A stretch of DNA of 64,000 nucleotides from Maribacter algarum (ex Lu et al. 2025) (nom. illeg.) (GTDB lineage: Bacteria > Bacteroidota > Bacteroidia > Flavobacteriales > Flavobacteriaceae), in the NCBI GenBank assembly GCA_947495915.1, contig CANMAW010000004.1, positions 248,001 to 312,000 on the forward strand, read 5' to 3'. Position numbers and translations under genes: made by a program. The number at the start of each line of letters is the position of its first letter. Position 1 is the first letter of the stretch. The notes beneath the pieces were generated by a model that made no database searches, was not told the DNA's origin, and saw only the letters and a list, made by a program, of their open reading frames with translations. Positions 1-64,000 of the stretch are shown piece after piece.

Positions 1-1
1 G

Positions 2-1870
2 CAACCTGCCAAAATAAAAATGCTTCCCATCGTAAACTTCCTTGGGGCCGATTCACATGATGCTTGGCGTTATTTACCCTTAGGTTTTGGTGATCAAATG
101 GCCTGGTTATCGGCACAAACTAATGCCATGACTGTAGATGGTAATTACCATTCTGCACGAAGATTACCCGAACTTACTACAAGGGCTATTGAACGTATTG
201 AAAACTCGAAATTTAGGGGTGTTGAAGGTATTGGATCTTTACAACAATTTTTAACGGTACCAGAAAAATACAACCTGAAATACATTTTTTCAAACGATAA
301 ATTCTATGATCCAATACTATATTATTGTGGTTGGCAACGATTACAGCAATTAGAAAATGGAATTATGGTGTGGGAAAAACTCAATGTGGCCCCCATACCA
401 CAAATAATGCCCAAGCAAGACGTGCCAGCCATTATGAAAATAATGTGGGGCATCATACCACTATCGACAGTACTTATTGCCTTTTTCATTAATATTCAAA
501 TGATATGGGTACGTCTGCTAAAATCAAAAAAAACAGAAGTACATTCCTTTCGAAAACTGGAGTTACCTTATAATAAATTTCCATCGAAACTATTAATATT
601 TTCACATTGGTGGGCCTTAATAGTGCTCATCTGTTTAGGATACGGTATTTACCTGTTTTATGTCAAAAATGTAGCTCAACTTTCGCCCAACAACGTGGTA
701 GAATCATATTACGATGCACTCGATTTTAAAGAATTTTCTAGAGCCCATTCTTATCTAGACCCTGCGAGTGACATTGATATTGCGCAATATATGCTTGAAG
801 TTTCGGTAACCGATGGTATTTTGAGTTCCTATGCAAAAATGGATTCTTTAGGGGTTGAAATATATGATGTAACAGAAAATAGCGCAAAGGCAAAAGTAGC
901 AACGAGATGGATTACTCCCTTAGAAAACATCTTTTCAAGTGACTATCACGAACTGGTAAAAGTTGATAACAAGTGGTATATCAAACCCTCAAAATTTGAT
1001 AATGATATCCCTCCAGATCAGCTGTTTACCGCCAATGGTACCACGTTTTATAATCATGGCCGAAGAAAAATAACAACCCAAGAAACCTATCATGAAGATG
1101 TTTTAAAACAACCTGTTTTAGAAATTCTATCCGCTAAATTGGTAAAGTATAAGGGGCAATACAGCATTATAGGCGAATTGCAAAATGTAGATAATACCCC
1201 TGCAGATATTGTCATCAAGGCTACCTTATATAATGATGCAAATAAAGAGTTGGCCAATTATAATGCGAAACACCACATAAAGCATAAACTCATGCCTAAA
1301 GAGACCACTACATTCAAAATTAACTTTGAAGGTATAGCCTGGTCATCAACAAAAGATACCTTACCCCCAACTTTTGACCCCGATCAATTTACACCAGTAA
1401 GTTTTGAAGAACAACCTACAAAATTTAATATTCAATCTGCAGGAAACACTGCCAATACTGATCTATATAAACATGTGGCCTTACAAGACTTAACCTACAG
1501 TGATCAAGGTTTCAATGGGGTTCTTTTTAATTCAGGTGTTCAAGAAGTTACCATACCTCAACTTATTATTTCTTACTACGATGACAATAATGAATTGCTT
1601 TGGGTAGATCACAAATTCGTAGCTGAGGGGGTTCGAATACAACGAAAACAATTCTTTAATTACAAACCTCTTGAGCTTGACAGCTTAGAAATTATCAGTA
1701 GTAGTTTGAAAAATTGTTTTGTAAACGGTTTACCTAACCAAGCTATTGCCGACAAAATTTTCCCAAATAGAAAATTGATTCATGGTAGGCAACAAACGCA
1801 ACCATTTAAAGGCAAGGGATTTGACTATTTAAAATTTGAAATAAACAGCTATATCGGTAACCCCAAATAA
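2..1870 (+). CDS. Membrane protein of an exopolysaccharide-type locus, 5' truncated
   Basis: The reading frame is open to the left edge of the window (codons before the ATG at 20 have no stop), so this is the C-terminal part of a larger protein. Counting from that ATG, residues 1-120 resemble the extracytoplasmic part of YfhO-like or PTPS-related multi-membrane proteins. Two membrane segments follow at about 141-163 and 197-215. A long soluble tail starts with an NTF2-like stretch (about 223-330) and continues as beta-rich sequence to residue 616. The stop is 1 nt before the next gene, so the two are co-transcribed. The exact role is not recognised. Placement beside a lipoprotein, a GH5-like enzyme, a glycosyltransferase and a flippase suggests surface polysaccharide assembly, which is inference. 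Confidence 0.7.
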   Translation, partial: QPAKIKMLPIVNFLGADSHDAWRYLPLGFGDQMAWLSAQTNAMTVDGNYHSARRLPELTTRAIERIENSKFRGVEGIGSLQQFLTVPEKYNLKYIFSNDKFYDPILYYCGWQRLQQLENGIMVWEKLNVAPIPQIMPKQDVPAIMKIMWGIIPLSTVLIAFFINIQMIWVRLLKSKKTEVHSFRKLELPYNKFPSKLLIFSHWWALIVLICLGYGIYLFYVKNVAQLSPNNVVESYYDALDFKEFSRAHSYLDPASDIDIAQYMLEVSVTDGILSSYAKMDSLGVEIYDVTENSAKAKVATRWITPLENIFSSDYHELVKVDNKWYIKPSKFDNDIPPDQLFTANGTTFYNHGRRKITTQETYHEDVLKQPVLEILSAKLVKYKGQYSIIGELQNVDNTPADIVIKATLYNDANKELANYNAKHHIKHKLMPKETTTFKINFEGIAWSSTKDTLPPTFDPDQFTPVSFEEQPTKFNIQSAGNTANTDLYKHVALQDLTYSDQGFNGVLFNSGVQEVTIPQLIISYYDDNNELLWVDHKFVAEGVRIQRKQFFNYKPLELDSLEIISSSLKNCFVNGLPNQAIADKIFPNRKLIHGRQQTQPFKGKGFDYLKFEINSYIGNPK

Positions 1871-1871
1871 T

Positions 1872-3110
1872 ATGCGTAGTGTAGCCGTAATCATATGTAG
1901 CCTAATTTTTATTTGTTGTTCTTCGAAAAAAGAAGAATCGCAAAAACTTAAGCGAATACCTAATGCGTCACTTGTTTCAAAAAAAACCAATTATATAGCT
2001 GGCGATAGTATTGCGATGATCTTTGAAAGTGACACCATTGTTGAAGGAATTAAACTACAGCTAAAAAATGCCTTTGGAAACCTTTTACTTAACACTGAAA
2101 TCATTGACGCAAATCAATTAATATATAAGATACCAAAAAACTATAGCAGGCTTGCAGGACCTTGTAGGTGGAGACTCATATTGCATGGTAAAACATTAAA
2201 AAAAGGCACCATTAATATTGCAACCAACGCGCCAAAAGCAACACACATTGAATCGTATTTTGGACCTCGAAGTGTTACCGCAGGATACAATGATTATTCG
2301 ATGCTTACTGTGGCTCCTACAGATATATTCGATAACCCATTAGATGATGGTGCTGAAGTTACTGTAAAGTATCAATTTCAAGAAAATATTAGCGAACTAA
2401 CAATTACTACGCAAAGTTTTTTTGCTTTTTACAATGTACGATCAACCACAAAATCAGGTCGTATATTAGTTTCAGCGGCATGTAATGGTACCAATTCAAA
2501 AGAATTGGCAACCATTGTTTACCCTTCTAATGCGACCAACTTCACTATTAGTGCATCTAGTGCTCATAATTACGCCGATGGAAATCAAATTTTGACATTA
2601 AAATCTGATATTATCAAAGATGAGTTTGGCAATATGGTAAGCAACGGAACTCTTGTCACCTTCATTATAAAAAATCAAAACGATTCATATTTATATACCA
2701 TTGGCACCACATTAAGTGGCATCGTTGAAGCGCGAACGTTGCATCCTGATGAAGCTTCAGAATGGGAAGTTCAAGCCTTTGTAACAGGAGCCGCTGAAAG
2801 CAACACTATCGCTTTTTCTTTTGAAGCTGCAATAAAAGATTATCCTGTTAATTTTTCTCAAGGAAATCGGAATATTGACATTGGGCCGTTTGAAAGTTTT
2901 ATGAAGCAGCTGGTACCTGATGGCATTCTTTTAAAACTTGATATTTACGATGCTGATGGAAATTTTATAGAAACAAAAAAAACAACAACTAAAAATGGGT
3001 ATTGCAATATCTTTTTAGGTGCTCATTTTCTTCCTGAAGGTGATTACATTTTAAAATTTAAAGCCGCCGGAATTTCTAAAGAGTTTACAAAAAATATACA
3101 TGGCAATTAA
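1872..3110 (+). CDS. Lipoprotein with Ig-like (Big_1-like) repeats
   Basis: The 412-residue protein begins with a short hydrophobic signal ending in Cys15-Cys16, followed by Ser-Ser-Lys-Lys-Glu-Glu, a typical Bacteroidota lipoprotein start. The body is beta-rich. From about residue 135 to 320 two stretches resemble bacterial Ig-like domains of the invasin type, with the recurring pattern of a Ala-Asp-Gly / Asp-x-x-Gly-Asn turn. No catalytic motif is visible. It starts 1 nt after the preceding membrane protein and overlaps the following GH5-like gene by 11 nt, so the three form one translationally coupled unit. It is probably an envelope-anchored scaffold or binding partner; function is not established. 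Confidence 0.75.
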   Translation: MRSVAVIICSLIFICCSSKKEESQKLKRIPNASLVSKKTNYIAGDSIAMIFESDTIVEGIKLQLKNAFGNLLLNTEIIDANQLIYKIPKNYSRLAGPCRWRLILHGKTLKKGTINIATNAPKATHIESYFGPRSVTAGYNDYSMLTVAPTDIFDNPLDDGAEVTVKYQFQENISELTITTQSFFAFYNVRSTTKSGRILVSAACNGTNSKELATIVYPSNATNFTISASSAHNYADGNQILTLKSDIIKDEFGNMVSNGTLVTFIIKNQNDSYLYTIGTTLSGIVEARTLHPDEASEWEVQAFVTGAAESNTIAFSFEAAIKDYPVNFSQGNRNIDIGPFESFMKQLVPDGILLKLDIYDADGNFIETKKTTTKNGYCNIFLGAHFLPEGDYILKFKAAGISKEFTKNIHGN

Positions 3111-4647
3111 ACTAAACAAAACACTATACAGAACAGTTTTAATAGCAACATTTATAGCTGTTAATGCTCTCATAATTTCTGGTATCAGCTCAGCTTGGGT
3201 TTTCATGAATACAGGTGCTGACAAAACTTCAATGCTGCATTTAGAAGTTCCTATGGAAGAGGTGTATAAACCTAGTATGAACTGGACAAGTCTAGAAAAT
3301 CCTGGTAGGCCAATGGAAACACAAGCCCTAGGTGAAATAACCAACGATTATATGAATGCTTGGCACGTGCGTAACATCGCTTACAAAAAAAATGACCCGT
3401 ATGGCGTTGACGATTTCTATACGGATAGTGCGAGAGTTCGATTATACGACAATATCGACCTAAACCTGAAAAACAATCACTGGTACAAACGCACGACTTT
3501 GAAACATAATTCAGCTCTTGACTTTTATACTGCTGATGGTACCATGGTTGTTTTTAAAGATTATAATGTTGAAGAGTATCAAGAAACCTACGAAGGTGAA
3601 GAACTCATACTTAAAGAAAAAGACACCACCAGCTATCAAGTAATGATGCTCTTGGAAGATGGCTTTTGGAGAATTCGCCATTTAAAAGAAATTCCATCTC
3701 CGAAAGACACCACGACGGTTGCACCTCGAAAAATTGCAGGTAAACTGCGAAAAATTAAAAATATTAGAGGAATTAATTATTACCCTAAAGATTCACCTTG
3801 GGATACCTTTGGAAAAAAATTTAATGACAGTATCATCGATCAAGATTTTAAAATAATTCAAAATATGGGCTTAAATACCATTCGTGTATTTATTCAATAT
3901 GAAGATTTCGGAAAAAATAGTGTTGACCACAAAAAACTTAACTTATTAAAAATTCTCTTAGATACAGCTGGTGCCAATAACTTAGAGGTTATGATCACCT
4001 TATTTGATTTCTATGGTGACTATGACGTATCAAACTGGACCCTTACCCACAGGCATGCAGAAACAATTATTAAAGCTATTAAAGATCACCCAGCTCTATT
4101 GGCTTGGGATATTAAAAACGAACCTGATTTAGATTTTGATTCACGAGGAAAAGAACGCGTCATTGGTTGGCTTGAGCAAATGATTGAAAACATTAAACAA
4201 TGGGATAAAAAACATCCTGTTACCATTGGGTGGTCGTCTCCCGAAGCCGGAGAAGAGCTTTCAGATCAAGTTGATTTTGTTTCGTATCACTATTATGGCA
4301 AAATTGAGGACTATCAACAATCGCTTGATAGCTTAAACGCTGCAGTACCAAACAAACCAAAGGTGCTTCAAGAATATGGAATGTCTTCTTACAAAGGGCT
4401 TTGGAACCTTTACAGAGGTGCCAATGAAGAAGGCCAACAAGTCTACTACAAAGAAATGCAGCAGATTATAAAAGAAGAGAAAGTACCTTATATGTTTTGG
4501 ACCTTGTATGACTTTAAAAAGGTACCGAGTTCTGTGGCTGGTAGTTTACCTTGGAAAACTAAAAAGCAGCACTACTTTGGTTGTTTAGATTCTTTAGGAA
4601 ATAAAAAACCTGCCTACTTCGAATTAGTATATAAAAAAGGGGAATAA
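3100..4647 (+). CDS. Membrane-anchored GH5/GH2-like (beta/alpha)8 glycoside hydrolase
   Basis: An N-terminal membrane anchor lies at about residues 10-35. Residues 75-200 form an NTF2-like stretch, and residues 220-515 match the cellulase-type (clan GH-A) barrel. The expected acid/base Glu341 sits in the KNEP motif after strand 4, the nucleophile Glu425 in QEYG after strand 7, and His397/Tyr399 between them. The enzyme is expected to act on beta-linked glycan on the periplasmic side. It overlaps the upstream lipoprotein gene by 11 nt and belongs to the same operon. In an exopolysaccharide locus such enzymes often trim or release the chain; the substrate cannot be read from sequence. The plus-strand stop lies inside a hairpin shared with the convergent gene. 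Confidence 0.85.
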   Translation: MAIKLNKTLYRTVLIATFIAVNALIISGISSAWVFMNTGADKTSMLHLEVPMEEVYKPSMNWTSLENPGRPMETQALGEITNDYMNAWHVRNIAYKKNDPYGVDDFYTDSARVRLYDNIDLNLKNNHWYKRTTLKHNSALDFYTADGTMVVFKDYNVEEYQETYEGEELILKEKDTTSYQVMMLLEDGFWRIRHLKEIPSPKDTTTVAPRKIAGKLRKIKNIRGINYYPKDSPWDTFGKKFNDSIIDQDFKIIQNMGLNTIRVFIQYEDFGKNSVDHKKLNLLKILLDTAGANNLEVMITLFDFYGDYDVSNWTLTHRHAETIIKAIKDHPALLAWDIKNEPDLDFDSRGKERVIGWLEQMIENIKQWDKKHPVTIGWSSPEAGEELSDQVDFVSYHYYGKIEDYQQSLDSLNAAVPNKPKVLQEYGMSSYKGLWNLYRGANEEGQQVYYKEMQQIIKEEKVPYMFWTLYDFKKVPSSVAGSLPWKTKKQHYFGCLDSLGNKKPAYFELVYKKGE

Positions 4648-4664
4648 CAACAATGCTATTCCCC
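4633..4664 (-). terminator. Intrinsic terminator of the minus-strand glycosyltransferase unit
   Basis: An 8-bp perfect stem pairs 4639-4646 with 4657-4664 (GGGGAATA/TATTCCCC) around a 10-nt loop. Read on the minus strand it is followed by six T. It overlaps the end of the convergent GH5-like gene, whose stop codon lies in the left arm. Confidence 0.7.
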
Positions 4665-4687
4665 AATTATCAACACCAACCTTATTT

Positions 4688-5926
4688 TTAAGCTTGTTGC
4701 TCTTCTAACTCACTCATTTTTTTAGGTAATTCTAATTCAAAACGTTCTAATTTTGATTTCTCAATAGCTGCAAAATACTCTACATACATTCTGGTTATTT
4801 CAGACATTGGCAAAGAACAGGCTGCTTTATAATTAATTTTTCCTAATTGCACACGGTAATCTTCTTGTGTAATAATTTTCTCAATAGCATCTGCTAAAGA
4901 TGCTGTACTTGTTGGGTCAAAAAACTCTCCAACATAACCTTCTTCACGTACAAGAATACTTAAATCACCCAAATCAGGTAACACTACAGCGTTGCCATAA
5001 CTTCCTGCTTGATGTAATACCCCCGAACTACCAGTAGTTGAAGTATAGGGAAAAACGGTAACCGCACTTTCACCGAACAAGCTAGGTACATCTTCCTCAG
5101 CGACGTAGCCCGTAAATCTAATTTGTGGTACATGACTATACTTCGCTTTCATGTCGTCTAGATACCCCGGCGTATTTGGGCTGTCAGTACCCGCTATAAC
5201 GATTTCAATATTTTCAGAAACTCTTGAACGTATAAGTTCTACAGCCTCAATCAAAATTTCAACTTTTTTATACGTACCAAATTTACCAAAAGCCATTACC
5301 TGCTTCGGGCCATTTGGCAATTGATAATTTGGCTCAGGTGGTGTTTCAAAAGAACCATGAGGAATCAACGCCACATTTCTGGCGTTGTATTTTTTCTCTA
5401 AAATTTCAACATACTTACTAATGGTAACTGCCAATATATCAGAAGATAACACAAATCGCGTTAAGGTGCTTCCTATAAAATTATATATTTTTTGAAGAAG
5501 TATATTTTTGGTAAATCCCGCGTTTTCTAAGTCAACGGTTTCAAGAATATTATGTAATAATGAAATTGTGGGTATTCCTCGATATTTAGTAACCATGGGT
5601 GACATTAAGCCTAAGGCCGCAGGAATCTTTTTATCGCCAAATTTTAAGAATTGAAGATTATACAAAACGCCATCAGGTTTTGTTTCTGAAATCGCCTTGT
5701 TTATACTTAACAAGTTAGTATATCCATTAAATTTCCAGCTTTCTTTAACGGTAATCTTACATCCTGCTTCCTCAAATTCTAAATCTTTTGGTTCGTCTGT
5801 ATAATCAGTAATTAAAATAAGTTCAGTAACATCTTTTTGTAATCTAAAATGTTTTACCAAGTAATAGGCATACTCTGTTAAGGTTACTTTACTTGGCGGG
5901 TATGCGGTAACGATTGCTAATTTCAT
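4688..5926 (-). CDS. Glycosyltransferase, GT4-like (GT-B fold)
   Basis: This 412-residue protein has two Rossmann-like halves. The N-terminal half starts with a hydrophobic strand and a Tyr-Pro-Pro turn (YPP near residue 9). The C-terminal half contains the glycosyltransferase group 1 pattern: an AFGKFG strand-turn, then IEAVELI, then the donor-site region FPYTSTTGSSGVLHQAGSYG. There is no signal peptide, so it is cytoplasmic. It should transfer a sugar from a nucleotide-sugar donor onto a lipid-linked glycan. It follows the flippase gene by 36 nt and is the last gene of that unit, ending at a terminator. The donor and acceptor are unknown. Confidence 0.85.
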   Translation of the reverse strand: MKLAIVTAYPPSKVTLTEYAYYLVKHFRLQKDVTELILITDYTDEPKDLEFEEAGCKITVKESWKFNGYTNLLSINKAISETKPDGVLYNLQFLKFGDKKIPAALGLMSPMVTKYRGIPTISLLHNILETVDLENAGFTKNILLQKIYNFIGSTLTRFVLSSDILAVTISKYVEILEKKYNARNVALIPHGSFETPPEPNYQLPNGPKQVMAFGKFGTYKKVEILIEAVELIRSRVSENIEIVIAGTDSPNTPGYLDDMKAKYSHVPQIRFTGYVAEEDVPSLFGESAVTVFPYTSTTGSSGVLHQAGSYGNAVVLPDLGDLSILVREEGYVGEFFDPTSTASLADAIEKIITQEDYRVQLGKINYKAACSLPMSEITRMYVEYFAAIEKSKLERFELELPKKMSELEEQQA

Positions 5927-5962
5927 ATTGTTTAGGTTATTTAGTATTGATAATTGATTGTC

Positions 5963-7207
5963 TTACTTTTTTATTTTTCCCATTTTCGACACAAAAAAGA
6001 GTACCTGAGCTACCAATAAGGCTACCATGGCTATGATCTGAACTTGAACAACAATTTCGAGAGTACTATGATAAAGGCTTATTAATAAAACTTGAGAAAG
6101 GCCTAAAACACCAGAAAGAATTACTGGGGCATATTGATTTAAAGACAAAAAGTAGTAGGCAAAAATATTTGACACAGCAAATAGCGAAGTTGCTAACGCA
6201 TATTGCCAAAGTAAGCCGGCAACAGAAATATATTGTTCGCCAAACATTAATAGTATAATCGTTTCTGGCATTAAATAACATGCCAAAACAATTAGCGCAG
6301 AAAGGCCACCAATAAAGAAAACATATTTAAAAAGAATGGGGGCTGTTGGTTCTCCATCTTTTTCTTTTTGCATTACTGCCGGCATTAGTAACATCACAAA
6401 CATCCAAGCGACGAAGTAAACGACCCTTCCAATTAAAGCTAACGATGCATATAAACCTGCTCGTTCGGCTTCGAAAAAGTGTTTTACAAGAAGTACATCA
6501 CTGTTGTTAATGATAATTTGTGTTAATTCATAACCAGCTGTTAGGCCGATAAAAACCCACACTTGTTTTAATTCTGGAGCCGTTAGTTTATTTTGAGAAA
6601 AGATTCGAACCCCTTTTAAGTTTGAAGGAAAAAGCCCGAAAATAAAAGACAACCCTATACCTATGGCAATAAGAATACCTGTGTTAAAAGGTAGAAACCA
6701 AAGAAAAGCAAACGTTAGGAGCAGTCTACTCCACATTTCAGTTTGATAGGTTCCGGCTAGTTTTATAAATTTTTGCCCGCCTTGAAATCTTCCCCTATTA
6801 ACGCTCATAACGAAATACAAGGGTACAGCTAGGGCAAAAATTGCAAACATCCAAGAGTTTTGGGTTTGAAAAAAGCTTTGTAAAGTTTCCGCAAAAATAA
6901 GAATCAAAATTCCCGTAGCAACTCCAAAGAAAACAGCATATCTGTACATCGTATCTTTAAAGGCTACCCATGTAGATTCAGTAAATAGAATAGCAAATTT
7001 TGTTGTAGCAAGTTGAAATGTCATTCCAACGAACGATAACACTAATAACAAAGTAACTAACAACGCTGCATCAGCAAATGCTTCTGGGCCTAATAACCTA
7101 CCCAACAACAAGTTATACAGGTAGTTGCCTCCGTTTACAACGAGGGCACTACCCATAAACAATTGTTGGGGGGATATCTTATTTAATGCAAGTTTAATAG
7201 CGGTCAT
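5963..7207 (-). CDS. Wzx/MATE-like polysaccharide flippase
   Basis: The 414-residue protein is hydrophobic throughout, with about 12 predicted membrane segments and short positively charged loops. This matches the polysaccharide biosynthesis/oligosaccharide flippase family in length and layout, including the early GGNYLYNLLLGRLLGPEAF pattern typical of Wzx-like proteins. The expected role is to flip lipid-linked glycan across the inner membrane. Its start overlaps the end of the upstream STAS gene by 14 nt, which suggests translational coupling. The glycosyltransferase gene follows closely. Confidence 0.85.
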   Translation of the reverse strand: MTAIKLALNKISPQQLFMGSALVVNGGNYLYNLLLGRLLGPEAFADAALLVTLLLVLSFVGMTFQLATTKFAILFTESTWVAFKDTMYRYAVFFGVATGILILIFAETLQSFFQTQNSWMFAIFALAVPLYFVMSVNRGRFQGGQKFIKLAGTYQTEMWSRLLLTFAFLWFLPFNTGILIAIGIGLSFIFGLFPSNLKGVRIFSQNKLTAPELKQVWVFIGLTAGYELTQIIINNSDVLLVKHFFEAERAGLYASLALIGRVVYFVAWMFVMLLMPAVMQKEKDGEPTAPILFKYVFFIGGLSALIVLACYLMPETIILLMFGEQYISVAGLLWQYALATSLFAVSNIFAYYFLSLNQYAPVILSGVLGLSQVLLISLYHSTLEIVVQVQIIAMVALLVAQVLFFVSKMGKIKK

Positions 7208-7496
7208 TGCTCAGTATATATGAGGTTTTAGTTTCCTTCATTACTTCAGCAATTTCTTTGTTTTCTCTGCCAATGATTTGAAATCCATTTCTATCTTTAA
7301 TAAAATCTAAGTAGAGTTGCTCAATGGTATAAGCGCTACTTGGTTCTATTACTGAAACGTTATCTAAGCTTAAAATAAGGTCATCAACCTGGGTAAGAAA
7401 TTGCTCAAAATGTTTTTTTAATGCAATTGCATTTTCAGCGTTTAAATTTCCTGAAACTTCATAAATGTTTTCTTTTTGATTTAAGTGTAAAGCCAT
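7194..7496 (-). CDS. STAS-domain protein
   Basis: This 100-residue cytoplasmic protein has the alternating beta/alpha layout of a STAS (anti-sigma-factor-antagonist-like) domain. An N-terminal strand and a helix are followed by the hydrophobic LILSLDNV strand and then a Ser-Ser pair (SVIEPSSAYT), where a phosphorylatable Ser usually sits in this family. No kinase is adjacent. The gene overlaps the flippase by 14 nt, and the receiver-glycosyltransferase gene lies 133 nt upstream. It may be a switch controlling glycan assembly, which is inference from context. Confidence 0.7.
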   Translation of the reverse strand: MALHLNQKENIYEVSGNLNAENAIALKKHFEQFLTQVDDLILSLDNVSVIEPSSAYTIEQLYLDFIKDRNGFQIIGRENKEIAEVMKETKTSYILSNDRY

Positions 7497-7629
7497 ATTA
7501 AATTAATTAGAGGTTAAGAATTACATATGATTACGAAAAGGTTCGCACGTGGGTATTTAAATGCTGTTGAACACTATTCGACAAGGGGTTTGATTTGGGA
7601 TAAAAGCCCTTGATTTGCTTAAATATTTG

Positions 7630-8769
7630 TTATCTATAATTGATGGCAATTTTTGCCAATTGGCCAACAATCTTAACAGAATCTTTCATTGAAAGTTTAG
7701 AGCCATCTGCATGAATCCATCTTTTTAATGGTTGTTCGCAAATTAGCTGTATCACTTTTTCTTTGCCGAAATGTTTTCTCATTCTCATGAAAATTTCAAC
7801 ATCGAAAATCCATTTGGTAATAAATGGTTTTGTAAAAAGCATTGGCACTATATCTCTTGTCATGATTTTCGCACCGCATTGTGTGTCATTGAATGGCATT
7901 CTTAAAATAGACCGTATGATTAAGTTAATGGTCATACTAATAATTTTACGTGCAGATTCTTTAGTAATATCTGCTCCCATTCGGCTCATTCTTGAACCAC
8001 TAACTATTTTATATTCTGATTTTTCTAGTGTCTTAACAAGATCATCAAAATCACGAAAATCAGTAGATAAATCAGCATCTAAAAAACCTATATAGTCAAA
8101 CTGATTATCTTTATGTAAGTGAAGCATTCCTTGGCGAACTGCTTCGGCTTTACCTCCGTTTTTTTCACAGTCATAAACACTGATATTACTCTCATTACCT
8201 TTTCTCAGCTCTTCTAAAACTTCTAATGTTTTATCTGTACTACCATCGTTTACGAAGCAGAGATGATAACCTAAATTCTTTTTTGCGAAATTTTTAAACT
8301 CCTCACCAGATAGTCGTTCTTCCTCATTATAGCAAGGAATTACTACCCCCACACAATGTTGCTGCAACATTTGAGATTCTACTGATGTACTTATATTTGC
8401 AACATTTTCAGGCACCCCAATCAATCGTTTAATCCGAGCTGACATCTCATCAAGACTCACTGGTTTTTTCATATAATCGTCAATACCTAAATTGAAGCCC
8501 TCTACAATGATTTCTTCTTCAGTATTTCCTGACATTATTAAAATCGGAATTTTACCTTCTTTGGTAACTCGTATATGTTTAACTACATCTAACCCCGAAA
8601 GACCAGGCATATTAATATCTACAAGAACTAAGTCTGGTTGAAAAGAGTCATATAGTTCAATACCTTTTTCACCTGTATCTGCGATTTCTACAGTATACCC
8701 GATTTCTTTAAGTCTTTTTTCGACAGATAAAAGAATTAATTGTTGATCATCAATAGCTAAGATTTTCAT
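7630..8769 (-). CDS. Response regulator receiver fused to a GT2 glycosyltransferase
   Basis: Residues 1-120 form a complete CheY-like receiver: acidic pair Asp7-Asp8, phospho-acceptor Asp51 in LVDINMPG, Ser80, and the Lys102-Pro103 pair. After a linker (about 121-138), residues 139-379 form a GT2 glycosyltransferase of the dolichyl-phosphate glucose/mannose synthase type: VVIPCYNEE start, VNDGSTD, the metal-binding DAD at 231-233, and the DTQCGAK region near 295-301. No C-terminal membrane helix is present, unlike many relatives. The family transfers a hexose from a nucleotide sugar to a polyprenyl phosphate. The fusion implies that glycan priming is controlled by phosphorylation, which would be unusual. 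It lies in the same direction as the STAS, flippase and GT4 genes. Confidence 0.9.
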   Translation of the reverse strand: MKILAIDDQQLILLSVEKRLKEIGYTVEIADTGEKGIELYDSFQPDLVLVDINMPGLSGLDVVKHIRVTKEGKIPILIMSGNTEEEIIVEGFNLGIDDYMKKPVSLDEMSARIKRLIGVPENVANISTSVESQMLQQHCVGVVIPCYNEEERLSGEEFKNFAKKNLGYHLCFVNDGSTDKTLEVLEELRKGNESNISVYDCEKNGGKAEAVRQGMLHLHKDNQFDYIGFLDADLSTDFRDFDDLVKTLEKSEYKIVSGSRMSRMGADITKESARKIISMTINLIIRSILRMPFNDTQCGAKIMTRDIVPMLFTKPFITKWIFDVEIFMRMRKHFGKEKVIQLICEQPLKRWIHADGSKLSMKDSVKIVGQLAKIAINYR

Positions 8770-9436
8770 AGGGAATTTTTTGGGTTGGAGTTAATATTCA
8801 AATTGTACATCATAGTAGGTATAATAACTTAAAATACTATTTATAAGTTTTTTCTTACATTATAACGAGTTTTTACCTAATTATTGTAGTCTTGGCAAAG
8901 AATTCGATGAACGGTGATCTAGTATCAACTAGCTCAAATATGAAGAATGATTTAAAATATTGTTGCACTGACGACAGCCTATTAACTGCGGCTGTTCGCC
9001 AGCTACAACAATTTCGGGGGAACTAATGAACTAATGTATTAACCTCTAAATAATTCTTAATTCATAGAACTTACTAAAAAGCGTATTACAAAAACTTTGA
9101 CTATAGTTTGTAGCCCTACAAACTTTATAACATTTAAAAATTTAGTGTTCAATTATTTAGCCACCAAGTCTATGGCTAAACCTTAACCAAAATCGAACGT
9201 CTCTCATAATTGTTAACAGCTAAATTTTCATAATAACGCTTCATTTACAAGACAAAGATTATCTTCTTTTCGGAATTATTTAATCTCATATCGCCAGTTA
9301 GTAATAAGGTATAGACCAATGGTTAAAAAGTTACTTTAAATATCTTTTTCTAATAATTTGAAATATCAAATTTAATTGCCGCTAATAAATTCGAACTATT
9401 GACGTTTGATATTTGTAGTATTAATCTTACTTTATT
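8770..9436. other. Intergenic region between divergent genes
   Basis: These 667 bases separate the receiver-glycosyltransferase gene (minus) from the TPR/beta-barrel gene (plus). No convincing gene, RNA or repeat was seen. The sequence just before 9437 contains a near match (GATATTTG) to the Bacteroidota -7 box, without a clear -33 partner. Both divergent promoters must lie here. Confidence 0.5.
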
Positions 9437-11533
9437 ATGAGGGCGTTTTTTTTTCTTATTTTATTTTTATCAGCAGTAAACTGGATTAGCGCACAGAGCC
9501 CGATGCAGAAAGGGTTCACGCACTTAGAGAAAGGTGAATTTGAAGAAGCTGAAACCTTTTTTGAAAACTACTTATTAACCGATGCCGACAATAAAACCGC
9601 AAAGCTTTGTTATGGCCGAGCAGTAGGTTTGAGCGGCGAACCCGAAAAAGCTACACAATTGTTTACGGATTTATTACAATCGTACCCTAATGATTTCGAA
9701 GTGGCAATAAATTATAGTGAATCTTTTCTTTGGGCAAAAAAATATAAAGAAGCTAAACCATTATACGCTCAAATGTTGATTGATTTTCCTGGAAAGTTTG
9801 CAGCTGTACTTGGCTACGCAAACACGCTTAGTAATCTGAAAGAATATCAAGCAGCACTTGATGCTGTCGAAAAAGCGTTAGAAATAGACCCAGAAAATGC
9901 AAGTGCTAAAACTTCTAGAAAATTTATGCGTTTAGGCTTCGCGAATGAATATGTAAATAAGCAACAATATGAAACAGCAGAGAACATTTTAAAAGAAATT
10001 TTCATAGATTTTCCAGAAGACAAAGATGCGCTTATCAATTTAGCGAACTTGTACCTTATTGTTAAACGCGTCGAAGATGCTAAAACTACATACAAACGTT
10101 ACGCTACTACACCCAAAGATTCTATTACTGCTTTAAATGGAATTGCCCTAGCTGAACACATTGGAGAGAAAGATAAAATTGCTTTGGAAGTTGCATCATT
10201 TTCAAAATCTAAAGTAGGTGTGTTTGAAGACTTTGCATTAACAGAGAAAACCTACGACCGTTATATTCAGGCACTAATATGGAATAGCAAATTCAATGCG
10301 GCGAAAAGAATCATTGACAGTTTACAGATGCAGCATCCGAATAGAAACTGGATTCATGCTTTAAAAGCTACACACGGACTTTACACCGGAAACTCCAAAG
10401 CGAGTATCAAAAGTTATAATGCCATATTAAAAAATGACAGTGCTTCCTTCGATGGAAATTTAGGAAAAGCCAACGCTATGCTCGCAGCTGATCGAATCAT
10501 ACCTGCCTATCAAAATGCGTATAACACCCTAAAGTTTTATAAAGATCAAAAAGATGCCTTAGGTTTTATAGAAAAACTAAATTTAATGCACACACCAAGC
10601 GTTGAAGAGCATGTTGCCTATACTTTTGATAATGGTAATAATATTGCTTTTTTCACCAATACTACGGTTGATGTACCTTTTTCAACAAAATTCAGAACAA
10701 CGATTTCGTATTTTTTTAGAACAACAGAGAATGCTGTAACCATAAATAAAGCAACTTCTCATGTTTTGCTGGCTGGCTTACAATACAAGTTATTACCCAA
10801 AACCACATTAAAAGCGGTACTCGGACTCAATAATTCTCGTTTTATGACAGATGCCTATGTACAACCTGTTTTAGATATTAAATTAATGTTGCAACCTCTT
10901 AAAGTGCAAAATTTGTCATTGGGCTATCAAAGAGAAGTGCAAAATTTTAATGCCGAATTGATTGAAAGAGAAATTATTCAAAATCACTTTGGTCTTACCT
11001 ATAATTTAGGAACAAACTTCAATTTAGGCTGGTATACCCAGTTAATGCATACGCAACAAAGTGACGAAAATGCGAGAAACCTTTTATTTACTTCTTTATA
11101 CTATTCGCTTTCAAAAAAACCGGCAATAAAAATGGGGCTTAATTATCAGTATATCACCTTTAAAAATCAAGTGCCTACGATTTATTTTAGTCCTGAAACC
11201 TATCAAGCTGTAGAAGTTTTTGCAGATATACGTGGTGAAATCACCGAAAGAACAACTTATATGGCTAGTGCTGCAACAGGTTTTCAAAAAGTTGAAGAAG
11301 ACCCTTATACCAATATATTTAGAGCAGAAGCCGGTATTCAACACCAATTTTCAAAACGTCTAAGTGGTAATATTTATGGAAAACATAGTAACATTGCATC
11401 GGCAACAGCGGCCGGATTTCAGTTCACAGAAATAGGTTTAAAAGTTAAATGGATGTTTTTGCCCAAACCGTTGTTCTACAAACAGATTGATAAAATAGCC
11501 GAAAAGACTTTGACTTCAGAAGTTACGCAGTAA
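9437..11533 (+). CDS. TPR-repeat protein with C-terminal outer-membrane beta-barrel
   Basis: A signal peptide covers residues 1-19 (ends SAQ). Residues about 20-370 are tetratricopeptide repeats, with recurring A-x-x-x-Y/F-x-x-A patterns. From about 375 to 690 the sequence becomes alternating amphipathic strands ending in a barrel-like C-terminus. The layout (periplasmic TPR followed by an outer-membrane barrel) is that of exopolysaccharide export proteins such as PgaA, BcsC or YaiO-like proteins; sequence-level identity to one of them cannot be claimed. It stands alone on the plus strand between the glycosyltransferase and NO-signalling units, and could be the export channel for the glycan made by those genes. 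Confidence 0.75.
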   Translation: MRAFFFLILFLSAVNWISAQSPMQKGFTHLEKGEFEEAETFFENYLLTDADNKTAKLCYGRAVGLSGEPEKATQLFTDLLQSYPNDFEVAINYSESFLWAKKYKEAKPLYAQMLIDFPGKFAAVLGYANTLSNLKEYQAALDAVEKALEIDPENASAKTSRKFMRLGFANEYVNKQQYETAENILKEIFIDFPEDKDALINLANLYLIVKRVEDAKTTYKRYATTPKDSITALNGIALAEHIGEKDKIALEVASFSKSKVGVFEDFALTEKTYDRYIQALIWNSKFNAAKRIIDSLQMQHPNRNWIHALKATHGLYTGNSKASIKSYNAILKNDSASFDGNLGKANAMLAADRIIPAYQNAYNTLKFYKDQKDALGFIEKLNLMHTPSVEEHVAYTFDNGNNIAFFTNTTVDVPFSTKFRTTISYFFRTTENAVTINKATSHVLLAGLQYKLLPKTTLKAVLGLNNSRFMTDAYVQPVLDIKLMLQPLKVQNLSLGYQREVQNFNAELIEREIIQNHFGLTYNLGTNFNLGWYTQLMHTQQSDENARNLLFTSLYYSLSKKPAIKMGLNYQYITFKNQVPTIYFSPETYQAVEVFADIRGEITERTTYMASAATGFQKVEEDPYTNIFRAEAGIQHQFSKRLSGNIYGKHSNIASATAAGFQFTEIGLKVKWMFLPKPLFYKQIDKIAEKTLTSEVTQ

Positions 11534-11561
11534 CACTGTTCATAGCTTTGGCTAATTTGAA

Positions 11562-11600
11562 GCAAAAAAAACAACCACACGTAAAAGTGAAGTTGTTTTA
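11562..11600. terminator. Probable bidirectional terminator
   Basis: A hairpin pairs AACAACcaCAC (11570-11580) with GTGaaGTTGTT (11587-11597) around a 6-nt loop, with an A-run before it and a T-rich stretch after it. It follows the TPR/barrel gene, and read on minus it would also stop transcripts leaving the small ORF at 11663. Confidence 0.6.
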
Positions 11601-11662
11601 ATTAATTTCAGTTTCCCGAACCCAAATTTACAAAGAAACTGACTGGGGTTTGAGCCCTTTTT

Positions 11663-11776
11663 TTAAAGTAAACCAGCAATGGAGAAAGCTACTCCAACAA
11701 CAACGGTACTTATAACAGTTTTAAGTCCGGTTACTAATGCTTTTAAAGTGAATAACAATAAAAATGTAGTTTTCAT
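11663..11776 (-). CDS. Putative 37-residue membrane microprotein
   Basis: An ATG at 11776 opens a 37-codon frame ending in TAA at 11663. The product begins with Met-Lys-Thr-Thr, then a leucine/phenylalanine-rich stretch, a short Lys/Thr-containing middle and a second hydrophobic run ending Gly-Leu-Leu, so it should sit in a membrane. It lies in the 377-nt gap below the LytTR regulator gene, on the same strand and 134 nt downstream of that gene's stop, and is followed by the hairpin at 11570-11597. No family is recognised. Chance cannot be excluded at this length. Confidence 0.35.
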   Translation of the reverse strand: MKTTFLLLFTLKALVTGLKTVISTVVVGVAFSIAGLL

Positions 11777-11910
11777 AGTATATGTTTTTAAGGGATTAGT
11801 AGATCTTTTGTACACTCCAAAATTAAAACAAAACCACATGCGCCAAGAGACATATTAGATGGTTAACCTATTACTGTAGACGAATGATAAATTAGTTGGG
11901 AAGAAGGAAT

Positions 11911-12621
11911 TTATAATAAATTTAATCGTCGCATTAGTTCAGGGCGATTAGAACGACTAATAGGGATGACACTTTTTTCAATTAAAACACTATTATCTTC
12001 GATATCGATTATTTTAGTGAAATTGATAATGAAAGAACGATGTATTTGCAAGAATATGTTTTCAGGAAGTTTCTCTTTTATCTTTTTTAAGGTAGTATGC
12101 ACCCGATAATTCTGATTAATCGTTTTTATGTCGATATAATCACCTTTGGCTTCAACCATTAGAATTTCTGCAAGTTTAAGTTTGATTAACCTTCGATCAA
12201 TATTTATATATAAATCACGGTCATTGTCAATACTAGCTTCTTTATTATGAGTAAGTACAGGTCTCTTAAATGAAGAGGCTTTAATTTTTTGAATACATTT
12301 TGTAAAACGCTCAGCGGTAATTGGTTTCACCAAATAATCAACAATTGCCTCGTACTCATATGCTGCAATAGCAAAATCAGTGTCTGAGGTCGTCATGACA
12401 ATTTTTGGTGGATTCTTAATTGTTTCTACCAAATCTATACCTGTGAAACCAGGCATATGAATATCGAGAAATATCAAGTCAATGTCTTGCTGATTAAGAA
12501 ACTTAATAGCCTCAATCGCATTGTCAAATTCTTGTATCACATCTAATTCGGGGGTATTAGCGCATAACTGTTTTACAATAGCTCGAGCAGATAGTTCGTC
12601 ATCAATAATGATACAATTCAT
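11911..12621 (-). CDS. LytTR-family response regulator
   Basis: The 236-residue protein has a receiver at 1-120 with the acidic pair Asp7-Asp8, phospho-acceptor Asp53 in FLDIHMPG and a conserved Lys-Pro (VKPI) near 107. Residues about 135-236 are a LytTR DNA-binding domain (pattern ILMVEAKGDYIDI, then LQIHRSFIINFTKI). It should bind direct repeats upstream of target genes when phosphorylated. It is the last gene of the H-NOX/FIST operon, 2 nt after the Hpt gene, and is therefore the likely transcriptional output of that relay. Its targets are unknown; the neighbouring glycan-export genes are candidates. Confidence 0.92.
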   Translation of the reverse strand: MNCIIIDDELSARAIVKQLCANTPELDVIQEFDNAIEAIKFLNQQDIDLIFLDIHMPGFTGIDLVETIKNPPKIVMTTSDTDFAIAAYEYEAIVDYLVKPITAERFTKCIQKIKASSFKRPVLTHNKEASIDNDRDLYINIDRRLIKLKLAEILMVEAKGDYIDIKTINQNYRVHTTLKKIKEKLPENIFLQIHRSFIINFTKIIDIEDNSVLIEKSVIPISRSNRPELMRRLNLL

Positions 12622-12623
12622 TT

Positions 12624-12941
12624 TTAAATACTTTTCAAGAAACCGTCAATTATTTCTAAAATCTCTAAGAATTCTTCGTGTAATTTATCACTACCGGCCC
12701 GTAATTCTTCTTCATAGGTTACAGCAAAATGGTAACTATCTTCCAATCCTAAAATATTGAATTTATGTTTCAATTTGTGCACATTTAAAGATGCTTCCAT
12801 TTGTGCTTTGGCAGCAATATTTTCTAAATATTCTGACTTTTCATCTGGAAATTCATCCTTTAAAATCGAGATGAAATTTTGTTTAAAGGCTTCATCGTCA
12901 CCAGAAAGCTCTTCTATGTACTTTAAATTTGGTGTTATCAT
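12624..12941 (-). CDS. Histidine phosphotransfer (Hpt) protein
   Basis: This 105-residue all-helical protein carries the Hpt signature at residues 55-65: His55-Lys-Leu-Lys-His-Lys-Phe-Asn-Ile-Leu-Gly. His55 is the expected phospho-acceptor. Length and layout fit a stand-alone Hpt module that passes phosphate between a kinase and a receiver. It sits 3 nt after a histidine kinase gene and 2 nt before the LytTR regulator, so its likely partners are encoded next to it. Known NosP and H-NOX pathways also use Hpt proteins, which supports the reading of the operon. Confidence 0.85.
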   Translation of the reverse strand: MITPNLKYIEELSGDDEAFKQNFISILKDEFPDEKSEYLENIAAKAQMEASLNVHKLKHKFNILGLEDSYHFAVTYEEELRAGSDKLHEEFLEILEIIDGFLKSI

Positions 12942-12944
12942 AAT

Positions 12945-14003
12945 CTATTTTTTTATAGTAAAAAAGAAGTTTGCTCCTTCACCTACTTCAGATTCAAGCC
13001 AAATTTCTCCTTTAAATGAGTTTACAATTTTTTTTACCAAAGCCAAACCAATACCGGTGGCTTTAAAATCATTTTCTAATTTTTTAAACATTTTAAAAAT
13101 ATCATCTTGATACTTTTTTGCGATGCCTTTTCCGTTGTCTTTAATACTGAATTGCCAGTGCGATGGGGTTTCTGTTGCAGCAATTTGAATTAAGCCCTGA
13201 GGGTTACTTTCTGTAGCACTGATTGCATTATCTATTAGGTTTTTAAACAATTGTTCAAGTTTGTATTTACCTATAAACAAGTTGGGAAGAGGTTTTATCA
13301 GTTCTATTTGAACATTTTCTGGAACGTATAACGTTTTTAGCAAATCAGGAATTAGATGCTCTAAGTCTAAAATCACCTTTTTCTCTTTCATATTACTAAT
13401 GGTAGCATGCGCTAAAATACCATCTACTAAAGCATCCATCTTTTCTAAATTCTCACTGATAAGACCACAATTTTCATTAGACATCTCTGAAAAATTATGA
13501 GCATCTTCTTCTTTAATACATCCTATTAAAAAATTGATATTTCGCATAGGAGATTTTAAATCATGAGATACCATATGAGCATAATTGTTCAAAGCTTCAT
13601 TTCGATCTTCTAAATTATTAAGCAACATGTCTTTTTCTTCAGACATCTTTTTAATTTTAAATGATTGCTTTTCTAATTTTTCAGCTAATGCCAGCGGATC
13701 AAATGATGCTTCATTTAAATTAGTCTTGCCCTTTTCTTCTTTAGTATTTGAATTAAGAGTTGAAATTGACCGTTCAAGCGATTCTATAATTTTTTGTTGT
13801 TCTACTGCTGTATTTCTTAAATTTTCATTTGCCTCAGATAGCTCTTGTGAACTAAGTACGGTTGACCGTTGAACAAGTTCAAGCTTTGAATCATTATCGG
13901 CATACGAACGGCTAATTGCTTCTAACAAATCATTAAGCGCAGCTTCGCCAACCCATTCTGGGGGTAAAAACTTCTTTATTTGTCTAGCAAGCAACTTGTG
14001 CAT
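12945..14003 (-). CDS. Soluble histidine kinase, NosP partner candidate
   Basis: The 352-residue protein has no membrane segment. Residues about 45-135 form a coiled coil. The HisKA domain carries phospho-acceptor His147 in VSHDLKSP, and the C-terminal HATPase has NLIDNAISA (N box), DNGKGI and GIGLALVKKI. There is no sensor domain of its own, so input must come from a partner. Its start overlaps the FIST gene stop by 1 nt, which points to the FIST protein as that partner, as in NosP systems. It would feed the Hpt protein encoded 3 nt downstream. Confidence 0.9.
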   Translation of the reverse strand: MHKLLARQIKKFLPPEWVGEAALNDLLEAISRSYADNDSKLELVQRSTVLSSQELSEANENLRNTAVEQQKIIESLERSISTLNSNTKEEKGKTNLNEASFDPLALAEKLEKQSFKIKKMSEEKDMLLNNLEDRNEALNNYAHMVSHDLKSPMRNINFLIGCIKEEDAHNFSEMSNENCGLISENLEKMDALVDGILAHATISNMKEKKVILDLEHLIPDLLKTLYVPENVQIELIKPLPNLFIGKYKLEQLFKNLIDNAISATESNPQGLIQIAATETPSHWQFSIKDNGKGIAKKYQDDIFKMFKKLENDFKATGIGLALVKKIVNSFKGEIWLESEVGEGANFFFTIKK

Positions 14004-15136
14004 TATTCGCTTAATAAGGTTAATGTCATTGTTTGATTATGCAGTTTACACTCTTTTTGACCTGCAAACGGAGCCATTTCTCCGTAAGAATAAAATCCTA
14101 CCATTTTTGAATGTTCACCGATACTATTTCTAACTTCTTCTACTTCTTCTTCAGTTCGCTGATCCATAACCAGTTTTCTACCAACACAACTTACTAGAAG
14201 TGCCAATTCAGGTTCTTTTTTTCTATCTCTCATTGCGTATTCGCCCGCAACTGCAGCACCCTCGGCTATGTCATCTACTGTTGACATCATCAATTGAACT
14301 TTTGAACCAACAGGTACATCACCTGCTAAGACCATGGCATTATTTTCTTCATCAATGGCTAAAATTGTTCGAACGAGAACTTCTTTACTGTCTGGTTTGT
14401 GAACACTTAACGGATATAAAAGTGCAGCCTCTGGTAAGCCCTTAGCCCGCTCACCTAAATATTGTTTATATAAATCTAATGCGGGCTTATTGTCAAGCTC
14501 ATACAAGATATTATTCTTTGACTTTGTTATAGTACGGTGCGGGCCGAAACCCGTCCAACCGCCATAATTAGCGCTTGTAATTTCTAAAGTATCACCATAA
14601 AAACCAATACATATAATTTCTCCTTCTTTTGGTTTTTCGTTGTATGACGCCAAGGTTCTTTCAAAACGTGCGTCATCACCACAGAGACCTCCTGAAATAC
14701 TCACTTTTTCATTTAATCTTGTTTCCAGTCCTTTTATTAAGCCACTACCATTAACATTGGTTCCTTCAGAAATAATGAAGGTATGTTTCAAATTCTTTGT
14801 AGGTAAGGTTTCAATGAGATTTTCACCTAGTTCTTCAACATCCATATCAAAGTTCTTCATGTTTTCACGAACAACTTCAAAACTGCTCTTTTCGAATTCA
14901 ATAGCTGTAAGAACTATACTTTCTTCATAAACCCTACTTTCAATAATTTCACCCGAGGTCGTACCGAAAACCAAATGCCCATCAGGATATAGTTCACGAA
15001 TTTCATCGTATATATTGTCTGCTTCTAATGCATATCTATTTCCGAAAATTAATACTAATGGATTTTTTAGTGATTCTTGTTCTTGAAAAAATTTCCAAAC
15101 TCCGTTTTTTTCTTTTATGCCTTGCTGTATTTTCAT
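14003..15136 (-). CDS. nosP: FIST-domain sensor protein (NosP-like)
   Basis: The 377-residue protein is FIST_N followed by FIST_C over its whole length. Hallmarks are the early GNRYALEADN/FGTTSGEI region, SGGLCGDDARF near the middle, and the C-terminal GFYSYGEMAPF...CKLHNQTMTLTLL signature. FIST proteins in Pseudomonas, Vibrio and others have been described as haem-based nitric-oxide sensors (NosP) that control a co-encoded histidine kinase; other FIST proteins may bind small ligands instead. Here it lies between two histidine kinase genes, overlapping one by 1 nt and separated from the other by 1 nt, within the H-NOX operon. The gene name rests on context and family, not on a demonstrated haem ligand. 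Confidence 0.8.
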   Translation of the reverse strand: MKIQQGIKEKNGVWKFFQEQESLKNPLVLIFGNRYALEADNIYDEIRELYPDGHLVFGTTSGEIIESRVYEESIVLTAIEFEKSSFEVVRENMKNFDMDVEELGENLIETLPTKNLKHTFIISEGTNVNGSGLIKGLETRLNEKVSISGGLCGDDARFERTLASYNEKPKEGEIICIGFYGDTLEITSANYGGWTGFGPHRTITKSKNNILYELDNKPALDLYKQYLGERAKGLPEAALLYPLSVHKPDSKEVLVRTILAIDEENNAMVLAGDVPVGSKVQLMMSTVDDIAEGAAVAGEYAMRDRKKEPELALLVSCVGRKLVMDQRTEEEVEEVRNSIGEHSKMVGFYSYGEMAPFAGQKECKLHNQTMTLTLLSE

Positions 15137-15137
15137 C

Positions 15138-16730
15138 TTATTTTTTTAAAGTGAAAAAGAATGTTGTTCCAACTCCGACCTCACTTTCGAGCCAAACAGC
15201 ACCTTCATGTAAATCAATAATCTTTTTTACTATCGATAAGCCGATACCTGTAGATCTTTCTTTATTACCTACTGATTGAAAGATTTTAAATATTTTTTCA
15301 TGGTATTCTTTTGGAATTCCAACACCATTATCTTCAATACTGAATTGCCAATGTTCGTCTAATTCTACACAATCAATATTAACCTCTCCTACTTCATTCT
15401 CAATATGTACTACAGCATTACTCAAGAAATTTTGAAATAATTGGTGAATTTTAGTCTTATCTGCGAGAATGGTTGGTAGTTTTTTAATAACCTTTACTTC
15501 TACGTGATCAGGTATGTAAATAATATCAGTAATTTCTTTAATGACTTCGTTAATGTCTACTTCCGACGTTGTGATAGTATCACTACTTACCGTTGAATAT
15601 TTGAGAATGCCATCGATCAGCTTATCCATCGCTTCCACTTTTTCTTGCATCATTTGCAATTGCGCTACCCCATTTTCATCTAAAACGGTTTTATAATCTT
15701 CATAAAGCCAAGTCGACAATGCACTAATACTTCGTAGGGGAGACTTTAAATCGTGAGATACGATGTGGGCATATTCTTGAAGGCCTTTATTACTTGCTTC
15801 TAATTCAGCCAACAATTCTTCTTTCTGAATTTCAAGATCGCGCTCAATACTAATATCTTCAATCATTGCTACTTGGTATTTAACCACTCCTTCAGCATTT
15901 TTAAATGCGTTAACTGAAGTTTTTGCCCACAACGTAGACCCATCTTTTCGAATGTACTTTTTATTGATAACAAAATGATCGAGTTCACCAAGGTTCATTT
16001 GACTTATTAGGTCCATAGATTTATTGGTGTCTTCAGCCGTAGAAATATTTTCTATATGCATGTTTTTAAGATCACTCTCTGTATAACCTATTAAGCTTTG
16101 AAAGGTTTTATTTGACTTAACTATTCTGCCATTTACAGTTAGTACAATTCCTAAGGGAGAATTTTGAACAATGATATCGAGCTCTTTTTTTTGAGCAGCC
16201 AATAATTGTTTAATTTCCATTTCTTGAGTGATATCTCGAATAATACCCTGAGCAGCAATAGGGTTACGGTGCTTATCATAAATCAAACTACTATTTACTT
16301 GAATAAATTTTTCTGATTTATCCTTAACGAATATTTTAGACCTATAATTTTTAAGGGTTCCTACTTCAAATAAGCTTTTAACTGATTCTTTGGTATATTC
16401 CATAAAATCAGGATGAATTAAACCGGTTAGATTTACATTTTCTTTGTCAGAATCATACCCTAAAAATTCGACCGCTGAAGCGTTCATTTTAATGATATTA
16501 AATTGTAAATCCATTACCACATATGGATCTACTATGTTGACAAAAACCCCATCTAGTTCTGTGGTTTTTTCATTCAACAGACTTTGTAACCTAGCGTTTG
16601 AGCTTTCGAGATGTTTACTGACATCGTAAAGCTCCTTAGATTTTTCTTCTAAGATTTTTTCGGCTTGGTTACGTGCTTTTTTTTGACGTTCTAAAGCCTT
16701 TTTAAGTAAGAGTACCTCTTTACTTTCCAT
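15138..16730 (-). CDS. PAS-PAS histidine kinase, H-NOX partner candidate
   Basis: The 530-residue soluble kinase begins with a coiled coil (about 5-55), followed by PAS domains at about 60-170 and 183-297. HisKA carries His326 in VSHDLKSPLRS, and HATPase has DNGVGIP and STGIGLSIVKKI. No membrane segment is present. Its start overlaps the H-NOX gene by 11 nt, so the two are translationally coupled. H-NOX proteins typically inhibit such a kinase when NO is bound. It is followed at 1 nt by the FIST gene. Its C-terminal region resembles that of the other operon kinase, so the two kinases may have arisen by duplication. Confidence 0.9.
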   Translation of the reverse strand: MESKEVLLLKKALERQKKARNQAEKILEEKSKELYDVSKHLESSNARLQSLLNEKTTELDGVFVNIVDPYVVMDLQFNIIKMNASAVEFLGYDSDKENVNLTGLIHPDFMEYTKESVKSLFEVGTLKNYRSKIFVKDKSEKFIQVNSSLIYDKHRNPIAAQGIIRDITQEMEIKQLLAAQKKELDIIVQNSPLGIVLTVNGRIVKSNKTFQSLIGYTESDLKNMHIENISTAEDTNKSMDLISQMNLGELDHFVINKKYIRKDGSTLWAKTSVNAFKNAEGVVKYQVAMIEDISIERDLEIQKEELLAELEASNKGLQEYAHIVSHDLKSPLRSISALSTWLYEDYKTVLDENGVAQLQMMQEKVEAMDKLIDGILKYSTVSSDTITTSEVDINEVIKEITDIIYIPDHVEVKVIKKLPTILADKTKIHQLFQNFLSNAVVHIENEVGEVNIDCVELDEHWQFSIEDNGVGIPKEYHEKIFKIFQSVGNKERSTGIGLSIVKKIIDLHEGAVWLESEVGVGTTFFFTLKK

Positions 16731-17265
16731 TTTGTACTACATCAAATTTTACTTCAGAACCATCTTCCTTTAATAGTTCATACGAAATAACTGCACTACT
16801 ATTAAAGTGTTCAAATGTTTTTTCTATAAGCCCGTGTGCTAATCTGTAAAGGCCTCTTGAAGATGAATAGATCATAGAAATAGACGTATCAGTCTTTTCT
16901 AAAATTTTAAATGTTGGAAGCTCTGCATCTGGGTAGAGCTTTTTTACATGAACATGAATGTGATCTTCAATGGAATAAAGCATTGACAGTGGGGAACTGT
17001 AACTTTTAATAACTTCAGGGTGCGCTTGGCCAAGACTATTAAACAGATATAAGCCAAACGTATATATTAAATCATCAACTGGTAGATTAACTTCACTACT
17101 AAGCGAAGTAATTAAACTTACCATTTCATTAAAATCATAAGTACCTACCGAAGTATAAATACCTTCAGAGGGTAAGTTTGAATTTTCAATGATATTATCA
17201 GCGATCTCAAGTCCGAAAGAACTCTCAACCATTTCCAAAAACTCGGTAAAAACAATGCCCTTCAT
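16720..17265 (-). CDS. H-NOX haem nitric-oxide/oxygen sensor
   Basis: The 181-residue protein matches the HNOB/H-NOX family in length and order. The proximal haem ligand is expected at His104 in the HIHVHVKKLYPDAELP stretch. The family's YxSxR haem-propionate motif is present as Tyr133-Ser-Ser135-Ser-Arg137. There is no obvious distal-pocket tyrosine that would indicate oxygen binding, though this needs alignment. It should bind NO in the cytoplasm and control the kinase whose gene overlaps by 11 nt. It follows a single-domain receiver gene by 77 nt. Confidence 0.9.
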   Translation of the reverse strand: MKGIVFTEFLEMVESSFGLEIADNIIENSNLPSEGIYTSVGTYDFNEMVSLITSLSSEVNLPVDDLIYTFGLYLFNSLGQAHPEVIKSYSSPLSMLYSIEDHIHVHVKKLYPDAELPTFKILEKTDTSISMIYSSSRGLYRLAHGLIEKTFEHFNSSAVISYELLKEDGSEVKFDVVQNGK

Positions 17266-17342
17266 TTGATAGTGATTTTAAAACAAATGTAGGAAATGTA
17301 TTACTTTGTGGTAAAAATTTGTTGTGAATTGGCGATTTATTG

Positions 17343-17744
17343 TTATACCTTAACTAGCTCACTTGTTTCCCAATATGCCAAAACTTTTTGAATCTTAGCC
17401 TCGTAATCCTCATATTTTAAGGGCTTTATAATATATCCAGCAATACCAACTCTATAACATTCTAACAAATCTGCTCTATTTTCAGATGTTGTCAAAATTA
17501 TTGTAGGAATATACTTCATTACCTCATCGGCTTTCAAAATTTTCAAAAATTCAATGCCACTCATTCTAGGCATGTTAAGATCTAAAAGAATAATATCAGG
17601 TAAATCAGCATCAGTTTTTAGAAATTCTATGGCTTCTTCTCCATTTTTAGCTTCTGTGATATCGTGCTTACTTTGCAATTTTGAAACCGTGCGCTTAAGC
17701 TTCATGGTTTCAATCATATCATCTTCAATAAATAAAATATTCAT
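17343..17744 (-). CDS. Single-domain response regulator (CheY-like)
   Basis: The 133-residue protein is one receiver domain with Glu7-Asp8-Asp9, phospho-acceptor Asp55 in LLDLNMPR, Thr-Ser near 86-88 and Lys-Pro near 109. There is no output domain. Such proteins act as phosphate sinks or by protein-protein contact. It is the first gene of the minus-strand signalling cluster, 77 nt above the H-NOX gene, and could compete with the LytTR regulator for phosphate from the Hpt protein. That role is inferred from context. Confidence 0.88.
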   Translation of the reverse strand: MNILFIEDDMIETMKLKRTVSKLQSKHDITEAKNGEEAIEFLKTDADLPDIILLDLNMPRMSGIEFLKILKADEVMKYIPTIILTTSENRADLLECYRVGIAGYIIKPLKYEDYEAKIQKVLAYWETSELVKV

Positions 17745-18011
17745 AACGTCGAGGTTTAATTGTGCGACAATATTCTTAAATAACGAAGAAAATAAGAGAC
17801 AAGTGTAGACGAATGGTAAATTGGTGTAGGTGAGTTGCTTATTAAAGAGGTTAAGTTTTTTCTATTTATCAACAAAACATCGATATATAATACGCTGAAA
17901 TCACTTTTTAAATTCGTGTAAACAGGTATTAAAATATAAGTTAAAACTTCATAAAAAGTAAGAATAAGCTACGAAAAAAGCAATTAAATTGTTATAAATG
18001 AATTTCCAAGC

Positions 18012-18635
18012 TTACAATTCAAACATTAAATGACAAGCAACAAAACCGATTACGGAACATACAATTCCGATAAAAAACACATGGAATGAAACTCTTAATA
18101 GTTTAAATTTATCATCCATCACCTTTCCCAAATAATAGGTGTCTTTTGCTATTGTTTTATAAAGCTCATCGCCTTTATACATTAAACTTACAAGTTGTTC
18201 AGTATATACCTCTTCATTCAGAGCACTAAAATTACCGTAGAATAAAAGATTACTCGCACTTTTTTGACCATGCGAAAGCTCAGGACGAGTAGCAAATACG
18301 GCATAACCAATAGAAATAAGATTGGTAAGTAGCATCATTACGGCCGGAAAAATCAAATGTGGGTCCTCATCTAATTGTGTTAGTATAGTACCTATAATAA
18401 TAGAAAGAATAATCGCATTGATAGAAATTAAAATGTTCGATTTTCTATCTATCATTGTATTCAAAGTATATTGATTCTTAGAAACCAACCGAAACAAAGT
18501 TTCTGCACCACGTTCTGAGCGTGGTTCAACTTTTGACAACTTCTTTTTTAGAACCTTCAGTTTGTCTTTATCAATGCCCAATTCCTTTCGTAATTGCTTA
18601 TCAATTTCTTTTGCTTCCTCTTTGTCGTTATACAT
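18012..18635 (-). CDS. DUF5706/PycTM-like membrane protein
   Basis: A charged, helical N-terminus (about 1-55) precedes the pattern NTMIDRKSNILISINAIILSI, characteristic of the DUF5706 family. That family includes the transmembrane effectors of the cyclic-pyrimidine (Pycsar) anti-phage system. Membrane segments lie at about 67-86, 93-115 and 182-204. No pyrimidine cyclase gene is adjacent. It is the last gene of a tight five-gene minus-strand operon, 7 nt after the YjeF_N gene, so a housekeeping role is as likely as defence. Many flavobacteria carry related HD-DUF5706 proteins; here the HD part is absent. Confidence 0.65.
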   Translation of the reverse strand: MYNDKEEAKEIDKQLRKELGIDKDKLKVLKKKLSKVEPRSERGAETLFRLVSKNQYTLNTMIDRKSNILISINAIILSIIIGTILTQLDEDPHLIFPAVMMLLTNLISIGYAVFATRPELSHGQKSASNLLFYGNFSALNEEVYTEQLVSLMYKGDELYKTIAKDTYYLGKVMDDKFKLLRVSFHVFFIGIVCSVIGFVACHLMFEL

Positions 18636-18642
18636 ATTTAGT

Positions 18643-19296
18643 CTATAAAATTATCAACTGGTGCTCCTTAAAATTGGGCATCTCCATATTAAAATGGTCA
18701 TACACTTTCTTGGGAATTCCTAAATCGGCTACGAACACTCCTACTCTATCTGGTAGATTTTCTAATATCACTTTTGGTGCTGCCAAGGTCATCACTTGGT
18801 CTGCTTTAAAGCCTAACAATTCGCCTTTTTGAGAAATTCCAACCGGAATATCTAATGAAATTTTAAATGCAGTTGATGCATTTGCTTTTTCAATTTTACT
18901 GGTAAAGGCTTCGGATAGTGGTAGTCTTTGAAAAAACCCCAAATAGGCATCTACCCAAATATCTGTTTTCTCAGGTATACCTTCTTTTGCACCAAAAAAC
19001 AATGCTCTTTCTAATTGTGCTTTGGGCAAATCTTTTGTAATGGGTACTGCTAAATCTAAATTCACTTTAAATCCCCAAGCAGCAAGTCTACGAGCAGCTA
19101 CTAAACCACCACCGCCATTATTGCCATTACCTACTCCGATTGTGATTACCGATTTTTCAGATGCCTTTTTAGCCACCAACCTCGCCAATTGCAATCCGGC
19201 ATTTTCCATCATGAGTTCTATGGATAAATTGTATTTCTCCACAGCCCAATAATCCATTTCTTTAAATGCTTCTAAAGAAAGACTAGTTACCTGCAT
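18643..19296 (-). CDS. YjeF_N domain protein (NAD(P)HX epimerase-like)
   Basis: The 217-residue protein starts with the helix pattern of YjeF_N and contains the Rossmann loop VGNGNNGGGGLVAARRL, the family's nucleotide-site signature. The region AYLGFF replaces the usual DALFGTG-type segment, so the active site may be altered. The C-terminal ADP-dependent dehydratase domain of full NnrD/YjeF fusions is absent. Epimerases of this family repair damaged NAD(P)H. The gene is 2 nt after an uncharacterised gene and 7 nt before the DUF5706 gene in the same operon, unlike the usual NnrE context. Confidence 0.75.
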   Translation of the reverse strand: MQVTSLSLEAFKEMDYWAVEKYNLSIELMMENAGLQLARLVAKKASEKSVITIGVGNGNNGGGGLVAARRLAAWGFKVNLDLAVPITKDLPKAQLERALFFGAKEGIPEKTDIWVDAYLGFFQRLPLSEAFTSKIEKANASTAFKISLDIPVGISQKGELLGFKADQVMTLAAPKVILENLPDRVGVFVADLGIPKKVYDHFNMEMPNFKEHQLIIL

Positions 19297-19298
19297 AT

Positions 19299-20033
19299 TT
19301 ACTTTTTATAGGTATTAATAGCTTCAGTGAAAAACCGTATGGCTTGTTCTTCGTTAATTTTTGTAGCGGGCAAAACAGCACCTATAAACCCATTATTTTT
19401 CCACTTGCCTAAAGAAAGTTTATCAAAACTATCAGTTGCTATACTATCGTCTCCTTTATATCCACTGATATAAAAGTAATGTTCATCAACCACCTTATCA
19501 GGTATTGCCAATCCAAAACCTACTGCTATATCATCATTGACACTGGCATAAGCACCGGAATCAAAATGGTGTGGCCAAATACGAACATCAGATTCTAAAC
19601 CTGTTACTTTAAGTGTATCTACCAAGCTAGATTGTGCCAAGTTTCTTAGGTTTGCCAACCTTGCTATTTCTGACTCTTCAAAATGATAAGTAAAGGAAGC
19701 ATCAATCGTATATGGCAAGTCATAATGAAAATCATAGGTATATGCTTTATTTAAAAATGCTTGAGATGTATCTTGAAGCCATTTCAAAATTTCTGCATGT
19801 GTTTTTCCATCAAGTGGTAATTTTGCAGAACCATTATTTGAATTCCAAATCAAACTAAAAGATTTATAATTTAGGGAAAGTACATCTCCATTTGATGAAA
19901 GTGGATGTGTTTCCATGTGCTGTTTTTCAATAGACCAGCCCAAATTGGTGTGACCGTCGTCATCTTTCTTTGGCAAAAAACTAATTCCTGCAGCCGCTAA
20001 ATATTGGGCTGCTAAATGCATTTGTTTTTTCAT
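19299..20033 (-). CDS. Conserved protein of unknown function with WPHHFD motif
   Basis: I do not recognise a characterised family. The 244-residue protein is soluble, has no signal peptide, and carries a distinctive RIWPHHFDSG motif near residue 160, rich in possible metal ligands, plus HYFYISGY further on. Some uncharacterised bacterial families (DUF5996-like) share a W-P-x-H-F-D element, which is only a resemblance. It sits 9 nt after the Rieske-glutamate synthase gene and 2 nt before the YjeF_N gene, so it is co-expressed with redox-related enzymes. Confidence 0.6.
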   Translation of the reverse strand: MKKQMHLAAQYLAAAGISFLPKKDDDGHTNLGWSIEKQHMETHPLSSNGDVLSLNYKSFSLIWNSNNGSAKLPLDGKTHAEILKWLQDTSQAFLNKAYTYDFHYDLPYTIDASFTYHFEESEIARLANLRNLAQSSLVDTLKVTGLESDVRIWPHHFDSGAYASVNDDIAVGFGLAIPDKVVDEHYFYISGYKGDDSIATDSFDKLSLGKWKNNGFIGAVLPATKINEEQAIRFFTEAINTYKK

Positions 20034-20042
20034 AGTATATTT

Positions 20043-21656
20043 TTAAGCGTTTATTCCTGCATAATTTATTCCTGTTAAGCGATACATATCATGGTTAAAA
20101 GTGGATAAATCCTCTGCATTAAATTTTGAAACATCATCATAGCCACAAGAGCGTGCTACCACTTTAATAAGGTCATTGGTTGCACTAAAATAGTTATGCA
20201 ATTGCTTTGTTGAAGAATCTATTATCAACCTACTACGTAACGATTCTTTTTGAGTCGCAATACCAACCGGGCAGTTGTTACTACCGCATGCGCGCATGCC
20301 CAAACACCCAATTGCCTGAAGTGCTGAATTGGAAACCGCAATGGCATCTGCCCCTAGCATTAAAGCTTTGGCAAAATCTTCTGCAATTCGTAAACCTCCA
20401 GTTATTACTAAGGTTACATCTGTAGCGCCTACTTTATCTAAGTACTTACGTGCTCTTGCCAAGGCCGGAATTGTAGGCACATTAATATTGTCTCTTAAAA
20501 TGGTTGGCGCAGAACCTGTTCCCCCACCTCTACCATCTAATATGATATAATCAACACCTACATCAAGTGCAAACTGAATGTCTTTCTCAATATGACTGGC
20601 TGCAATTTTAAATCCGATAGGAATACCACCTGTTCGCTCTCTGACTTGTGCTGCAAAAGCCTTAAAATCTTCTACTCCATGAAAATCAGGAAAAGTAGCT
20701 GGTGAAATTGCTGTTTCACCTTTTTTTAAACCTCTTACTTCTGCAATTTCTTTACTTACTTTGGCACCAGGTAAATGACCGCCTGTTCCTGTTTTGGCAC
20801 CTTGTCCGCCTTTAAAATGAAAGGCCTGTACTTTGTCTAATTTATCCCATGTGAATCCGAATTTTGCAGATGCCAATTCATAGAAATACTTACTGTTGTT
20901 TTTTTGTTCATATGGTAACATTCCACCTTCCCCTGAACAAATTCCAGTACCTGCCAGCTCGGCTCCTTTTGATAAGGCTATTTTAGCTTCGCGGGATAAT
21001 GCCCCAAAACTCATATCACTCACAAACAATGGAATATCTAGCTGTAACGGCTTTTTTGCTTTAGGGCCAATAATCACCTTTGTCGCTACGTCATCTTCAT
21101 CTAACAGTGGTCTGCTGGCCATTTGGGCTGGCAAAAATTGAATATCACTCCATTTTGGTAGTGTATTTCTATCTACTCCCATGGAAGCCGAAAAGCCATG
21201 GTGACCTAGATTTTTTAATCCGTTTGTAGCAAGTTCTTTTATATAACCCGTGTACGGTTCAGTTTCTTCTGGGTGGGTATCTGCATAAGCTCCTAAGTAA
21301 GCATCTCTATTAAAAGGTTGCGGGCTATCTACTAAATAAGCATCAATCTCCGCTTCATCAACAAAAAGAGTATCACCCTCTATTTTAGTAGTAAATTTGT
21401 GTAAAACCTCTGCGTTATTATATTCTGAAACTCCCGTATCAACTCGATAATCCCATCCGTGAACACCACAAATAAGGTTTTGACCGTCTACATGACCGTC
21501 TGACATTAATGCTCCTCTATGTAAACACCTGCCGTACAGGACAGAAATATCTTCGTCAAATTTTATAATGACCAAATCTAAGCCATTCACCAAGGCGTGT
21601 TCTGGCTTTTTATTTTTTAGTATACTAACTTGGGTAATTGCTATTGGTTTGTTCAT
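20043..21656 (-). CDS. Rieske [2Fe-2S] domain fused to FMN-dependent glutamate synthase domain
   Basis: Residues 1-105 form a Rieske ferredoxin domain with ligands Cys44-x-His46 and Cys63-x-x-His66. From about 150 to 535 the protein matches the FMN-binding glutamate synthase (GltB central) domain: FVSDMSFGALS, GGQGAKTGTGGHLPG, the DGRGGGTG strand and the C-terminal cysteines (near CLGMRACGSNNCPVG) expected to hold an iron-sulfur cluster. There is no amidotransferase domain and no partner small subunit nearby. It is likely a cytoplasmic oxidoreductase; whether it makes glutamate is unknown. It lies 13 nt after the phosphoesterase/barrel gene in a five-gene operon. Confidence 0.85.
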   Translation of the reverse strand: MNKPIAITQVSILKNKKPEHALVNGLDLVIIKFDEDISVLYGRCLHRGALMSDGHVDGQNLICGVHGWDYRVDTGVSEYNNAEVLHKFTTKIEGDTLFVDEAEIDAYLVDSPQPFNRDAYLGAYADTHPEETEPYTGYIKELATNGLKNLGHHGFSASMGVDRNTLPKWSDIQFLPAQMASRPLLDEDDVATKVIIGPKAKKPLQLDIPLFVSDMSFGALSREAKIALSKGAELAGTGICSGEGGMLPYEQKNNSKYFYELASAKFGFTWDKLDKVQAFHFKGGQGAKTGTGGHLPGAKVSKEIAEVRGLKKGETAISPATFPDFHGVEDFKAFAAQVRERTGGIPIGFKIAASHIEKDIQFALDVGVDYIILDGRGGGTGSAPTILRDNINVPTIPALARARKYLDKVGATDVTLVITGGLRIAEDFAKALMLGADAIAVSNSALQAIGCLGMRACGSNNCPVGIATQKESLRSRLIIDSSTKQLHNYFSATNDLIKVVARSCGYDDVSKFNAEDLSTFNHDMYRLTGINYAGINA

Positions 21657-21669
21657 GGGTTGTATTTTA

Positions 21670-24600
21670 TTAAAATGAAAAGCCTAGTACGAAGACTACT
21701 CGCCCACCGTCTACACTATTGAAATATCCTAAATTTGCTGTTAAAGCTTCCGCACCTATTATCCATGCAGAAGCACCAACGGAATTATGCCATTTTTTTG
21801 AAGTATCATCGGCTAGCCAAACTCGACCATAATCAAAACTTCCTGTTAGTCCGAATCTAAATGGAGCTAAACTTGTTTTCAATCCTCCTAAAGGAAACCT
21901 TAAATCTGTATTCTGGTAAAAAGATTGTTTTCCTGTAAAGCGTTCATTTCTAAAGCCTCTTAAACTATTATTGCCACCAATAGTTGCGGCATGATAAAAC
22001 TCAAAATCATCGCCAATTAAAACTTCCCCTGCTATTTTAGTAGCAAAAACTACACTACCACTTTTAGTTATTTTATGATCAATAATTACATGTGGTGCAA
22101 CATAAGCGAAGCTATTCTCGGCATGCGTATTATCTATATTAGCTTTAAAACCCAACGTTAAACCAGCATCTAAACCCATAGTTGGAAAAGCCGCACTGTT
22201 CTTGTTTTTAAATCTATACGCGGCTTCAACGCCACCGTAAACTTGTCTATCAAAAATGGAATTGGTTGCTGATAATTGCCCCACAAAGCGATCGGCCGTA
22301 TTTTCTACATCAAAACTTTCTACCAAAGGTTTAAAATAGAAAGAACCTCCGTTAATGCCTTTCCAGTTTAATGATACCGCAGCATTGAACTTTCTGATTT
22401 TAACTCGATTAAAATCTAAATCTTCTTCTTTATCATATTCGGTTTCATTGCCAAAACCAAAGAAGTTTTCTGAGAAATTAGGACTGGTAAATAGCCCTTC
22501 TATGCCAAAATTCCAGTTATGAAAAATATTCGAAAATTCTCCTTTATACGAAACATCAAAACCTGACGTACTTGTGTAAAATGCAGCATTTATACTGTGT
22601 TTATATGTAAATGGGTTTCGTTGTAAGCCGTAAGTGGTATGATTACTAACAACCCCTATTTTTAAACCATCATCAGGATTAAATGCTAATAGAGGTAACT
22701 GTTGGTTAAAATTATACTTCACTTTTTTATGGTCGTAATTGTTTAAGCTATAGTCATCTACCAACCGTTTTTTTGAGCGCTTGTTTACAACGGTATTCTC
22801 TTTACTTTTATAATCATACAATTTTACTTTACGGGTATTCTTAAAATCATAGGTATCATGTTTTTTACCTCCTACAATTTTTAGTTTAATAGGATGGTCT
22901 CCTTCTCCTTCAACCACAAAATTATCTTTACCGTCTAAACCGAAAATCCATATTTCTTTAGTAATATCTTTGGAATAGGTTTGATTCAAAAGCCCTAAAT
23001 CTTTTCGGTCAATTTTTATATTGGTTTTACCATCAGAAAGCCTTGTTATTGTAAAATCATCTGCTTTTTGGGTTCCTGTTAGTACTTGAAACTTGTTTAG
23101 GTATAGAAAGTAAGCTCTTGTTATTTTCTTGAGGTTGTCTCGTCTGCCTTGTAGTTTCACTTTAATATCTTCTATCGTAGCCCCTTGAATTTCTTTAGGA
23201 ATTGCTTCAAAAGCATGGGCAATATCTTCATTAGTAAGACTTTTTTGAATATGGTCTACTTGCTTTTCCCATTCACCCCATTTTGAGGCATGTATTAATG
23301 TTAGATCTAAATGGTACGGCGACGAAGCAAACCATTTTACACTTCGCAAATCTTCATCATAGGTTTGCATTTTGCGTAAACCTGGTATTACCCTTGTCAA
23401 AAACCCAATTAAAGCGCCATCATATTTAGAAAAGGCTTGGTCACGATCTCTAGGTATTGGGCTACAATATTCGGTGCCATCTTCGTTTTTATACAGTGCC
23501 CAACGCCATTGGTCTTCGTGGCGATCCCAATCACCTAATAGCATATCAAAAATTCGCGCTCGAATATACGATGGTTCATGTACCACAGACTTACCAGACT
23601 TGTTTATGACTTGTAAAACATCAGCTGTACTTAAAATATCTTGCGGCTCTCCAAAGCTTTTTGATTCCAATTGCGTATCTCCCACATGCTCTTCTATCAT
23701 ATATAATTCATCACCAAATTCATCGTTATAACCCCCTAAAGTTGGTTGTTTAGGAATGTAATACAAAATAGGATTGGTGTGATTTACCCCCACAGCATTT
23801 GACAAACCAACAATGGCAAAAGGCGTGTAGGGATGCGATGTGGTATAGAAATCTGCTAAAAATTTATCTACAGTGGTGTCATCTAAAACATCGCCAATAT
23901 AGGTTTCTTGAAATGCGTTAGCTTGTAAAAATTTTATCGTACTCTTTTTTAAAGCCCGCATTACGAACTGCCTGCCTTTTTCATCTTCTAATCTCAAGGA
24001 TTTTGATTGTTGGCCTCCACCACGCTTTACAGGCGTTAACCCACCCATTAAGGTATCTAAGAATACTACTGGTGCATTCACTTCTTTCCCATAATAGTCT
24101 CTGTAATGCTCTCCCCATAAATATTTGTAAAAACCACTTTTCATTGTGGCTTTTTTAGAATAGATAGCTGCAGCTTTCGTAACATCAAAACTTTCTTTAA
24201 AGGTGTACTCTTTTGAACCACTAGTTTCACCTTTTAAAACTATTGTTCTATAAACTTCTTTAAGAACGCCATTTTCAAGTACCAAAAAGTTTGCTATTAC
24301 TTTGCCATTCGTAGTAACATCTAACCTAACGTATCCTTTTTTAGCAACCGAAAAATCGCTTTCGCCCCCTTTCTTAACAGCTTCTGTAGTACCGGCTGCC
24401 CCACTTATTATTTGTGGAACACTACTATTTATATACTGTAAATTTTTATCATGACCCGATATGAAAACTACATTTTCTGATGCTCTGGCAATAGTTTTCA
24501 ACCTATTTCGAAGTCGTCGATACTGCTTGTTTTGAAAATCTTCTGTAGTAAATCCACCAATATTGTTTAAAAATCCTTGTTTCGAATGAGTTCTCATCGG

Positions 24601-25173
24601 GTGATGAATTGAAACCAGGATGATTTTACCTTGTGCTTTTTTAATGCGATTCTCAAATTCTAAAAAGAATAAGTTTCTATTTTGAATTTCTGATTCTTCA
24701 TTGATGTAAATATGACGATTCCAGTCTTCGAGAAACCATTGCGAATCTACAGTTATCAAAACTACATTTTCACTTAAATCATGGTGTTTAATGGGTTCAG
24801 CATCATTGGGGTGAAATTTTGCTTTACTATTTTTCTGAATATACTTTTCAATATCTGAAACACCTTTGTGTCCGTGACCCCACTCGTATGTACCTGGGGT
24901 GAAAATCACATCATTACCAAGAACCTTTAAAACTTCTAATTGTTTTTTAATAGCAATTTCAAATTCTAATTTAGGTACAGCATTTCCAATAATTAATAAA
25001 CTAGAATTTGGTAGAGATGATGACTCTGAAACAATGCTAGATAATACATCTGTATCTAAAGCATTATAGGTATTTCCAGTAATAAATATTGATTGCTCTA
25101 TTTCTTGTGCATTAATCGAGGTTAAACCAAGGGCAATTAAACTGATTATTACATAAAAATTTACTTTGTTCAT
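21670..25173 (-). CDS. Metallophosphoesterase-like protein with C-terminal Omp85-type barrel
   Basis: The 1167-residue protein has a signal peptide (1-22, ends INAQ). Residues about 25-310 resemble a calcineurin-like phosphoesterase: TPGTYEWGHG, SIHHPMRTH and FISGHDKN match metal-site loops, though the first Asp-x-His motif is replaced (ITGNTYNAL). A middle region (about 350-800) is unassigned. From about 830 to the Phe-terminated end the protein is beta-barrel, with the Omp85/surface-antigen pattern GGNNSLRGFRNERF. It is probably an outer-membrane protein with a large periplasmic or surface part. It is the first gene of the operon ending at 18012. Confidence 0.75.
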   Translation of the reverse strand: MNKVNFYVIISLIALGLTSINAQEIEQSIFITGNTYNALDTDVLSSIVSESSSLPNSSLLIIGNAVPKLEFEIAIKKQLEVLKVLGNDVIFTPGTYEWGHGHKGVSDIEKYIQKNSKAKFHPNDAEPIKHHDLSENVVLITVDSQWFLEDWNRHIYINEESEIQNRNLFFLEFENRIKKAQGKIILVSIHHPMRTHSKQGFLNNIGGFTTEDFQNKQYRRLRNRLKTIARASENVVFISGHDKNLQYINSSVPQIISGAAGTTEAVKKGGESDFSVAKKGYVRLDVTTNGKVIANFLVLENGVLKEVYRTIVLKGETSGSKEYTFKESFDVTKAAAIYSKKATMKSGFYKYLWGEHYRDYYGKEVNAPVVFLDTLMGGLTPVKRGGGQQSKSLRLEDEKGRQFVMRALKKSTIKFLQANAFQETYIGDVLDDTTVDKFLADFYTTSHPYTPFAIVGLSNAVGVNHTNPILYYIPKQPTLGGYNDEFGDELYMIEEHVGDTQLESKSFGEPQDILSTADVLQVINKSGKSVVHEPSYIRARIFDMLLGDWDRHEDQWRWALYKNEDGTEYCSPIPRDRDQAFSKYDGALIGFLTRVIPGLRKMQTYDEDLRSVKWFASSPYHLDLTLIHASKWGEWEKQVDHIQKSLTNEDIAHAFEAIPKEIQGATIEDIKVKLQGRRDNLKKITRAYFLYLNKFQVLTGTQKADDFTITRLSDGKTNIKIDRKDLGLLNQTYSKDITKEIWIFGLDGKDNFVVEGEGDHPIKLKIVGGKKHDTYDFKNTRKVKLYDYKSKENTVVNKRSKKRLVDDYSLNNYDHKKVKYNFNQQLPLLAFNPDDGLKIGVVSNHTTYGLQRNPFTYKHSINAAFYTSTSGFDVSYKGEFSNIFHNWNFGIEGLFTSPNFSENFFGFGNETEYDKEEDLDFNRVKIRKFNAAVSLNWKGINGGSFYFKPLVESFDVENTADRFVGQLSATNSIFDRQVYGGVEAAYRFKNKNSAAFPTMGLDAGLTLGFKANIDNTHAENSFAYVAPHVIIDHKITKSGSVVFATKIAGEVLIGDDFEFYHAATIGGNNSLRGFRNERFTGKQSFYQNTDLRFPLGGLKTSLAPFRFGLTGSFDYGRVWLADDTSKKWHNSVGASAWIIGAEALTANLGYFNSVDGGRVVFVLGFSF

Positions 25174-25836
25174 TTTGGTTGTGTTGGTTGGTTCTATTTA
25201 TTTTTGATTGCTATCAATTAAATTGCTGAAACTGATATCATAATGAAAGATTCACCTCTATAATCTTTAAACACTAGTATTAATTAACTACAAATCAGGT
25301 CAAGAACCATGTTCTCAAAACTTTACTGTAGATCAACCTCAATTTTACTAAACCTGAGTATTTCAATTAAGTTTGGTAACAAGTTTACTATAAAGAATGC
25401 TATAATTACCTCCTCAAATAACAAGTTTTGAATTTAAGTGATTACCCATTATTCTGTTGAAAGTTCTTCTAATTTGCTTCTATTTATTGGCAGAAATTTG
25501 TGATTGTTTATTAAGTCGATACTACTAACTTATCCTTGCATTAAAAACGAATCATATATGTCATACCTCCTTTTTTTTAATTAAGTCTCGGCTATGTCAA
25601 TAAATCTTTTTAAGAAGTTAAACATTGTGATTGATCATGGCCTCCTTAATTACTTAAAAATACTAAATCCTATTAAAATCCATATTCTGCAGGTTTCTTT
25701 GCTTACATTTATATATCATGTAACTTCATGTTCTTATAGTATACTATTCTTGATGAAAGTATTTAAAAATTCTTTGAGGGTAAGAATATGCCTATTCAAA
25801 AGAAGAATTGAAATTGCATAACAACGTATTGCAGCT
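25174..25836. other. Divergent intergenic region
   Basis: These 663 AT-rich bases separate two divergent operons. A 75-codon frame at 25594-25821 has no recognisable features and is not called. No RNA, repeat or clear promoter pair was identified. Confidence 0.5.
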
Positions 25837-27003
25837 ATGAGTAAGTCCGAATTTTTTATTGATACTAGGTTTCCTTCCGTTACAGATTTAAGAATTAAAG
25901 CTCAAAAGAAGATTCCGAAATTTGCTTTTGAATACCTAGATGGAGGTTGCAATGAAGATGTAAATCTAATTAAAAACACTAAAGAAATTAGAGATGTTGA
26001 ATTGTTGCCAAGCTACTTAAGTAAGCATGTTGGTTCTAGCACAAAAACTGAACTTTTTGGTCATACATACGATGCTCCATTTGGTGTAGCACCTATAGGT
26101 TTACAAGGTTTAATGTGGCCAAATTCCCCTGAAATACTAGCCAAGGCAGCAGTTAAACATAATATTCCGTTTATATTAAGTACCGTATCAACAAGTAGTA
26201 TTGAAAGAATTTCTGAAATCACTGAAGGTAAGGCTTGGTTTCAATTGTATCACCCAATTGAGTTTAGTTTAAGAGATGATCTGCTTCAAAGAGCTGCCCA
26301 AGCAGAATGTCCTGTTTTGGTCCTTCTTTGTGATGTACCCATTTTTGGATTTCGGCCGCGAGATATTAGAAACGGCTTGGCAATGCCACCAAAAATGAGT
26401 TTGAAAAACATGCTACAAATTCTAAGCAAACCTGAATGGGCTCTTAAAACTTTGATACAGGGCCAACCAAGTTTTGAAACATTAAAACCTTATATGCCTA
26501 AAAATCTAGATTTGAAACAACTAGGCAAATTTATGGATCACACTTTTTCTGGGCGATTAAATGAGGAGAAAATAAAGCCCATTCGTGATATATGGAAAGG
26601 CAAAATAGTTTTAAAAGGGGTAGCATCAGAATTAGATACTGAAATTGCCATACGTCTTGGCTTAGACGGAATCATCGTCTCTAACCACGGTGGTAGACAG
26701 TTAGATGCTGGAGAATCTACAATAAAACCTTTGTCTAGAATAGCAAAAAAGTATGAAGGTCAAATAAAAATTATGATGGATAGCGGTTTACGTTCTGGCC
26801 CAGACATTGCTCGCGCAATGGCTTCGGGAGCAGAATTTACCTTCTTAGGAAGATCTTTTATGTATGGCGTTTCAGCTTTAGGTCATAAAGGCGGAGACCA
26901 CACCATATCATTATTAAAAACAGAATTACAACAAGTTATGGAGCAAATCTGCTGCGCAAGTACAAGTGATTTTCCAAACCATTTGATTCATACTACAGGG
27001 TAA
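25837..27003 (+). CDS. FMN-dependent alpha-hydroxy-acid oxidase/dehydrogenase
   Basis: The 388-residue protein matches the L-lactate dehydrogenase/glycolate oxidase family. The N-terminal FAFEYLDGGCNED region is followed by the substrate/FMN-site loop APIGLQG and QLYHP, then by the active-site SNHGGRQLD, in which His is the catalytic base and Arg binds the substrate carboxylate. FMN phosphate binding follows in MDSGLRSGPDI and LGRSFMYG. The likely reaction is oxidation of a 2-hydroxy acid to a 2-oxo acid. No signal peptide is present. It leads a plus-strand group with a GlcG-like protein, a propeller-Dabb protein and an SDR, suggesting a small catabolic module for a hydroxy acid or alcohol. 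Confidence 0.88.
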   Translation: MSKSEFFIDTRFPSVTDLRIKAQKKIPKFAFEYLDGGCNEDVNLIKNTKEIRDVELLPSYLSKHVGSSTKTELFGHTYDAPFGVAPIGLQGLMWPNSPEILAKAAVKHNIPFILSTVSTSSIERISEITEGKAWFQLYHPIEFSLRDDLLQRAAQAECPVLVLLCDVPIFGFRPRDIRNGLAMPPKMSLKNMLQILSKPEWALKTLIQGQPSFETLKPYMPKNLDLKQLGKFMDHTFSGRLNEEKIKPIRDIWKGKIVLKGVASELDTEIAIRLGLDGIIVSNHGGRQLDAGESTIKPLSRIAKKYEGQIKIMMDSGLRSGPDIARAMASGAEFTFLGRSFMYGVSALGHKGGDHTISLLKTELQQVMEQICCASTSDFPNHLIHTTG

Positions 27004-27211
27004 ATTAATTTACTTCTAGAAACCTCATCTTTTGCAATCATTTTTTTTCAAACAACAACTGTTCTATCACCTCTATTTAACTGAAATCGTTTAGACCTAT
27101 TTAATTTAAGCCAGATCAAAAAAAATGAAAAATAATTTCTGACAATTGAACTTGTTCAACTTTTTTGACATATTCCTTCATGATATTTGTATCTATCAAA
27201 TACTAATAGCG

Positions 27212-27706
27212 ATGAAAACAAAGATTTCAATTACAAAAAAAATAACATCTGTACTACTTTTAATTCTAATTAACACGGGCGTCATTTTGGCGCAAACTTC
27301 AACTGATATTTCACACGAAAATGCCCTAAAAGCCGCATTGGCCGCTAAAGAAAAGGCCGAAGAATTAAATATTAGGGTAAATATTGCCGTGGTAGATGCA
27401 GGAGCGAACTTAAAAGCTTTTATACGCATGGATGATTCTTTCTTAGGAAGTATTGACGTTGCTATTAAAAAAGCAAAAACATCTCGCCTATTTAATATTA
27501 ATACAGGTGATCTAGGTAAACTAACCCAACCCGGGGGTATCATTTACAACATTGAACTTTCCAATGACGGACTCGTTACTTTTCCCGGCGGAATTCCTGT
27601 AAGAAATAGTGAAGGTAAAATTATAGGAGCCATTGGTGTTAGCGGTGGTACTATTGAACAAGATCATGAAATTGCCTCCGTAGGAGCAAATGTAATCATA
27701 GAATAA
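27212..27706 (+). CDS. Secreted GlcG/HbpS-like haem-binding domain protein
   Basis: The start at 27212 is preferred over an in-frame ATG at 27146 because it begins a clean signal peptide (MKTK..., ends LAQ). The mature part, about 140 residues, matches the GlcG/HbpS family: ALAAKEKAEELN, the VVDAGANLKAFIRMD strand, then PGGIPVR and the IGAIGVSGGT signature. GlcG-type proteins are common beside glycolate or lactate oxidases and may bind haem or a small organic cofactor. It lies between the hydroxyacid oxidase and the propeller-Dabb gene, 33 nt before the latter. Confidence 0.82.
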   Translation: MKTKISITKKITSVLLLILINTGVILAQTSTDISHENALKAALAAKEKAEELNIRVNIAVVDAGANLKAFIRMDDSFLGSIDVAIKKAKTSRLFNINTGDLGKLTQPGGIIYNIELSNDGLVTFPGGIPVRNSEGKIIGAIGVSGGTIEQDHEIASVGANVIIE

Positions 27707-27739
27707 TCTATCTTAAAAACATACAAATAGCTTTAAATT

Positions 27740-29263
27740 ATGACCAACATAAAAATTTATACTGTTTTAATCGCACTGCTTTCAGCTCAAATTTGCCTTT
27801 CGCAAACCATAGATGATTTGATGCCTTACATGCAAGATTTTAAAAACGTTTCCGCTAGCAATACTGTAACAATTACTAGTTATAAGAAAGATGGTTCGCA
27901 TTATGTATATGCCGGAGGTTTTGAAGGTATTGATATTTTTAGCTTGAATAAAGAAGGCAAGTTAACTTCTATTGGCACCCAAAAACTTTACAAGAAAGAA
28001 GGGCCCGCCAGAGGTATGGTAGCCGATAATATCGATGGTAATGACTATTTATTTGTCGCCAATAAGCATGGCAATGCCATTGAAACATTTAAAATTTTAA
28101 GCGATGGATTGTTGGAACAGGTTTCCTTGACCATGGATACAGATGAAACTCATTTAGGTATTGCTATAACGCTGCAAGTTGTTCATATGCAGCAGGGGTC
28201 ATATCTCTTTATCGGAGGCTTAGAAGAAACACCTGGCTTAAGCAGTTTTAAAATCCATAACGACGGGAAGCTAACCCATGTACAATCTAGAAAAGATGAT
28301 GAAACTATCTATACGGATGGTATCATTGGAATGTTCACTCATAAAATCAAGGGTAAAACATTTTTATATACCGGAGGATTTCAAGACAATGGTGTCAGTA
28401 GTTTTAGAGTGTTTGAAAACGGTACATTCAAAAACATAAACAACATAGGAGACAACACCACAGATAGATATTTAACCGGAGCATACCCAGTAACCGGAGT
28501 AAGATTAGGAAACAACTACTATGTTATAGTCGGTCACAGACATCACAAATACTACAAAAGAGGTGGTTTCATTAAAAATCCGGACTTTGTATACCATGGT
28601 GATGGTGTAAGTGTTTTCAAAGTAAATCGAAAAGGAGCCCTAGTGCCTCATTTTGTTTTAAAAGATGATGAAAGCACCAAATTACAGGGGCAGACAAGAA
28701 TTGAAATTGTTTCCGTAACAAATAATGAGGCCATATTAGCAGTGGGTACAAGAGACGATGGTAGTATTCAACTTTGTAAATTAGACGAAAACGGAACGCT
28801 TACCCCCTTAAATTATTTAGAAACCGGGTACTCGATTTATTACGGTTTAAGATCTCATCAAATAGAAGGTACCAATTTGTTGATTGCAGGTTCAAATAGG
28901 TTCGATTTAAAAAAAATAGCCACCTATAAGGTTTCCCCTAAAATCGATAGAGACGGTAAAGTATTACGGCACATTGTAAACCTAAAGTATAAGGAAGAAG
29001 CCACTGAAGCACAAGTTGATGAGGCGGTAAAAGCTTTTGAAAATCTTAAAAATGAAATTCCAGAAATTACGCATCTTGAATGGGGAGTTAACGATAGCAA
29101 AGAAGGGGCTAGCAAAGATCTGACCCATACGTTTACCCTTACCTTCAATGATGACCACGCCAGAGAAATCTACTTATTTCATGAAGCACATATTGCTTTA
29201 GTAAAAAAAATTGGTCCCATAATAGACGATGTTCTAGTAATGGACTATTGGACCAAAAAATAG
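27740..29263 (+). CDS. Secreted beta-propeller fused to a Dabb (stress-responsive A/B barrel) domain
   Basis: A signal peptide covers residues 1-21 (ends LSQ). Residues about 30-400 form a propeller of the lactonase/6-phosphogluconolactonase type, with repeated YVYAGGF, LFVANKHG and FLYTGGF blade strands. Residues about 405-505 match the Dabb domain: LRHIVNLKYKEE start, the LEWGVN turn, FTLTFNDD, and the FHEAHIAL helix ending in VLVMDYW. Dabb domains dimerise and in some cases catalyse olivetolic-acid-type cyclisation or dye-decolorising-like steps. The combination with a propeller is unusual. Neighbouring genes are all redox-related. Substrate unknown. Confidence 0.75.
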   Translation: MTNIKIYTVLIALLSAQICLSQTIDDLMPYMQDFKNVSASNTVTITSYKKDGSHYVYAGGFEGIDIFSLNKEGKLTSIGTQKLYKKEGPARGMVADNIDGNDYLFVANKHGNAIETFKILSDGLLEQVSLTMDTDETHLGIAITLQVVHMQQGSYLFIGGLEETPGLSSFKIHNDGKLTHVQSRKDDETIYTDGIIGMFTHKIKGKTFLYTGGFQDNGVSSFRVFENGTFKNINNIGDNTTDRYLTGAYPVTGVRLGNNYYVIVGHRHHKYYKRGGFIKNPDFVYHGDGVSVFKVNRKGALVPHFVLKDDESTKLQGQTRIEIVSVTNNEAILAVGTRDDGSIQLCKLDENGTLTPLNYLETGYSIYYGLRSHQIEGTNLLIAGSNRFDLKKIATYKVSPKIDRDGKVLRHIVNLKYKEEATEAQVDEAVKAFENLKNEIPEITHLEWGVNDSKEGASKDLTHTFTLTFNDDHAREIYLFHEAHIALVKKIGPIIDDVLVMDYWTKK

Positions 29264-29300
29264 AATCAATAACTTAATATATTTTAAAGAGATAGAAAAA

Positions 29301-30014
29301 ATGACCAAAACCGCATACATAACAGGTGGATCGAAAGGTATTGGGTTAGGAATTGCAGAGGCCCTATTAAATGAAGGTATTCATGTTGCAATTTCGGCGA
29401 GAACCCTAAGTGAATTGAAGATTGCTGAGGAAAAATTAAGGGCTATCGGAAAAGGAGAAGTTTTAAGCATCCAATCAGATGTAAGAAACATCACTAACGA
29501 AGAGAATGCAGTACGAAAAGTAATAGATACTTGGGGCCGCTTAGATTATTGTATTGCAAATGCGGGAATTGGAAAATTTAGTCCGATTTATGATATGAAG
29601 CCCGAAGATTGGAATTCAGTTGTCGATATAAATTTGACAGGTGTTTTTCATACAGTTAAAGCGGCCATACCAGCGCTCAAAAAATCTAAAGGTTACATTT
29701 TTACAATAGCGAGCTTAGCAGGCACTAATTTTTTCCAAGAAGGAGCAGCTTACAACGCAAGTAAATTTGGTTTAGTCGGTTTTTCACAGGCAATTATGTT
29801 GGATTTAAGACCCTATGAAATTAAGGTAACGACTATTATGCCCGGTTCTGTGGCCACTTTTATAAATGGACAAACCCCTTCTGAGAAAGACAATTGGAAA
29901 ATTCAACCAGAAGATATTGGACAGATGGTGGTTGACTTAGTACAAATGAATGCTAGAACATTACCTAGCAAAATAGAAGTTCGCCCTACTGTTCCTCCTT
30001 CTGCACGGAAATAA
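29301..30014 (+). CDS. Short-chain dehydrogenase/reductase
   Basis: The 237-residue protein is a classical SDR: cofactor loop TGGSKGIGLGIA, the NAG-type motif IANAGIG, catalytic Ser in IASLAG and Tyr-x-x-x-Lys as YNASK. The Arg after the second strand (SARTLSEL) suggests NADP(H). It should reduce or oxidise a carbonyl/alcohol pair in the cytoplasm. It follows the propeller-Dabb gene by 37 nt and ends the plus-strand group; a strong hairpin follows at 30041. Confidence 0.88.
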   Translation: MTKTAYITGGSKGIGLGIAEALLNEGIHVAISARTLSELKIAEEKLRAIGKGEVLSIQSDVRNITNEENAVRKVIDTWGRLDYCIANAGIGKFSPIYDMKPEDWNSVVDINLTGVFHTVKAAIPALKKSKGYIFTIASLAGTNFFQEGAAYNASKFGLVGFSQAIMLDLRPYEIKVTTIMPGSVATFINGQTPSEKDNWKIQPEDIGQMVVDLVQMNARTLPSKIEVRPTVPPSARK

Positions 30015-30040
30015 AAAATTTGAGGATGGTATTTCAAAGA

Positions 30041-30078
30041 AAAATATGGGTTTACAATTTTAAGTAAGCCCATATTTT
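30041..30078 (+). terminator. Intrinsic terminator after the SDR gene
   Basis: A long stem pairs 30041-30055 with 30064-30078, with one G-T pair and an 8-nt loop, and ends in a run of T. It closes the 25837-30014 unit. Confidence 0.75.
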
Positions 30079-30569
30079 ATTCCTGCCTAGATTCATTTCA
30101 AGTGTGCTACGTAAGACCTAAGGTGTTTTTTTAACGCCCCAAAAGATGATCTTCAATTACAAAGCCCTTCGCCTTACACTTCAATTACCACGCACTTTAC
30201 CTTTGTAAAATAAAAAGTATTATTCGTGCAAGCCAAAAGGGAATGGATTATGGATTGCAAATAATCGCACCTCCTTGCTTGGTTAGTTGTACCGTTTAAT
30301 GATTTTCCAATTAGCTATCTAAAAATTCCATCAAACGAAAGTCAAATCGCTATGAAGGTTAATTGCCAAGGTTTAGTTGCAACATACAAAATTGATATTT
30401 ATCAATAGGGCAACTATAAATATGATTCTAAAACCATTTAAATAAAATCAAAAAAAACACAACTAATTCACTTTCATTTGTTTAGATATAACAAGGAGTT
30501 TTAAATACCCCTTAAATCAAAATGTTAGTCGTACAAATTCTAGAGAATCTGCTCTACTTTTTTCAACAA

Positions 30570-30600
30570 AAAAACCAGTTCATTTCTGAACTGGTTTTTG
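30570..30600. terminator. Strong bidirectional hairpin terminator
   Basis: A perfect 10-bp stem pairs 30573-30582 with 30587-30596 (AACCAGTTCA/TGAACTGGTT) around a 4-nt loop, with an A-run on one side and five T on the other. On the minus strand it directly follows the tRNA-like fragment, as terminators follow real tRNA genes. Confidence 0.75.
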
Positions 30601-30627
30601 TCGGGGTGGCAGGATCTGAAATCCTAC
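30600..30627 (-). repeat. tRNA 3'-end fragment, possible attachment-site scar
   Basis: Read on the minus strand this ends in ATCCTGCCACCCCGAC, the expected 3' T-arm/acceptor end of a flavobacterial tRNA-Pro. The T-loop is degenerate (an AGGAT/ATCCT stem with a 5-nt loop, not the usual TTCGAAT) and no tRNA body is present upstream. A tRNA 3'-end copy without a tRNA is a typical trace of site-specific integration. It sits immediately left of the polysaccharide locus. The tRNA match is from memory. Confidence 0.5.
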
Positions 30628-30883
30628 CGTAATCCTTTGTAAATCAATATTTTACAATTTTATTTTCTAAATAGGACACCTAAAAGGACACTTATCGCAG
30701 CTTTTTGACGCTTTCGTAACGCAAAGATAATAATGCTTTTTAAATGATAGTAAATTGGTATAAATTTAATTTGCCTCGAAGAATTGCATAAAATTAACAG
30801 GAATTTCAATTCCATTTGCAGTTAGTGTATTGAAGATGAGCAAAATTGCGCACTGAAAATATATGACCTGGAAATAGAAAATA

Positions 30884-30929
30884 GCGGTACAGTACAGGAT
30901 ACAAATTCAAACAATCTCCATTAAAATTG
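30884..30929 (+). promoter_or_regulatory. Locus promoter copy A (19-bp element + -7 box)
   Basis: The element GCGGTACAGTACAGGATAC occupies 30884-30902. Exactly 21 nt after its GGAT comes TAAAATTG (30922-30929), one mismatch from TAnnTTTG. It lies 183 nt before the DUF2231/cytochrome gene, leaving a leader of about 150 nt. Its element differs from copy D at a single base. Confidence 0.75.
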
Positions 30930-31083
30930 CCTTATACCACAAATAAAATTATCCTATGGTTCTTGTTGGGTTTAATGAGAGTTTCCCTCACTCAAATTAA
31001 TAACTTACATGTGAAACCGGCAGACTTTGGTAACAAGGATGGATATAGGGCGATAAATCATATATTTTCAACGATAGTCTCAT

Positions 31084-33918
31084 ATGGAAGATTTTAATTG
31101 GATATTTCAGTTTCTAGGTCGACTGCATCCCTTGTTGGTACATTTCCCAATTGGCTTATTGGTGGTTGCACTTTTCATGGAACTGTTAACGATTGGAGGA
31201 AAACGGAAAGGGCTGCGAGAAGGCGCCTATTGGATAGTGTATGTGGGAACCATTTTCGCTGTACTCTCCGCCTTGTTTGGTTGGCTGCTGCGAACGCAAG
31301 AAGATTACATTGGGGAATTGGTAGACAACCACCAATACACAGGAATTGCCACAGCTGTTTTAGCTCTGCTTACCACGATTTTACTCAGGTTGACCATAAA
31401 GGGAAAACTGCCCGATTTCCGAGCGTACAGAACCGGACTTACGGCAACGGTAGTTTTGTTGACCATCGCGGGACATTTGGGTGCCTCGCTAACCCACGGC
31501 GAAGATTATTTAATTAGTGTTTTACCCGGCAATGAAGAGGAATATGACAATACCAAAGGTTTGGCCTTATTGGCGGAATTAAAAAACTCCGATTCTGTTT
31601 CTTTGGTGCAGCAAGACCGATTGAATCTAGAGGTCAGGGCCATCTTTGCCCATAATTGCTACCAATGCCATAGCGAGAACAAATCGAAAGGTGAATTGGT
31701 CTTGGAAAATAAGAGGGGGGTCTTCAAGGGCGGCGAATCGGGGGTCGTAATAGTTCCAGGTAAGCCAGACGAAAGTGAATTATATAAACGGATTACACTT
31801 TCACCAAATGAGGAAGGCGTTATGCCAAAAAAAGGGAAGATCCTCAAAGACAGTGAAATCAAATTGATAGAACTGTGGATCCAAAATGGGGCGCATTGGT
31901 CAGATCAAGCAGTGAAAATTTTCCCTGAAGCAGAATTAGCTTTAGTAAAACCTGAGCTCCCAAAAATTCAAAATATTACACATCCCATCGATAAATTAGT
32001 AGATGTATATTTTGATAAAAATAGTATTGATTGGTATGAAGTTGTTGATGATAGAGCTTTTATAAGACGTGCTTATATGGATGCAGTTGGTTTAATTCCA
32101 GAACCAAAAGTAGTTCATGATTTTATAAATGATAACAATCCAAACAAAAGAGAAAGATTAGTAGATACTTTATTAAACGACTATCAAAATTATTCGCAAC
32201 ACTGGCTAAGCTTTTGGAATGATTTATTGCGAAACGACTATTATAGTGTAGGTGGTAAAAAACCAATTACGCATTGGCTGTATACTTCATTAATGAACAA
32301 TAAATCATATGACCAAATGGTATCAGAGCTGGTAAATCCGGTAAATGGTTCAGAAGGTTTTATAGAAGGCGTAAAATGGCGTGGCGTTGTTAATGCCAGT
32401 CAAAGAACAGAGATGCAAGCGGCACAAAACATCGGGCAATCTTTAATGGGTGTTAATGTGAAGTGTGCTTCTTGTCATAATAGTTTTGTCAGCAATCTAA
32501 CTCTAGATCAAGCGTATGGATTTGCAACAATCTTTTCTGATTCCCTACTAGAATTGAATAGATGCGATAAACCCATTGGTAAAATGGCGAAAGCTAATTT
32601 TTTGTATCCAGAATTAGGGAGCGTTGAAGGAAAAACAGTTAAAGATAGATTATTAAAACTTTCAGAAGTAATAGTACAGAGAGGTAATGGGAGGCTGTAC
32701 CGCACAATAACCAATAGGTTTTGGGATCGATTGATGGGACGGGGAATTGTTATACCATTAGACGAAATGGATAATGCTCCATGGGACGGTGATATATTAG
32801 ACTGGTTATCTGCAGATTTTATCGATTCAGGTACGGACTTAAAGCATTTAATTAAGCGCATCATGACATCTAAAGTCTATCAACTGCCCATGGTCAATTA
32901 CAAAAAAGAGGAAGACCTAAAAACTAAGTATGTCTTTAAAGGTCCAGTAACTCGCCGACTAAGCGCTGAACAATTCTCAGATGCCGTGAGTCAAGTTATT
33001 GCACCTTTGTATCCCCAAGTGGCGTTTAATCCCCATGGAGATGATATTAACGCCATACGCATTTGGCATTTAGAAGAAGAGTTTGACAGGGTGGTATTAC
33101 CAGAACCTGGTAAAAGATATTTTAGAAAATCATTTAAGGTCTCAAAAGAAGCTATCAAGAATGGGGAGATTTTGATTTCAGTTGATAATTCTTACATCCT
33201 TTATCTTAACGGAAAAAAGATATTACAAAATAAAAATTGGAAAGTCGTTGATAAAATTGATGTTTCCGAGCAATTGCATCCAGGAAAAAATACCATTGCA
33301 ATTTTAGGGGAAAATGGAGGGACTATTGCAAATCCAGCTGGAATAATATTTGCTTTGAAGATTGAATATGAATCTGGTAAGAGTACTCTTTTGAAGTCTG
33401 ATTTATCTTGGGTGAGTTCTCATGAAATACCTGAAGGGGATTGGGTTGCTGTGGCGTATGACGATAATTCATGGAAAAAGGTTAGAAATTACAGTACGGG
33501 TAATTTTAAAAATTGGGGACAATTACTTGATTTTACCTTTAAGCCCCATAACGAAAAATTTGCACGTGCTAGTTTGGTAAAGCAACATCCATTTATGAAG
33601 GCTTTAGGAAGACCCAGTAGAGAAATTGTAACTACTTCAAGGGAAGATCAAGCTACCTTATTGCAAGCTTTAGAACTGACTAACGGTGAATTTTTCAACG
33701 GAATTTTAGAGGAAGGCGCACAATCGTGGTTAAAAAAATATGGCGAGGATAGCAGTACAATTGTAGACAACTTATATGCAAAAGCATTAAACAGACAGCC
33801 ATCAAATGAAGAGAAAACAATTATGCTTAATGTTTTAGGAGAGGCGCCAGAACATGACCAATTGCAAGATGTATTTTGGGCTGTATTAATGTCTCCAGAA
33901 TTTCAGTTTATCAATTAA
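31084..33918 (+). CDS. DUF2231 - cytochrome c (PSCyt1) - DUF1549 - DUF1553 membrane protein
   Basis: The 944-residue protein starts with a DUF2231-like four-helix membrane domain (about 1-145; LHPLLVHFPIGLL). A planctomycete-type cytochrome domain follows, with haem motif Cys192-Tyr-Gln-Cys195-His196 (about 185-275). DUF1549 (about 300-480) carries a second CxxCH at Cys461-Ala-Ser-Cys464-His465. DUF1553 runs to the end, interrupted at about 660-800 by a galactose-binding-like insert. Proteins of this kind are abundant in Planctomycetes and Verrucomicrobia beside DUF1501 genes and sulfatases; their reaction is unknown, but a haem-linked periplasmic redox role is likely. Base composition shifts near residue 290 (see findings). 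It is followed at 11 nt by DUF1501. Confidence 0.85.
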   Translation: MEDFNWIFQFLGRLHPLLVHFPIGLLVVALFMELLTIGGKRKGLREGAYWIVYVGTIFAVLSALFGWLLRTQEDYIGELVDNHQYTGIATAVLALLTTILLRLTIKGKLPDFRAYRTGLTATVVLLTIAGHLGASLTHGEDYLISVLPGNEEEYDNTKGLALLAELKNSDSVSLVQQDRLNLEVRAIFAHNCYQCHSENKSKGELVLENKRGVFKGGESGVVIVPGKPDESELYKRITLSPNEEGVMPKKGKILKDSEIKLIELWIQNGAHWSDQAVKIFPEAELALVKPELPKIQNITHPIDKLVDVYFDKNSIDWYEVVDDRAFIRRAYMDAVGLIPEPKVVHDFINDNNPNKRERLVDTLLNDYQNYSQHWLSFWNDLLRNDYYSVGGKKPITHWLYTSLMNNKSYDQMVSELVNPVNGSEGFIEGVKWRGVVNASQRTEMQAAQNIGQSLMGVNVKCASCHNSFVSNLTLDQAYGFATIFSDSLLELNRCDKPIGKMAKANFLYPELGSVEGKTVKDRLLKLSEVIVQRGNGRLYRTITNRFWDRLMGRGIVIPLDEMDNAPWDGDILDWLSADFIDSGTDLKHLIKRIMTSKVYQLPMVNYKKEEDLKTKYVFKGPVTRRLSAEQFSDAVSQVIAPLYPQVAFNPHGDDINAIRIWHLEEEFDRVVLPEPGKRYFRKSFKVSKEAIKNGEILISVDNSYILYLNGKKILQNKNWKVVDKIDVSEQLHPGKNTIAILGENGGTIANPAGIIFALKIEYESGKSTLLKSDLSWVSSHEIPEGDWVAVAYDDNSWKKVRNYSTGNFKNWGQLLDFTFKPHNEKFARASLVKQHPFMKALGRPSREIVTTSREDQATLLQALELTNGEFFNGILEEGAQSWLKKYGEDSSTIVDNLYAKALNRQPSNEEKTIMLNVLGEAPEHDQLQDVFWAVLMSPEFQFIN

Positions 33919-33929
33919 AAAGTAAAAAG

Positions 33930-35393
33930 ATGGACGCAAATAATTCGCGTAGAGATTTTTTAAAAACAATGAGTGCTGCTAGTTTATCAGCGGCTGCAAC
34001 TACAATTCCAGGATTTAGTTTTTTAAGTTCTTGTTCATCTGAGGTTCAAAAAATGGCATCTATGGCAGATACTGTTATTTTACTATGGATGGCAGGAGGT
34101 ATGGCACATACCGAGACGTTTGACCCTAAAGCTTATGTTCCGTTTGAAAGAGGAGTGGAAAGCAAAAGAGTACTAAGTACCTTTCCAAAAAAACCTACGG
34201 TAGTTGATGATTTATATTTTTCAGAAGGATTAGAATCTATAGGAAGCGTAATGGATAAAGGTGCTATAATCCGTTCCTACAAATCAGCCGATTTAGGCCA
34301 TATTTTGCATACTCGTCATCAATACCATTGGCATACATGTTATGAACCGCCACAATCCGTTCAAGCGCCACATATTGGTGCTTGGATAGCTAAAGAATTA
34401 GGGCCTGCAAATCCCGTGATTCCTCCTTTTATTGCCATGGGGCAACGTTTTACAATGGGGGAGTCAGAAGAGTTAAAGGCATTTCATTCTGCAGGGTTTT
34501 TAGGTACAGAATATGGTCCGTTTTTAATTCCAGACCCATCAAGTGGTTTAGAAAGTGTACGCCCGCCAAAGGGTATGTCGCTCAAACGTTTTGAAGCGCG
34601 CTATAAATTGTATAAAGAACTGGCCAACAAAAGCCATGTGATGGAGCAGGCTAGCGATTATCAGCGTGAATCTTTAATGCGCTCAATGGAACAGTCGTAT
34701 CGTTTATTGAATTCGCCAGAAGCCAAAGTGTTTGATTTATCAGAAGAACCAAAAGATGTTTATGATACTTATAACACAGGGCGTTTTGGGTTAGGTTGTT
34801 TATTAGCAAAACGATTAGCGATGAATGGCGGACGTTTTGTAAGTGTTTCAACGGAATATGAACCCTTTATAGGATGGGATACTCATGAAAACGGACATAC
34901 CCGTGCCAAGAAAATGAAAGAACTGATCGATAGACCCATAGCGCAATTGATCAAAGATCTCGATGAAAGCGGTCATTTAGATAGAACCCTAATCATCTTG
35001 GCCAGTGAGTTCAGCAGGGATGCAATTATGGAGGGTCGCCCCGGAGAACTTGTAAAAGACCAAGTAGACCAACCTGATATCATCGAAGATGAAAAATTCT
35101 ATGGCATGCACCGCCATTTTACCGACGGCAGTTCCATTTTGTTATGGGGTGGAGGTATTAAAAAGGGTTTGGTGTATGGTAAAACTGCTGATGAGAGACC
35201 TTGTTCTTCTGTAGAAAATCCTGTCGTGATAGACCAAGTCCACCAATCAATCTATCATGCATTAGGTATTCACCCAGAAACCCATTATGAAATAGAAGGT
35301 AGACCTTTTTATACTACACCAGATGGTAAAGGCCAGCCGATATTAGATTTATTTGGTAATCCTATGAAACCTTCAAAAGAAAACATTGCTTAA
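33930..35393 (+). CDS. DUF1501 protein, Tat-exported
   Basis: The start at 33930 (487 residues) is preferred because it begins a twin-arginine signal, NSRRDFLKTMSAASLSAAATT, and lies 11 nt after the preceding stop; an in-frame ATG at 33876 would overlap that gene. The mature protein matches DUF1501, a member of the alkaline-phosphatase/sulfatase-like superfamily: ILLWMAGGMAHTETFDPK at the N-terminus, GFLGTEYGPF, WDTHENGH, and LASEFSRDA and GMHRHFTDG near the end, with His/Asp residues placed as in metal sites. It is the regular partner of DUF1549/DUF1553 proteins. Function unknown; a periplasmic hydrolase or redox partner is plausible. Confidence 0.88.
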   Translation: MDANNSRRDFLKTMSAASLSAAATTIPGFSFLSSCSSEVQKMASMADTVILLWMAGGMAHTETFDPKAYVPFERGVESKRVLSTFPKKPTVVDDLYFSEGLESIGSVMDKGAIIRSYKSADLGHILHTRHQYHWHTCYEPPQSVQAPHIGAWIAKELGPANPVIPPFIAMGQRFTMGESEELKAFHSAGFLGTEYGPFLIPDPSSGLESVRPPKGMSLKRFEARYKLYKELANKSHVMEQASDYQRESLMRSMEQSYRLLNSPEAKVFDLSEEPKDVYDTYNTGRFGLGCLLAKRLAMNGGRFVSVSTEYEPFIGWDTHENGHTRAKKMKELIDRPIAQLIKDLDESGHLDRTLIILASEFSRDAIMEGRPGELVKDQVDQPDIIEDEKFYGMHRHFTDGSSILLWGGGIKKGLVYGKTADERPCSSVENPVVIDQVHQSIYHALGIHPETHYEIEGRPFYTTPDGKGQPILDLFGNPMKPSKENIA

Positions 35394-35407
35394 AGTTTAA
35401 TTCAACC

Positions 35408-36508
35408 ATGGCAAAGTCTCAAATAAATCGCAGGACATTTATAAATACTACTGCAAAAGCGAGTTTGGGTTTCGCGGTTGTTCCTCATTTCAACATATTA
35501 AAATCAAAACCTCAAATGTATGAAGATGTCATTGGCCATGGCGATTTTAAGTATAAAGTGCATAAATCTTGGGGAGATTTAGATAGAGCCGTTACACCTG
35601 TAAAAAATTGTCATGAGATGGTAATGGACTCTAAAGGTCGCTTGATTATGGTAGGAGATGATACTAAAAATAATATTTTAATATATGACAAATCTGGTAA
35701 GCTTCTAGATTCTTGGGGCATTCGCTACAAAGGTGGTCACGGATTGTCTATTTGGAATGACGGTTCTGAAGACTTTTTATTCATCTGTGATGCCAAAGGC
35801 GAAAGCTTGATAAAAACCACAACAGACGGTAGAGAATTAATGATTATTGGACATCCGTCTCAATACGGTGCTTACGATAAAAAAGACACGTTTAAACCAA
35901 CAGAGACCGCTATTGGTCCTAATGGCGACATTTATCTTGCTGATGGTTATGGCTCAAACTATGTACTACAATTCACAAAAGAAGGAGAGTTTATTAGAAA
36001 AATTGGAGAAGGAAGAGGCACAGGACAAAATCAATTTCGAACTGCTCATGGTGTGTGTATTGATTATAGAGGCAAAGGCAAACCTACGTTGTTAATTACA
36101 TCAAGAGCTGCAAATTGTTTTAAACGTTTTACACTAGATGGCAATTATATTGAACAAATTGATTTGCCTGGCGCATTTGTATGTCGTCCAGTAATTCACA
36201 ATGAAAATTTATATTCTGGTGTGTGTTGGTCATCAGAAATCGATTACGTTGAGGGCAATAAGAATACCCATCCTTATAATATAAATCCTAAATCTGGTTT
36301 TGTAACAATTTTGAACGAGAAAGGCAAGGTAATTTCAAACCCAGGAGGAACAAAACCTAAATATAAGAAAGGAAAACTACAACGTATGGTCCAAGAAAAA
36401 CCCATTTTTCAGCATTGTCATGATGTCTGCATCGATAATGACGAAAATTTATATGTATGCCAATGGAATGCTAACAAGGCGTATCCTATAAAATTAGAGC
36501 GGGTTTAA
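35408..36508 (+). CDS. NHL-type beta-propeller protein, Tat-exported
   Basis: The 366-residue protein begins with a twin-arginine signal (INRRTFINTTAKASLGF). The rest is a six-bladed propeller with NHL-like repeats: MVMDSKGRLIMVGDD, AIGPNGDIYLADGYG, HGVCIDYRGKG and HDVCIDNDENLYVCQWN. Such peptidyl-glycine-lyase-like propellers bind metals or carbohydrates and are often secreted. It starts 14 nt after the DUF1501 gene, so the three form one unit under promoter copy A. It may present substrate or be a structural partner of the DUF1501/cytochrome pair. Confidence 0.85.
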   Translation: MAKSQINRRTFINTTAKASLGFAVVPHFNILKSKPQMYEDVIGHGDFKYKVHKSWGDLDRAVTPVKNCHEMVMDSKGRLIMVGDDTKNNILIYDKSGKLLDSWGIRYKGGHGLSIWNDGSEDFLFICDAKGESLIKTTTDGRELMIIGHPSQYGAYDKKDTFKPTETAIGPNGDIYLADGYGSNYVLQFTKEGEFIRKIGEGRGTGQNQFRTAHGVCIDYRGKGKPTLLITSRAANCFKRFTLDGNYIEQIDLPGAFVCRPVIHNENLYSGVCWSSEIDYVEGNKNTHPYNINPKSGFVTILNEKGKVISNPGGTKPKYKKGKLQRMVQEKPIFQHCHDVCIDNDENLYVCQWNANKAYPIKLERV

Positions 36509-36743
36509 TCAAAATGGGATTCTTTAGGTTTTGACTCGGAATATCTGTTAAAGTTGTCATTTTATTGAAAACAGAAATCTAAATACAGAGTTTTCATTTT
36601 ATTACCGACACAAATTAACATACTTAGTACTCCTATTTACTATCTGTTTGTCATTTTAATTTTATAGATGGTATAATTAATTTAAGAAAATACTTAGCAA
36701 TTTTTTGACCGTAACCTGTTCTGTCTTAGTTTATTGGTTTTAA

Positions 36744-36789
36744 GCATGAGAGTACAGGATAAAGAAGCTTGGAACTTATTTTAATTTTC
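36744..36789 (+). promoter_or_regulatory. Locus promoter copy B
   Basis: GCATGAGAGTACAGGATAA (36744-36762) is followed, 21 nt after GGAT, by TAATTTTC (36782-36789), one mismatch from TAnnTTTG. It lies 61 nt before the GH78 gene, in a 313-nt gap that shows nothing else. The left half of the element is the most diverged of the seven copies. Confidence 0.65.
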
Positions 36790-36821
36790 AATAATTAACA
36801 TTTTTCCAAACAATTTCTGAA

Positions 36822-39674
36822 ATGATAAAACAGCATATTTACCTTCTCTTACTACTATCAATTTGTTTTTCATGCCACAAAAAAAATGAGGAAAGCAATG
36901 CCTTAACCTTTAAACAGCTTTTAGTTAATTCAAAACAAAACCCTTTAACAATAGAAAGTGAGCGACCACTTTTTTCATGGCTTGTTGAAGCTGAGGATTA
37001 CAATAAATCGCAATCTGCATATCATATCTTGGTAGCTTCTTCTGAAGAAAAATTAAATGAAAATGATACCGATATCTGGAATTCAGAAAAGGTAAAATCC
37101 GCTCAATCGGCTCATGTAAAATATCAGGGAAAAGCATTGAAACCCATGCAAAAGTACTTTTGGAAGGTAAGAATATGGGATGAAACCGTACAGGCATCCT
37201 CTTGGTCGCCTGTCCAAAATTATAAAATGGGATTGATGGATGAATCGAACTGGGGAGATGCCAAATGGATAAGTTTAAATAAAGACACAAGAACCTCGGA
37301 GCATCGTTTTCGTGCTTACAAAACCAGTAAAATGGAGCAGGCCACCATGGTTAATGGTTTTACAGCCGGTTATTTTAGAAACCTCATACAAATAGAAAAA
37401 GAAATTGCAAGTGCCCAGGCTTACATATGTGGACTTGGGTATTATGAGTTGTTTTTAAATGGCAACAAAGTTGGAGACCACGTTCTAGATCCTGCCCCAT
37501 CAAATTATGATAAACAAGCTTACTATGTCAACTATGATATTACAGAACAATTAAAAACGGGTAAAAATGCTTTGGGGATTATTTTGGGAAATGGATTCTA
37601 CGGCCAAAATATTTCTTGGAAAAACGACCCTGAATCTGAAAAAGATTTGGCTTATGGCCCACCGGCAGTTCGTCTACTAATTAAATTACACTATAAAGAT
37701 GGATCCAAGGCCGATTTTCATACTGATGAAACTTGGAAAGAAGCAACCGGACCGATAGTATTCAATAATATATATGGCGGCGACACCTATGATGCACGCT
37801 ACGAAATTGGTAATTGGAGTTCTACGGACTATTCCGATGAAAAATGGGGGCAAGTCAAAGTCGTTTCGCCCGAACTAAAAAAAGTGAGCGCACAACAAAT
37901 TCCTGCAATAAAAAAGTTAAAGGTTTTAGACCCTCAAAAAGTTTTCAAGGCTCCTGATGGAAATTGGATAGTAGATTTTGGTCAAAATATAGCGGGTTGG
38001 GTGCAACTCAATGTCAAAGAAAAAAAAGGTCAACTCATAGAAATTACAACTACCGAGGCCTTATTGACCAATGGAAAGGATATTTTTCAAGGGGCCACTG
38101 GTGGCGGGGCTAACGGAATGCCACAGGTATACAAATACATTTGCAAAGGAGATACGTTGGAGTCGTGGGAACCTAAATTTAGCTACCATGGCTTTCGATA
38201 TGCTAAAATAAATGGGGTTTCAAGTAAACCGGATCAAAACATGATCAAGGCGGTTTTAGTGGCTACCGATATTCAAGAAAAAGGAAGTTTTACGTCTTCA
38301 GATAGTTTGTTTAATAAAATGCACAACATCAGCAAATGGACTATTATAGATAATCTTCATGGCATTCCTGAAGACTGCCCGCACCGAGAAAAATGTGGTT
38401 GGCTAGGCGATGCCCATGCTTTCTGCGAATACGCATTGTATAATTATGATATGTACGACTTCTATAAAAAATATATGGAAGATATTCGAACACAAATGCG
38501 ACCAACCGCCGGGCATAATGATCCAGATATTAAATATCATGTTCCAACCATGATCGCGCCGGGAAAACGAACCTCAACCTATGCAAAGTTAGATTGGGGG
38601 GTAGCCACCATGTATCTGCCGTGGTACAACTATTTATATTATGGAGATGATACTATTGTAAAGGAGTATTACGACGATATGAAAGAACTCACGAACTTTT
38701 ATCTTTCCTATAAAGGCAAAAATGGTATTATCCAAGATGGAATGGGCGATTGGTGTCCGCCGCTTTGGGATAGAAGAAAAAACCCAAGTGCCATGGAGTG
38801 TGACCCCATAACTTCGGCCAATGCCTATTTTTATGATGTTCTAGGTGTCATGGAAAGGTTCGCAAAAATGAATAAAGATGCCCGTTATGAAGAAGCGATG
38901 CGTAAGGAAAAACAAGAATTAAAAACTGCTTTCAACAAAGTGTTTTTGGTTGCTATTCCTAATACTGATCATAAGTGGTATGATAACCAAACGGCCACGG
39001 TACAAGCACTACAATTTGGACTGGTCCCCGAGGAAGAACTAGAAAATGTTGTGGATGGTTTGGTTCATAATATCACAAAGGTAAAAGGCGGACACCATTC
39101 TACAGGTATTCATGGTAACCGATATATCTATACCGTTTTGACTAAATATGGAAAAGGAGATTTAGCCCATCAAATACTAACAATACCTGAATTCCCAAGT
39201 CAAACCTATGTAATGAATTCTGGTTTTACCACATGGCCGGAGCGACAATTTGAGTGGAAAAAAATGGAAGGACCGACCAATTCATTAAACCACCCGATGC
39301 ATAGCGGTTTTGCTGCTTATTTCTATGAGTCTCTTGGTGGTATAAAATCTACTTTTGAAGCTCCGGGGTATAAAGAGTTTTTTGTTGATCCAGAATTTCC
39401 AAGTCAAATAACGAGTACCGATGTAACGATACCAACACCGTATGGCAACATCGAAAACAATTGGTCGATTAATTCTTCTGTGCTGACCATGAATCTTAAA
39501 GTACCATTCAATACAAAAGCTAGACTTGTTTTAACACAAAAAGAATATGAATCGTTAAAAATAAATGATAAGGATTTAAATGATTTCAAGGAGGAAATTT
39601 ACTCAGAGGAGCTTGATGACCATACCATTATTTTAGGATCAGGAGAATATAAAATTGAATATATAAAATCTTAA
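36822..39674 (+). CDS. GH78 alpha-L-rhamnosidase, lipoprotein
   Basis: The 950-residue protein starts with a lipoprotein signal ending at about Cys18. It follows the GH78 order: an N-terminal beta domain (TFKQLLVNSKQNPLTIESERPLFSW), a galactose-binding-like domain (YELFLNGNKVGDHVLDPAPSNYDK), a second beta domain (VDFGQNIAGWVQL) and the six-hairpin catalytic domain. Asp518 and Glu523 in EDCPHREKCGWLGDAHAF match the family's catalytic acidic residues. It should release terminal alpha-L-rhamnose outside or on the outer membrane. It heads a unit with the GH106 gene, 78 nt downstream. The REKCGW form places it in a different subgroup from the second GH78 (59158). Confidence 0.93.
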   Translation: MIKQHIYLLLLLSICFSCHKKNEESNALTFKQLLVNSKQNPLTIESERPLFSWLVEAEDYNKSQSAYHILVASSEEKLNENDTDIWNSEKVKSAQSAHVKYQGKALKPMQKYFWKVRIWDETVQASSWSPVQNYKMGLMDESNWGDAKWISLNKDTRTSEHRFRAYKTSKMEQATMVNGFTAGYFRNLIQIEKEIASAQAYICGLGYYELFLNGNKVGDHVLDPAPSNYDKQAYYVNYDITEQLKTGKNALGIILGNGFYGQNISWKNDPESEKDLAYGPPAVRLLIKLHYKDGSKADFHTDETWKEATGPIVFNNIYGGDTYDARYEIGNWSSTDYSDEKWGQVKVVSPELKKVSAQQIPAIKKLKVLDPQKVFKAPDGNWIVDFGQNIAGWVQLNVKEKKGQLIEITTTEALLTNGKDIFQGATGGGANGMPQVYKYICKGDTLESWEPKFSYHGFRYAKINGVSSKPDQNMIKAVLVATDIQEKGSFTSSDSLFNKMHNISKWTIIDNLHGIPEDCPHREKCGWLGDAHAFCEYALYNYDMYDFYKKYMEDIRTQMRPTAGHNDPDIKYHVPTMIAPGKRTSTYAKLDWGVATMYLPWYNYLYYGDDTIVKEYYDDMKELTNFYLSYKGKNGIIQDGMGDWCPPLWDRRKNPSAMECDPITSANAYFYDVLGVMERFAKMNKDARYEEAMRKEKQELKTAFNKVFLVAIPNTDHKWYDNQTATVQALQFGLVPEEELENVVDGLVHNITKVKGGHHSTGIHGNRYIYTVLTKYGKGDLAHQILTIPEFPSQTYVMNSGFTTWPERQFEWKKMEGPTNSLNHPMHSGFAAYFYESLGGIKSTFEAPGYKEFFVDPEFPSQITSTDVTIPTPYGNIENNWSINSSVLTMNLKVPFNTKARLVLTQKEYESLKINDKDLNDFKEEIYSEELDDHTIILGSGEYKIEYIKS

Positions 39675-39752
39675 TCTCAACCGCTACGCTCTTCCTGATG
39701 AATTGCGACAGAATAAGATTATGACAAGAAATAATTATTAGTTATCCGCACG

Positions 39753-42700
39753 ATGAAAGCACCTATTACGATTCTAATACTGTTAGCAATCACTATTTTT
39801 TCTTGTAATAATGGAAAGCGAGATGTACTAAATACTGCTCAATTTCCTCATTCGAAAGTGAATTTTACAAGTCAAGCTCAAAACACATTCCTAGAACAGA
39901 ATTTTCAGAACCCCCCACCATCGGCGAAACCACGAACCATTTGGTTTTGGATAAACGGAAATGTATCCAAGAAGGGCATAACCGCCGATTTGGAAGCCAT
40001 GAAAAAGATAGGTGTTCAAGAAGCCCTACTTTTTAATGTCAGCTTAGGGCATCCCAAAGGCAATGCCCCTTATTTAAGTTCAGAATGGTTGGAACTCTTT
40101 AATTATGCCGCGTTGGAGGCAAAACGTTTGGGACTCGAAATGGGCTTTCATAATGGCGCTGGCTGGTCATCAAGTGGTGGTCCGGCCATTACTCCAGAAT
40201 ATGCCATGCAAGAAGTGGTGTATGCTGAAACATTACATCAAGGAGGTCAAATTTTCAAAGGTCGGTTACCACAACCCGAAGCCAAATTAGGGTACTACCA
40301 AGATATTTCGGTACTCGCCTTTCCAAATCCCAAAAGTAAAACGCGCATTGATGGGTTAGAAATAAAAAGTCTTTCACATAAAGTTCGAAGTCATTTGGAT
40401 CCCGATGAAAAACCTGTTTCCGATTTGGCAGTATTAAAAAAATCAGAAATCATTGATTTGACAGAACAGCTGACGGATAATGGTTTTTTAGAATGGGATG
40501 CTCCTGCGGGAGAGTGGGTTATTTTACGATTGGGACATACTCCTACAGGTGAAGTAAATCGTTTTGCAAGTGATGGTGGGCGCGGTTTGGAATGTGACAA
40601 AATGAATAGCGAGGCAGTTAATGTCTTCTGGGGAGGAAGCATTATGCCAATTATTAACAAACTGGACACGCTTATCGGTTCTGTGGTCAACAGATGTCAC
40701 ATTGATAGTTATGAAGTCGGTACGGCGAACTGGACTCCGAATTTTGCTGCGGAATTTAAGCAGCTTCGTTCGTATGATTGTCAAGCCTATTTGCCCACGT
40801 TGGCGGGATATTATGTGGAAAATGGAGAAGAAACGGAGCGGTTTCTCTGGGATTTTCGACGTACCATCGGAGATTTAATTGCCAAAAATTATTACAGGCG
40901 TATGGGTGAGCTCAGTCATGAACATGGAATGCAGTTTTCAGCCGAACCCTACTGGGGACCGTTCGATAACATGCAAGTAGGCGAACCTGCAGATTTGGTC
41001 ATGTCAGAGTTTTGGAGCGGAACGCTGGCGTTTTTTGATTCGCCCAAATTTGTGGCCTCCATCGCCAAATTAAATGGAAGCTCCATTGCCGAAGCGGAGG
41101 CTTTTACTGACATAGGTGGATGGCAACGGCACCCTGGTTCGCTTAAGGCCATCGGTGACTTGGCATGGGCGCAAGGTATCAATCGTTTTGTTTTCCATAG
41201 TTTTGTGCATCAGCCGTGGGATGCGGCACCCGGCCTTACTTTGGGTCCTTTCGGCATTGATTTCAATCGTTTGAACACTTGGTGGAATCAAGGCAAACCT
41301 TTTATCGATTACATTAGTCGCGGTCAATTCTTGCTACAACAGGGCAAATCGGTAGCCGATGTTCTGGTATTTGCAGGGGAGTCATCACCCAATGATGCCT
41401 TATTGATGCCAGAAATAAAAGCCATGGGGTATGACTATGATGTAATCGGTTCCAATAAAATAAATTCGTTAACGGTCAAAGAAGGTCTAATTCGGACCCC
41501 TACCGGAGATAAATACCAAGCTTTGGTACTTCCCGAAACCCCTTGGATGACCCCGAAAACACTTGAAAAATTAGAAGCGTTGGCCGAAGGTGGAGCAATT
41601 ATTCTTGGAACAAAACCGCAAAAATCCCCAAGTCTTCAAAATTATCCAGATGCTGATAAAAACGTATTACAACGGGTCGATAAATTATGGAATACAGGAC
41701 TCATAAAGGAGCAACCCATTGTAGATTTTTTAACAAGGGGGGCTCTGCCTCCTGATTTTTCGATTGAGCAAGAAAGTATGGAATCCTTAGATTTTATACA
41801 TCGAAAAACAACGGACGCCGATATCTATTTTGTAGTTAACTCGCGAAATGAAAGTCGGGAGCTAAATTGCCGCTTTCGCGTAACAGGAAAACAACCAGAA
41901 CTCTGGAATGCCGAAACGGGTGAAATATCAATGGCCGCGGTATGGCGAGAAAATAGTGACGGCACAACCACGGTGTCCATTCCTTTTGAGCCGCAAGGTT
42001 CTGTATTCGTGGTTTTTCGAAAACCAATAACGTCAAAAAAACATATTGTAAGTACTGCCATGATGGTACAAAAGCAAACCCTGACACCACTTCCAAACTT
42101 AAAAATAATAAAGGCAGAATACGGAACCTTTTTGCCGGACGGTTTGGTTGATGTAACTGAAGTTGTTGTCAATAGTGTTCAAAATAATAGCTTAAAAGTG
42201 CATGCAACCCGGGAACTCTGTTCAGGTGACCCAGCTCCTGGATATAAAAAGGAATTACGAATAAAATATAAAATCGGAGAGGTCATTCAGGAAAAAAACG
42301 CCATGGAAAGGGAATGGCTTGAAGTTGATGCTCCTGATAATGGAGAACTGGTAATCCTAAAAGCTGTGTTTGGAAAATTTGCAAGAGGAATAGATGACAT
42401 CCCGCCCAATAATCCGGTTTACGATGTTACCAAAATAATAAAATCGATGGTTATTGCTGGGGATTTCGAGATTTCGGTAGACGACCGTTTTCTCAAAGAC
42501 AAAGATACAAATACAAAGTACGCTTTACGTTTGGTTTACACTACCAACAATGAGGAAAAAACAGTAACTGTTTCAAATGGCGGTACTTTGAAATTGACCC
42601 AAGCTACCCTAGAACCAAAACTGGCGTATAAAAATGATACCGTATATTGGGCAACTCCTTTAGCCGGCGAAATTACGTATCGCTCTGCTTCGGGAACTAC

Positions 42701-43298
42701 TGAAACGCTAAAGGTAAAATCCGTACCTGAACCCATTGAATTGACAGGGGCATGGAACGTGAGTTTCCCCCTAAAAAATGAAACATTTGAAAATACAACT
42801 TTCGATGAGTTAACTTCATGGACAGCATCACCAAATGATGATATCCGTTATTTTTCAGGAACAGCCAGTTATGAAAAACAGTTCAATATTCCTGCGCGTC
42901 TACTACAATCTGGAAACTCCCTACAGTTAGATTTGGGCAATGTTAAAGAAATAGCCGAAGTCTTTATGAATGGTAAAAACCTAGGCGTGTTATGGAAGGC
43001 GCCTTTTAGAATGAATATCGACGAGGTTGTACAAGAAGGAACCAATGCGCTAGAAATCAAAATAACCAACCTTTGGCCAAACCGATTGATTGGCGATGAA
43101 CAATTAAAACTGGATTACGAACGGAAAGGCCCTAACATAAAGGAATGGCCCGAATGGCTTTTAAGCAATAAAGACCGCCCAACAAAGCGTTCAACCTTTG
43201 CCGCATTTAAACATTGGCATAAAGATTCAAAATTGTTGCCATCGGGTATATTGGGGCCGGTGAAAATTGTAATTTCCAAAGTAGAAGAATTGAAGTAA
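39753..43298 (+). CDS. GH106-like alpha-L-rhamnosidase, lipoprotein
   Basis: The 1181-residue protein has a lipoprotein signal ending at Cys18. The catalytic region starts with PRTIWFWINGNVSKKGI and LEMGFHNGAGWSSSGGPAI, characteristic of the GH106 (alpha-L-rhamnosidase) family, and continues with the SEPYWGPFDNMQVGEP region rich in acidic residues. Beta domains follow (IYFVVNSRNESRELNCRFRV) and a C-terminal galactose-binding-like domain ends in KITNLWPNRLIGD. GH106 enzymes need calcium and invert the rhamnosidic bond. No promoter element is seen in the 78-nt gap, so it should be read from the GH78 promoter at 36744. Confidence 0.88.
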   Translation: MKAPITILILLAITIFSCNNGKRDVLNTAQFPHSKVNFTSQAQNTFLEQNFQNPPPSAKPRTIWFWINGNVSKKGITADLEAMKKIGVQEALLFNVSLGHPKGNAPYLSSEWLELFNYAALEAKRLGLEMGFHNGAGWSSSGGPAITPEYAMQEVVYAETLHQGGQIFKGRLPQPEAKLGYYQDISVLAFPNPKSKTRIDGLEIKSLSHKVRSHLDPDEKPVSDLAVLKKSEIIDLTEQLTDNGFLEWDAPAGEWVILRLGHTPTGEVNRFASDGGRGLECDKMNSEAVNVFWGGSIMPIINKLDTLIGSVVNRCHIDSYEVGTANWTPNFAAEFKQLRSYDCQAYLPTLAGYYVENGEETERFLWDFRRTIGDLIAKNYYRRMGELSHEHGMQFSAEPYWGPFDNMQVGEPADLVMSEFWSGTLAFFDSPKFVASIAKLNGSSIAEAEAFTDIGGWQRHPGSLKAIGDLAWAQGINRFVFHSFVHQPWDAAPGLTLGPFGIDFNRLNTWWNQGKPFIDYISRGQFLLQQGKSVADVLVFAGESSPNDALLMPEIKAMGYDYDVIGSNKINSLTVKEGLIRTPTGDKYQALVLPETPWMTPKTLEKLEALAEGGAIILGTKPQKSPSLQNYPDADKNVLQRVDKLWNTGLIKEQPIVDFLTRGALPPDFSIEQESMESLDFIHRKTTDADIYFVVNSRNESRELNCRFRVTGKQPELWNAETGEISMAAVWRENSDGTTTVSIPFEPQGSVFVVFRKPITSKKHIVSTAMMVQKQTLTPLPNLKIIKAEYGTFLPDGLVDVTEVVVNSVQNNSLKVHATRELCSGDPAPGYKKELRIKYKIGEVIQEKNAMEREWLEVDAPDNGELVILKAVFGKFARGIDDIPPNNPVYDVTKIIKSMVIAGDFEISVDDRFLKDKDTNTKYALRLVYTTNNEEKTVTVSNGGTLKLTQATLEPKLAYKNDTVYWATPLAGEITYRSASGTTETLKVKSVPEPIELTGAWNVSFPLKNETFENTTFDELTSWTASPNDDIRYFSGTASYEKQFNIPARLLQSGNSLQLDLGNVKEIAEVFMNGKNLGVLWKAPFRMNIDEVVQEGTNALEIKITNLWPNRLIGDEQLKLDYERKGPNIKEWPEWLLSNKDRPTKRSTFAAFKHWHKDSKLLPSGILGPVKIVISKVEELK

Positions 43299-43374
43299 AA
43301 GAAAAAAACCTCTGGGGTGGCCTTAATACAACTTACCAGACCGAAGTCAGGTTTTAAATCTAGATTCTAGTCGC

Positions 43375-43420
43375 CCAGTACGGTACAGGATGCAAATTGA
43401 TAGGAACTCCTTTATACTTG
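43375..43420 (+). promoter_or_regulatory. Locus promoter copy C
   Basis: CCAGTACGGTACAGGATGC (43375-43393) is followed, 21 nt after GGAT, by TATACTTG (43413-43420), one mismatch from TAnnTTTG. It lies 77 nt before the gene at 43469, which heads a unit with two sulfatases. Confidence 0.75.
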
Positions 43421-43468
43421 TAAGGCTACTTTTCTCAGTAATAGAAACCCAACGCAAAATAAGCATAG

Positions 43469-45388
43469 ATGAAGCGCAAAGATTTTGTTCAACTTTCGAC
43501 ATTGAGTAGCATAGCGCTTACACTTCCTTCGGTAAGTTTTTTAACTTCCTGTTCCGATAAATCGGTACCCGCACATTCTTTTGAATTTAAAAACCTATCA
43601 GCCAATCTTTTGAAAGATTGGAGCGACGGAATGATCAGGGTTCAAATCAATAACCCATCTAATTTAGAAGAGCATGGTGCCTTGGGCTGCCCATCCTGTT
43701 CGCATATTCACGGGCGTTGTATGGATGCCGTTTACCCATTTTTATATATGGCTGATGTAACTGGGGATGAGAAATATTTGGATGCGGCAATTTTGGTGAT
43801 GGATTGGGCCGAGAACAATGTGTCACAAGAAAACGGAAGTTGGACGGTTGTACCCAATCCGAAATCATGGAAAGGAATTACGGTTTTTGGAGCCATCGCA
43901 TTAGCCGAAGCATTGCACTATCACGGTCATGTTTTGGAGGACGAACGCCGAAAGATTTGGACAACACGTCTTGAAAGGGCCGGCCAATATGTGTATGATA
44001 TCTTTACAATTGATTTTACCAATATAAATTACGGTGGTACCGCTATTTATGGCTTGAATTTAATTGGAAGGGTTCTTCAAAACGATGAATTAATAACTAA
44101 AAGCAAATCGCTTGCTGAAGATGTTAAATCCTATTTTACTGCCAATGAACATTTGCTGTTTGGAGAGTGTAAACCTAATGCCGATAAATTGAGCACCAAG
44201 GGACTCCACGGTGTAGACTTAGGCTATAATGTTGAAGAAACATTAAACAGTTTGGTCATGTATGCCTTAAAAGAAAAGGATGATGAGCTTATACAAATTC
44301 TTACGAAATCTTTAAATAGTCATTTGGAATTTATGTTGCCCGATGGCGCCTGGGACAACAGCTGGGGCACGCGCCAATATAAATGGAGCTATTGGGGAAG
44401 CCGCACCTGTGATGGCAGTCAACCCGCATTTGCAATGATGGCGCATATCAATCCGGCTTTTGGAACAGCAGCCATTAAAAACACGGAACTATTGCAACGA
44501 TGTACTTCGGAAGGTTTGATACATGGCGGTCCGCATTATATATCTCATGGAATTCCACCTTGTGTGCACCATACTTTTACACATGCAAAACCCTTAACGG
44601 TCTTGTTGGACCATTGGGACCAGCTACCAGAACTAAATACGAACACTTTATTACCCAGAGTCGCAGCCGATGGCATTAAAAAATTTAAAGATTTAGACGT
44701 CTCACTTTTTGCAAGAGGCGATTGGCGAGGGACTATTTCGGCTTATGATGCCATTTATAAAGACGGTGAGTATCGTCAAGGCACAGGTGGTTCGTTATCG
44801 GTGTTGTACCACAACAAAGTGGGATTGTTATGCACTGCGAGCATGGCCATCTATAAAATGGTCGAGGCCTATAATCAGCAACCCAATCCAGGGGAAGATT
44901 TTGCGTTGACACCACGCATCGAAACCTTTAAGAACGGTGTTTGGTATAGCAACATTTTTGATAGAGCGGCAACAGTACATTCCGAAGAAAATCAAACTGA
45001 CATACGGTTGACTGCTAATGCCGTATTAAAAGATAAATCGAACGAAATTGTAACTGAAACGGCATCCGGTTTTGAGCTGATGTATCAATGCTCAAAAGAT
45101 TCGTTGCAAATCATAGCTAAAACTGACGAATCCATAACTGAACCCACAGCATTTGTCTTACCGATGGTTTCACCAACCGGAGAAAAAGTCGCTCAGCCAA
45201 AACCAAATGAAATCACTATTCAAAAACCAGAAGGTTTAGTTCGTATTACGGCGAGCGTACCGCTGAAAATCAAAGAAACCCCAAAGGAAAGAATATTCAA
45301 TATGGTACCGGGAGCGGAAGCAGTTCCGATACACGCCTATTTTGAAGACAAATCCCAAGCATTGGAAATAAAAATAGAGGTTTTGTAA
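43469..45388 (+). CDS. Unrecognised secreted enzyme candidate with helical-toroid-like domain
   Basis: I do not recognise a named family. The 639-residue protein has a lipoprotein-type signal ending at about Cys28 (SFLTSC). From about residue 45 to 400 it is helix-rich, with paired aromatic and histidine motifs typical of (alpha/alpha) toroids: CPSCSHIHGRCMDAVYPF, NYGGTAIYGLN, YKWSYWGSRTCDGSQPAF, and HHTFTHAKPLT. Residues about 430-639 are beta-rich and resemble the C-terminal sheets of toroid lyases and heparinase-type enzymes. It leads the unit with two sulfatases under promoter C. It could be a lyase or a glycoside hydrolase acting on the locus substrate; this is inference. Confidence 0.75.
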   Translation: MKRKDFVQLSTLSSIALTLPSVSFLTSCSDKSVPAHSFEFKNLSANLLKDWSDGMIRVQINNPSNLEEHGALGCPSCSHIHGRCMDAVYPFLYMADVTGDEKYLDAAILVMDWAENNVSQENGSWTVVPNPKSWKGITVFGAIALAEALHYHGHVLEDERRKIWTTRLERAGQYVYDIFTIDFTNINYGGTAIYGLNLIGRVLQNDELITKSKSLAEDVKSYFTANEHLLFGECKPNADKLSTKGLHGVDLGYNVEETLNSLVMYALKEKDDELIQILTKSLNSHLEFMLPDGAWDNSWGTRQYKWSYWGSRTCDGSQPAFAMMAHINPAFGTAAIKNTELLQRCTSEGLIHGGPHYISHGIPPCVHHTFTHAKPLTVLLDHWDQLPELNTNTLLPRVAADGIKKFKDLDVSLFARGDWRGTISAYDAIYKDGEYRQGTGGSLSVLYHNKVGLLCTASMAIYKMVEAYNQQPNPGEDFALTPRIETFKNGVWYSNIFDRAATVHSEENQTDIRLTANAVLKDKSNEIVTETASGFELMYQCSKDSLQIIAKTDESITEPTAFVLPMVSPTGEKVAQPKPNEITIQKPEGLVRITASVPLKIKETPKERIFNMVPGAEAVPIHAYFEDKSQALEIKIEVL

Positions 45389-45408
45389 AAAACGGAATAA
45401 AGAAAATA

Positions 45409-46749
45409 ATGAAGAATACCACTCCTACCCTATTCATAGCTATAGTCACTCTTATTACAATGGTCGCTTGCAATGAAACCAAGAAAGAGGTAAAAGAAAA
45501 CCCAACGGAAGAACAACCACCCAACATCGTATTTATACTTTCAGATGATCAGGCATGGACCGATTATGGCTTTATGGATCACGAGGCCATCGAAACGCCA
45601 AACCTTGATAAATTGGCCAAGGAAAGTCGCACCTTTACCCGAGGATACGTGCCCACTTCTTTATGTGCCCCTTCTTTAGCTTCAATTATTACCGGAGTTT
45701 ACCCAAGGGACCATGGGGTTTTAGGTAATGATAAGGTTTTACCCGGTAATGATAAGGGAGGGAAACCGGCATGGCAATCCGAATGGAGGGCGAATAATTA
45801 CACTAGCGTTATAGAGCATTTCAAAACACTGAATACCCTCCCGAAATTGCTTAAGGAAAAAGGATATCTCTCATTTCAGACGGGCAAATGGTGGTTGGGC
45901 AATTATAAGAATGGCGGTTTTGATTACGGCATGACCCATGGTGACCCTGAACGCAACGGTCGACATGGGGATTACGGACTTGAAATTGGCCGAAAAGGAA
46001 TGGACACCCTTAACACCTACATTGATTTGGCTCTGGAAAAGAAAAAGCCATTTTTTATGTGGTATGCACCATTTTTACCGCATTCCCCTCATAGTCCACC
46101 CGATAGCCTTTTGCAAAAATACCTACCCAAGGCACCTACTGAATATGTCGCCAAATATTGGGCCATGTGTGAATGGTTTGACCAAACCTGCGGTGAATTA
46201 ATTGATTATATCGAGGAGAAAGGTCAAACCGAAAATACCTTGTTCGTTTACGTTTGCGACAATGGTTGGGTGCAAAATGAAAACGATAGCAAGTACAATC
46301 CCATTTCAAAACGGGCACCTTATGATTACGGCATGCGTACCCCAATTATGTTCAAATGGAAAGGTAAAATTGACGCCAAACTCGATGACAAAACCCTGAT
46401 GAGTAGTCTAGATATGCTTCCCACGGTTTTGGATTTAGTAGGCATTGAACGACCCAAAGAATTGGATGGCATCAACGTATTGAATGAAACCGAACGTCAA
46501 AGCAGGGAAGCCGTTTTTGGTGAAATTTACGCCCACGACTTCAATACCATTGATGAAAGTCTTTTCTATCAAATAGCCATCACAGAACCGTATAAACTTA
46601 TCGTTCCCAACAAGGCGAACAAACCGGATGAAAAAATTCAATTGTTCGATATTTACAAAGACCCTTTTGAGCAAGAGGATTTGGCCGATGAAAATTCGGA
46701 AATTGTTATGAAACTAAAAGCCCAGATTGAAGAATCTTGGAATGAATAA
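45409..46749 (+). CDS. Sulfatase, lipoprotein, atypical active-site motif
   Basis: The 446-residue protein has a lipoprotein signal ending at Cys21. The alkaline-phosphatase fold of S1 sulfatases is clear: metal-site NIVFILSDDQ, the Cys86 formylglycine motif, TGKWWLG, and VYVCDNGW near the second metal site. The motif reads Cys86-Ala-Pro-Ser-Leu90, not C/S-x-P-x-Arg. The Arg that normally stabilises formylglycine is Leu. Relatives with C-R-P-S-L exist in some sulfatase subgroups, but here that Arg is Ala. Activity is therefore uncertain. It follows the toroid-like protein by 20 nt and precedes another sulfatase by 21 nt. Confidence 0.9.
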   Translation: MKNTTPTLFIAIVTLITMVACNETKKEVKENPTEEQPPNIVFILSDDQAWTDYGFMDHEAIETPNLDKLAKESRTFTRGYVPTSLCAPSLASIITGVYPRDHGVLGNDKVLPGNDKGGKPAWQSEWRANNYTSVIEHFKTLNTLPKLLKEKGYLSFQTGKWWLGNYKNGGFDYGMTHGDPERNGRHGDYGLEIGRKGMDTLNTYIDLALEKKKPFFMWYAPFLPHSPHSPPDSLLQKYLPKAPTEYVAKYWAMCEWFDQTCGELIDYIEEKGQTENTLFVYVCDNGWVQNENDSKYNPISKRAPYDYGMRTPIMFKWKGKIDAKLDDKTLMSSLDMLPTVLDLVGIERPKELDGINVLNETERQSREAVFGEIYAHDFNTIDESLFYQIAITEPYKLIVPNKANKPDEKIQLFDIYKDPFEQEDLADENSEIVMKLKAQIEESWNE

Positions 46750-46770
46750 ACCATACGTACGTTCGGTAAA

Positions 46771-48258
46771 ATGAAAAGTAGCCACTTTTATATAATTGGG
46801 CTAAGCCTGTTTGTACTTTGCGCCTGCGTGGATAAAAAGAAAACCATAGTGCCCGAAAAAAAAGTGGCACCGAATGTGTTGTTCATTTCTGTGGATGACC
46901 TAAACAATATGTTGGGCATCTTAAAAACCCATCCCAATACGAAAACTCCCAACATCGATAAACTAGCTTCTAAAGGTGTGCTTTTTTCAAATGCTCATTG
47001 TCAAGCACCTTTGTGCGGACCATCAAGAGCTTCCATAATGAGTGGTTTGCGGCCTTCTACCACGGGTATTTACGGAATGATCCCAGATGATAAAATAAGA
47101 TCTGATAATCCTGCAACAAAAGATATAGTTTTTCTACCCGAATATTTCAGCGAAAATGGCTATCATACCATGGGCATTGGTAAATTGTTCCATAGTCATG
47201 CACCCGAAGGAATGTTCGATGAATCCGGAGGAAGGGTAGCACGGTTTGGTCCTTACCCTGACGAACGATTTGTATGGGATGGTTTTGGTACATCGGATAG
47301 GAAAAACCACGGCCGTACGAATACCGATTGGGGTGCATTTCCTGAAGTGGACTCGCTTATGCCCGATCATAAATCCGTTAATTGGGCAATCGATCGCTTG
47401 AACAGAAACTACGACAAACCATTTTTTATGGGCATTGGTTTTCTAAGACCCCATGTGCCACTTTATGTTCCTCAAAAGTGGTTCGATATGCATCCGTTGG
47501 ATAGTATGGAAACCGTGGCTTACCGAGCAGATGATTTAGACGATGTTCCGCCCGTCGCTTTGCAAATCAATGATTTGCCTATGATGCCGTCAACAGATTG
47601 GGCAATTAAAAGTGGGGAATGGCCCAAAATCATTCAGGCTTATTTGGCCTGCGTCAGTTTTGTGGATTACGAAATTGGCCGCATGTTGGATGTGCTTGAA
47701 AATAGCGCACATAAAGACAAAACCGTCATTGTATTGTGGTCCGACCACGGATATCGATTGGGAGAAAAGGGAACTTTTGCCAAGCATGCCCTTTGGGAAT
47801 CAGCTACCAAAGCCCCATTGTTGTTTGTTGCGCCCAACCTTCCAGCGGGAAAGGTCATTGACGAACCCGCAGAAATGCTCTCCATCTACCCCTCCCTATT
47901 AGAACTTTGCGGCCTTCCGGCCTATGAAAGAAACGAAGGAAAAAGTTTAGTGCCTCTAATGCTAGGGAAAGACAAAGAAACTTCGGTGGCTATCACGACA
48001 TTCGGAATGAACAATCACACTATCAAATCGAAGCGCTACCGATATATTCGATACGAAGATGGGGGCGAAGAATTCTACGATCATAGAAATGATCCGAACG
48101 AATTTACGAACCAAGCTAATAATCCCGAATATCAGGACGAGAAATCCGCATTAAAAAAGTTGTTGCCCAAAACGAACGCAGTTTGGGATCCGAACTCTTC
48201 CTATGCTTTTCAGCCTTATTTTGTGGAGCAAAAGGCAAGAACTAGCGAGGCCGATTAG
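46771..48258 (+). CDS. Sulfatase, iduronate-2-sulfatase-like, lipoprotein
   Basis: The 495-residue protein has a lipoprotein signal ending at Cys19. It carries the complete maturation motif Cys82-Gly-Pro-Ser-Arg86, with VLFISVDDLNN at the first metal site, GIGKLFH, RPHVPLYVP and LWSDHGYRLGEKG, a set typical of the iduronate-2-sulfatase/choline-sulfatase-like subgroup. It should remove a sulfate ester from a sugar, probably in the periplasm or on the surface. It is the last gene of the promoter-C unit and converges with the GMC oxidoreductase gene 49 nt away. Confidence 0.92.
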   Translation: MKSSHFYIIGLSLFVLCACVDKKKTIVPEKKVAPNVLFISVDDLNNMLGILKTHPNTKTPNIDKLASKGVLFSNAHCQAPLCGPSRASIMSGLRPSTTGIYGMIPDDKIRSDNPATKDIVFLPEYFSENGYHTMGIGKLFHSHAPEGMFDESGGRVARFGPYPDERFVWDGFGTSDRKNHGRTNTDWGAFPEVDSLMPDHKSVNWAIDRLNRNYDKPFFMGIGFLRPHVPLYVPQKWFDMHPLDSMETVAYRADDLDDVPPVALQINDLPMMPSTDWAIKSGEWPKIIQAYLACVSFVDYEIGRMLDVLENSAHKDKTVIVLWSDHGYRLGEKGTFAKHALWESATKAPLLFVAPNLPAGKVIDEPAEMLSIYPSLLELCGLPAYERNEGKSLVPLMLGKDKETSVAITTFGMNNHTIKSKRYRYIRYEDGGEEFYDHRNDPNEFTNQANNPEYQDEKSALKKLLPKTNAVWDPNSSYAFQPYFVEQKARTSEAD

Positions 48259-48307
48259 CAAGACGTTTCCGGGAAGTGAATGGCTACACAAAGGCCCTTA
48301 AATTGAA

Positions 48308-50008
48308 TTATAGATTCATCTTTTTCAACTCCTCGGCAGCGTAATTTGCCGCTCTTGCCGTTAAGGCCATATAGGTCAATGACGGGTTCTGACAGCCCGC
48401 AGAAGTCATACAGGCTCCGTCGGTAACAAAAACATTGGGAACTTCGTGTAGTTGATTGTATTTGTTCAAAACGGACGTTTTTGGATTACGACCCATTCTA
48501 GCAGTTCCCATCTCATGAATTCCACCACCCATGTAAGAATCTCTATTCGTTGGTCGGACATTCTTAAATCCAGACTTTTCCAACATTTCCTGAGCCTGGA
48601 TTATCCAGTCTTTTTTCATCAATTTTTCATTTTCTTTGAACTCGGCATCGAATACGATAGTAGGCAAACCATACTTGTCCAGTTTGTCATAATTGAGGAA
48701 CATTTTATTTTCATGGTATGGCAGTACTTCCCCAAAGCCTCCCAGGTTGATGCGCCACCCTCCTGGTTCCAATATTGCTTTTTTGAGGTCTTGCCCATAG
48801 GCGGCCTCAGCAATCATCACACTATAATCATTTCGCCCTGCACCACCTTGATATCCGTATCCTCTTATAAAATCCACCTTTTCGGATTTCGAATTTATAT
48901 TTCGGAATCTAGGAATATAAATTCCATTCGGCCTTCGGCCTTTATAATACTTGTCTTCGTATCCGTCAATTTTAGCGGTTGCGCCAGATCCCAATTGGTG
49001 ATCCATGATGTTATGCCCTAATTCTCCACTTGCATTGCCCATTCCGTTCGGAAAAGCTTCCGATTTCGACTGCATTAAAATTGAAGTGGAAGCCATTGAG
49101 GAGGCACATAAAAAGACGATTTTTGATTTGTATTCGATGATTTCCTTTGTTTCCGCATCTACAATACGAACCCCGGTCGCTTTCCTTTTGTCCTTATCGT
49201 ATACTACTTCAAATACAATAGAATTAGGCCGAAGGGTCATTTTCCCTGTTGCCTCGGCCATCGGCAATGTTGAGGAATTTGAACTAAAGTAGGCACCATA
49301 CGGACAGCCTCTTTTACACCGATTTCTGTATTGACAGGTTCCCCTTCCAGCACCTGGTTTTGACCCCTCGGTGATGTGTGCTACCCTTCCAATAGTCAGG
49401 ACCCGGTCCTTATAATTTTTTGCAATCCCATTTTTTAAATGCTCTTCCACACAATTTAGATCCATTGGTTTTAAAAACACGCTATCGGGCAGTTGTGGCA
49501 AGCCCAAGGCTTCCCCACTGATACCCACATGTTTTTCGACGTATGCATACCAAGGTTCAATGTCTTTGTATCGAATAGGCCAATCGACCCCTATACCATC
49601 CCTTGCATTGGCTTCAAAATCAAGATCGGACCAACGATAGGTCTGTTTTCCCCAGATCAGGGAGCGACCGCCAACCTGTGTGCCTCGAATCCAATCGAAA
49701 CGTTTGACCTCATCATAATCATAATCTTCATCCCTATTAAAAAAGTGTCGTGTTGCCTCATCAAAACCCCAGCGGGATTGTTTTGGGTACTTGACCAAAA
49801 TCTTTGAGGGCGTCCTTCCGCCATTAGGCATGTCCCAAGGGTCGAGATGCATAGTTGGGTAATCGAGAAGATGGTTTACCATTCTACCTCGTTCAAGAAC
49901 AAGGGTTTTGAGCCCTTTTTCACAAAGCTCTTTGGCAGCCCATCCCCCACTAATTCCGGTTCCGACTACTATGGCGTCAAAAGTTTCTCCCGATGATTTT
50001 ATTTGCAT
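48308..50008 (-). CDS. GMC-family FAD oxidoreductase
   Basis: The 566-residue protein has the FAD site VVGTGISGGWAAKELCEKG at the N-terminus, and the GMC C-terminal region with HEMGTARMG and VTDGAC...QNPSLTYMALTARAA. A cysteine cluster (Cys-x5-Cys-x3-Cys in GTCQYRNRCKRGCPYGA) is typical of the gluconate/sugar dehydrogenase-like subgroup, in which the large subunit passes electrons to a cytochrome. The small subunit-3 partner usually encoded beside it is not seen. No signal peptide. It is the last gene of the minus-strand unit GH3-GH105-RhaM-GMC, so it probably oxidises a sugar or alcohol released from the polysaccharide. Confidence 0.88.
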   Translation of the reverse strand: MQIKSSGETFDAIVVGTGISGGWAAKELCEKGLKTLVLERGRMVNHLLDYPTMHLDPWDMPNGGRTPSKILVKYPKQSRWGFDEATRHFFNRDEDYDYDEVKRFDWIRGTQVGGRSLIWGKQTYRWSDLDFEANARDGIGVDWPIRYKDIEPWYAYVEKHVGISGEALGLPQLPDSVFLKPMDLNCVEEHLKNGIAKNYKDRVLTIGRVAHITEGSKPGAGRGTCQYRNRCKRGCPYGAYFSSNSSTLPMAEATGKMTLRPNSIVFEVVYDKDKRKATGVRIVDAETKEIIEYKSKIVFLCASSMASTSILMQSKSEAFPNGMGNASGELGHNIMDHQLGSGATAKIDGYEDKYYKGRRPNGIYIPRFRNINSKSEKVDFIRGYGYQGGAGRNDYSVMIAEAAYGQDLKKAILEPGGWRINLGGFGEVLPYHENKMFLNYDKLDKYGLPTIVFDAEFKENEKLMKKDWIIQAQEMLEKSGFKNVRPTNRDSYMGGGIHEMGTARMGRNPKTSVLNKYNQLHEVPNVFVTDGACMTSAGCQNPSLTYMALTARAANYAAEELKKMNL

Positions 50009-50064
50009 TTTACTTTTTTGTTTTTAGTTAATTGAGATGCAAGCACAAAGGATTATAGTCTGAG

Positions 50065-50379
50065 CTAGTCCATATAAAAAACTTCTTCCAGGGCTGCAGA
50101 TACTGGTGAGTTATCGGGATTGACTTCCATGATATCCGCCATAAAATCCCACCACTTTTTCACAATAGGATTATCCGACAAATCCTGGGAGCCGCCTTCG
50201 CCAGTTACTTTTTGAAATGCGAAAAGCGTATGGGTGTCTTCATCAAAAAAAATGGAATATTCACTGACTCCAGCATCTTTGAGCAATTGTTTCAATTCTG
50301 GCCATATAGCATTATGCCTTTTGACATACGCCTCTTTTTGACCGGGGTTCAACTTCATTTTGAAGGCCAATCTTTTCAT
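50065..50379 (-). CDS. rhaM: L-rhamnose mutarotase
   Basis: The 104-residue protein matches the rhamnose mutarotase (RhaM/YiiL) family in length and sequence: FKMKLNPGQKEAYVKRHNAIWPEL with the active-site His, EYSIFFDEDTHTLFAFQKV, and the NPIVKKWWDFMADIM helix. It interconverts alpha- and beta-L-rhamnose, which is direct evidence that rhamnose is a product of this locus. It lies between the GMC and GH105 genes of the minus-strand unit, 9 nt after GH105. Confidence 0.93.
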   Translation of the reverse strand: MKRLAFKMKLNPGQKEAYVKRHNAIWPELKQLLKDAGVSEYSIFFDEDTHTLFAFQKVTGEGGSQDLSDNPIVKKWWDFMADIMEVNPDNSPVSAALEEVFYMD

Positions 50380-50388
50380 ATTCTTAGT

Positions 50389-51519
50389 TTAGTGATCCAA
50401 TTTCAATATTTCGCTACCAGCCAACAAAAAAGCTCCCGTACCATAATTTTGCCAGCTATCGGCATCCGCCGGTCTAGGGTCATACCCAATATTTTGTACC
50501 CAACCCACCATACCGTTGTCTTTTTGGCATTTGGCGAGTGCTAACCATGCTTTCATAACAACCGGAGTGTACTCATTTTTATCCAAAACACCGTTGTTTA
50601 TTCCCCAAGTAAGGGCAAAGGTGTAAAAACCACTTCCGCTTACTTCTCCATGGTCGAAGGATTCGGGAGAAAGTAAACTCGTGCGCCATAGACCATCTTC
50701 ATGCTGTATTTCCTTAATTTTCTGGGCCATTTCTTTGTATAGGTTCAGGTAAAAATCACGATGTTTATAGTCTTCGGGCATGTCATCAAGTATTAATGCC
50801 AAACCACCCAATACCCAACCATTTCCTCGGGACCAGAATATTTTTTTGCCGTTTTCCTCTTTCAAATCGTCGGCAGTACCTTTCCACAAAAATCGAGCGT
50901 CTCGAGCAAAAAGGTGCTCTTCTTTGTCATATAAGAGATTGTAGGTTTCCATATAGTATTTATGCATTATATCCAAATGTTTCATATCTCCGGTATGGTT
51001 CGCGTACAGGGTGAGCATAGGTGGTGCCATAAAAAGCGCATCACACCACCACCATAGTATATTCTTTACGGGATCTTTATCCGTACCATCTCTCCATTTG
51101 TTCGGTTCGTATAAATGTTTTTGGATAAAGGTTTCGGTTGGCTTCAAATCCACATAATTTTTACGTGTGTCGTTCATCACCAAATATAGATAACCATAGG
51201 AAACCGTTACATCATCTGCGTGAAAGTAACGGTCATAGGTTTTCCACTTGTTCCAATAGCCTGTATTTTTCAGGGCAGCAAGAAAAATTTGGTTTTGAGT
51301 GGATTTGTGGGCTCGTGCAATCCCAATCTGGTATGCCCCGTTTGTCCAATCCGTAGGCGCGACTGCGAATATGGGATGTGCTTCTTGCCACTCCATAGCC
51401 CGCACCATATTTTTTTCGATTTCTTTGTTGTCCATTTGTTGGGCGGAAACTATACAGGCACTGATTATTCCAATAAATAATATGGTAAATATGTTTCTGA
51501 AAGTTTGTTTTTTTTTCAT
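50389..51519 (-). CDS. GH105 unsaturated rhamnogalacturonyl/ulvan-type hydrolase
   Basis: The start at 51519 is chosen over an in-frame ATG at 51552, which overlaps the GH3 gene; it opens a signal peptide ([15 protein letters not shown]..., ends VSAQ). The 376-residue protein is an (alpha/alpha)6 toroid of the GH105 family: [28 protein letters not shown] with the conserved Asp, [14 protein letters not shown], and the late [12 protein letters not shown]105 enzymes hydrolyse unsaturated uronic acids left by polysaccharide lyases, so the substrate should contain uronate next to rhamnose, as in ulvan or rhamnogalacturonan. It is 22 nt after the GH3 gene. Confidence 0.9.
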
Positions 51520-51541
51520 TGTGTACTTCTTAAGTTTGCTT

Positions 51542-53803
51542 CTATTTTTCAAGTCTGAATTGGGCTGAAACTCCTTTTTTAGATGAAGTCCCTATCATAA
51601 CAGTGTAGTCTCCTGCTTCCAATATTTTTTCCATTGTGGGGCCTGTGAATTTCAACATCTCGGGATTTATTGCAAAAGTTACGGATTTTGATTGACCTGG
51701 TTCAAGTTCGATTTTTTCAAACCCCTTCAATTCTTTATCCGGTCTGGTTACGGAACCTATTTCATCCTTTATATACATCTGAACTACTTCCTTGGCTTTC
51801 ATTTTTCCGGTATTGGTTACTTGTACACTAACCTTTATTTCTGAGGAAGGAGTGATTGTACTATTTGATAATTGTAATCCGCTGTATTCAAATTTGCCAT
51901 AACTCAATCCATGTCCAAAAGGAAATAATGGCCCATCCTTCAAGAACAAATAACCTTTTTTATTGTTGATTCCCTTCATACTATAGTGAAAAGGTAATTG
52001 TCCGATGGACCTTGGAATGGTAACCGGGGATTTTCCAGAAGGTGAAATCTCCCCGAAAATGATTTTTGCTAAAGAAGAATCACCGAACTCGCTAAGGTCC
52101 CAGCCGTCTAAAATGGCACCTGCGTGCTCGGCGATTGTGTTAATAGCTAGTGTTCTTCTATGCTTTAAGACTACGATAAGCGGTTTGCCATGCTCCTTTA
52201 TACGTCTTACCAGCTCATCTTGTGCGCCGACGGGTTCGATTGTAGCTCGGTCTCCGAGGGCACCATTAAAAAATGCTTCCTTTGAAGTGAACTCATCTCC
52301 ACCTAAAAATAAGACAGTTATGTCGGCTTCTTGGGCTATGTCGGTCAACCGTTGCAGCGTTTGTTGATCAGTTGTTAGGAGATTGGGAACCCCTTTGTTT
52401 CCGTCGGTCAATTCAAAACCCTTGTCTGCCACAAATGAAATGTCAGCTCCTGCAACGGATTCAAAAGCGGCTTTAGTACCTTCATTCAGTAAAGGCCCCA
52501 ATAAGGCGATTTTCTTATTTGTTCTTTGAATAGGAAGAGTATTTCCTTTATTCTTTAAAAGGATAATCGATTCTAAATCGGCCTCCTGCGCCAAAGCCAA
52601 AGAATTGGGATTCCTCACTTCTTTTTCTACTTTTTCGATATCCACAAATGGATTGTCAAATAATCCCAAAATCATCTTTGTACGAAGCACACGCCTTACG
52701 GAACGGTCGATCATTTTTTCGACACTTGGGTCTTTTTTGACTATTTCAGGTAAATACGCATAGGAATCCTCGGCGTATAAATCGATATCGATGCCCGCCA
52801 CTAAGCCCATTAAGGCGGCAGCTTCGGGTGTTTCGGCAACTTTCATAAAATAATACAGTCGGGCGATGTCGTTGGAATCAGAAACTACATACCCATCAAA
52901 GCCCCATTGGTCTCTCAAGACCCCTGTCAGCAATTTTGGATTACCGTGACTGGCAACCCCATTCAAATCTCCGTGGGAAGCCATGATTCCCAGAGTACGA
53001 GCTTCTTTAACAGCAGCTTCGAAAGGTGGGTAAATTTCATCTACTAAGGTTCTCGGTGATATCTCTACGGCCGCAAAATTGGAGCCGCCAAGCACTTGTC
53101 CATATCCTGCAAAATGCTTTGCAACGGCACCGATATGAGTTCCAGCACCTAAACCTTCGTAATTACCTTGTACCCCTTTTATTGCGTTAATGACCATTTG
53201 GGTGGTCAGGTAAGTATCTTCCCCAAATGCTTCTGACATACGGCCAAAACGTGGGTCACGAACTATATCGGCCTCTGGGGAATGACACATGTGCATGCCA
53301 CGCAAACGAGCCTCTCGACCGACAACATCCCAAATACGGTTGACCAGTTCAGGATTAAACGATGCAGCCGAAGTAATCGGTCTGCCAAACTTGGTACAGC
53401 CGTCAGCATCTACCCCATTGTAAGACTCGGTAACAAACAAGGCAGGGATGCCCCATCGGTTACTTTTGATAACATACTTCTGTAATTCGTTGTTTAGCTT
53501 GGCGGCAGCCAAGGGTGAAATATGCTCTCCAGGATTTTTAATACCCGCAATGCCGAGTTTTAATTTTTCCACGACCCTATCGGAAAGTTTCAGTCTTCCT
53601 TTCTCATCGGATTCGACCCCAATGTTAGCATGGAAAATACGCATCTGCGCCACCTTTTCTTCAAGGGACATTCTGGGCAATAGATCATCGACCCTTTCAT
53701 CTATAGTGAGGGACTTATCCTGATATGGCATCCTTCCCCTTTGAGCATAACTCATATAAAAACCCACAAGTGCCACTAAAAGGACTAAAATTTTATTCTT
53801 CAT
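51542..53803 (-). CDS. GH3 beta-glycosidase, secreted
   Basis: The 753-residue protein has a signal peptide (1-20, ends SYA) and the GH3 layout: a TIM-barrel with KHFAGYG, nucleophile Asp309 in GYVVSDSND, an alpha/beta sandwich domain, and a C-terminal fibronectin-III domain ([19 protein letters not shown]). It should cleave a beta-linked glucose, xylose or glucuronyl residue; the exact sugar is not readable. The presence of xylose in ulvan would fit. It leads the minus-strand unit ending at 48308 and has promoter copy G 51 nt before its start. Confidence 0.92.
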
Positions 53804-53825
53804 TTTCAGTAGTTCAATTGAAGGC

Positions 53826-53871
53826 TAAAATATCACTAAGAAACAATTAGGGCATCCTGCTCTGTCGTGCT
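53826..53871 (-). promoter_or_regulatory. Locus promoter copy G (minus strand)
   Basis: On the minus strand GCACGACAGAGCAGGATGC (53871-53853) is followed, 21 nt after GGAT, by TATTTTAG (53833-53826), one mismatch from TAnnTTTG. It lies 51 nt before the GH3 start. It is the only reverse-strand copy and serves the only minus-strand unit that begins in the window's PUL. Confidence 0.7.
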
Positions 53872-54045
53872 ATAAAAAAATGTTATTGGCCTGGTTCCTT
53901 TTCATGTGGATACTGCGTTCGGGTAGCTGAGAAGTGTGATCACTTGACCGAACCACGAAGCAGATTCAATTAAAGTATGTACTAATGAAACCTAAATGGT
54001 AAGCCTAAAAAATCTTTTGGATTTTTAGAATCAGGAAAATGGTAA

Positions 54046-54091
54046 GCGGTACAGTGCAGGATACTTTGTAGCTATAATAACATTAATGTTG
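54046..54091 (+). promoter_or_regulatory. Locus promoter copy D (distal, upstream of susC)
   Basis: GCGGTACAGTGCAGGATAC (54046-54064) is followed, 21 nt after GGAT, by TAATGTTG (54084-54091), one mismatch from TAnnTTTG. It is 246 nt before susC and 176 nt upstream of copy E, so susC/D have two tandem promoters of the same kind. Confidence 0.7.
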
Positions 54092-54221
54092 TTGAATAAT
54101 AGATGTCTTATTCGATTTTCAAATTACCCCATATAGGCAGAAATACAATTGTTAAACAATTAATTACAGTAGCGATAAATCATGCATAATGTGCTCATTA
54201 AGAATAGAAAAACAGCACAGT

Positions 54222-54267
54222 ACAGCACAGTGCAGGATGAGCACAAAGAAGTACTCTAATATTTTTG
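54222..54267 (+). promoter_or_regulatory. Locus promoter copy E (proximal, upstream of susC)
   Basis: ACAGCACAGTGCAGGATGA (54222-54240) is followed, 21 nt after GGAT, by TATTTTTG (54260-54267), a perfect TAnnTTTG box. It lies 70 nt before susC. A further CAGCACAGTA partial copy directly precedes it (54213-54222), making a short tandem. Confidence 0.8.
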
Positions 54268-54308
54268 AAGCAATCAAACAATAATTCTTTACTTAAATAA
54301 ACAACTGT

Positions 54309-57300
54309 ATGAAAAAAACTAAATCAACTTCAAACAAACTTTGGACACTGTTCCTGACTTTGTTGCTTGCATTCAGCTCTATGGCTGGATGGTCTCAACA
54401 AACCGTTACGGGTACGGTATCTGATAGCGAAGGGCCATTACCCGGGGCATCAGTAGTCATAAAAGGCACCACTCAAGGTGTTAGTACAGACTTCGATGGA
54501 AATTATACCATTGAAGCGGGATCCGACGACACCTTACAATTTTCTTACATTGGTTTTGCCACTAAAGAAGTAGTTGTGGGCGTTCAAAACCAAATCAACG
54601 TAATTTTGGAAACAGACAACGCACTTGATGAAGTCGTTGTTATCGGTTATGGTACCACAACCAAAAAAGATCTTACTGGTTCTGTATCATCCGTAAGTTC
54701 TGAAGATATTACGCAAGTACCTGCTTCTCGGGTGGATCAAGTACTACAAGGTAGGGCCGCAGGAGTTCAGGTAACTCAATCTAGTGGTGCACCTGGAGCG
54801 GGGACCGCCATTCGAGTAAGGGGTGGTAACTCTATCACGGGTAGCAACGAGCCACTATTTGTTATTGATGGTATCGTGGTTGGGACCAACTTCAACTTGA
54901 ACAATATCAATCCTAGCGATATTCAATCCCTTGAAATTCTAAAGGATGCATCCTCTATTGCAATTTATGGTTCAAGAGGTGCGAACGGCGTAGTTTTGAT
55001 TACTACAAAAAGCGGTCGCAGCACTGGAACCGGAAAACCACAAGTGAGTGTTAATGTATTCACCAGTATGCAAATGTTGCCTGAACTTCCAGACCTGCTG
55101 ACCCGTGAAGAACAAATCGCTTTTACGAATGAAAGTGCAGAGTTCAGGAATGTGGCTGCACCATTCCCTGATGCGCCTTCTACCTACCCGAATAACGATT
55201 GGGTGGATTTAACGACAGGCCCAGCCCCAATGTATAATGCAGATGTATCCATATCAGGAGCGTCAGATAATGTGAACTACTTTAACTCCATTAACTATTT
55301 TAATCAAGAAGGTATCGTAAAAAGTACGGGGATCGAGAAATTTATATTTAGATCGAATCTAGATATTAATCTAAGTGATAAATTGAAAGCTGGTTTCCGT
55401 ATCAATTACTCGAGAATTAAAAGCAACCGTGCACTTACCTCTTTTGGCGCCAATGCCTTTGGAACGTTGCGCACACAACCTGCATTCAATGATGATGGTA
55501 CCTTTAACGGGTTTAATGATGTGGTCGGTGCGCCATTTAGTAATCCGCTTGCCAATTTCGAACTGAATAGCGGTGAGACCTATACCAATAATTTGTTGGG
55601 TACGGTTTATTTGGAATATAAACCTGCGCCAGCCTGGACGATTCGTTCGACTTTTAGCCCAGAATTTAATAATGTGAAACGAAACATCTTTAATTCCAGT
55701 CAACTACCTGGTAATCTTGCCGTAGGTATAACCGATGGCGGTAATGCAAGTGTAAGAACTGTAGCAGGGGTAGGTTGGAACAATGAAAACACCATACAGT
55801 ACAATACTGATTTTGGTGAGGACCATAGCTTAACCGTGCTCGGTGGTGCTTCTTTTCAAAAAGTATCTAATGAAATTACGGAAGCAGAGGCAGCGGGTAT
55901 TACCAGTGATGCCACTGGCTTTAATAACCTAGGCAATTCAGATCCAATTAGATCTATTGTGAGCAGTGGCTATAACGGATTTCAAATCGCTTCGTTCTTT
56001 GGAAGGATAAACTATGACTACAAAGATAAATACCTATTGACCTTGGTTGGTCGAACAGATGGTAGTTCTGTTTTTGCGCCAGGAAACAAGTACAATTTCT
56101 ACCCTTCCGTGGCGGCAGCATGGAACATCAATGAAGAAGAGTTCATGCAAAATCAGAGCTTATTCAGTAATTTAAAGTTAAGAGCCAGCTGGGGGCTTTC
56201 TGGTAATCAAGCAATTGGCCCCTACAGAACATTCGGAGTACTGACAGAAGCAAATACTACGCTTAACGGTTCAGAGGTGCCAGGCCTAACCCTGGGCAGG
56301 CCTTCCAACCCAAACCTACAATGGGAGACTACCACTTCATTGGATATCGCTTTGGAAGCATCATTGTTCGGAGGTAGACTCTTCACGGAATTCAACTATT
56401 ACCAAAAAGAGACCAACGACCTACTCTTGGATGTAACAATCCCTAGACAAACCGGATTTACAAGTCAACTGCAAAATATTGGGGCACTAGAAAACAAAGG
56501 ATGGGAATTATTGGTGAATTCAACCAATATAGCCAACGAAAACTTTAATTGGAAAACCACTTTGACATTAGCAAGAAATAAGAATGAAATTTTAGATCTT
56601 GGGGGTCAAGAATTCATTGACCTTGTTGTAGACCCCATAATAGGTTCCGGTAATACGCGATTAATCGTAGGTGAATCCGTTCCTGTTTATACAGGGGTAA
56701 ATTATTTAGGAACTTGGAAGAGTCAAGCAGAGATTGATGCTTCTGGGCTTACTGCTCAAGTTGTTGGTGGATCAAGATTTGAGGATCTGAACGGTGATGG
56801 TATCATCTCGACCGAAGATAATGTTGTTCTGGGTAGTCCATTTCCCGACCTGATTTACGGGTTCGAAAACTCATTTTCTTACAAAAATCTAGATTTCTCC
56901 TTTTTCTTTCAAGGCACCACAGGCAATGAAGTGTTCAATTTAAGGATGCGTAATCACTATTTTAATCGTGGTGAAACGGTGAAATTTGGAGATTTGCGAG
57001 ACCGTTGGACGGTTGACAACCCCACCTCTGATATTCCTCGAGCTGGTGCGGACTCCGTAACTAATACACCTCCTAATTCAGAATATGTAGAGGATGGTTC
57101 ACATATACGTCTTAAGGCGGTACGATTAGCTTATAACTTTCCTACCGAAAAAATAGGCCTGGACGGAGTCAAAAATGCAACATTATATATAAACGGAAGT
57201 AACTTATTATTGTTCTCAAAGACTCGATTGATAGAGCCAGAAGCCAATAATTTTAACGAAGGCAATAATCAATTTGGTAATATAGCACTAGGATATTTAG

Positions 57301-57356
57301 ATGGGCAATATCCCAACCCTAGAATTATTACCCTTGGTCTAAACGTAACTTTTTAA
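54309..57356 (+). CDS. SusC-family TonB-dependent transporter
   Basis: The 1015-residue protein has a signal peptide (ends WSQ), a carboxypeptidase-like N-terminal domain (TVTGTVSDSEGPLPGASVVIKG...), a plug (VVVIGYGTTTKKDLTGSVSSV, then QVLQGRAAGVQVTQ) and a 22-strand barrel with the SusC-type end GLNVTF. It imports oligosaccharides released from the substrate across the outer membrane, with the SusD partner encoded 12 nt downstream. It is preceded by two copies of the locus promoter. Confidence 0.96.
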   Translation: MKKTKSTSNKLWTLFLTLLLAFSSMAGWSQQTVTGTVSDSEGPLPGASVVIKGTTQGVSTDFDGNYTIEAGSDDTLQFSYIGFATKEVVVGVQNQINVILETDNALDEVVVIGYGTTTKKDLTGSVSSVSSEDITQVPASRVDQVLQGRAAGVQVTQSSGAPGAGTAIRVRGGNSITGSNEPLFVIDGIVVGTNFNLNNINPSDIQSLEILKDASSIAIYGSRGANGVVLITTKSGRSTGTGKPQVSVNVFTSMQMLPELPDLLTREEQIAFTNESAEFRNVAAPFPDAPSTYPNNDWVDLTTGPAPMYNADVSISGASDNVNYFNSINYFNQEGIVKSTGIEKFIFRSNLDINLSDKLKAGFRINYSRIKSNRALTSFGANAFGTLRTQPAFNDDGTFNGFNDVVGAPFSNPLANFELNSGETYTNNLLGTVYLEYKPAPAWTIRSTFSPEFNNVKRNIFNSSQLPGNLAVGITDGGNASVRTVAGVGWNNENTIQYNTDFGEDHSLTVLGGASFQKVSNEITEAEAAGITSDATGFNNLGNSDPIRSIVSSGYNGFQIASFFGRINYDYKDKYLLTLVGRTDGSSVFAPGNKYNFYPSVAAAWNINEEEFMQNQSLFSNLKLRASWGLSGNQAIGPYRTFGVLTEANTTLNGSEVPGLTLGRPSNPNLQWETTTSLDIALEASLFGGRLFTEFNYYQKETNDLLLDVTIPRQTGFTSQLQNIGALENKGWELLVNSTNIANENFNWKTTLTLARNKNEILDLGGQEFIDLVVDPIIGSGNTRLIVGESVPVYTGVNYLGTWKSQAEIDASGLTAQVVGGSRFEDLNGDGIISTEDNVVLGSPFPDLIYGFENSFSYKNLDFSFFFQGTTGNEVFNLRMRNHYFNRGETVKFGDLRDRWTVDNPTSDIPRAGADSVTNTPPNSEYVEDGSHIRLKAVRLAYNFPTEKIGLDGVKNATLYINGSNLLLFSKTRLIEPEANNFNEGNNQFGNIALGYLDGQYPNPRIITLGLNVTF

Positions 57357-57368
57357 AAAAAATTAGAT

Positions 57369-58937
57369 ATGAAAACAAAGAACATATATTTATTGGTCTT
57401 CATCATTTTCACATTCTTTGGTTGTGAGGAATTTCTGGAAGAAGATCCAAGAGCAATTATTGCTCCTGAAACGTTTTTTGCATCCGATAATGATGCTAGA
57501 CAAGCCATACAGGGTACTTATGCGATCTTAAAAAACAATTCCATTTATGGTCAAGTAGGCCTGGACCATTTTTATGACAATGGCGCCGATATCATAGAAC
57601 CAAACCGTGCCGCTAATTTTGTTCAACCTATTGGCAATTATACTTTGGATGAGGCCTTGGCAGATGTCTCTGTTCAGAAAATGAGCGTGTCCGATACATG
57701 GAAAGACCTATATAGAATCGTCTTTAATGCTAATTTTATCATTGACAGAGTAACGGATAATGAAGCCATACTTGAAGAAGTACGCACAGAGGTTATTGCT
57801 GAAGCAACATTCTTACGAGCATTGTGCTATTGGCATATTACCAATCTTTGGAGTGATGCCCCCTACTATACCGAAGCATTACCTCTTGATGAAGTAAGGG
57901 TTTTAGGAAGAACGGATGAAGCCATAATTTTAGATGGTGTTATTGCAGACTTACAATTTGCACAATCAATTTTGCCTTCTACATACCCTGACGATCAAAG
58001 AGGGCGAGCGACCAAATGGGCCGCAGCCATCATTGAAGCGAAAATCTACATGAAGCAACAAAACTGGCAGGCCGGTTTAGCCAAATGTTTGGAAATTATC
58101 AATGAGTCACCTCATACGTTATTACCAACATACGATGAGGTTTTTGACCCTGCGAATGAATATAATGCTGAAATTATTTGGTCTTTAGATTTTGCAAGAG
58201 ATATTGAAGGTATCTTTGACCCAGCGTTTCCGGGTAGGGCTTTTGCAGGTAATAATAGTTGGAGACCCAGTATGTTCAATCCTCGTTTAAGGGATGAACC
58301 CAAGAACACAGATGAAAGAGGTGCATTAAGAGATACCCTAAGTGCAAGAGGGGAAGCTTTTAATGGTACTGGCTTACAAGTAGCTTCAAAAGATTTTGCT
58401 GAAAAATTCCCTTTGAATGATTTGAGAAGACCGCTGAACATTGTAGATAATTATTTAGGATTCGAACTCAATTTTCCCTACATGGCTAAATTTTGGAATC
58501 TTGACTTAGCAACCTCTCCACGTTTTAACCACTCTGATAACAGAATGGTATTTCGTTTGGCCGATGTATATTTAATGGCAGCGGAGTGTGAAAATGAATT
58601 GAATGGCCCAGGAAATGCCTATCAATATATTCATCCGATACGACAACGTGCCTACGCTACACAAGCCGAGTGGGAACTTGTTGGACTTAATCAGCAAACC
58701 TTTAGAGAAGCAATTTATGATGAGCGCAAGTGGGAATTAGCTGCGGAGGCTCATAGAAGGTACGACTTGATTCGATGGGGTATTTTGCTAGATGTAGTTC
58801 AGAATCTAGAATATCGCTTCTGGGAGCCTAATGTCAATATAAGACCTTATCATGTTTTATTGCCAATTCCTTTGCAAGAATTGGAACAAAACCCGGCCTT
58901 GTTGGAGTCAGACCCAACAAATAATGGGTATCGTTAA
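57369..58937 (+). CDS. SusD-like glycan-binding lipoprotein
   Basis: The 522-residue protein has a lipoprotein signal ending at about Cys19 (FTFFGC). It matches the SusD/RagB family: EEFLEEDPRAIIAPETFF, a TPR-like helical core with FLRALCYWHITNLW, and the C-terminal FRLADVYLMAAECENEL and ERKWELAAEAHRRYDLIRW signatures. It binds glycan on the surface and forms a lid on the SusC transporter. It is 12 nt after susC and is followed by a 14-bp terminator stem. Confidence 0.95.
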   Translation: MKTKNIYLLVFIIFTFFGCEEFLEEDPRAIIAPETFFASDNDARQAIQGTYAILKNNSIYGQVGLDHFYDNGADIIEPNRAANFVQPIGNYTLDEALADVSVQKMSVSDTWKDLYRIVFNANFIIDRVTDNEAILEEVRTEVIAEATFLRALCYWHITNLWSDAPYYTEALPLDEVRVLGRTDEAIILDGVIADLQFAQSILPSTYPDDQRGRATKWAAAIIEAKIYMKQQNWQAGLAKCLEIINESPHTLLPTYDEVFDPANEYNAEIIWSLDFARDIEGIFDPAFPGRAFAGNNSWRPSMFNPRLRDEPKNTDERGALRDTLSARGEAFNGTGLQVASKDFAEKFPLNDLRRPLNIVDNYLGFELNFPYMAKFWNLDLATSPRFNHSDNRMVFRLADVYLMAAECENELNGPGNAYQYIHPIRQRAYATQAEWELVGLNQQTFREAIYDERKWELAAEAHRRYDLIRWGILLDVVQNLEYRFWEPNVNIRPYHVLLPIPLQELEQNPALLESDPTNNGYR

Positions 58938-59007
58938 CAAGTTAAAAAATATAGAAGCATATATTCCTTTTGGGAATTTAGGCTATTGAGTTGTTGAGTT
59001 AGTTATG

Positions 59008-59041
59008 AAAATGGGGTAAACTGTATGTTTACCCCATTTTT
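59008..59041 (+). terminator. Strong intrinsic terminator after susD
   Basis: A perfect 14-bp stem pairs 59008-59021 with 59027-59040 around a 5-nt loop, with a run of T at its end. It separates the susC/D unit from promoter copy F. Confidence 0.85.
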
Positions 59042-59076
59042 GTCTTAATTTGTTGACATTTATAGCTTTTTGGGAA

Positions 59077-59122
59077 ACAGTATGGTACAGGACGCGTTAA
59101 CTAATACTGAATATTATTTTTA
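59077..59122 (+). promoter_or_regulatory. Locus promoter copy F
   Basis: ACAGTATGGTACAGGACGC (59077-59095) is followed, 21 nt after GGAC, by TATTTTTA (59115-59122), one mismatch from TAnnTTTG. It lies 64 nt before the ATG at 59158, which supports that start over a GTG at 59140. Confidence 0.72.
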
Positions 59123-59157
59123 GACATGGTAAAGCGCATGTGAATCAATTTAATTTT

Positions 59158-61920
59158 ATGAAAAAAGCAGTACAATTCGGTTTCCTAATAATGTGCCTGG
59201 CACTTATGACATCCTTCTCCTTAAAAAAAGATGAAATTGTCAACCTAGTCTGTGAATATCATGAAAACCCCATCGGCATTGATATGGAAAAACCCCGACT
59301 AAGCTGGCAAATTCAAACCGATAGCCAAAATTGGATGCAATCAGCTTTTGAAATACGTGTGGCCGATTCAAAAAAGAAACTACAGGGTGGAGAGGATCTT
59401 ATCTGGTCTTCAGGCAAGATAGAAAGTGATGAATCTGTAAATATAATTTATGGTGGACCTGCCCTCAAATCTATGCAACGGGTGTATTGGCAAGTCCGAG
59501 TCTGGAATAATAAGAACAAAGCCTCTTCCTGGAGCGCTCCAGCTTTTTGGGAAATGGGCATTTTAGACAACTCCCTTTGGACGGCCTCTTACATTGCCAT
59601 GGATGACATTACCACAGAAAAGAAATCGCACCCGGCCCAATATTTAAGAAATGAATTTAAAACCAGTAAACCAATTAAATCCGCTAAAGTACAGGTTACC
59701 GCATTAGGCCTTTATGAATTATACCTGAATGGAAAAAAGGTTGGTAACGACCTTTTTACACCAGGTTATACTACCTATAAAAAAAGACTGCAATATCAGA
59801 CATACGATGTAACGAATATGCTTCAAACGAACAATGCCATCGGGGCTATCGTTGGCGATGGTTGGTACCGCGGCAATATCGGTTGGAAGGGCGACTATGC
59901 ATTTTACGGGAAACAATTGGGACTATTAGTACAATTGAACATCAACTATACCGATGGTACAAAAGAAACCATTGTAAGCAACGGCGATTGGAAAGCTTCC
60001 TACGGGCCAATCCTTGAATCCGACATGTATAATGGCGAAATGTACGATGCCCGTTTGGAAATGGACGGCTGGGCCGAAAGCGGATTTCAGGATGACCAAT
60101 GGAAGCCTGTTGAAATTCTTGATCATTCCACAGCTATTCTGGTAGCCCCTCAAGGTCCGCCCGTAAAAGCTATCCAAGAAATCAAGCCCAAGGAATTGAT
60201 TACTACTCCAAAAGGAGAAATTGTATTAGATTTAGGCCAAAACATCGTTGGCTGGGCGCGTATGAAAGTTGAGGGGGAAGCCGGAGATAAAGTCACCCTA
60301 AAATTTGCCGAGGTTTTAGATAAGGAGGGAAACTTTTACACCACCAATCTTCGGGCGGCAAAAGCAACGGATACCTACATTTTAAAAGGTGGTAGCGACG
60401 AAGTATTTGAGCCCCATTTTACCAATCATGGATTTCGGTACATTCAGGTTATCGATTATCCGGGTGAGTTGAATCTTGATGACATTACCGGAATCGTAAT
60501 CCATTCCGATATAAAACCTACCGGTAATTTTACCACATCTGACCCTATGATAAATCAGTTACAAAGCAACATCCAATGGGGACAAAAAGATAATTTTTTG
60601 GATATCCCTACCGATTGTCCGCAACGTGACGAACGCGCCGGTTGGACGGGCGATGCCCAAGTGTTTAGCATGACAGCGGCTTATAATTTTGACGTCGCTG
60701 GCTTCTATACGAAGTGGTTAAAAGATTTAACTTTGGACCAGCATGAGAATGGGTTAGTACCCAATGTGATTCCAAATATTCTAACCGGGGCGAAAGGTGT
60801 TGCTGCCAAGGGAGGCGCCACAGGTTGGGCCGATGCCGCCGTCATCATTCCTTGGACAGTGTACCAATCCTATGGAGACAAGCGCATTTTAGAAGAGCAA
60901 TATGATAGTATGAAGGGCTGGGTAGATTATATGGCCCAAGAGTCGGGCGACGATTATTTATGGAACAATAATAAACATTGGCATTGGGGCGATTGGCTCG
61001 CCTTTGATGCCAACAACCCTGCTTACAATGGTTCCGTTACCGAAAAAGACCTCATTGCTACGGCTTACGCCTACTATTCCACAACACTTTTGGGGAAAAT
61101 AGCAGGCATACTAGGGAAGACAGAAGATGTTGTCAGCTATGACGCTTTGGCCGAAAATATCAAGGATGCCTTTGTAAAAGAATATATTACGCCAAACGGA
61201 AGGTTGGTATCACACACCCAAACGGCATATGCCTTGGCACTTTCATTTGATTTGATTCCTGAAAACCTCATCGAAAAAGCAGGAGTATATTTTGCGCAAG
61301 ATGTGGAGAAATTCGGGCATCTGACCACAGGTTTCTTGGGCACTCCCCTACTCTGTACCACCTTATCTAAAATAGGTCGTGACGATTTGGCCTTTATGTT
61401 GCTGAACCGAAAGGAATTCCCCTCTTGGCTGTATCCGATTACCATGGGAGCCACCACCATTTGGGAGCGTTGGGACACTCAAAAACCTGACGGTACGATT
61501 ATCGAAGGCATGAACAGTTTCAACCACTATTCCTACGGTGCAGTTGGTGAATGGATGTATAATTATATTGGCGGATTGAACATAGATCCTGCAAACCCAG
61601 GTTACAAGCACATCCTTTTTCATCCGCATCCGGGAGGTGGCTTGACTTCGGCCAAAGCAGAATTTAAATCACTTTACGGAGCGATAAAATCGAGTTGGGA
61701 AATCAAGGGCGATAATTTCAACTATGAAGTGGTGATTCCTGCAAATACAACAGGTACAATTACGTTGCCGGAAGCCAAAGAGAATAGTATTTCCTTAAAC
61801 GGTAAAACACTGAAAGCAGAGCTGAAAAAGACCATGAAACAAATCGGTCAGGGCGTTCAGCTGAAGCTCGGCTCGGGAACATACAAGTTTAGCTATCCTG
61901 CAGGCAATTTAAAATCATAA
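59158..61920 (+). CDS. GH78 alpha-L-rhamnosidase, secreted
   Basis: The ATG at 59158 opens a signal peptide (MKKAVQFGFLIMCLAL) and is preferred to the in-frame GTG at 59140. The 920-residue protein has the full GH78 layout: N-terminal beta domain (CEYHENPIGIDMEKPRLSW), galactose-binding-like domain (YELYLNGKKVGNDLFTPGYT), VLDLGQNIVGWARM, and the six-hairpin domain with Asp486 and Glu492 in the canonical DCPQRDERAGWTGDAQVF. A C-terminal beta domain follows. It removes alpha-L-rhamnose. It forms its own unit under promoter F and converges with a sulfatase gene whose stop is 7 nt away, with no terminator between. Confidence 0.94.
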   Translation: MKKAVQFGFLIMCLALMTSFSLKKDEIVNLVCEYHENPIGIDMEKPRLSWQIQTDSQNWMQSAFEIRVADSKKKLQGGEDLIWSSGKIESDESVNIIYGGPALKSMQRVYWQVRVWNNKNKASSWSAPAFWEMGILDNSLWTASYIAMDDITTEKKSHPAQYLRNEFKTSKPIKSAKVQVTALGLYELYLNGKKVGNDLFTPGYTTYKKRLQYQTYDVTNMLQTNNAIGAIVGDGWYRGNIGWKGDYAFYGKQLGLLVQLNINYTDGTKETIVSNGDWKASYGPILESDMYNGEMYDARLEMDGWAESGFQDDQWKPVEILDHSTAILVAPQGPPVKAIQEIKPKELITTPKGEIVLDLGQNIVGWARMKVEGEAGDKVTLKFAEVLDKEGNFYTTNLRAAKATDTYILKGGSDEVFEPHFTNHGFRYIQVIDYPGELNLDDITGIVIHSDIKPTGNFTTSDPMINQLQSNIQWGQKDNFLDIPTDCPQRDERAGWTGDAQVFSMTAAYNFDVAGFYTKWLKDLTLDQHENGLVPNVIPNILTGAKGVAAKGGATGWADAAVIIPWTVYQSYGDKRILEEQYDSMKGWVDYMAQESGDDYLWNNNKHWHWGDWLAFDANNPAYNGSVTEKDLIATAYAYYSTTLLGKIAGILGKTEDVVSYDALAENIKDAFVKEYITPNGRLVSHTQTAYALALSFDLIPENLIEKAGVYFAQDVEKFGHLTTGFLGTPLLCTTLSKIGRDDLAFMLLNRKEFPSWLYPITMGATTIWERWDTQKPDGTIIEGMNSFNHYSYGAVGEWMYNYIGGLNIDPANPGYKHILFHPHPGGGLTSAKAEFKSLYGAIKSSWEIKGDNFNYEVVIPANTTGTITLPEAKENSISLNGKTLKAELKKTMKQIGQGVQLKLGSGTYKFSYPAGNLKS

Positions 61921-61927
61921 AAATAAT

Positions 61928-63694
61928 TTAATTTTCTTCAACGATTTCACTAGGTTCGAATCCTATTCGATGTGCTTGTGCCAGTACGGTGGCCCCTTCG
62001 AGCAGCTCGAAGGGCTCTTGGTATACGGACCAAGCTTGTGGCGCGACTCCATTTTTTGGTACGATCTTATACCCTAAAGAGGCGCCTTCAGTTTTTGAAC
62101 TAATAGTAATTTTTCCTTCGGAGGAATTGATTGTAGGTTCCAGGGTTACGGGCTTGGTTTTTTCACCATTCCATAATTTTCCAATGAGTTCTTTTTCCGG
62201 GAGGTTGGGTTCGTCGCCTATTGCATCCAACCATCGATCCATCTCAGTTCGTAATTCATCTAGTTTTTCCGCATGTTTGGGATCCTTGGCCAAATTGTGA
62301 AGTTCAAAGGGGTCGGCCACACAATCAAATAATTCCTCAGCGTCTTTACTGCTTCTAAACCACTGGGCTTGAATGCTATCCAGTTTTCCTTCTTTACGCA
62401 AGCGCAGTAACTCGTGCATCGCAGGTATGCGTTCCCGATATGCTACCGGTAAATAATAGCCTTGTTCCGGTCGGTAATTGCGTAGGTATTTGTAACGTTT
62501 ATCCCGTACCGCGCGAATAACATCCGTAAAGCCATCAAAGCGGTCGGCAGCAGCGTGAATATATCTTCTATCTTTCTTTGCTTTATATTCTCCTAAAAAA
62601 GCCTGCCCTTGCATATATTCTGGAGGATTCATCCCAATTAGGGAAAGTAAGGTGGGTGCAAAATCAACAAAGCTGACCAATTGATCATCTCGCGTTCCGG
62701 CATGTAATTGATTTGGAAAACGGACGATCATCGGCGTATTTAGGCCTGAATCATAAATCAAACGTTTTTCCCTGGGTAAGGGTCCCCCGTGGTCTCCGTA
62801 GAAAACGATGATCGTATTTTCAAGAAGTCCGTCGGCCTCCAATTGTTTTAGAACAGCACCGACTTGTCTGTCCATCTCAGCAATATTGTTGTACAACTTC
62901 CACATATCACGGCGAACGACTTCGGTGTCAGGCAAATACGGCGGAATGTTAAACTTAGTGTCATTAGAAAGATGAATCGGTGTGTCTTCCTCGGCCATTC
63001 TGTTTTGAGCGTGCGAGGCTCCATAATTCTTCCATTTATAATTGCGATCGCCCGATTGGTAATGCCTTGTTTCAATTTCTCGATAGCCATAGGGCTCGAA
63101 CAATCCCGATTCGTGCGTCTCTGTAAAATTCACAACTGAAAAGAAGGGCTGATCCTTGGCGCGATTTCTCCAATGTGCATACGGACTACTTTCATCCCAA
63201 GCCGTTACAGGTGCCTTAAATTGATAATCCTCTTTATAATTATTTGAACAATAATAGCCGTTCATACGAAGTAGCTCACTGACCATTCGGGTTGACGGTG
63301 GCGGAATTGCTTCATATTTAGGTAGGCCCGTCTCCTCGGTATTTGAAGTGGTGCGCATGTGCTTGGCACCAATGCTGGATGGATACATTCCCGTGGCAAT
63401 GGCCGCTCTACTCGGAGCGCAGACACCCGAGGTTGAAAATAAATTTGGATACACTACACCCTCTTTGGCCAAGCGACTCAAGTTGGGCGCTACGATTGTA
63501 GAATCACCAAAAGGTGGAATATAGGGTCCCATGTCTTCTGTGACCAGCCATAAAATATTGGGGCGTTTAGGTAATTCTGTTTTCAATTCGGCTCTTGAAT
63601 CCGTCTCTATTTCTTTGGTTTTTGTTTGGCAACTTGTTAATATATTACCAACATAAAAGAGGATTGTTACCAAAAATAAAGCAGCTTTTTTCAT
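61928..63694 (-). CDS. Sulfatase (heparan-N-sulfatase-like), lipoprotein
   Basis: The start at 63694 (588 residues) is preferred over an ATG at 63721 because it opens a lipoprotein signal ending at Cys22 and avoids overlapping the upstream gene's stop at 63706. Numbering from it, the formylglycine motif is Cys92-Ala-Pro-Ser-Arg96, complete. Metal sites are visible in PNILWLVTEDMG and FYGDHGGPLPREKR. The last 80 residues form an additional beta domain like the C-terminal domain of beta-hexosaminidases (GASLGYKIV, then FELLEGATVLAQAHRIGF). It follows the rhamnosidase-like gene by 11 nt in one unit. Confidence 0.9.
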   Translation of the reverse strand: MKKAALFLVTILFYVGNILTSCQTKTKEIETDSRAELKTELPKRPNILWLVTEDMGPYIPPFGDSTIVAPNLSRLAKEGVVYPNLFSTSGVCAPSRAAIATGMYPSSIGAKHMRTTSNTEETGLPKYEAIPPPSTRMVSELLRMNGYYCSNNYKEDYQFKAPVTAWDESSPYAHWRNRAKDQPFFSVVNFTETHESGLFEPYGYREIETRHYQSGDRNYKWKNYGASHAQNRMAEEDTPIHLSNDTKFNIPPYLPDTEVVRRDMWKLYNNIAEMDRQVGAVLKQLEADGLLENTIIVFYGDHGGPLPREKRLIYDSGLNTPMIVRFPNQLHAGTRDDQLVSFVDFAPTLLSLIGMNPPEYMQGQAFLGEYKAKKDRRYIHAAADRFDGFTDVIRAVRDKRYKYLRNYRPEQGYYLPVAYRERIPAMHELLRLRKEGKLDSIQAQWFRSSKDAEELFDCVADPFELHNLAKDPKHAEKLDELRTEMDRWLDAIGDEPNLPEKELIGKLWNGEKTKPVTLEPTINSSEGKITISSKTEGASLGYKIVPKNGVAPQAWSVYQEPFELLEGATVLAQAHRIGFEPSEIVEEN

Positions 63695-63705
63695 TTGTTC
63701 ATCAG

Positions 63706-64000
63706 TTAATTTGAAACCCAAAAAATCGAACTCACCGGATTCAACTTTAGCCTACATTTTGTATAATATTGACCATCTTTTTGAAAATGGGCGATATTCT
63801 TGAGTTCTGTAATGTTTCCGCTATGTGGATTTGCTTCCGTTAAATGCCGTTTTCCTGTCAATGTGACTTCTGTAATAATAGTTTCATCACTTGAATTGGC
63901 AAAATAATAGATATGCCTGCCATCTTTTATTTTATGAATGTATGAGAACTTACCAAGGTCTGTAGATAAGACTGGGTTTGGCGAAAACTGAACATCGGGT
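63706..64000 (-). CDS. Rhamnosidase-like protein, C-terminal end (gene continues beyond the window)
   Basis: The frame is open at the right edge of the window and ends at TAA (63708-63706); 97 residues are visible. The sequence HIYYFANSSDE...TLTGKRHLTEANPHSGNI...SSIFWVSN closely parallels the beta domain inside the GH106 protein at 39753 (IYFVVNSRNE...VTGKQPELWNAETGEI...GSVFVVF). It is therefore likely the end of a second GH106-type alpha-L-rhamnosidase, or a related hydrolase lacking the final galactose-binding domain. It is co-directional with the sulfatase 11 nt downstream. Confidence 0.7.
   Translation of the reverse strand, partial: PDVQFSPNPVLSTDLGKFSYIHKIKDGRHIYYFANSSDETIITEVTLTGKRHLTEANPHSGNITELKNIAHFQKDGQYYTKCRLKLNPVSSIFWVSN

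Follow-up and report, generated by a model that had tools for sequence, protein, structure and literature searches.

A promoter element, best read as a 10-bp direct repeat at a fixed distance from the -7 box, marks a polysaccharide locus of Maribacter algarum and is probably read by a GntR-type regulator

What reads a DNA element that recurs, always at the same distance from a -7 box, ahead of the genes of a polysaccharide locus? The question arises from a 64,000-nt stretch of the Maribacter algarum genome (the window), in which the first-pass annotation had described seven copies of a 19-bp element, each between genes and each followed at 21 nt by an octamer resembling TAnnTTTG. Our analysis located all seven copies where they had been placed, in gaps between long ORFs with Pfam matches or at the head of operons, and in all seven GGAT (GGAC in the copy at 59077) is separated by 21 nt from an octamer that agrees with TAnnTTTG in five or more of its six defined positions. 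At a distance chosen arbitrarily, a 5-of-6 box has an empirical frequency of 1.2%; at that rate, the chance of finding seven of seven boxes at one distance is about 3e-14. The minus-strand copy was correctly located but its register was off by one base, its GGAT being positions 15-18 of the quoted 19-mer and not 14-17, and the element, though real, is captured better by a 10-bp direct repeat, CRGNAYAG-TA-CAGGATRS, than by a 19-mer. With the first T of the -7 box numbered -12, as in the text of PMC6847099, it spans -49 to -32 with GGAT at -36 to -33, and it stands, as had been proposed, in place of the -33 box; TTTG at -33 is absent from these sites. In a weight matrix built from the seven copies each scores at least 24 bits, a second match at 54209 (20.1 bits) overlaps the copy at 54222, and the best remaining match in the window is intragenic at 13.1 bits. 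A consensus search allowing 3 mismatches recovered three of the seven copies, shuffled sequences being expected to give none, and was discarded as too strict a detector.

The predicted sites were placed by position check, matrix and spacing, and the -7 boxes by spacing (window coordinates throughout). At promoter 1 the putative direct repeat lies at 30885..30902 and its -7 box TAAAATTG, 21 nt past GGAT, at 30922..30929 (both +), ahead of three genes (31084..36508, +) for a DUF2231/PSCyt1/PSCyt2/PSD1 protein, a DUF1501 protein and a 6-bladed beta-propeller. Promoter 2 (predicted site 36745..36762, box TAATTTTC at 36782..36789, +) precedes alpha-L-rhamnosidases of families GH78 and GH106 (36822..43298, +), and promoter 3 (predicted site 43376..43393, box TATACTTG at 43413..43420, +) precedes a 639-aa protein without a Pfam match and two sulfatases (43469..48258, +). 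Promoter 4 is on the minus strand (predicted site 53852..53869, box TATTTTAG at 53825..53832), where it faces genes for a GH3 protein, a GH88-type hydrolase, the L-rhamnose mutarotase RhaM and a GMC oxidoreductase (48308..53803, -). Two promoters precede the SusC-like TonB-dependent receptor and SusD-like protein (54309..58937, +): an upstream one (predicted site 54047..54064, box TAATGTTG at 54084..54091, +) and a proximal one, whose predicted site (54213..54240, +), placed by the matrix including the overlapping match and by spacing, has three units at a 10-bp period before its box TATTTTTG (54260..54267, +). Promoter 6 (predicted site 59078..59095, box TATTTTTA at 59115..59122, +) precedes a further GH78 alpha-L-rhamnosidase (59140..61920, +); the listed start of this gene is GTG, with an in-frame ATG 18 nt further on. 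A sulfatase gene at 61928..63721 (-) is apparently the last of a long operon, as judged by adjacency, which begins at L006:14100 behind a site at L006:14209-14192.

Sites of this kind are found beyond the window. A core-only matrix run over five further stretches of this genome, 20 kb each, gave six matches above 12 bits, four of them intergenic and all four with a box at 21 nt, the other two being intragenic and without a box. These four additional spaced sites indicate a regulon larger than the window, with at least 11 promoters, in all 11 of which the -7 box fits TAnnTTTG with at most one mismatch. The earlier proposal of a regulon within a single polysaccharide locus and its relatives holds as to confinement; as to extent, sites reach 20.7 kb past the window. 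In a genome-wide composite scan, in which 150 of 3348 first-look candidates were scored, the best 11 matches all fall inside one 54-kb locus (C4:278884-332720), and the next one, within the same scored set, has an E of 0.08. Exact AGTACAGGAT occurs four times in the genome; the occurrence at C1:1192621 is intragenic and absent among the matrix matches, and was rejected.

The spacing is also seen in related genomes. In 80 loci of relatives the box stands at exactly 21 nt in 86 of 127 elements, whereas any other distance from 8 to 44 accounts for 0 to 7 of the 127 (about 1%), and one further set of relatives has it at 21 nt in 29 of 36 sites. The 41 elements without a 21-nt box include 17 Flavobacterium-type sites reading TTATTTTA, at which a spacing of 22 nt fits just as poorly as one of 21 nt; another 5 are upstream members of arrays. 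A core match above 15 bits was present in 71 of the 80 loci and not found in the other 9, the reversed matrix giving 9 of 80. Among the 78 genes facing good sites in these loci, 36 combine aldolase-II and SDR domains (RhaEW type), 12 are SusC-like and 7 are sulfatases. In loci of distant orthologues (about 41% identity, other orders) there are seven weak site matches (above 5 bits), and four of them, in L274, L277 and twice in L278, are followed by the box at 21 nt; no match above 5 bits was found in 9 of the 15 loci (L268-L282).

The element had first been read by us as a palindrome, CNGTACNGTACNG, and this reading was abandoned: four of six further distant-orthologue sites fit it poorly, one of the other two ties with the direct repeat and one is poor in both, and arrays are left unexplained. 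GntR dimers usually, though not universally, sit on inverted-repeat operators. The reading we prefer for this 18-bp site is nevertheless one of direct repeats, in arrays of up to four units at a 10-bp period, the last of which, at -39 to -32, would replace the -33 box. Three or four units occur in 4 of 85 promoters of relatives, with all additional units upstream and none at +10, +20 or +30 in the 85. At four distant-orthologue sites the direct repeat has 5/6 matches against 2-3/6 for the inverted repeat. In clade A (86 sites) it is better in 43, worse in 22 and equal in 21; taken alone, this clade leaves the two readings close, with column frequencies near even, and the inverted repeat fits the sites of M. 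algarum itself slightly better.

The element is probably read by P0001, a GntR-type regulator whose gene (C4:331521-332603) lies to the right of the window at a distance of 19.5 kb and is divergent from an L-rhamnose operon (RhaEW, RhaI and an FGGY kinase). Of the 18 genomes, M. algarum included, that encode an orthologue with 55% identity or more, 16 have a composite match with E <= 1e-4; among the 130 genomes lacking a close orthologue there is none (Fisher 1.4e-19, genomes being treated without regard to kinship). In G039 and G146 the regulator is present and the composite matches are weak; at the looser cut-off of E <= 0.05 a match also appears in 26 of the 130 genomes without the regulator. 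Single matches in G023 and G047, both genomes without the regulator, show no -7 box and were taken as chance.

P0001 joins an N-terminal GntR winged helix (PF00392, 38.5 bits, cut-off 27) to a C-terminal LacI/periplasmic-binding-protein-like sensor domain (PF13377, Peripla_BP_3, E 4.4e-7). Its structure model (pLDDT 88), with the helices and strands of the winged helix and a weak linker at 84-86, retrieves LacI-family regulators from the PDB with Foldseek (best E 3.9e-12), and the DNA-binding domain matches AraR 4egy (E 4.8e-6). Bacillus subtilis AraR has the same arrangement, a GntR winged helix linked to a LacI-like sugar sensor, but is named a repressor and binds palindromes, whereas the site assigned to P0001 is, on the reading we prefer, a direct repeat of 10-bp period with a constant position in the promoter. 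The MocR/GabR/PdxR branch shares with P0001 the GntR DNA-binding domain and direct-repeat sites on one DNA face, and its members often activate a divergent operon, as described in the text of PMC5320631; there, however, the sensor is aminotransferase-like and the repeats are two or three helical turns apart, not one. The Pfam scan found neither an aminotransferase-like C-terminal domain nor an AraC-type DNA-binding domain in P0001, and MocR models cover just residues 17-101. Bacteroides RhaR and other regulators likewise control L-rhamnose catabolism genes, but RhaR belongs to the AraC family; the survey text of PMC3870299 names AraC, DeoR and LacI types, and "GntR" is absent from its main text. 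According to the text of PMC3878776, HTCS and SusR-like regulators also exert local control of polysaccharide loci through direct repeats, but are AraC-type or SusR-type proteins whose repeats are spaced by about 21 bp or 67-77 bp, and FucR and ManR of Bacteroides (its Table 2) are GntR-family sugar-gene regulators that differ in serving fucose and mannose, FucR with a single operon.

Two full-length paralogues of P0001 in the same genome lie beside SusC/SusD-sized ORFs, and both loci contain direct repeats of a similar form and again with a 10-bp period. For paralogue group B the distance between repeat and -7 box is 20-24 nt in the five loci possessing one, so that the strict 21-nt rule is not extended to this group, and in four of the five the repeat faces the regulator gene itself. 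CATAG-N5-CATAG occurs with 9 of 16 clade C orthologues, mostly with poor -7 boxes. The paralogue repeats emerge clade by clade only, with patterns picked after looking, and a blind search for any 10-bp repeat plus a -7 box in 21 paralogue loci gave no clear overall distance peak. Tentatively, and with some doubt, we suggest that the GntR/LacI hybrids of Bacteroidota might constitute one general class of regulators for PULs, namely class-II activators whose binding sites, direct repeats with a period of one turn, replace the -33 box, with paralogue-specific units (CAGGATAG, CAKACTAG, YAKCATAG), a strength tuned by upstream units, and a rhamnose branch that keeps the 21-nt rule in other orders while the site drifts.

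From the site, its spacing, its confinement, its co-occurrence with the regulator gene and the domain make-up of P0001 we infer binding, ligand, substrate and sign of regulation as follows. A P0001 dimer, or more copies on longer arrays, would bind the head-to-tail 10-bp units on one DNA face. Since the last unit lies at -39 to -32, where the -33 box would be, the bound protein is proposed to touch RNA polymerase there, and promoters with a normal -7 box and no TTTG at -33 would be activated class-II style. As to the inducing signal, L-rhamnose or an early product of its catabolism is the probable one, given the divergent arrangement of the regulator gene and rhaEW-rhaI-kinase; this single signal would turn on the rhamnose catabolic genes and, judged from gene adjacency, a total of about 30, many of which may serve the cutting of a sulfated, rhamnose-rich polysaccharide, ulvan- or rhamnan-like. 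We consider such rhamnose-responsive, class-II activation by P0001 likely: of the class-II activation first suggested, the geometry, a site overlapping the -33 region at a fixed distance, is borne out, and activation itself we infer. The -33 box of F. johnsoniae promoters is generally weak, according to the text of PMC6847099, so its absence is no proof that an activator is needed.

P0001 could conversely be a repressor that, without rhamnose, covers the -33 region and excludes RNA polymerase until the sugar releases it, the fixed distance then meaning that the operator has replaced the -33 region. The majority of characterised GntR proteins are repressors, the PDB name of AraR is Arabinose metabolism transcriptional repressor, a reference title mentions a Zobellia repressor of the GntR type that controls alginate catabolism, and the group B paralogues have more loosely spaced repeats, mostly at their own promoters. 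A repressor, however, has no need for one exact distance at 11 promoters and in relatives, or for additional units that extend upstream only, or for sites without TTTG at -33, and we regard this reading, although the chief rival, as unlikely. It is very improbable that P0001 has no part in the matter and that the element is read by another DNA-binding protein travelling with the locus. The link to P0001 consists of co-occurrence and adjacency, and the Pfam scan near the sites left out some ORFs, such as L007:10064-10567; but among the Pfam-scanned genes of C4:278-344 kb the sole other regulator-like match is RteC (L007:11131), leftwards the closest such match, a LytTR response regulator, is 18 kb away from the first site, and the two paralogues adjoin related repeats of their own. 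Least credible of all is an alternative sigma factor reading the element directly as a -35/-33 box, which the constant spacing had suggested, since the -7 box is the TAnnTTTG that the main sigma factor normally uses, unlike the alternative sigma motifs of F. psychrophilum in the text of PMC9723704, the 18-bp site with arrays of up to four units exceeds the length of a sigma box, and the element tracks the GntR-type gene.

What would a rhamnose-responsive activator P0001 mean for these bacteria? In the full-text literature searched, whose scope left subscription papers and RegPrecise outside, we found no description of the site or of the regulator. A promoter code can be linked to a regulator for an entire rhamnose-polysaccharide locus, the members of the regulon are predictable from sequence alone in many flavobacteria, and L-rhamnose would be under the control of a protein type absent from the survey text of PMC3870299. 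If activation is true, the unusual RNA polymerase of Bacteroidota would be brought to promoters lacking a -33 box by proteins of a family generally regarded as repressors that bind palindromes.

Re-reading of the sequence found the seven copies of the 19-bp intergenic element where the first-pass annotation had placed them; the minus-strand copy had been quoted one base out of register. The fixed 21-nt spacing is exact in all seven, counted from GGAT (GGAC in one) to the octamers TAAAATTG, TAATTTTC, TATACTTG, TAATGTTG, TATTTTTG, TATTTTTA and TATTTTAG, each with at least five of six matches to TAnnTTTG, and every copy lies, as claimed, between annotated genes and faces a gene start. In these promoters the predicted leader, counted from the -7 box, is 13 to 213 nt long. 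The regulon that had been described from seven copies is larger, with at least 11 promoters including four beyond the window. When a 21-base core matrix that leaves out the -7 box was applied to five other 20-kb stretches of the genome, six matches exceeded 12 bits; two are inside genes and lack the box, and four are intergenic, each with the box at 21 nt. The latter are found upstream of rhaEW (L007:671, plus strand), upstream of a sulfatase-GH78 fusion gene (L006:14193, minus) and, as a back-to-back pair, upstream of KduI and a Ppx-GppA gene (L006:18412, minus, and L006:18439, plus), L006 and L007 being stretches beyond the window. In the fusion, sulfatase and GH78 rhamnosidase are encoded by one gene of 1180 aa (L006:10558-14100; C4:322558-326100, minus), and the Ppx-GppA phosphatase gene, served with KduI by the pair at L006:18411-18460, is an odd regulon member.

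In the 4.17-Mb genome, of which the window is C4:248001-312000, the core-only profile R1, built from eight sites, gave eight matches at E <= 10, all within C4:278882-332691 (150 of 177 first-look candidates scored), and missed three of the 11 promoters. The composite profile R2, which covers element, spacing and -7 box (54 sites, 49 positions, ungapped), gave 16 matches at E <= 10 (150 of 3348 candidates scored). In this composite scan, of the kind proposed earlier, the top 11 matches coincide with the 11 promoters and no others (E 1.8e-8 to 0.043; nine were in the training set of R2, the KduI/Ppx pair was not); the five weaker, partial matches (E 0.08 to 6.3) lie elsewhere in the genome.

The rhaEW site is placed between the rhaEW operon and a divergent gene, C4:331521-332603, whose product, P0001, is the proposed reader of the element. 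Counted from a TTG start, this gene has 361 codons; judging from its orthologues, translation may instead begin at the ATG of codon 14. In P0001, a winged helix of the GntR type (PF00392) is combined with a Peripla_BP_3 domain. Both parts can be recognised when the Zobellia barbeyronii orthologue is modelled from an alignment of 33 sequences (mean pLDDT 88, lowest at the linker 84-86); in the PDB, the model comes closest to LacI-type and ribose-repressor-like regulators. AraR is a known regulator of this GntR/LacI hybrid type.

Regulator and site occur together in relatives. Among 28 genomes picked from 59, R1 matches at E <= 0.5 were present in six of nine genomes with a P0001 match of at least 43% identity versus two of the 19 others, some of which carry paralogues at 30-41% identity; in the two genomes without the regulator, the single R1 matches lack the box. 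Within loci from this set, the box stands at 21 nt in 29 of 36 distinct core matches above 12 bits, and at any other distance from 8 to 44 nt in at most three. In a set of 148 relatives, our genome counted, an orthologue with 55% identity or more is present in 18: composite matches at E <= 1e-4 were found in 16/18 of these versus 0/130 without it, and at E <= 0.05 in 18/18 versus 26/130, under strict filters with 40 candidates scored per genome. For a few of the 148, the training sites of R2 include some from that species or a close one, which favours positives, not negatives; Fisher's test on this set ignores kinship.

The spacing was also followed in named genomes, where the 80 best-matching relatives out of at least 590 were kept (61-87% identity; Zobellia, Maribacter, Arenibacter, Flavobacterium, Polaribacter, Lewinella and others). 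Once matches with less than 75 nt of sequence or duplicating another's first 45 nt were excluded, 127 distinct core matches above 15 bits remained in 71 of these 80 loci (reversed matrix: nine in nine loci). The box lies at 21 nt in 86 of the 127, and at every other distance from 8 to 44 in 0 to 7. Among the 41 without it, 17 show the Flavobacterium-type TTATTTTA there and five are upstream array members. A variant site, AAAGGAYAGTACAGGAY, is common to the Flavobacterium-type loci (L094, L096, L098, L103, L105-L113, L117, L121, L122, L155 and L263-L265), where 21 and 22 nt fit the -7 region TTATTTTA equally poorly. Of the 86 spaced sites, 79 lie between genes with the gene they face no more than 400 nt away, and four overlap a called ORF; 78 of the 79 faced genes were examined and include 36 with the RhaEW domain pair, 12 SusC-like genes and seven sulfatases.

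These 86 sites (53 loci) share the consensus C R G N A Y A G T A C A G G A T R S. If the -7 box is numbered as in PMC6847099, its first T being -12, the consensus spans -49 to -32, and GGAT, at -36 to -33, occupies the place of the -33 box. In clade A, to which the 86 sites belong, neither of two readings, a 10-bp direct repeat or a palindrome around GTACAGTAC, outscores the other. Four sites of distant orthologues (other orders of the same class, about 41% identity), all weak matches, keep the 21 nt and fit the direct repeat at 5/6 positions versus 2-3/6 for the palindrome, as in CATGATAG-TC-CATGAC and CAGAATAG-CA-CAGAAC; two further weak matches gave 3 versus 1 (L267) and 4 versus 4 (L236), and nine of the 15 distant loci L268-L282 had no site match above 5 bits. 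In 4/85 promoters of the named genomes, three to four units follow one another at a 10-bp period, and our own susC promoter has three; extra units were found upstream only, with none downstream in the 85. Because of the repeat matches in distant sites and the upstream-only extra units, we favour head-to-tail units that would lie on one face of the helix.

The first-pass annotation had offered class-II activation or an alternative sigma factor. Three features agree with the former, in which an activator would bind in place of the -33 box at one exact distance: the distance is the same at 11 unlike promoters, the site replaces the -33 box, and arrays grow only upstream. From these sequence features we judge it fairly likely that the element works in activation. 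A repressor could overlap the same promoter place, but would not need one exact distance. A sigma factor reading the element directly does not fit, the -7 box being ordinary and the site a long repeat.

As stated earlier of this site, no account of it or of its regulator was found in the open-access literature searched. GntR/LacI hybrids and direct-repeat GntR proteins are known separately, the latter in the MocR branch according to PMC5320631. In Bacteroides, rhamnose control is assigned to an AraC protein in PMC3878776 and PMC3870299; P0001 is of the GntR/Peripla_BP_3 type. Our genome encodes two more full-length relatives of P0001, at 37% and 32% identity, next to ORFs of SusC/SusD size. 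Close to them are related 10-bp direct repeats, CAGACTAG-AC-CATACTAG and GCATAG-AN-TATCATAG, the latter in 9/16 orthologues and with three units in one (L197). The distance from repeat to -7 box is less strict in these paralogues, 20-24 nt in group B, and most clade C boxes are poor; for this reason, a family-wide spacing and repeat rule is put forward as a proposal, not a result.

Several other genes of the window were seen in passing. A cluster at 11911-17744 is likely an NO-sensing signalling set: it encodes a haem-NO-binding (HNOB) protein, a PAS kinase and a second kinase, a FIST-domain protein, a LytTR response regulator and a lone receiver domain. The gene at 18012-18635 has a membrane domain of the Pycsar effector type (PF18967), and none of its scanned neighbours was recognised as a cyclase; at 7630-8769 a family 2 glycosyltransferase is fused to a response regulator receiver domain. 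Behind one regulator site, at 31084-36508, Planctomycete-type cytochrome genes (PSCyt1/PSCyt2/PSD1, DUF1501) stand in this Bacteroidota rhamnose regulon.

What would the regulon serve? Behind the 11 sites are genes for L-rhamnose catabolism (RhaEW aldolase-dehydrogenase, a RhaI-like isomerase, an FGGY kinase and an FMN-dependent lactate dehydrogenase type), RhaM, GH78 and GH106 rhamnosidases, GH3, GH88, SusC/SusD, several sulfatases, KduI and an SDR, about 30 genes when counted by adjacency. The neighbouring genes are also our guide to the ligand of P0001, and the enzyme set points to a sulfated rhamnose-rich glycan, for example ulvan or rhamnan, as the probable substrate.
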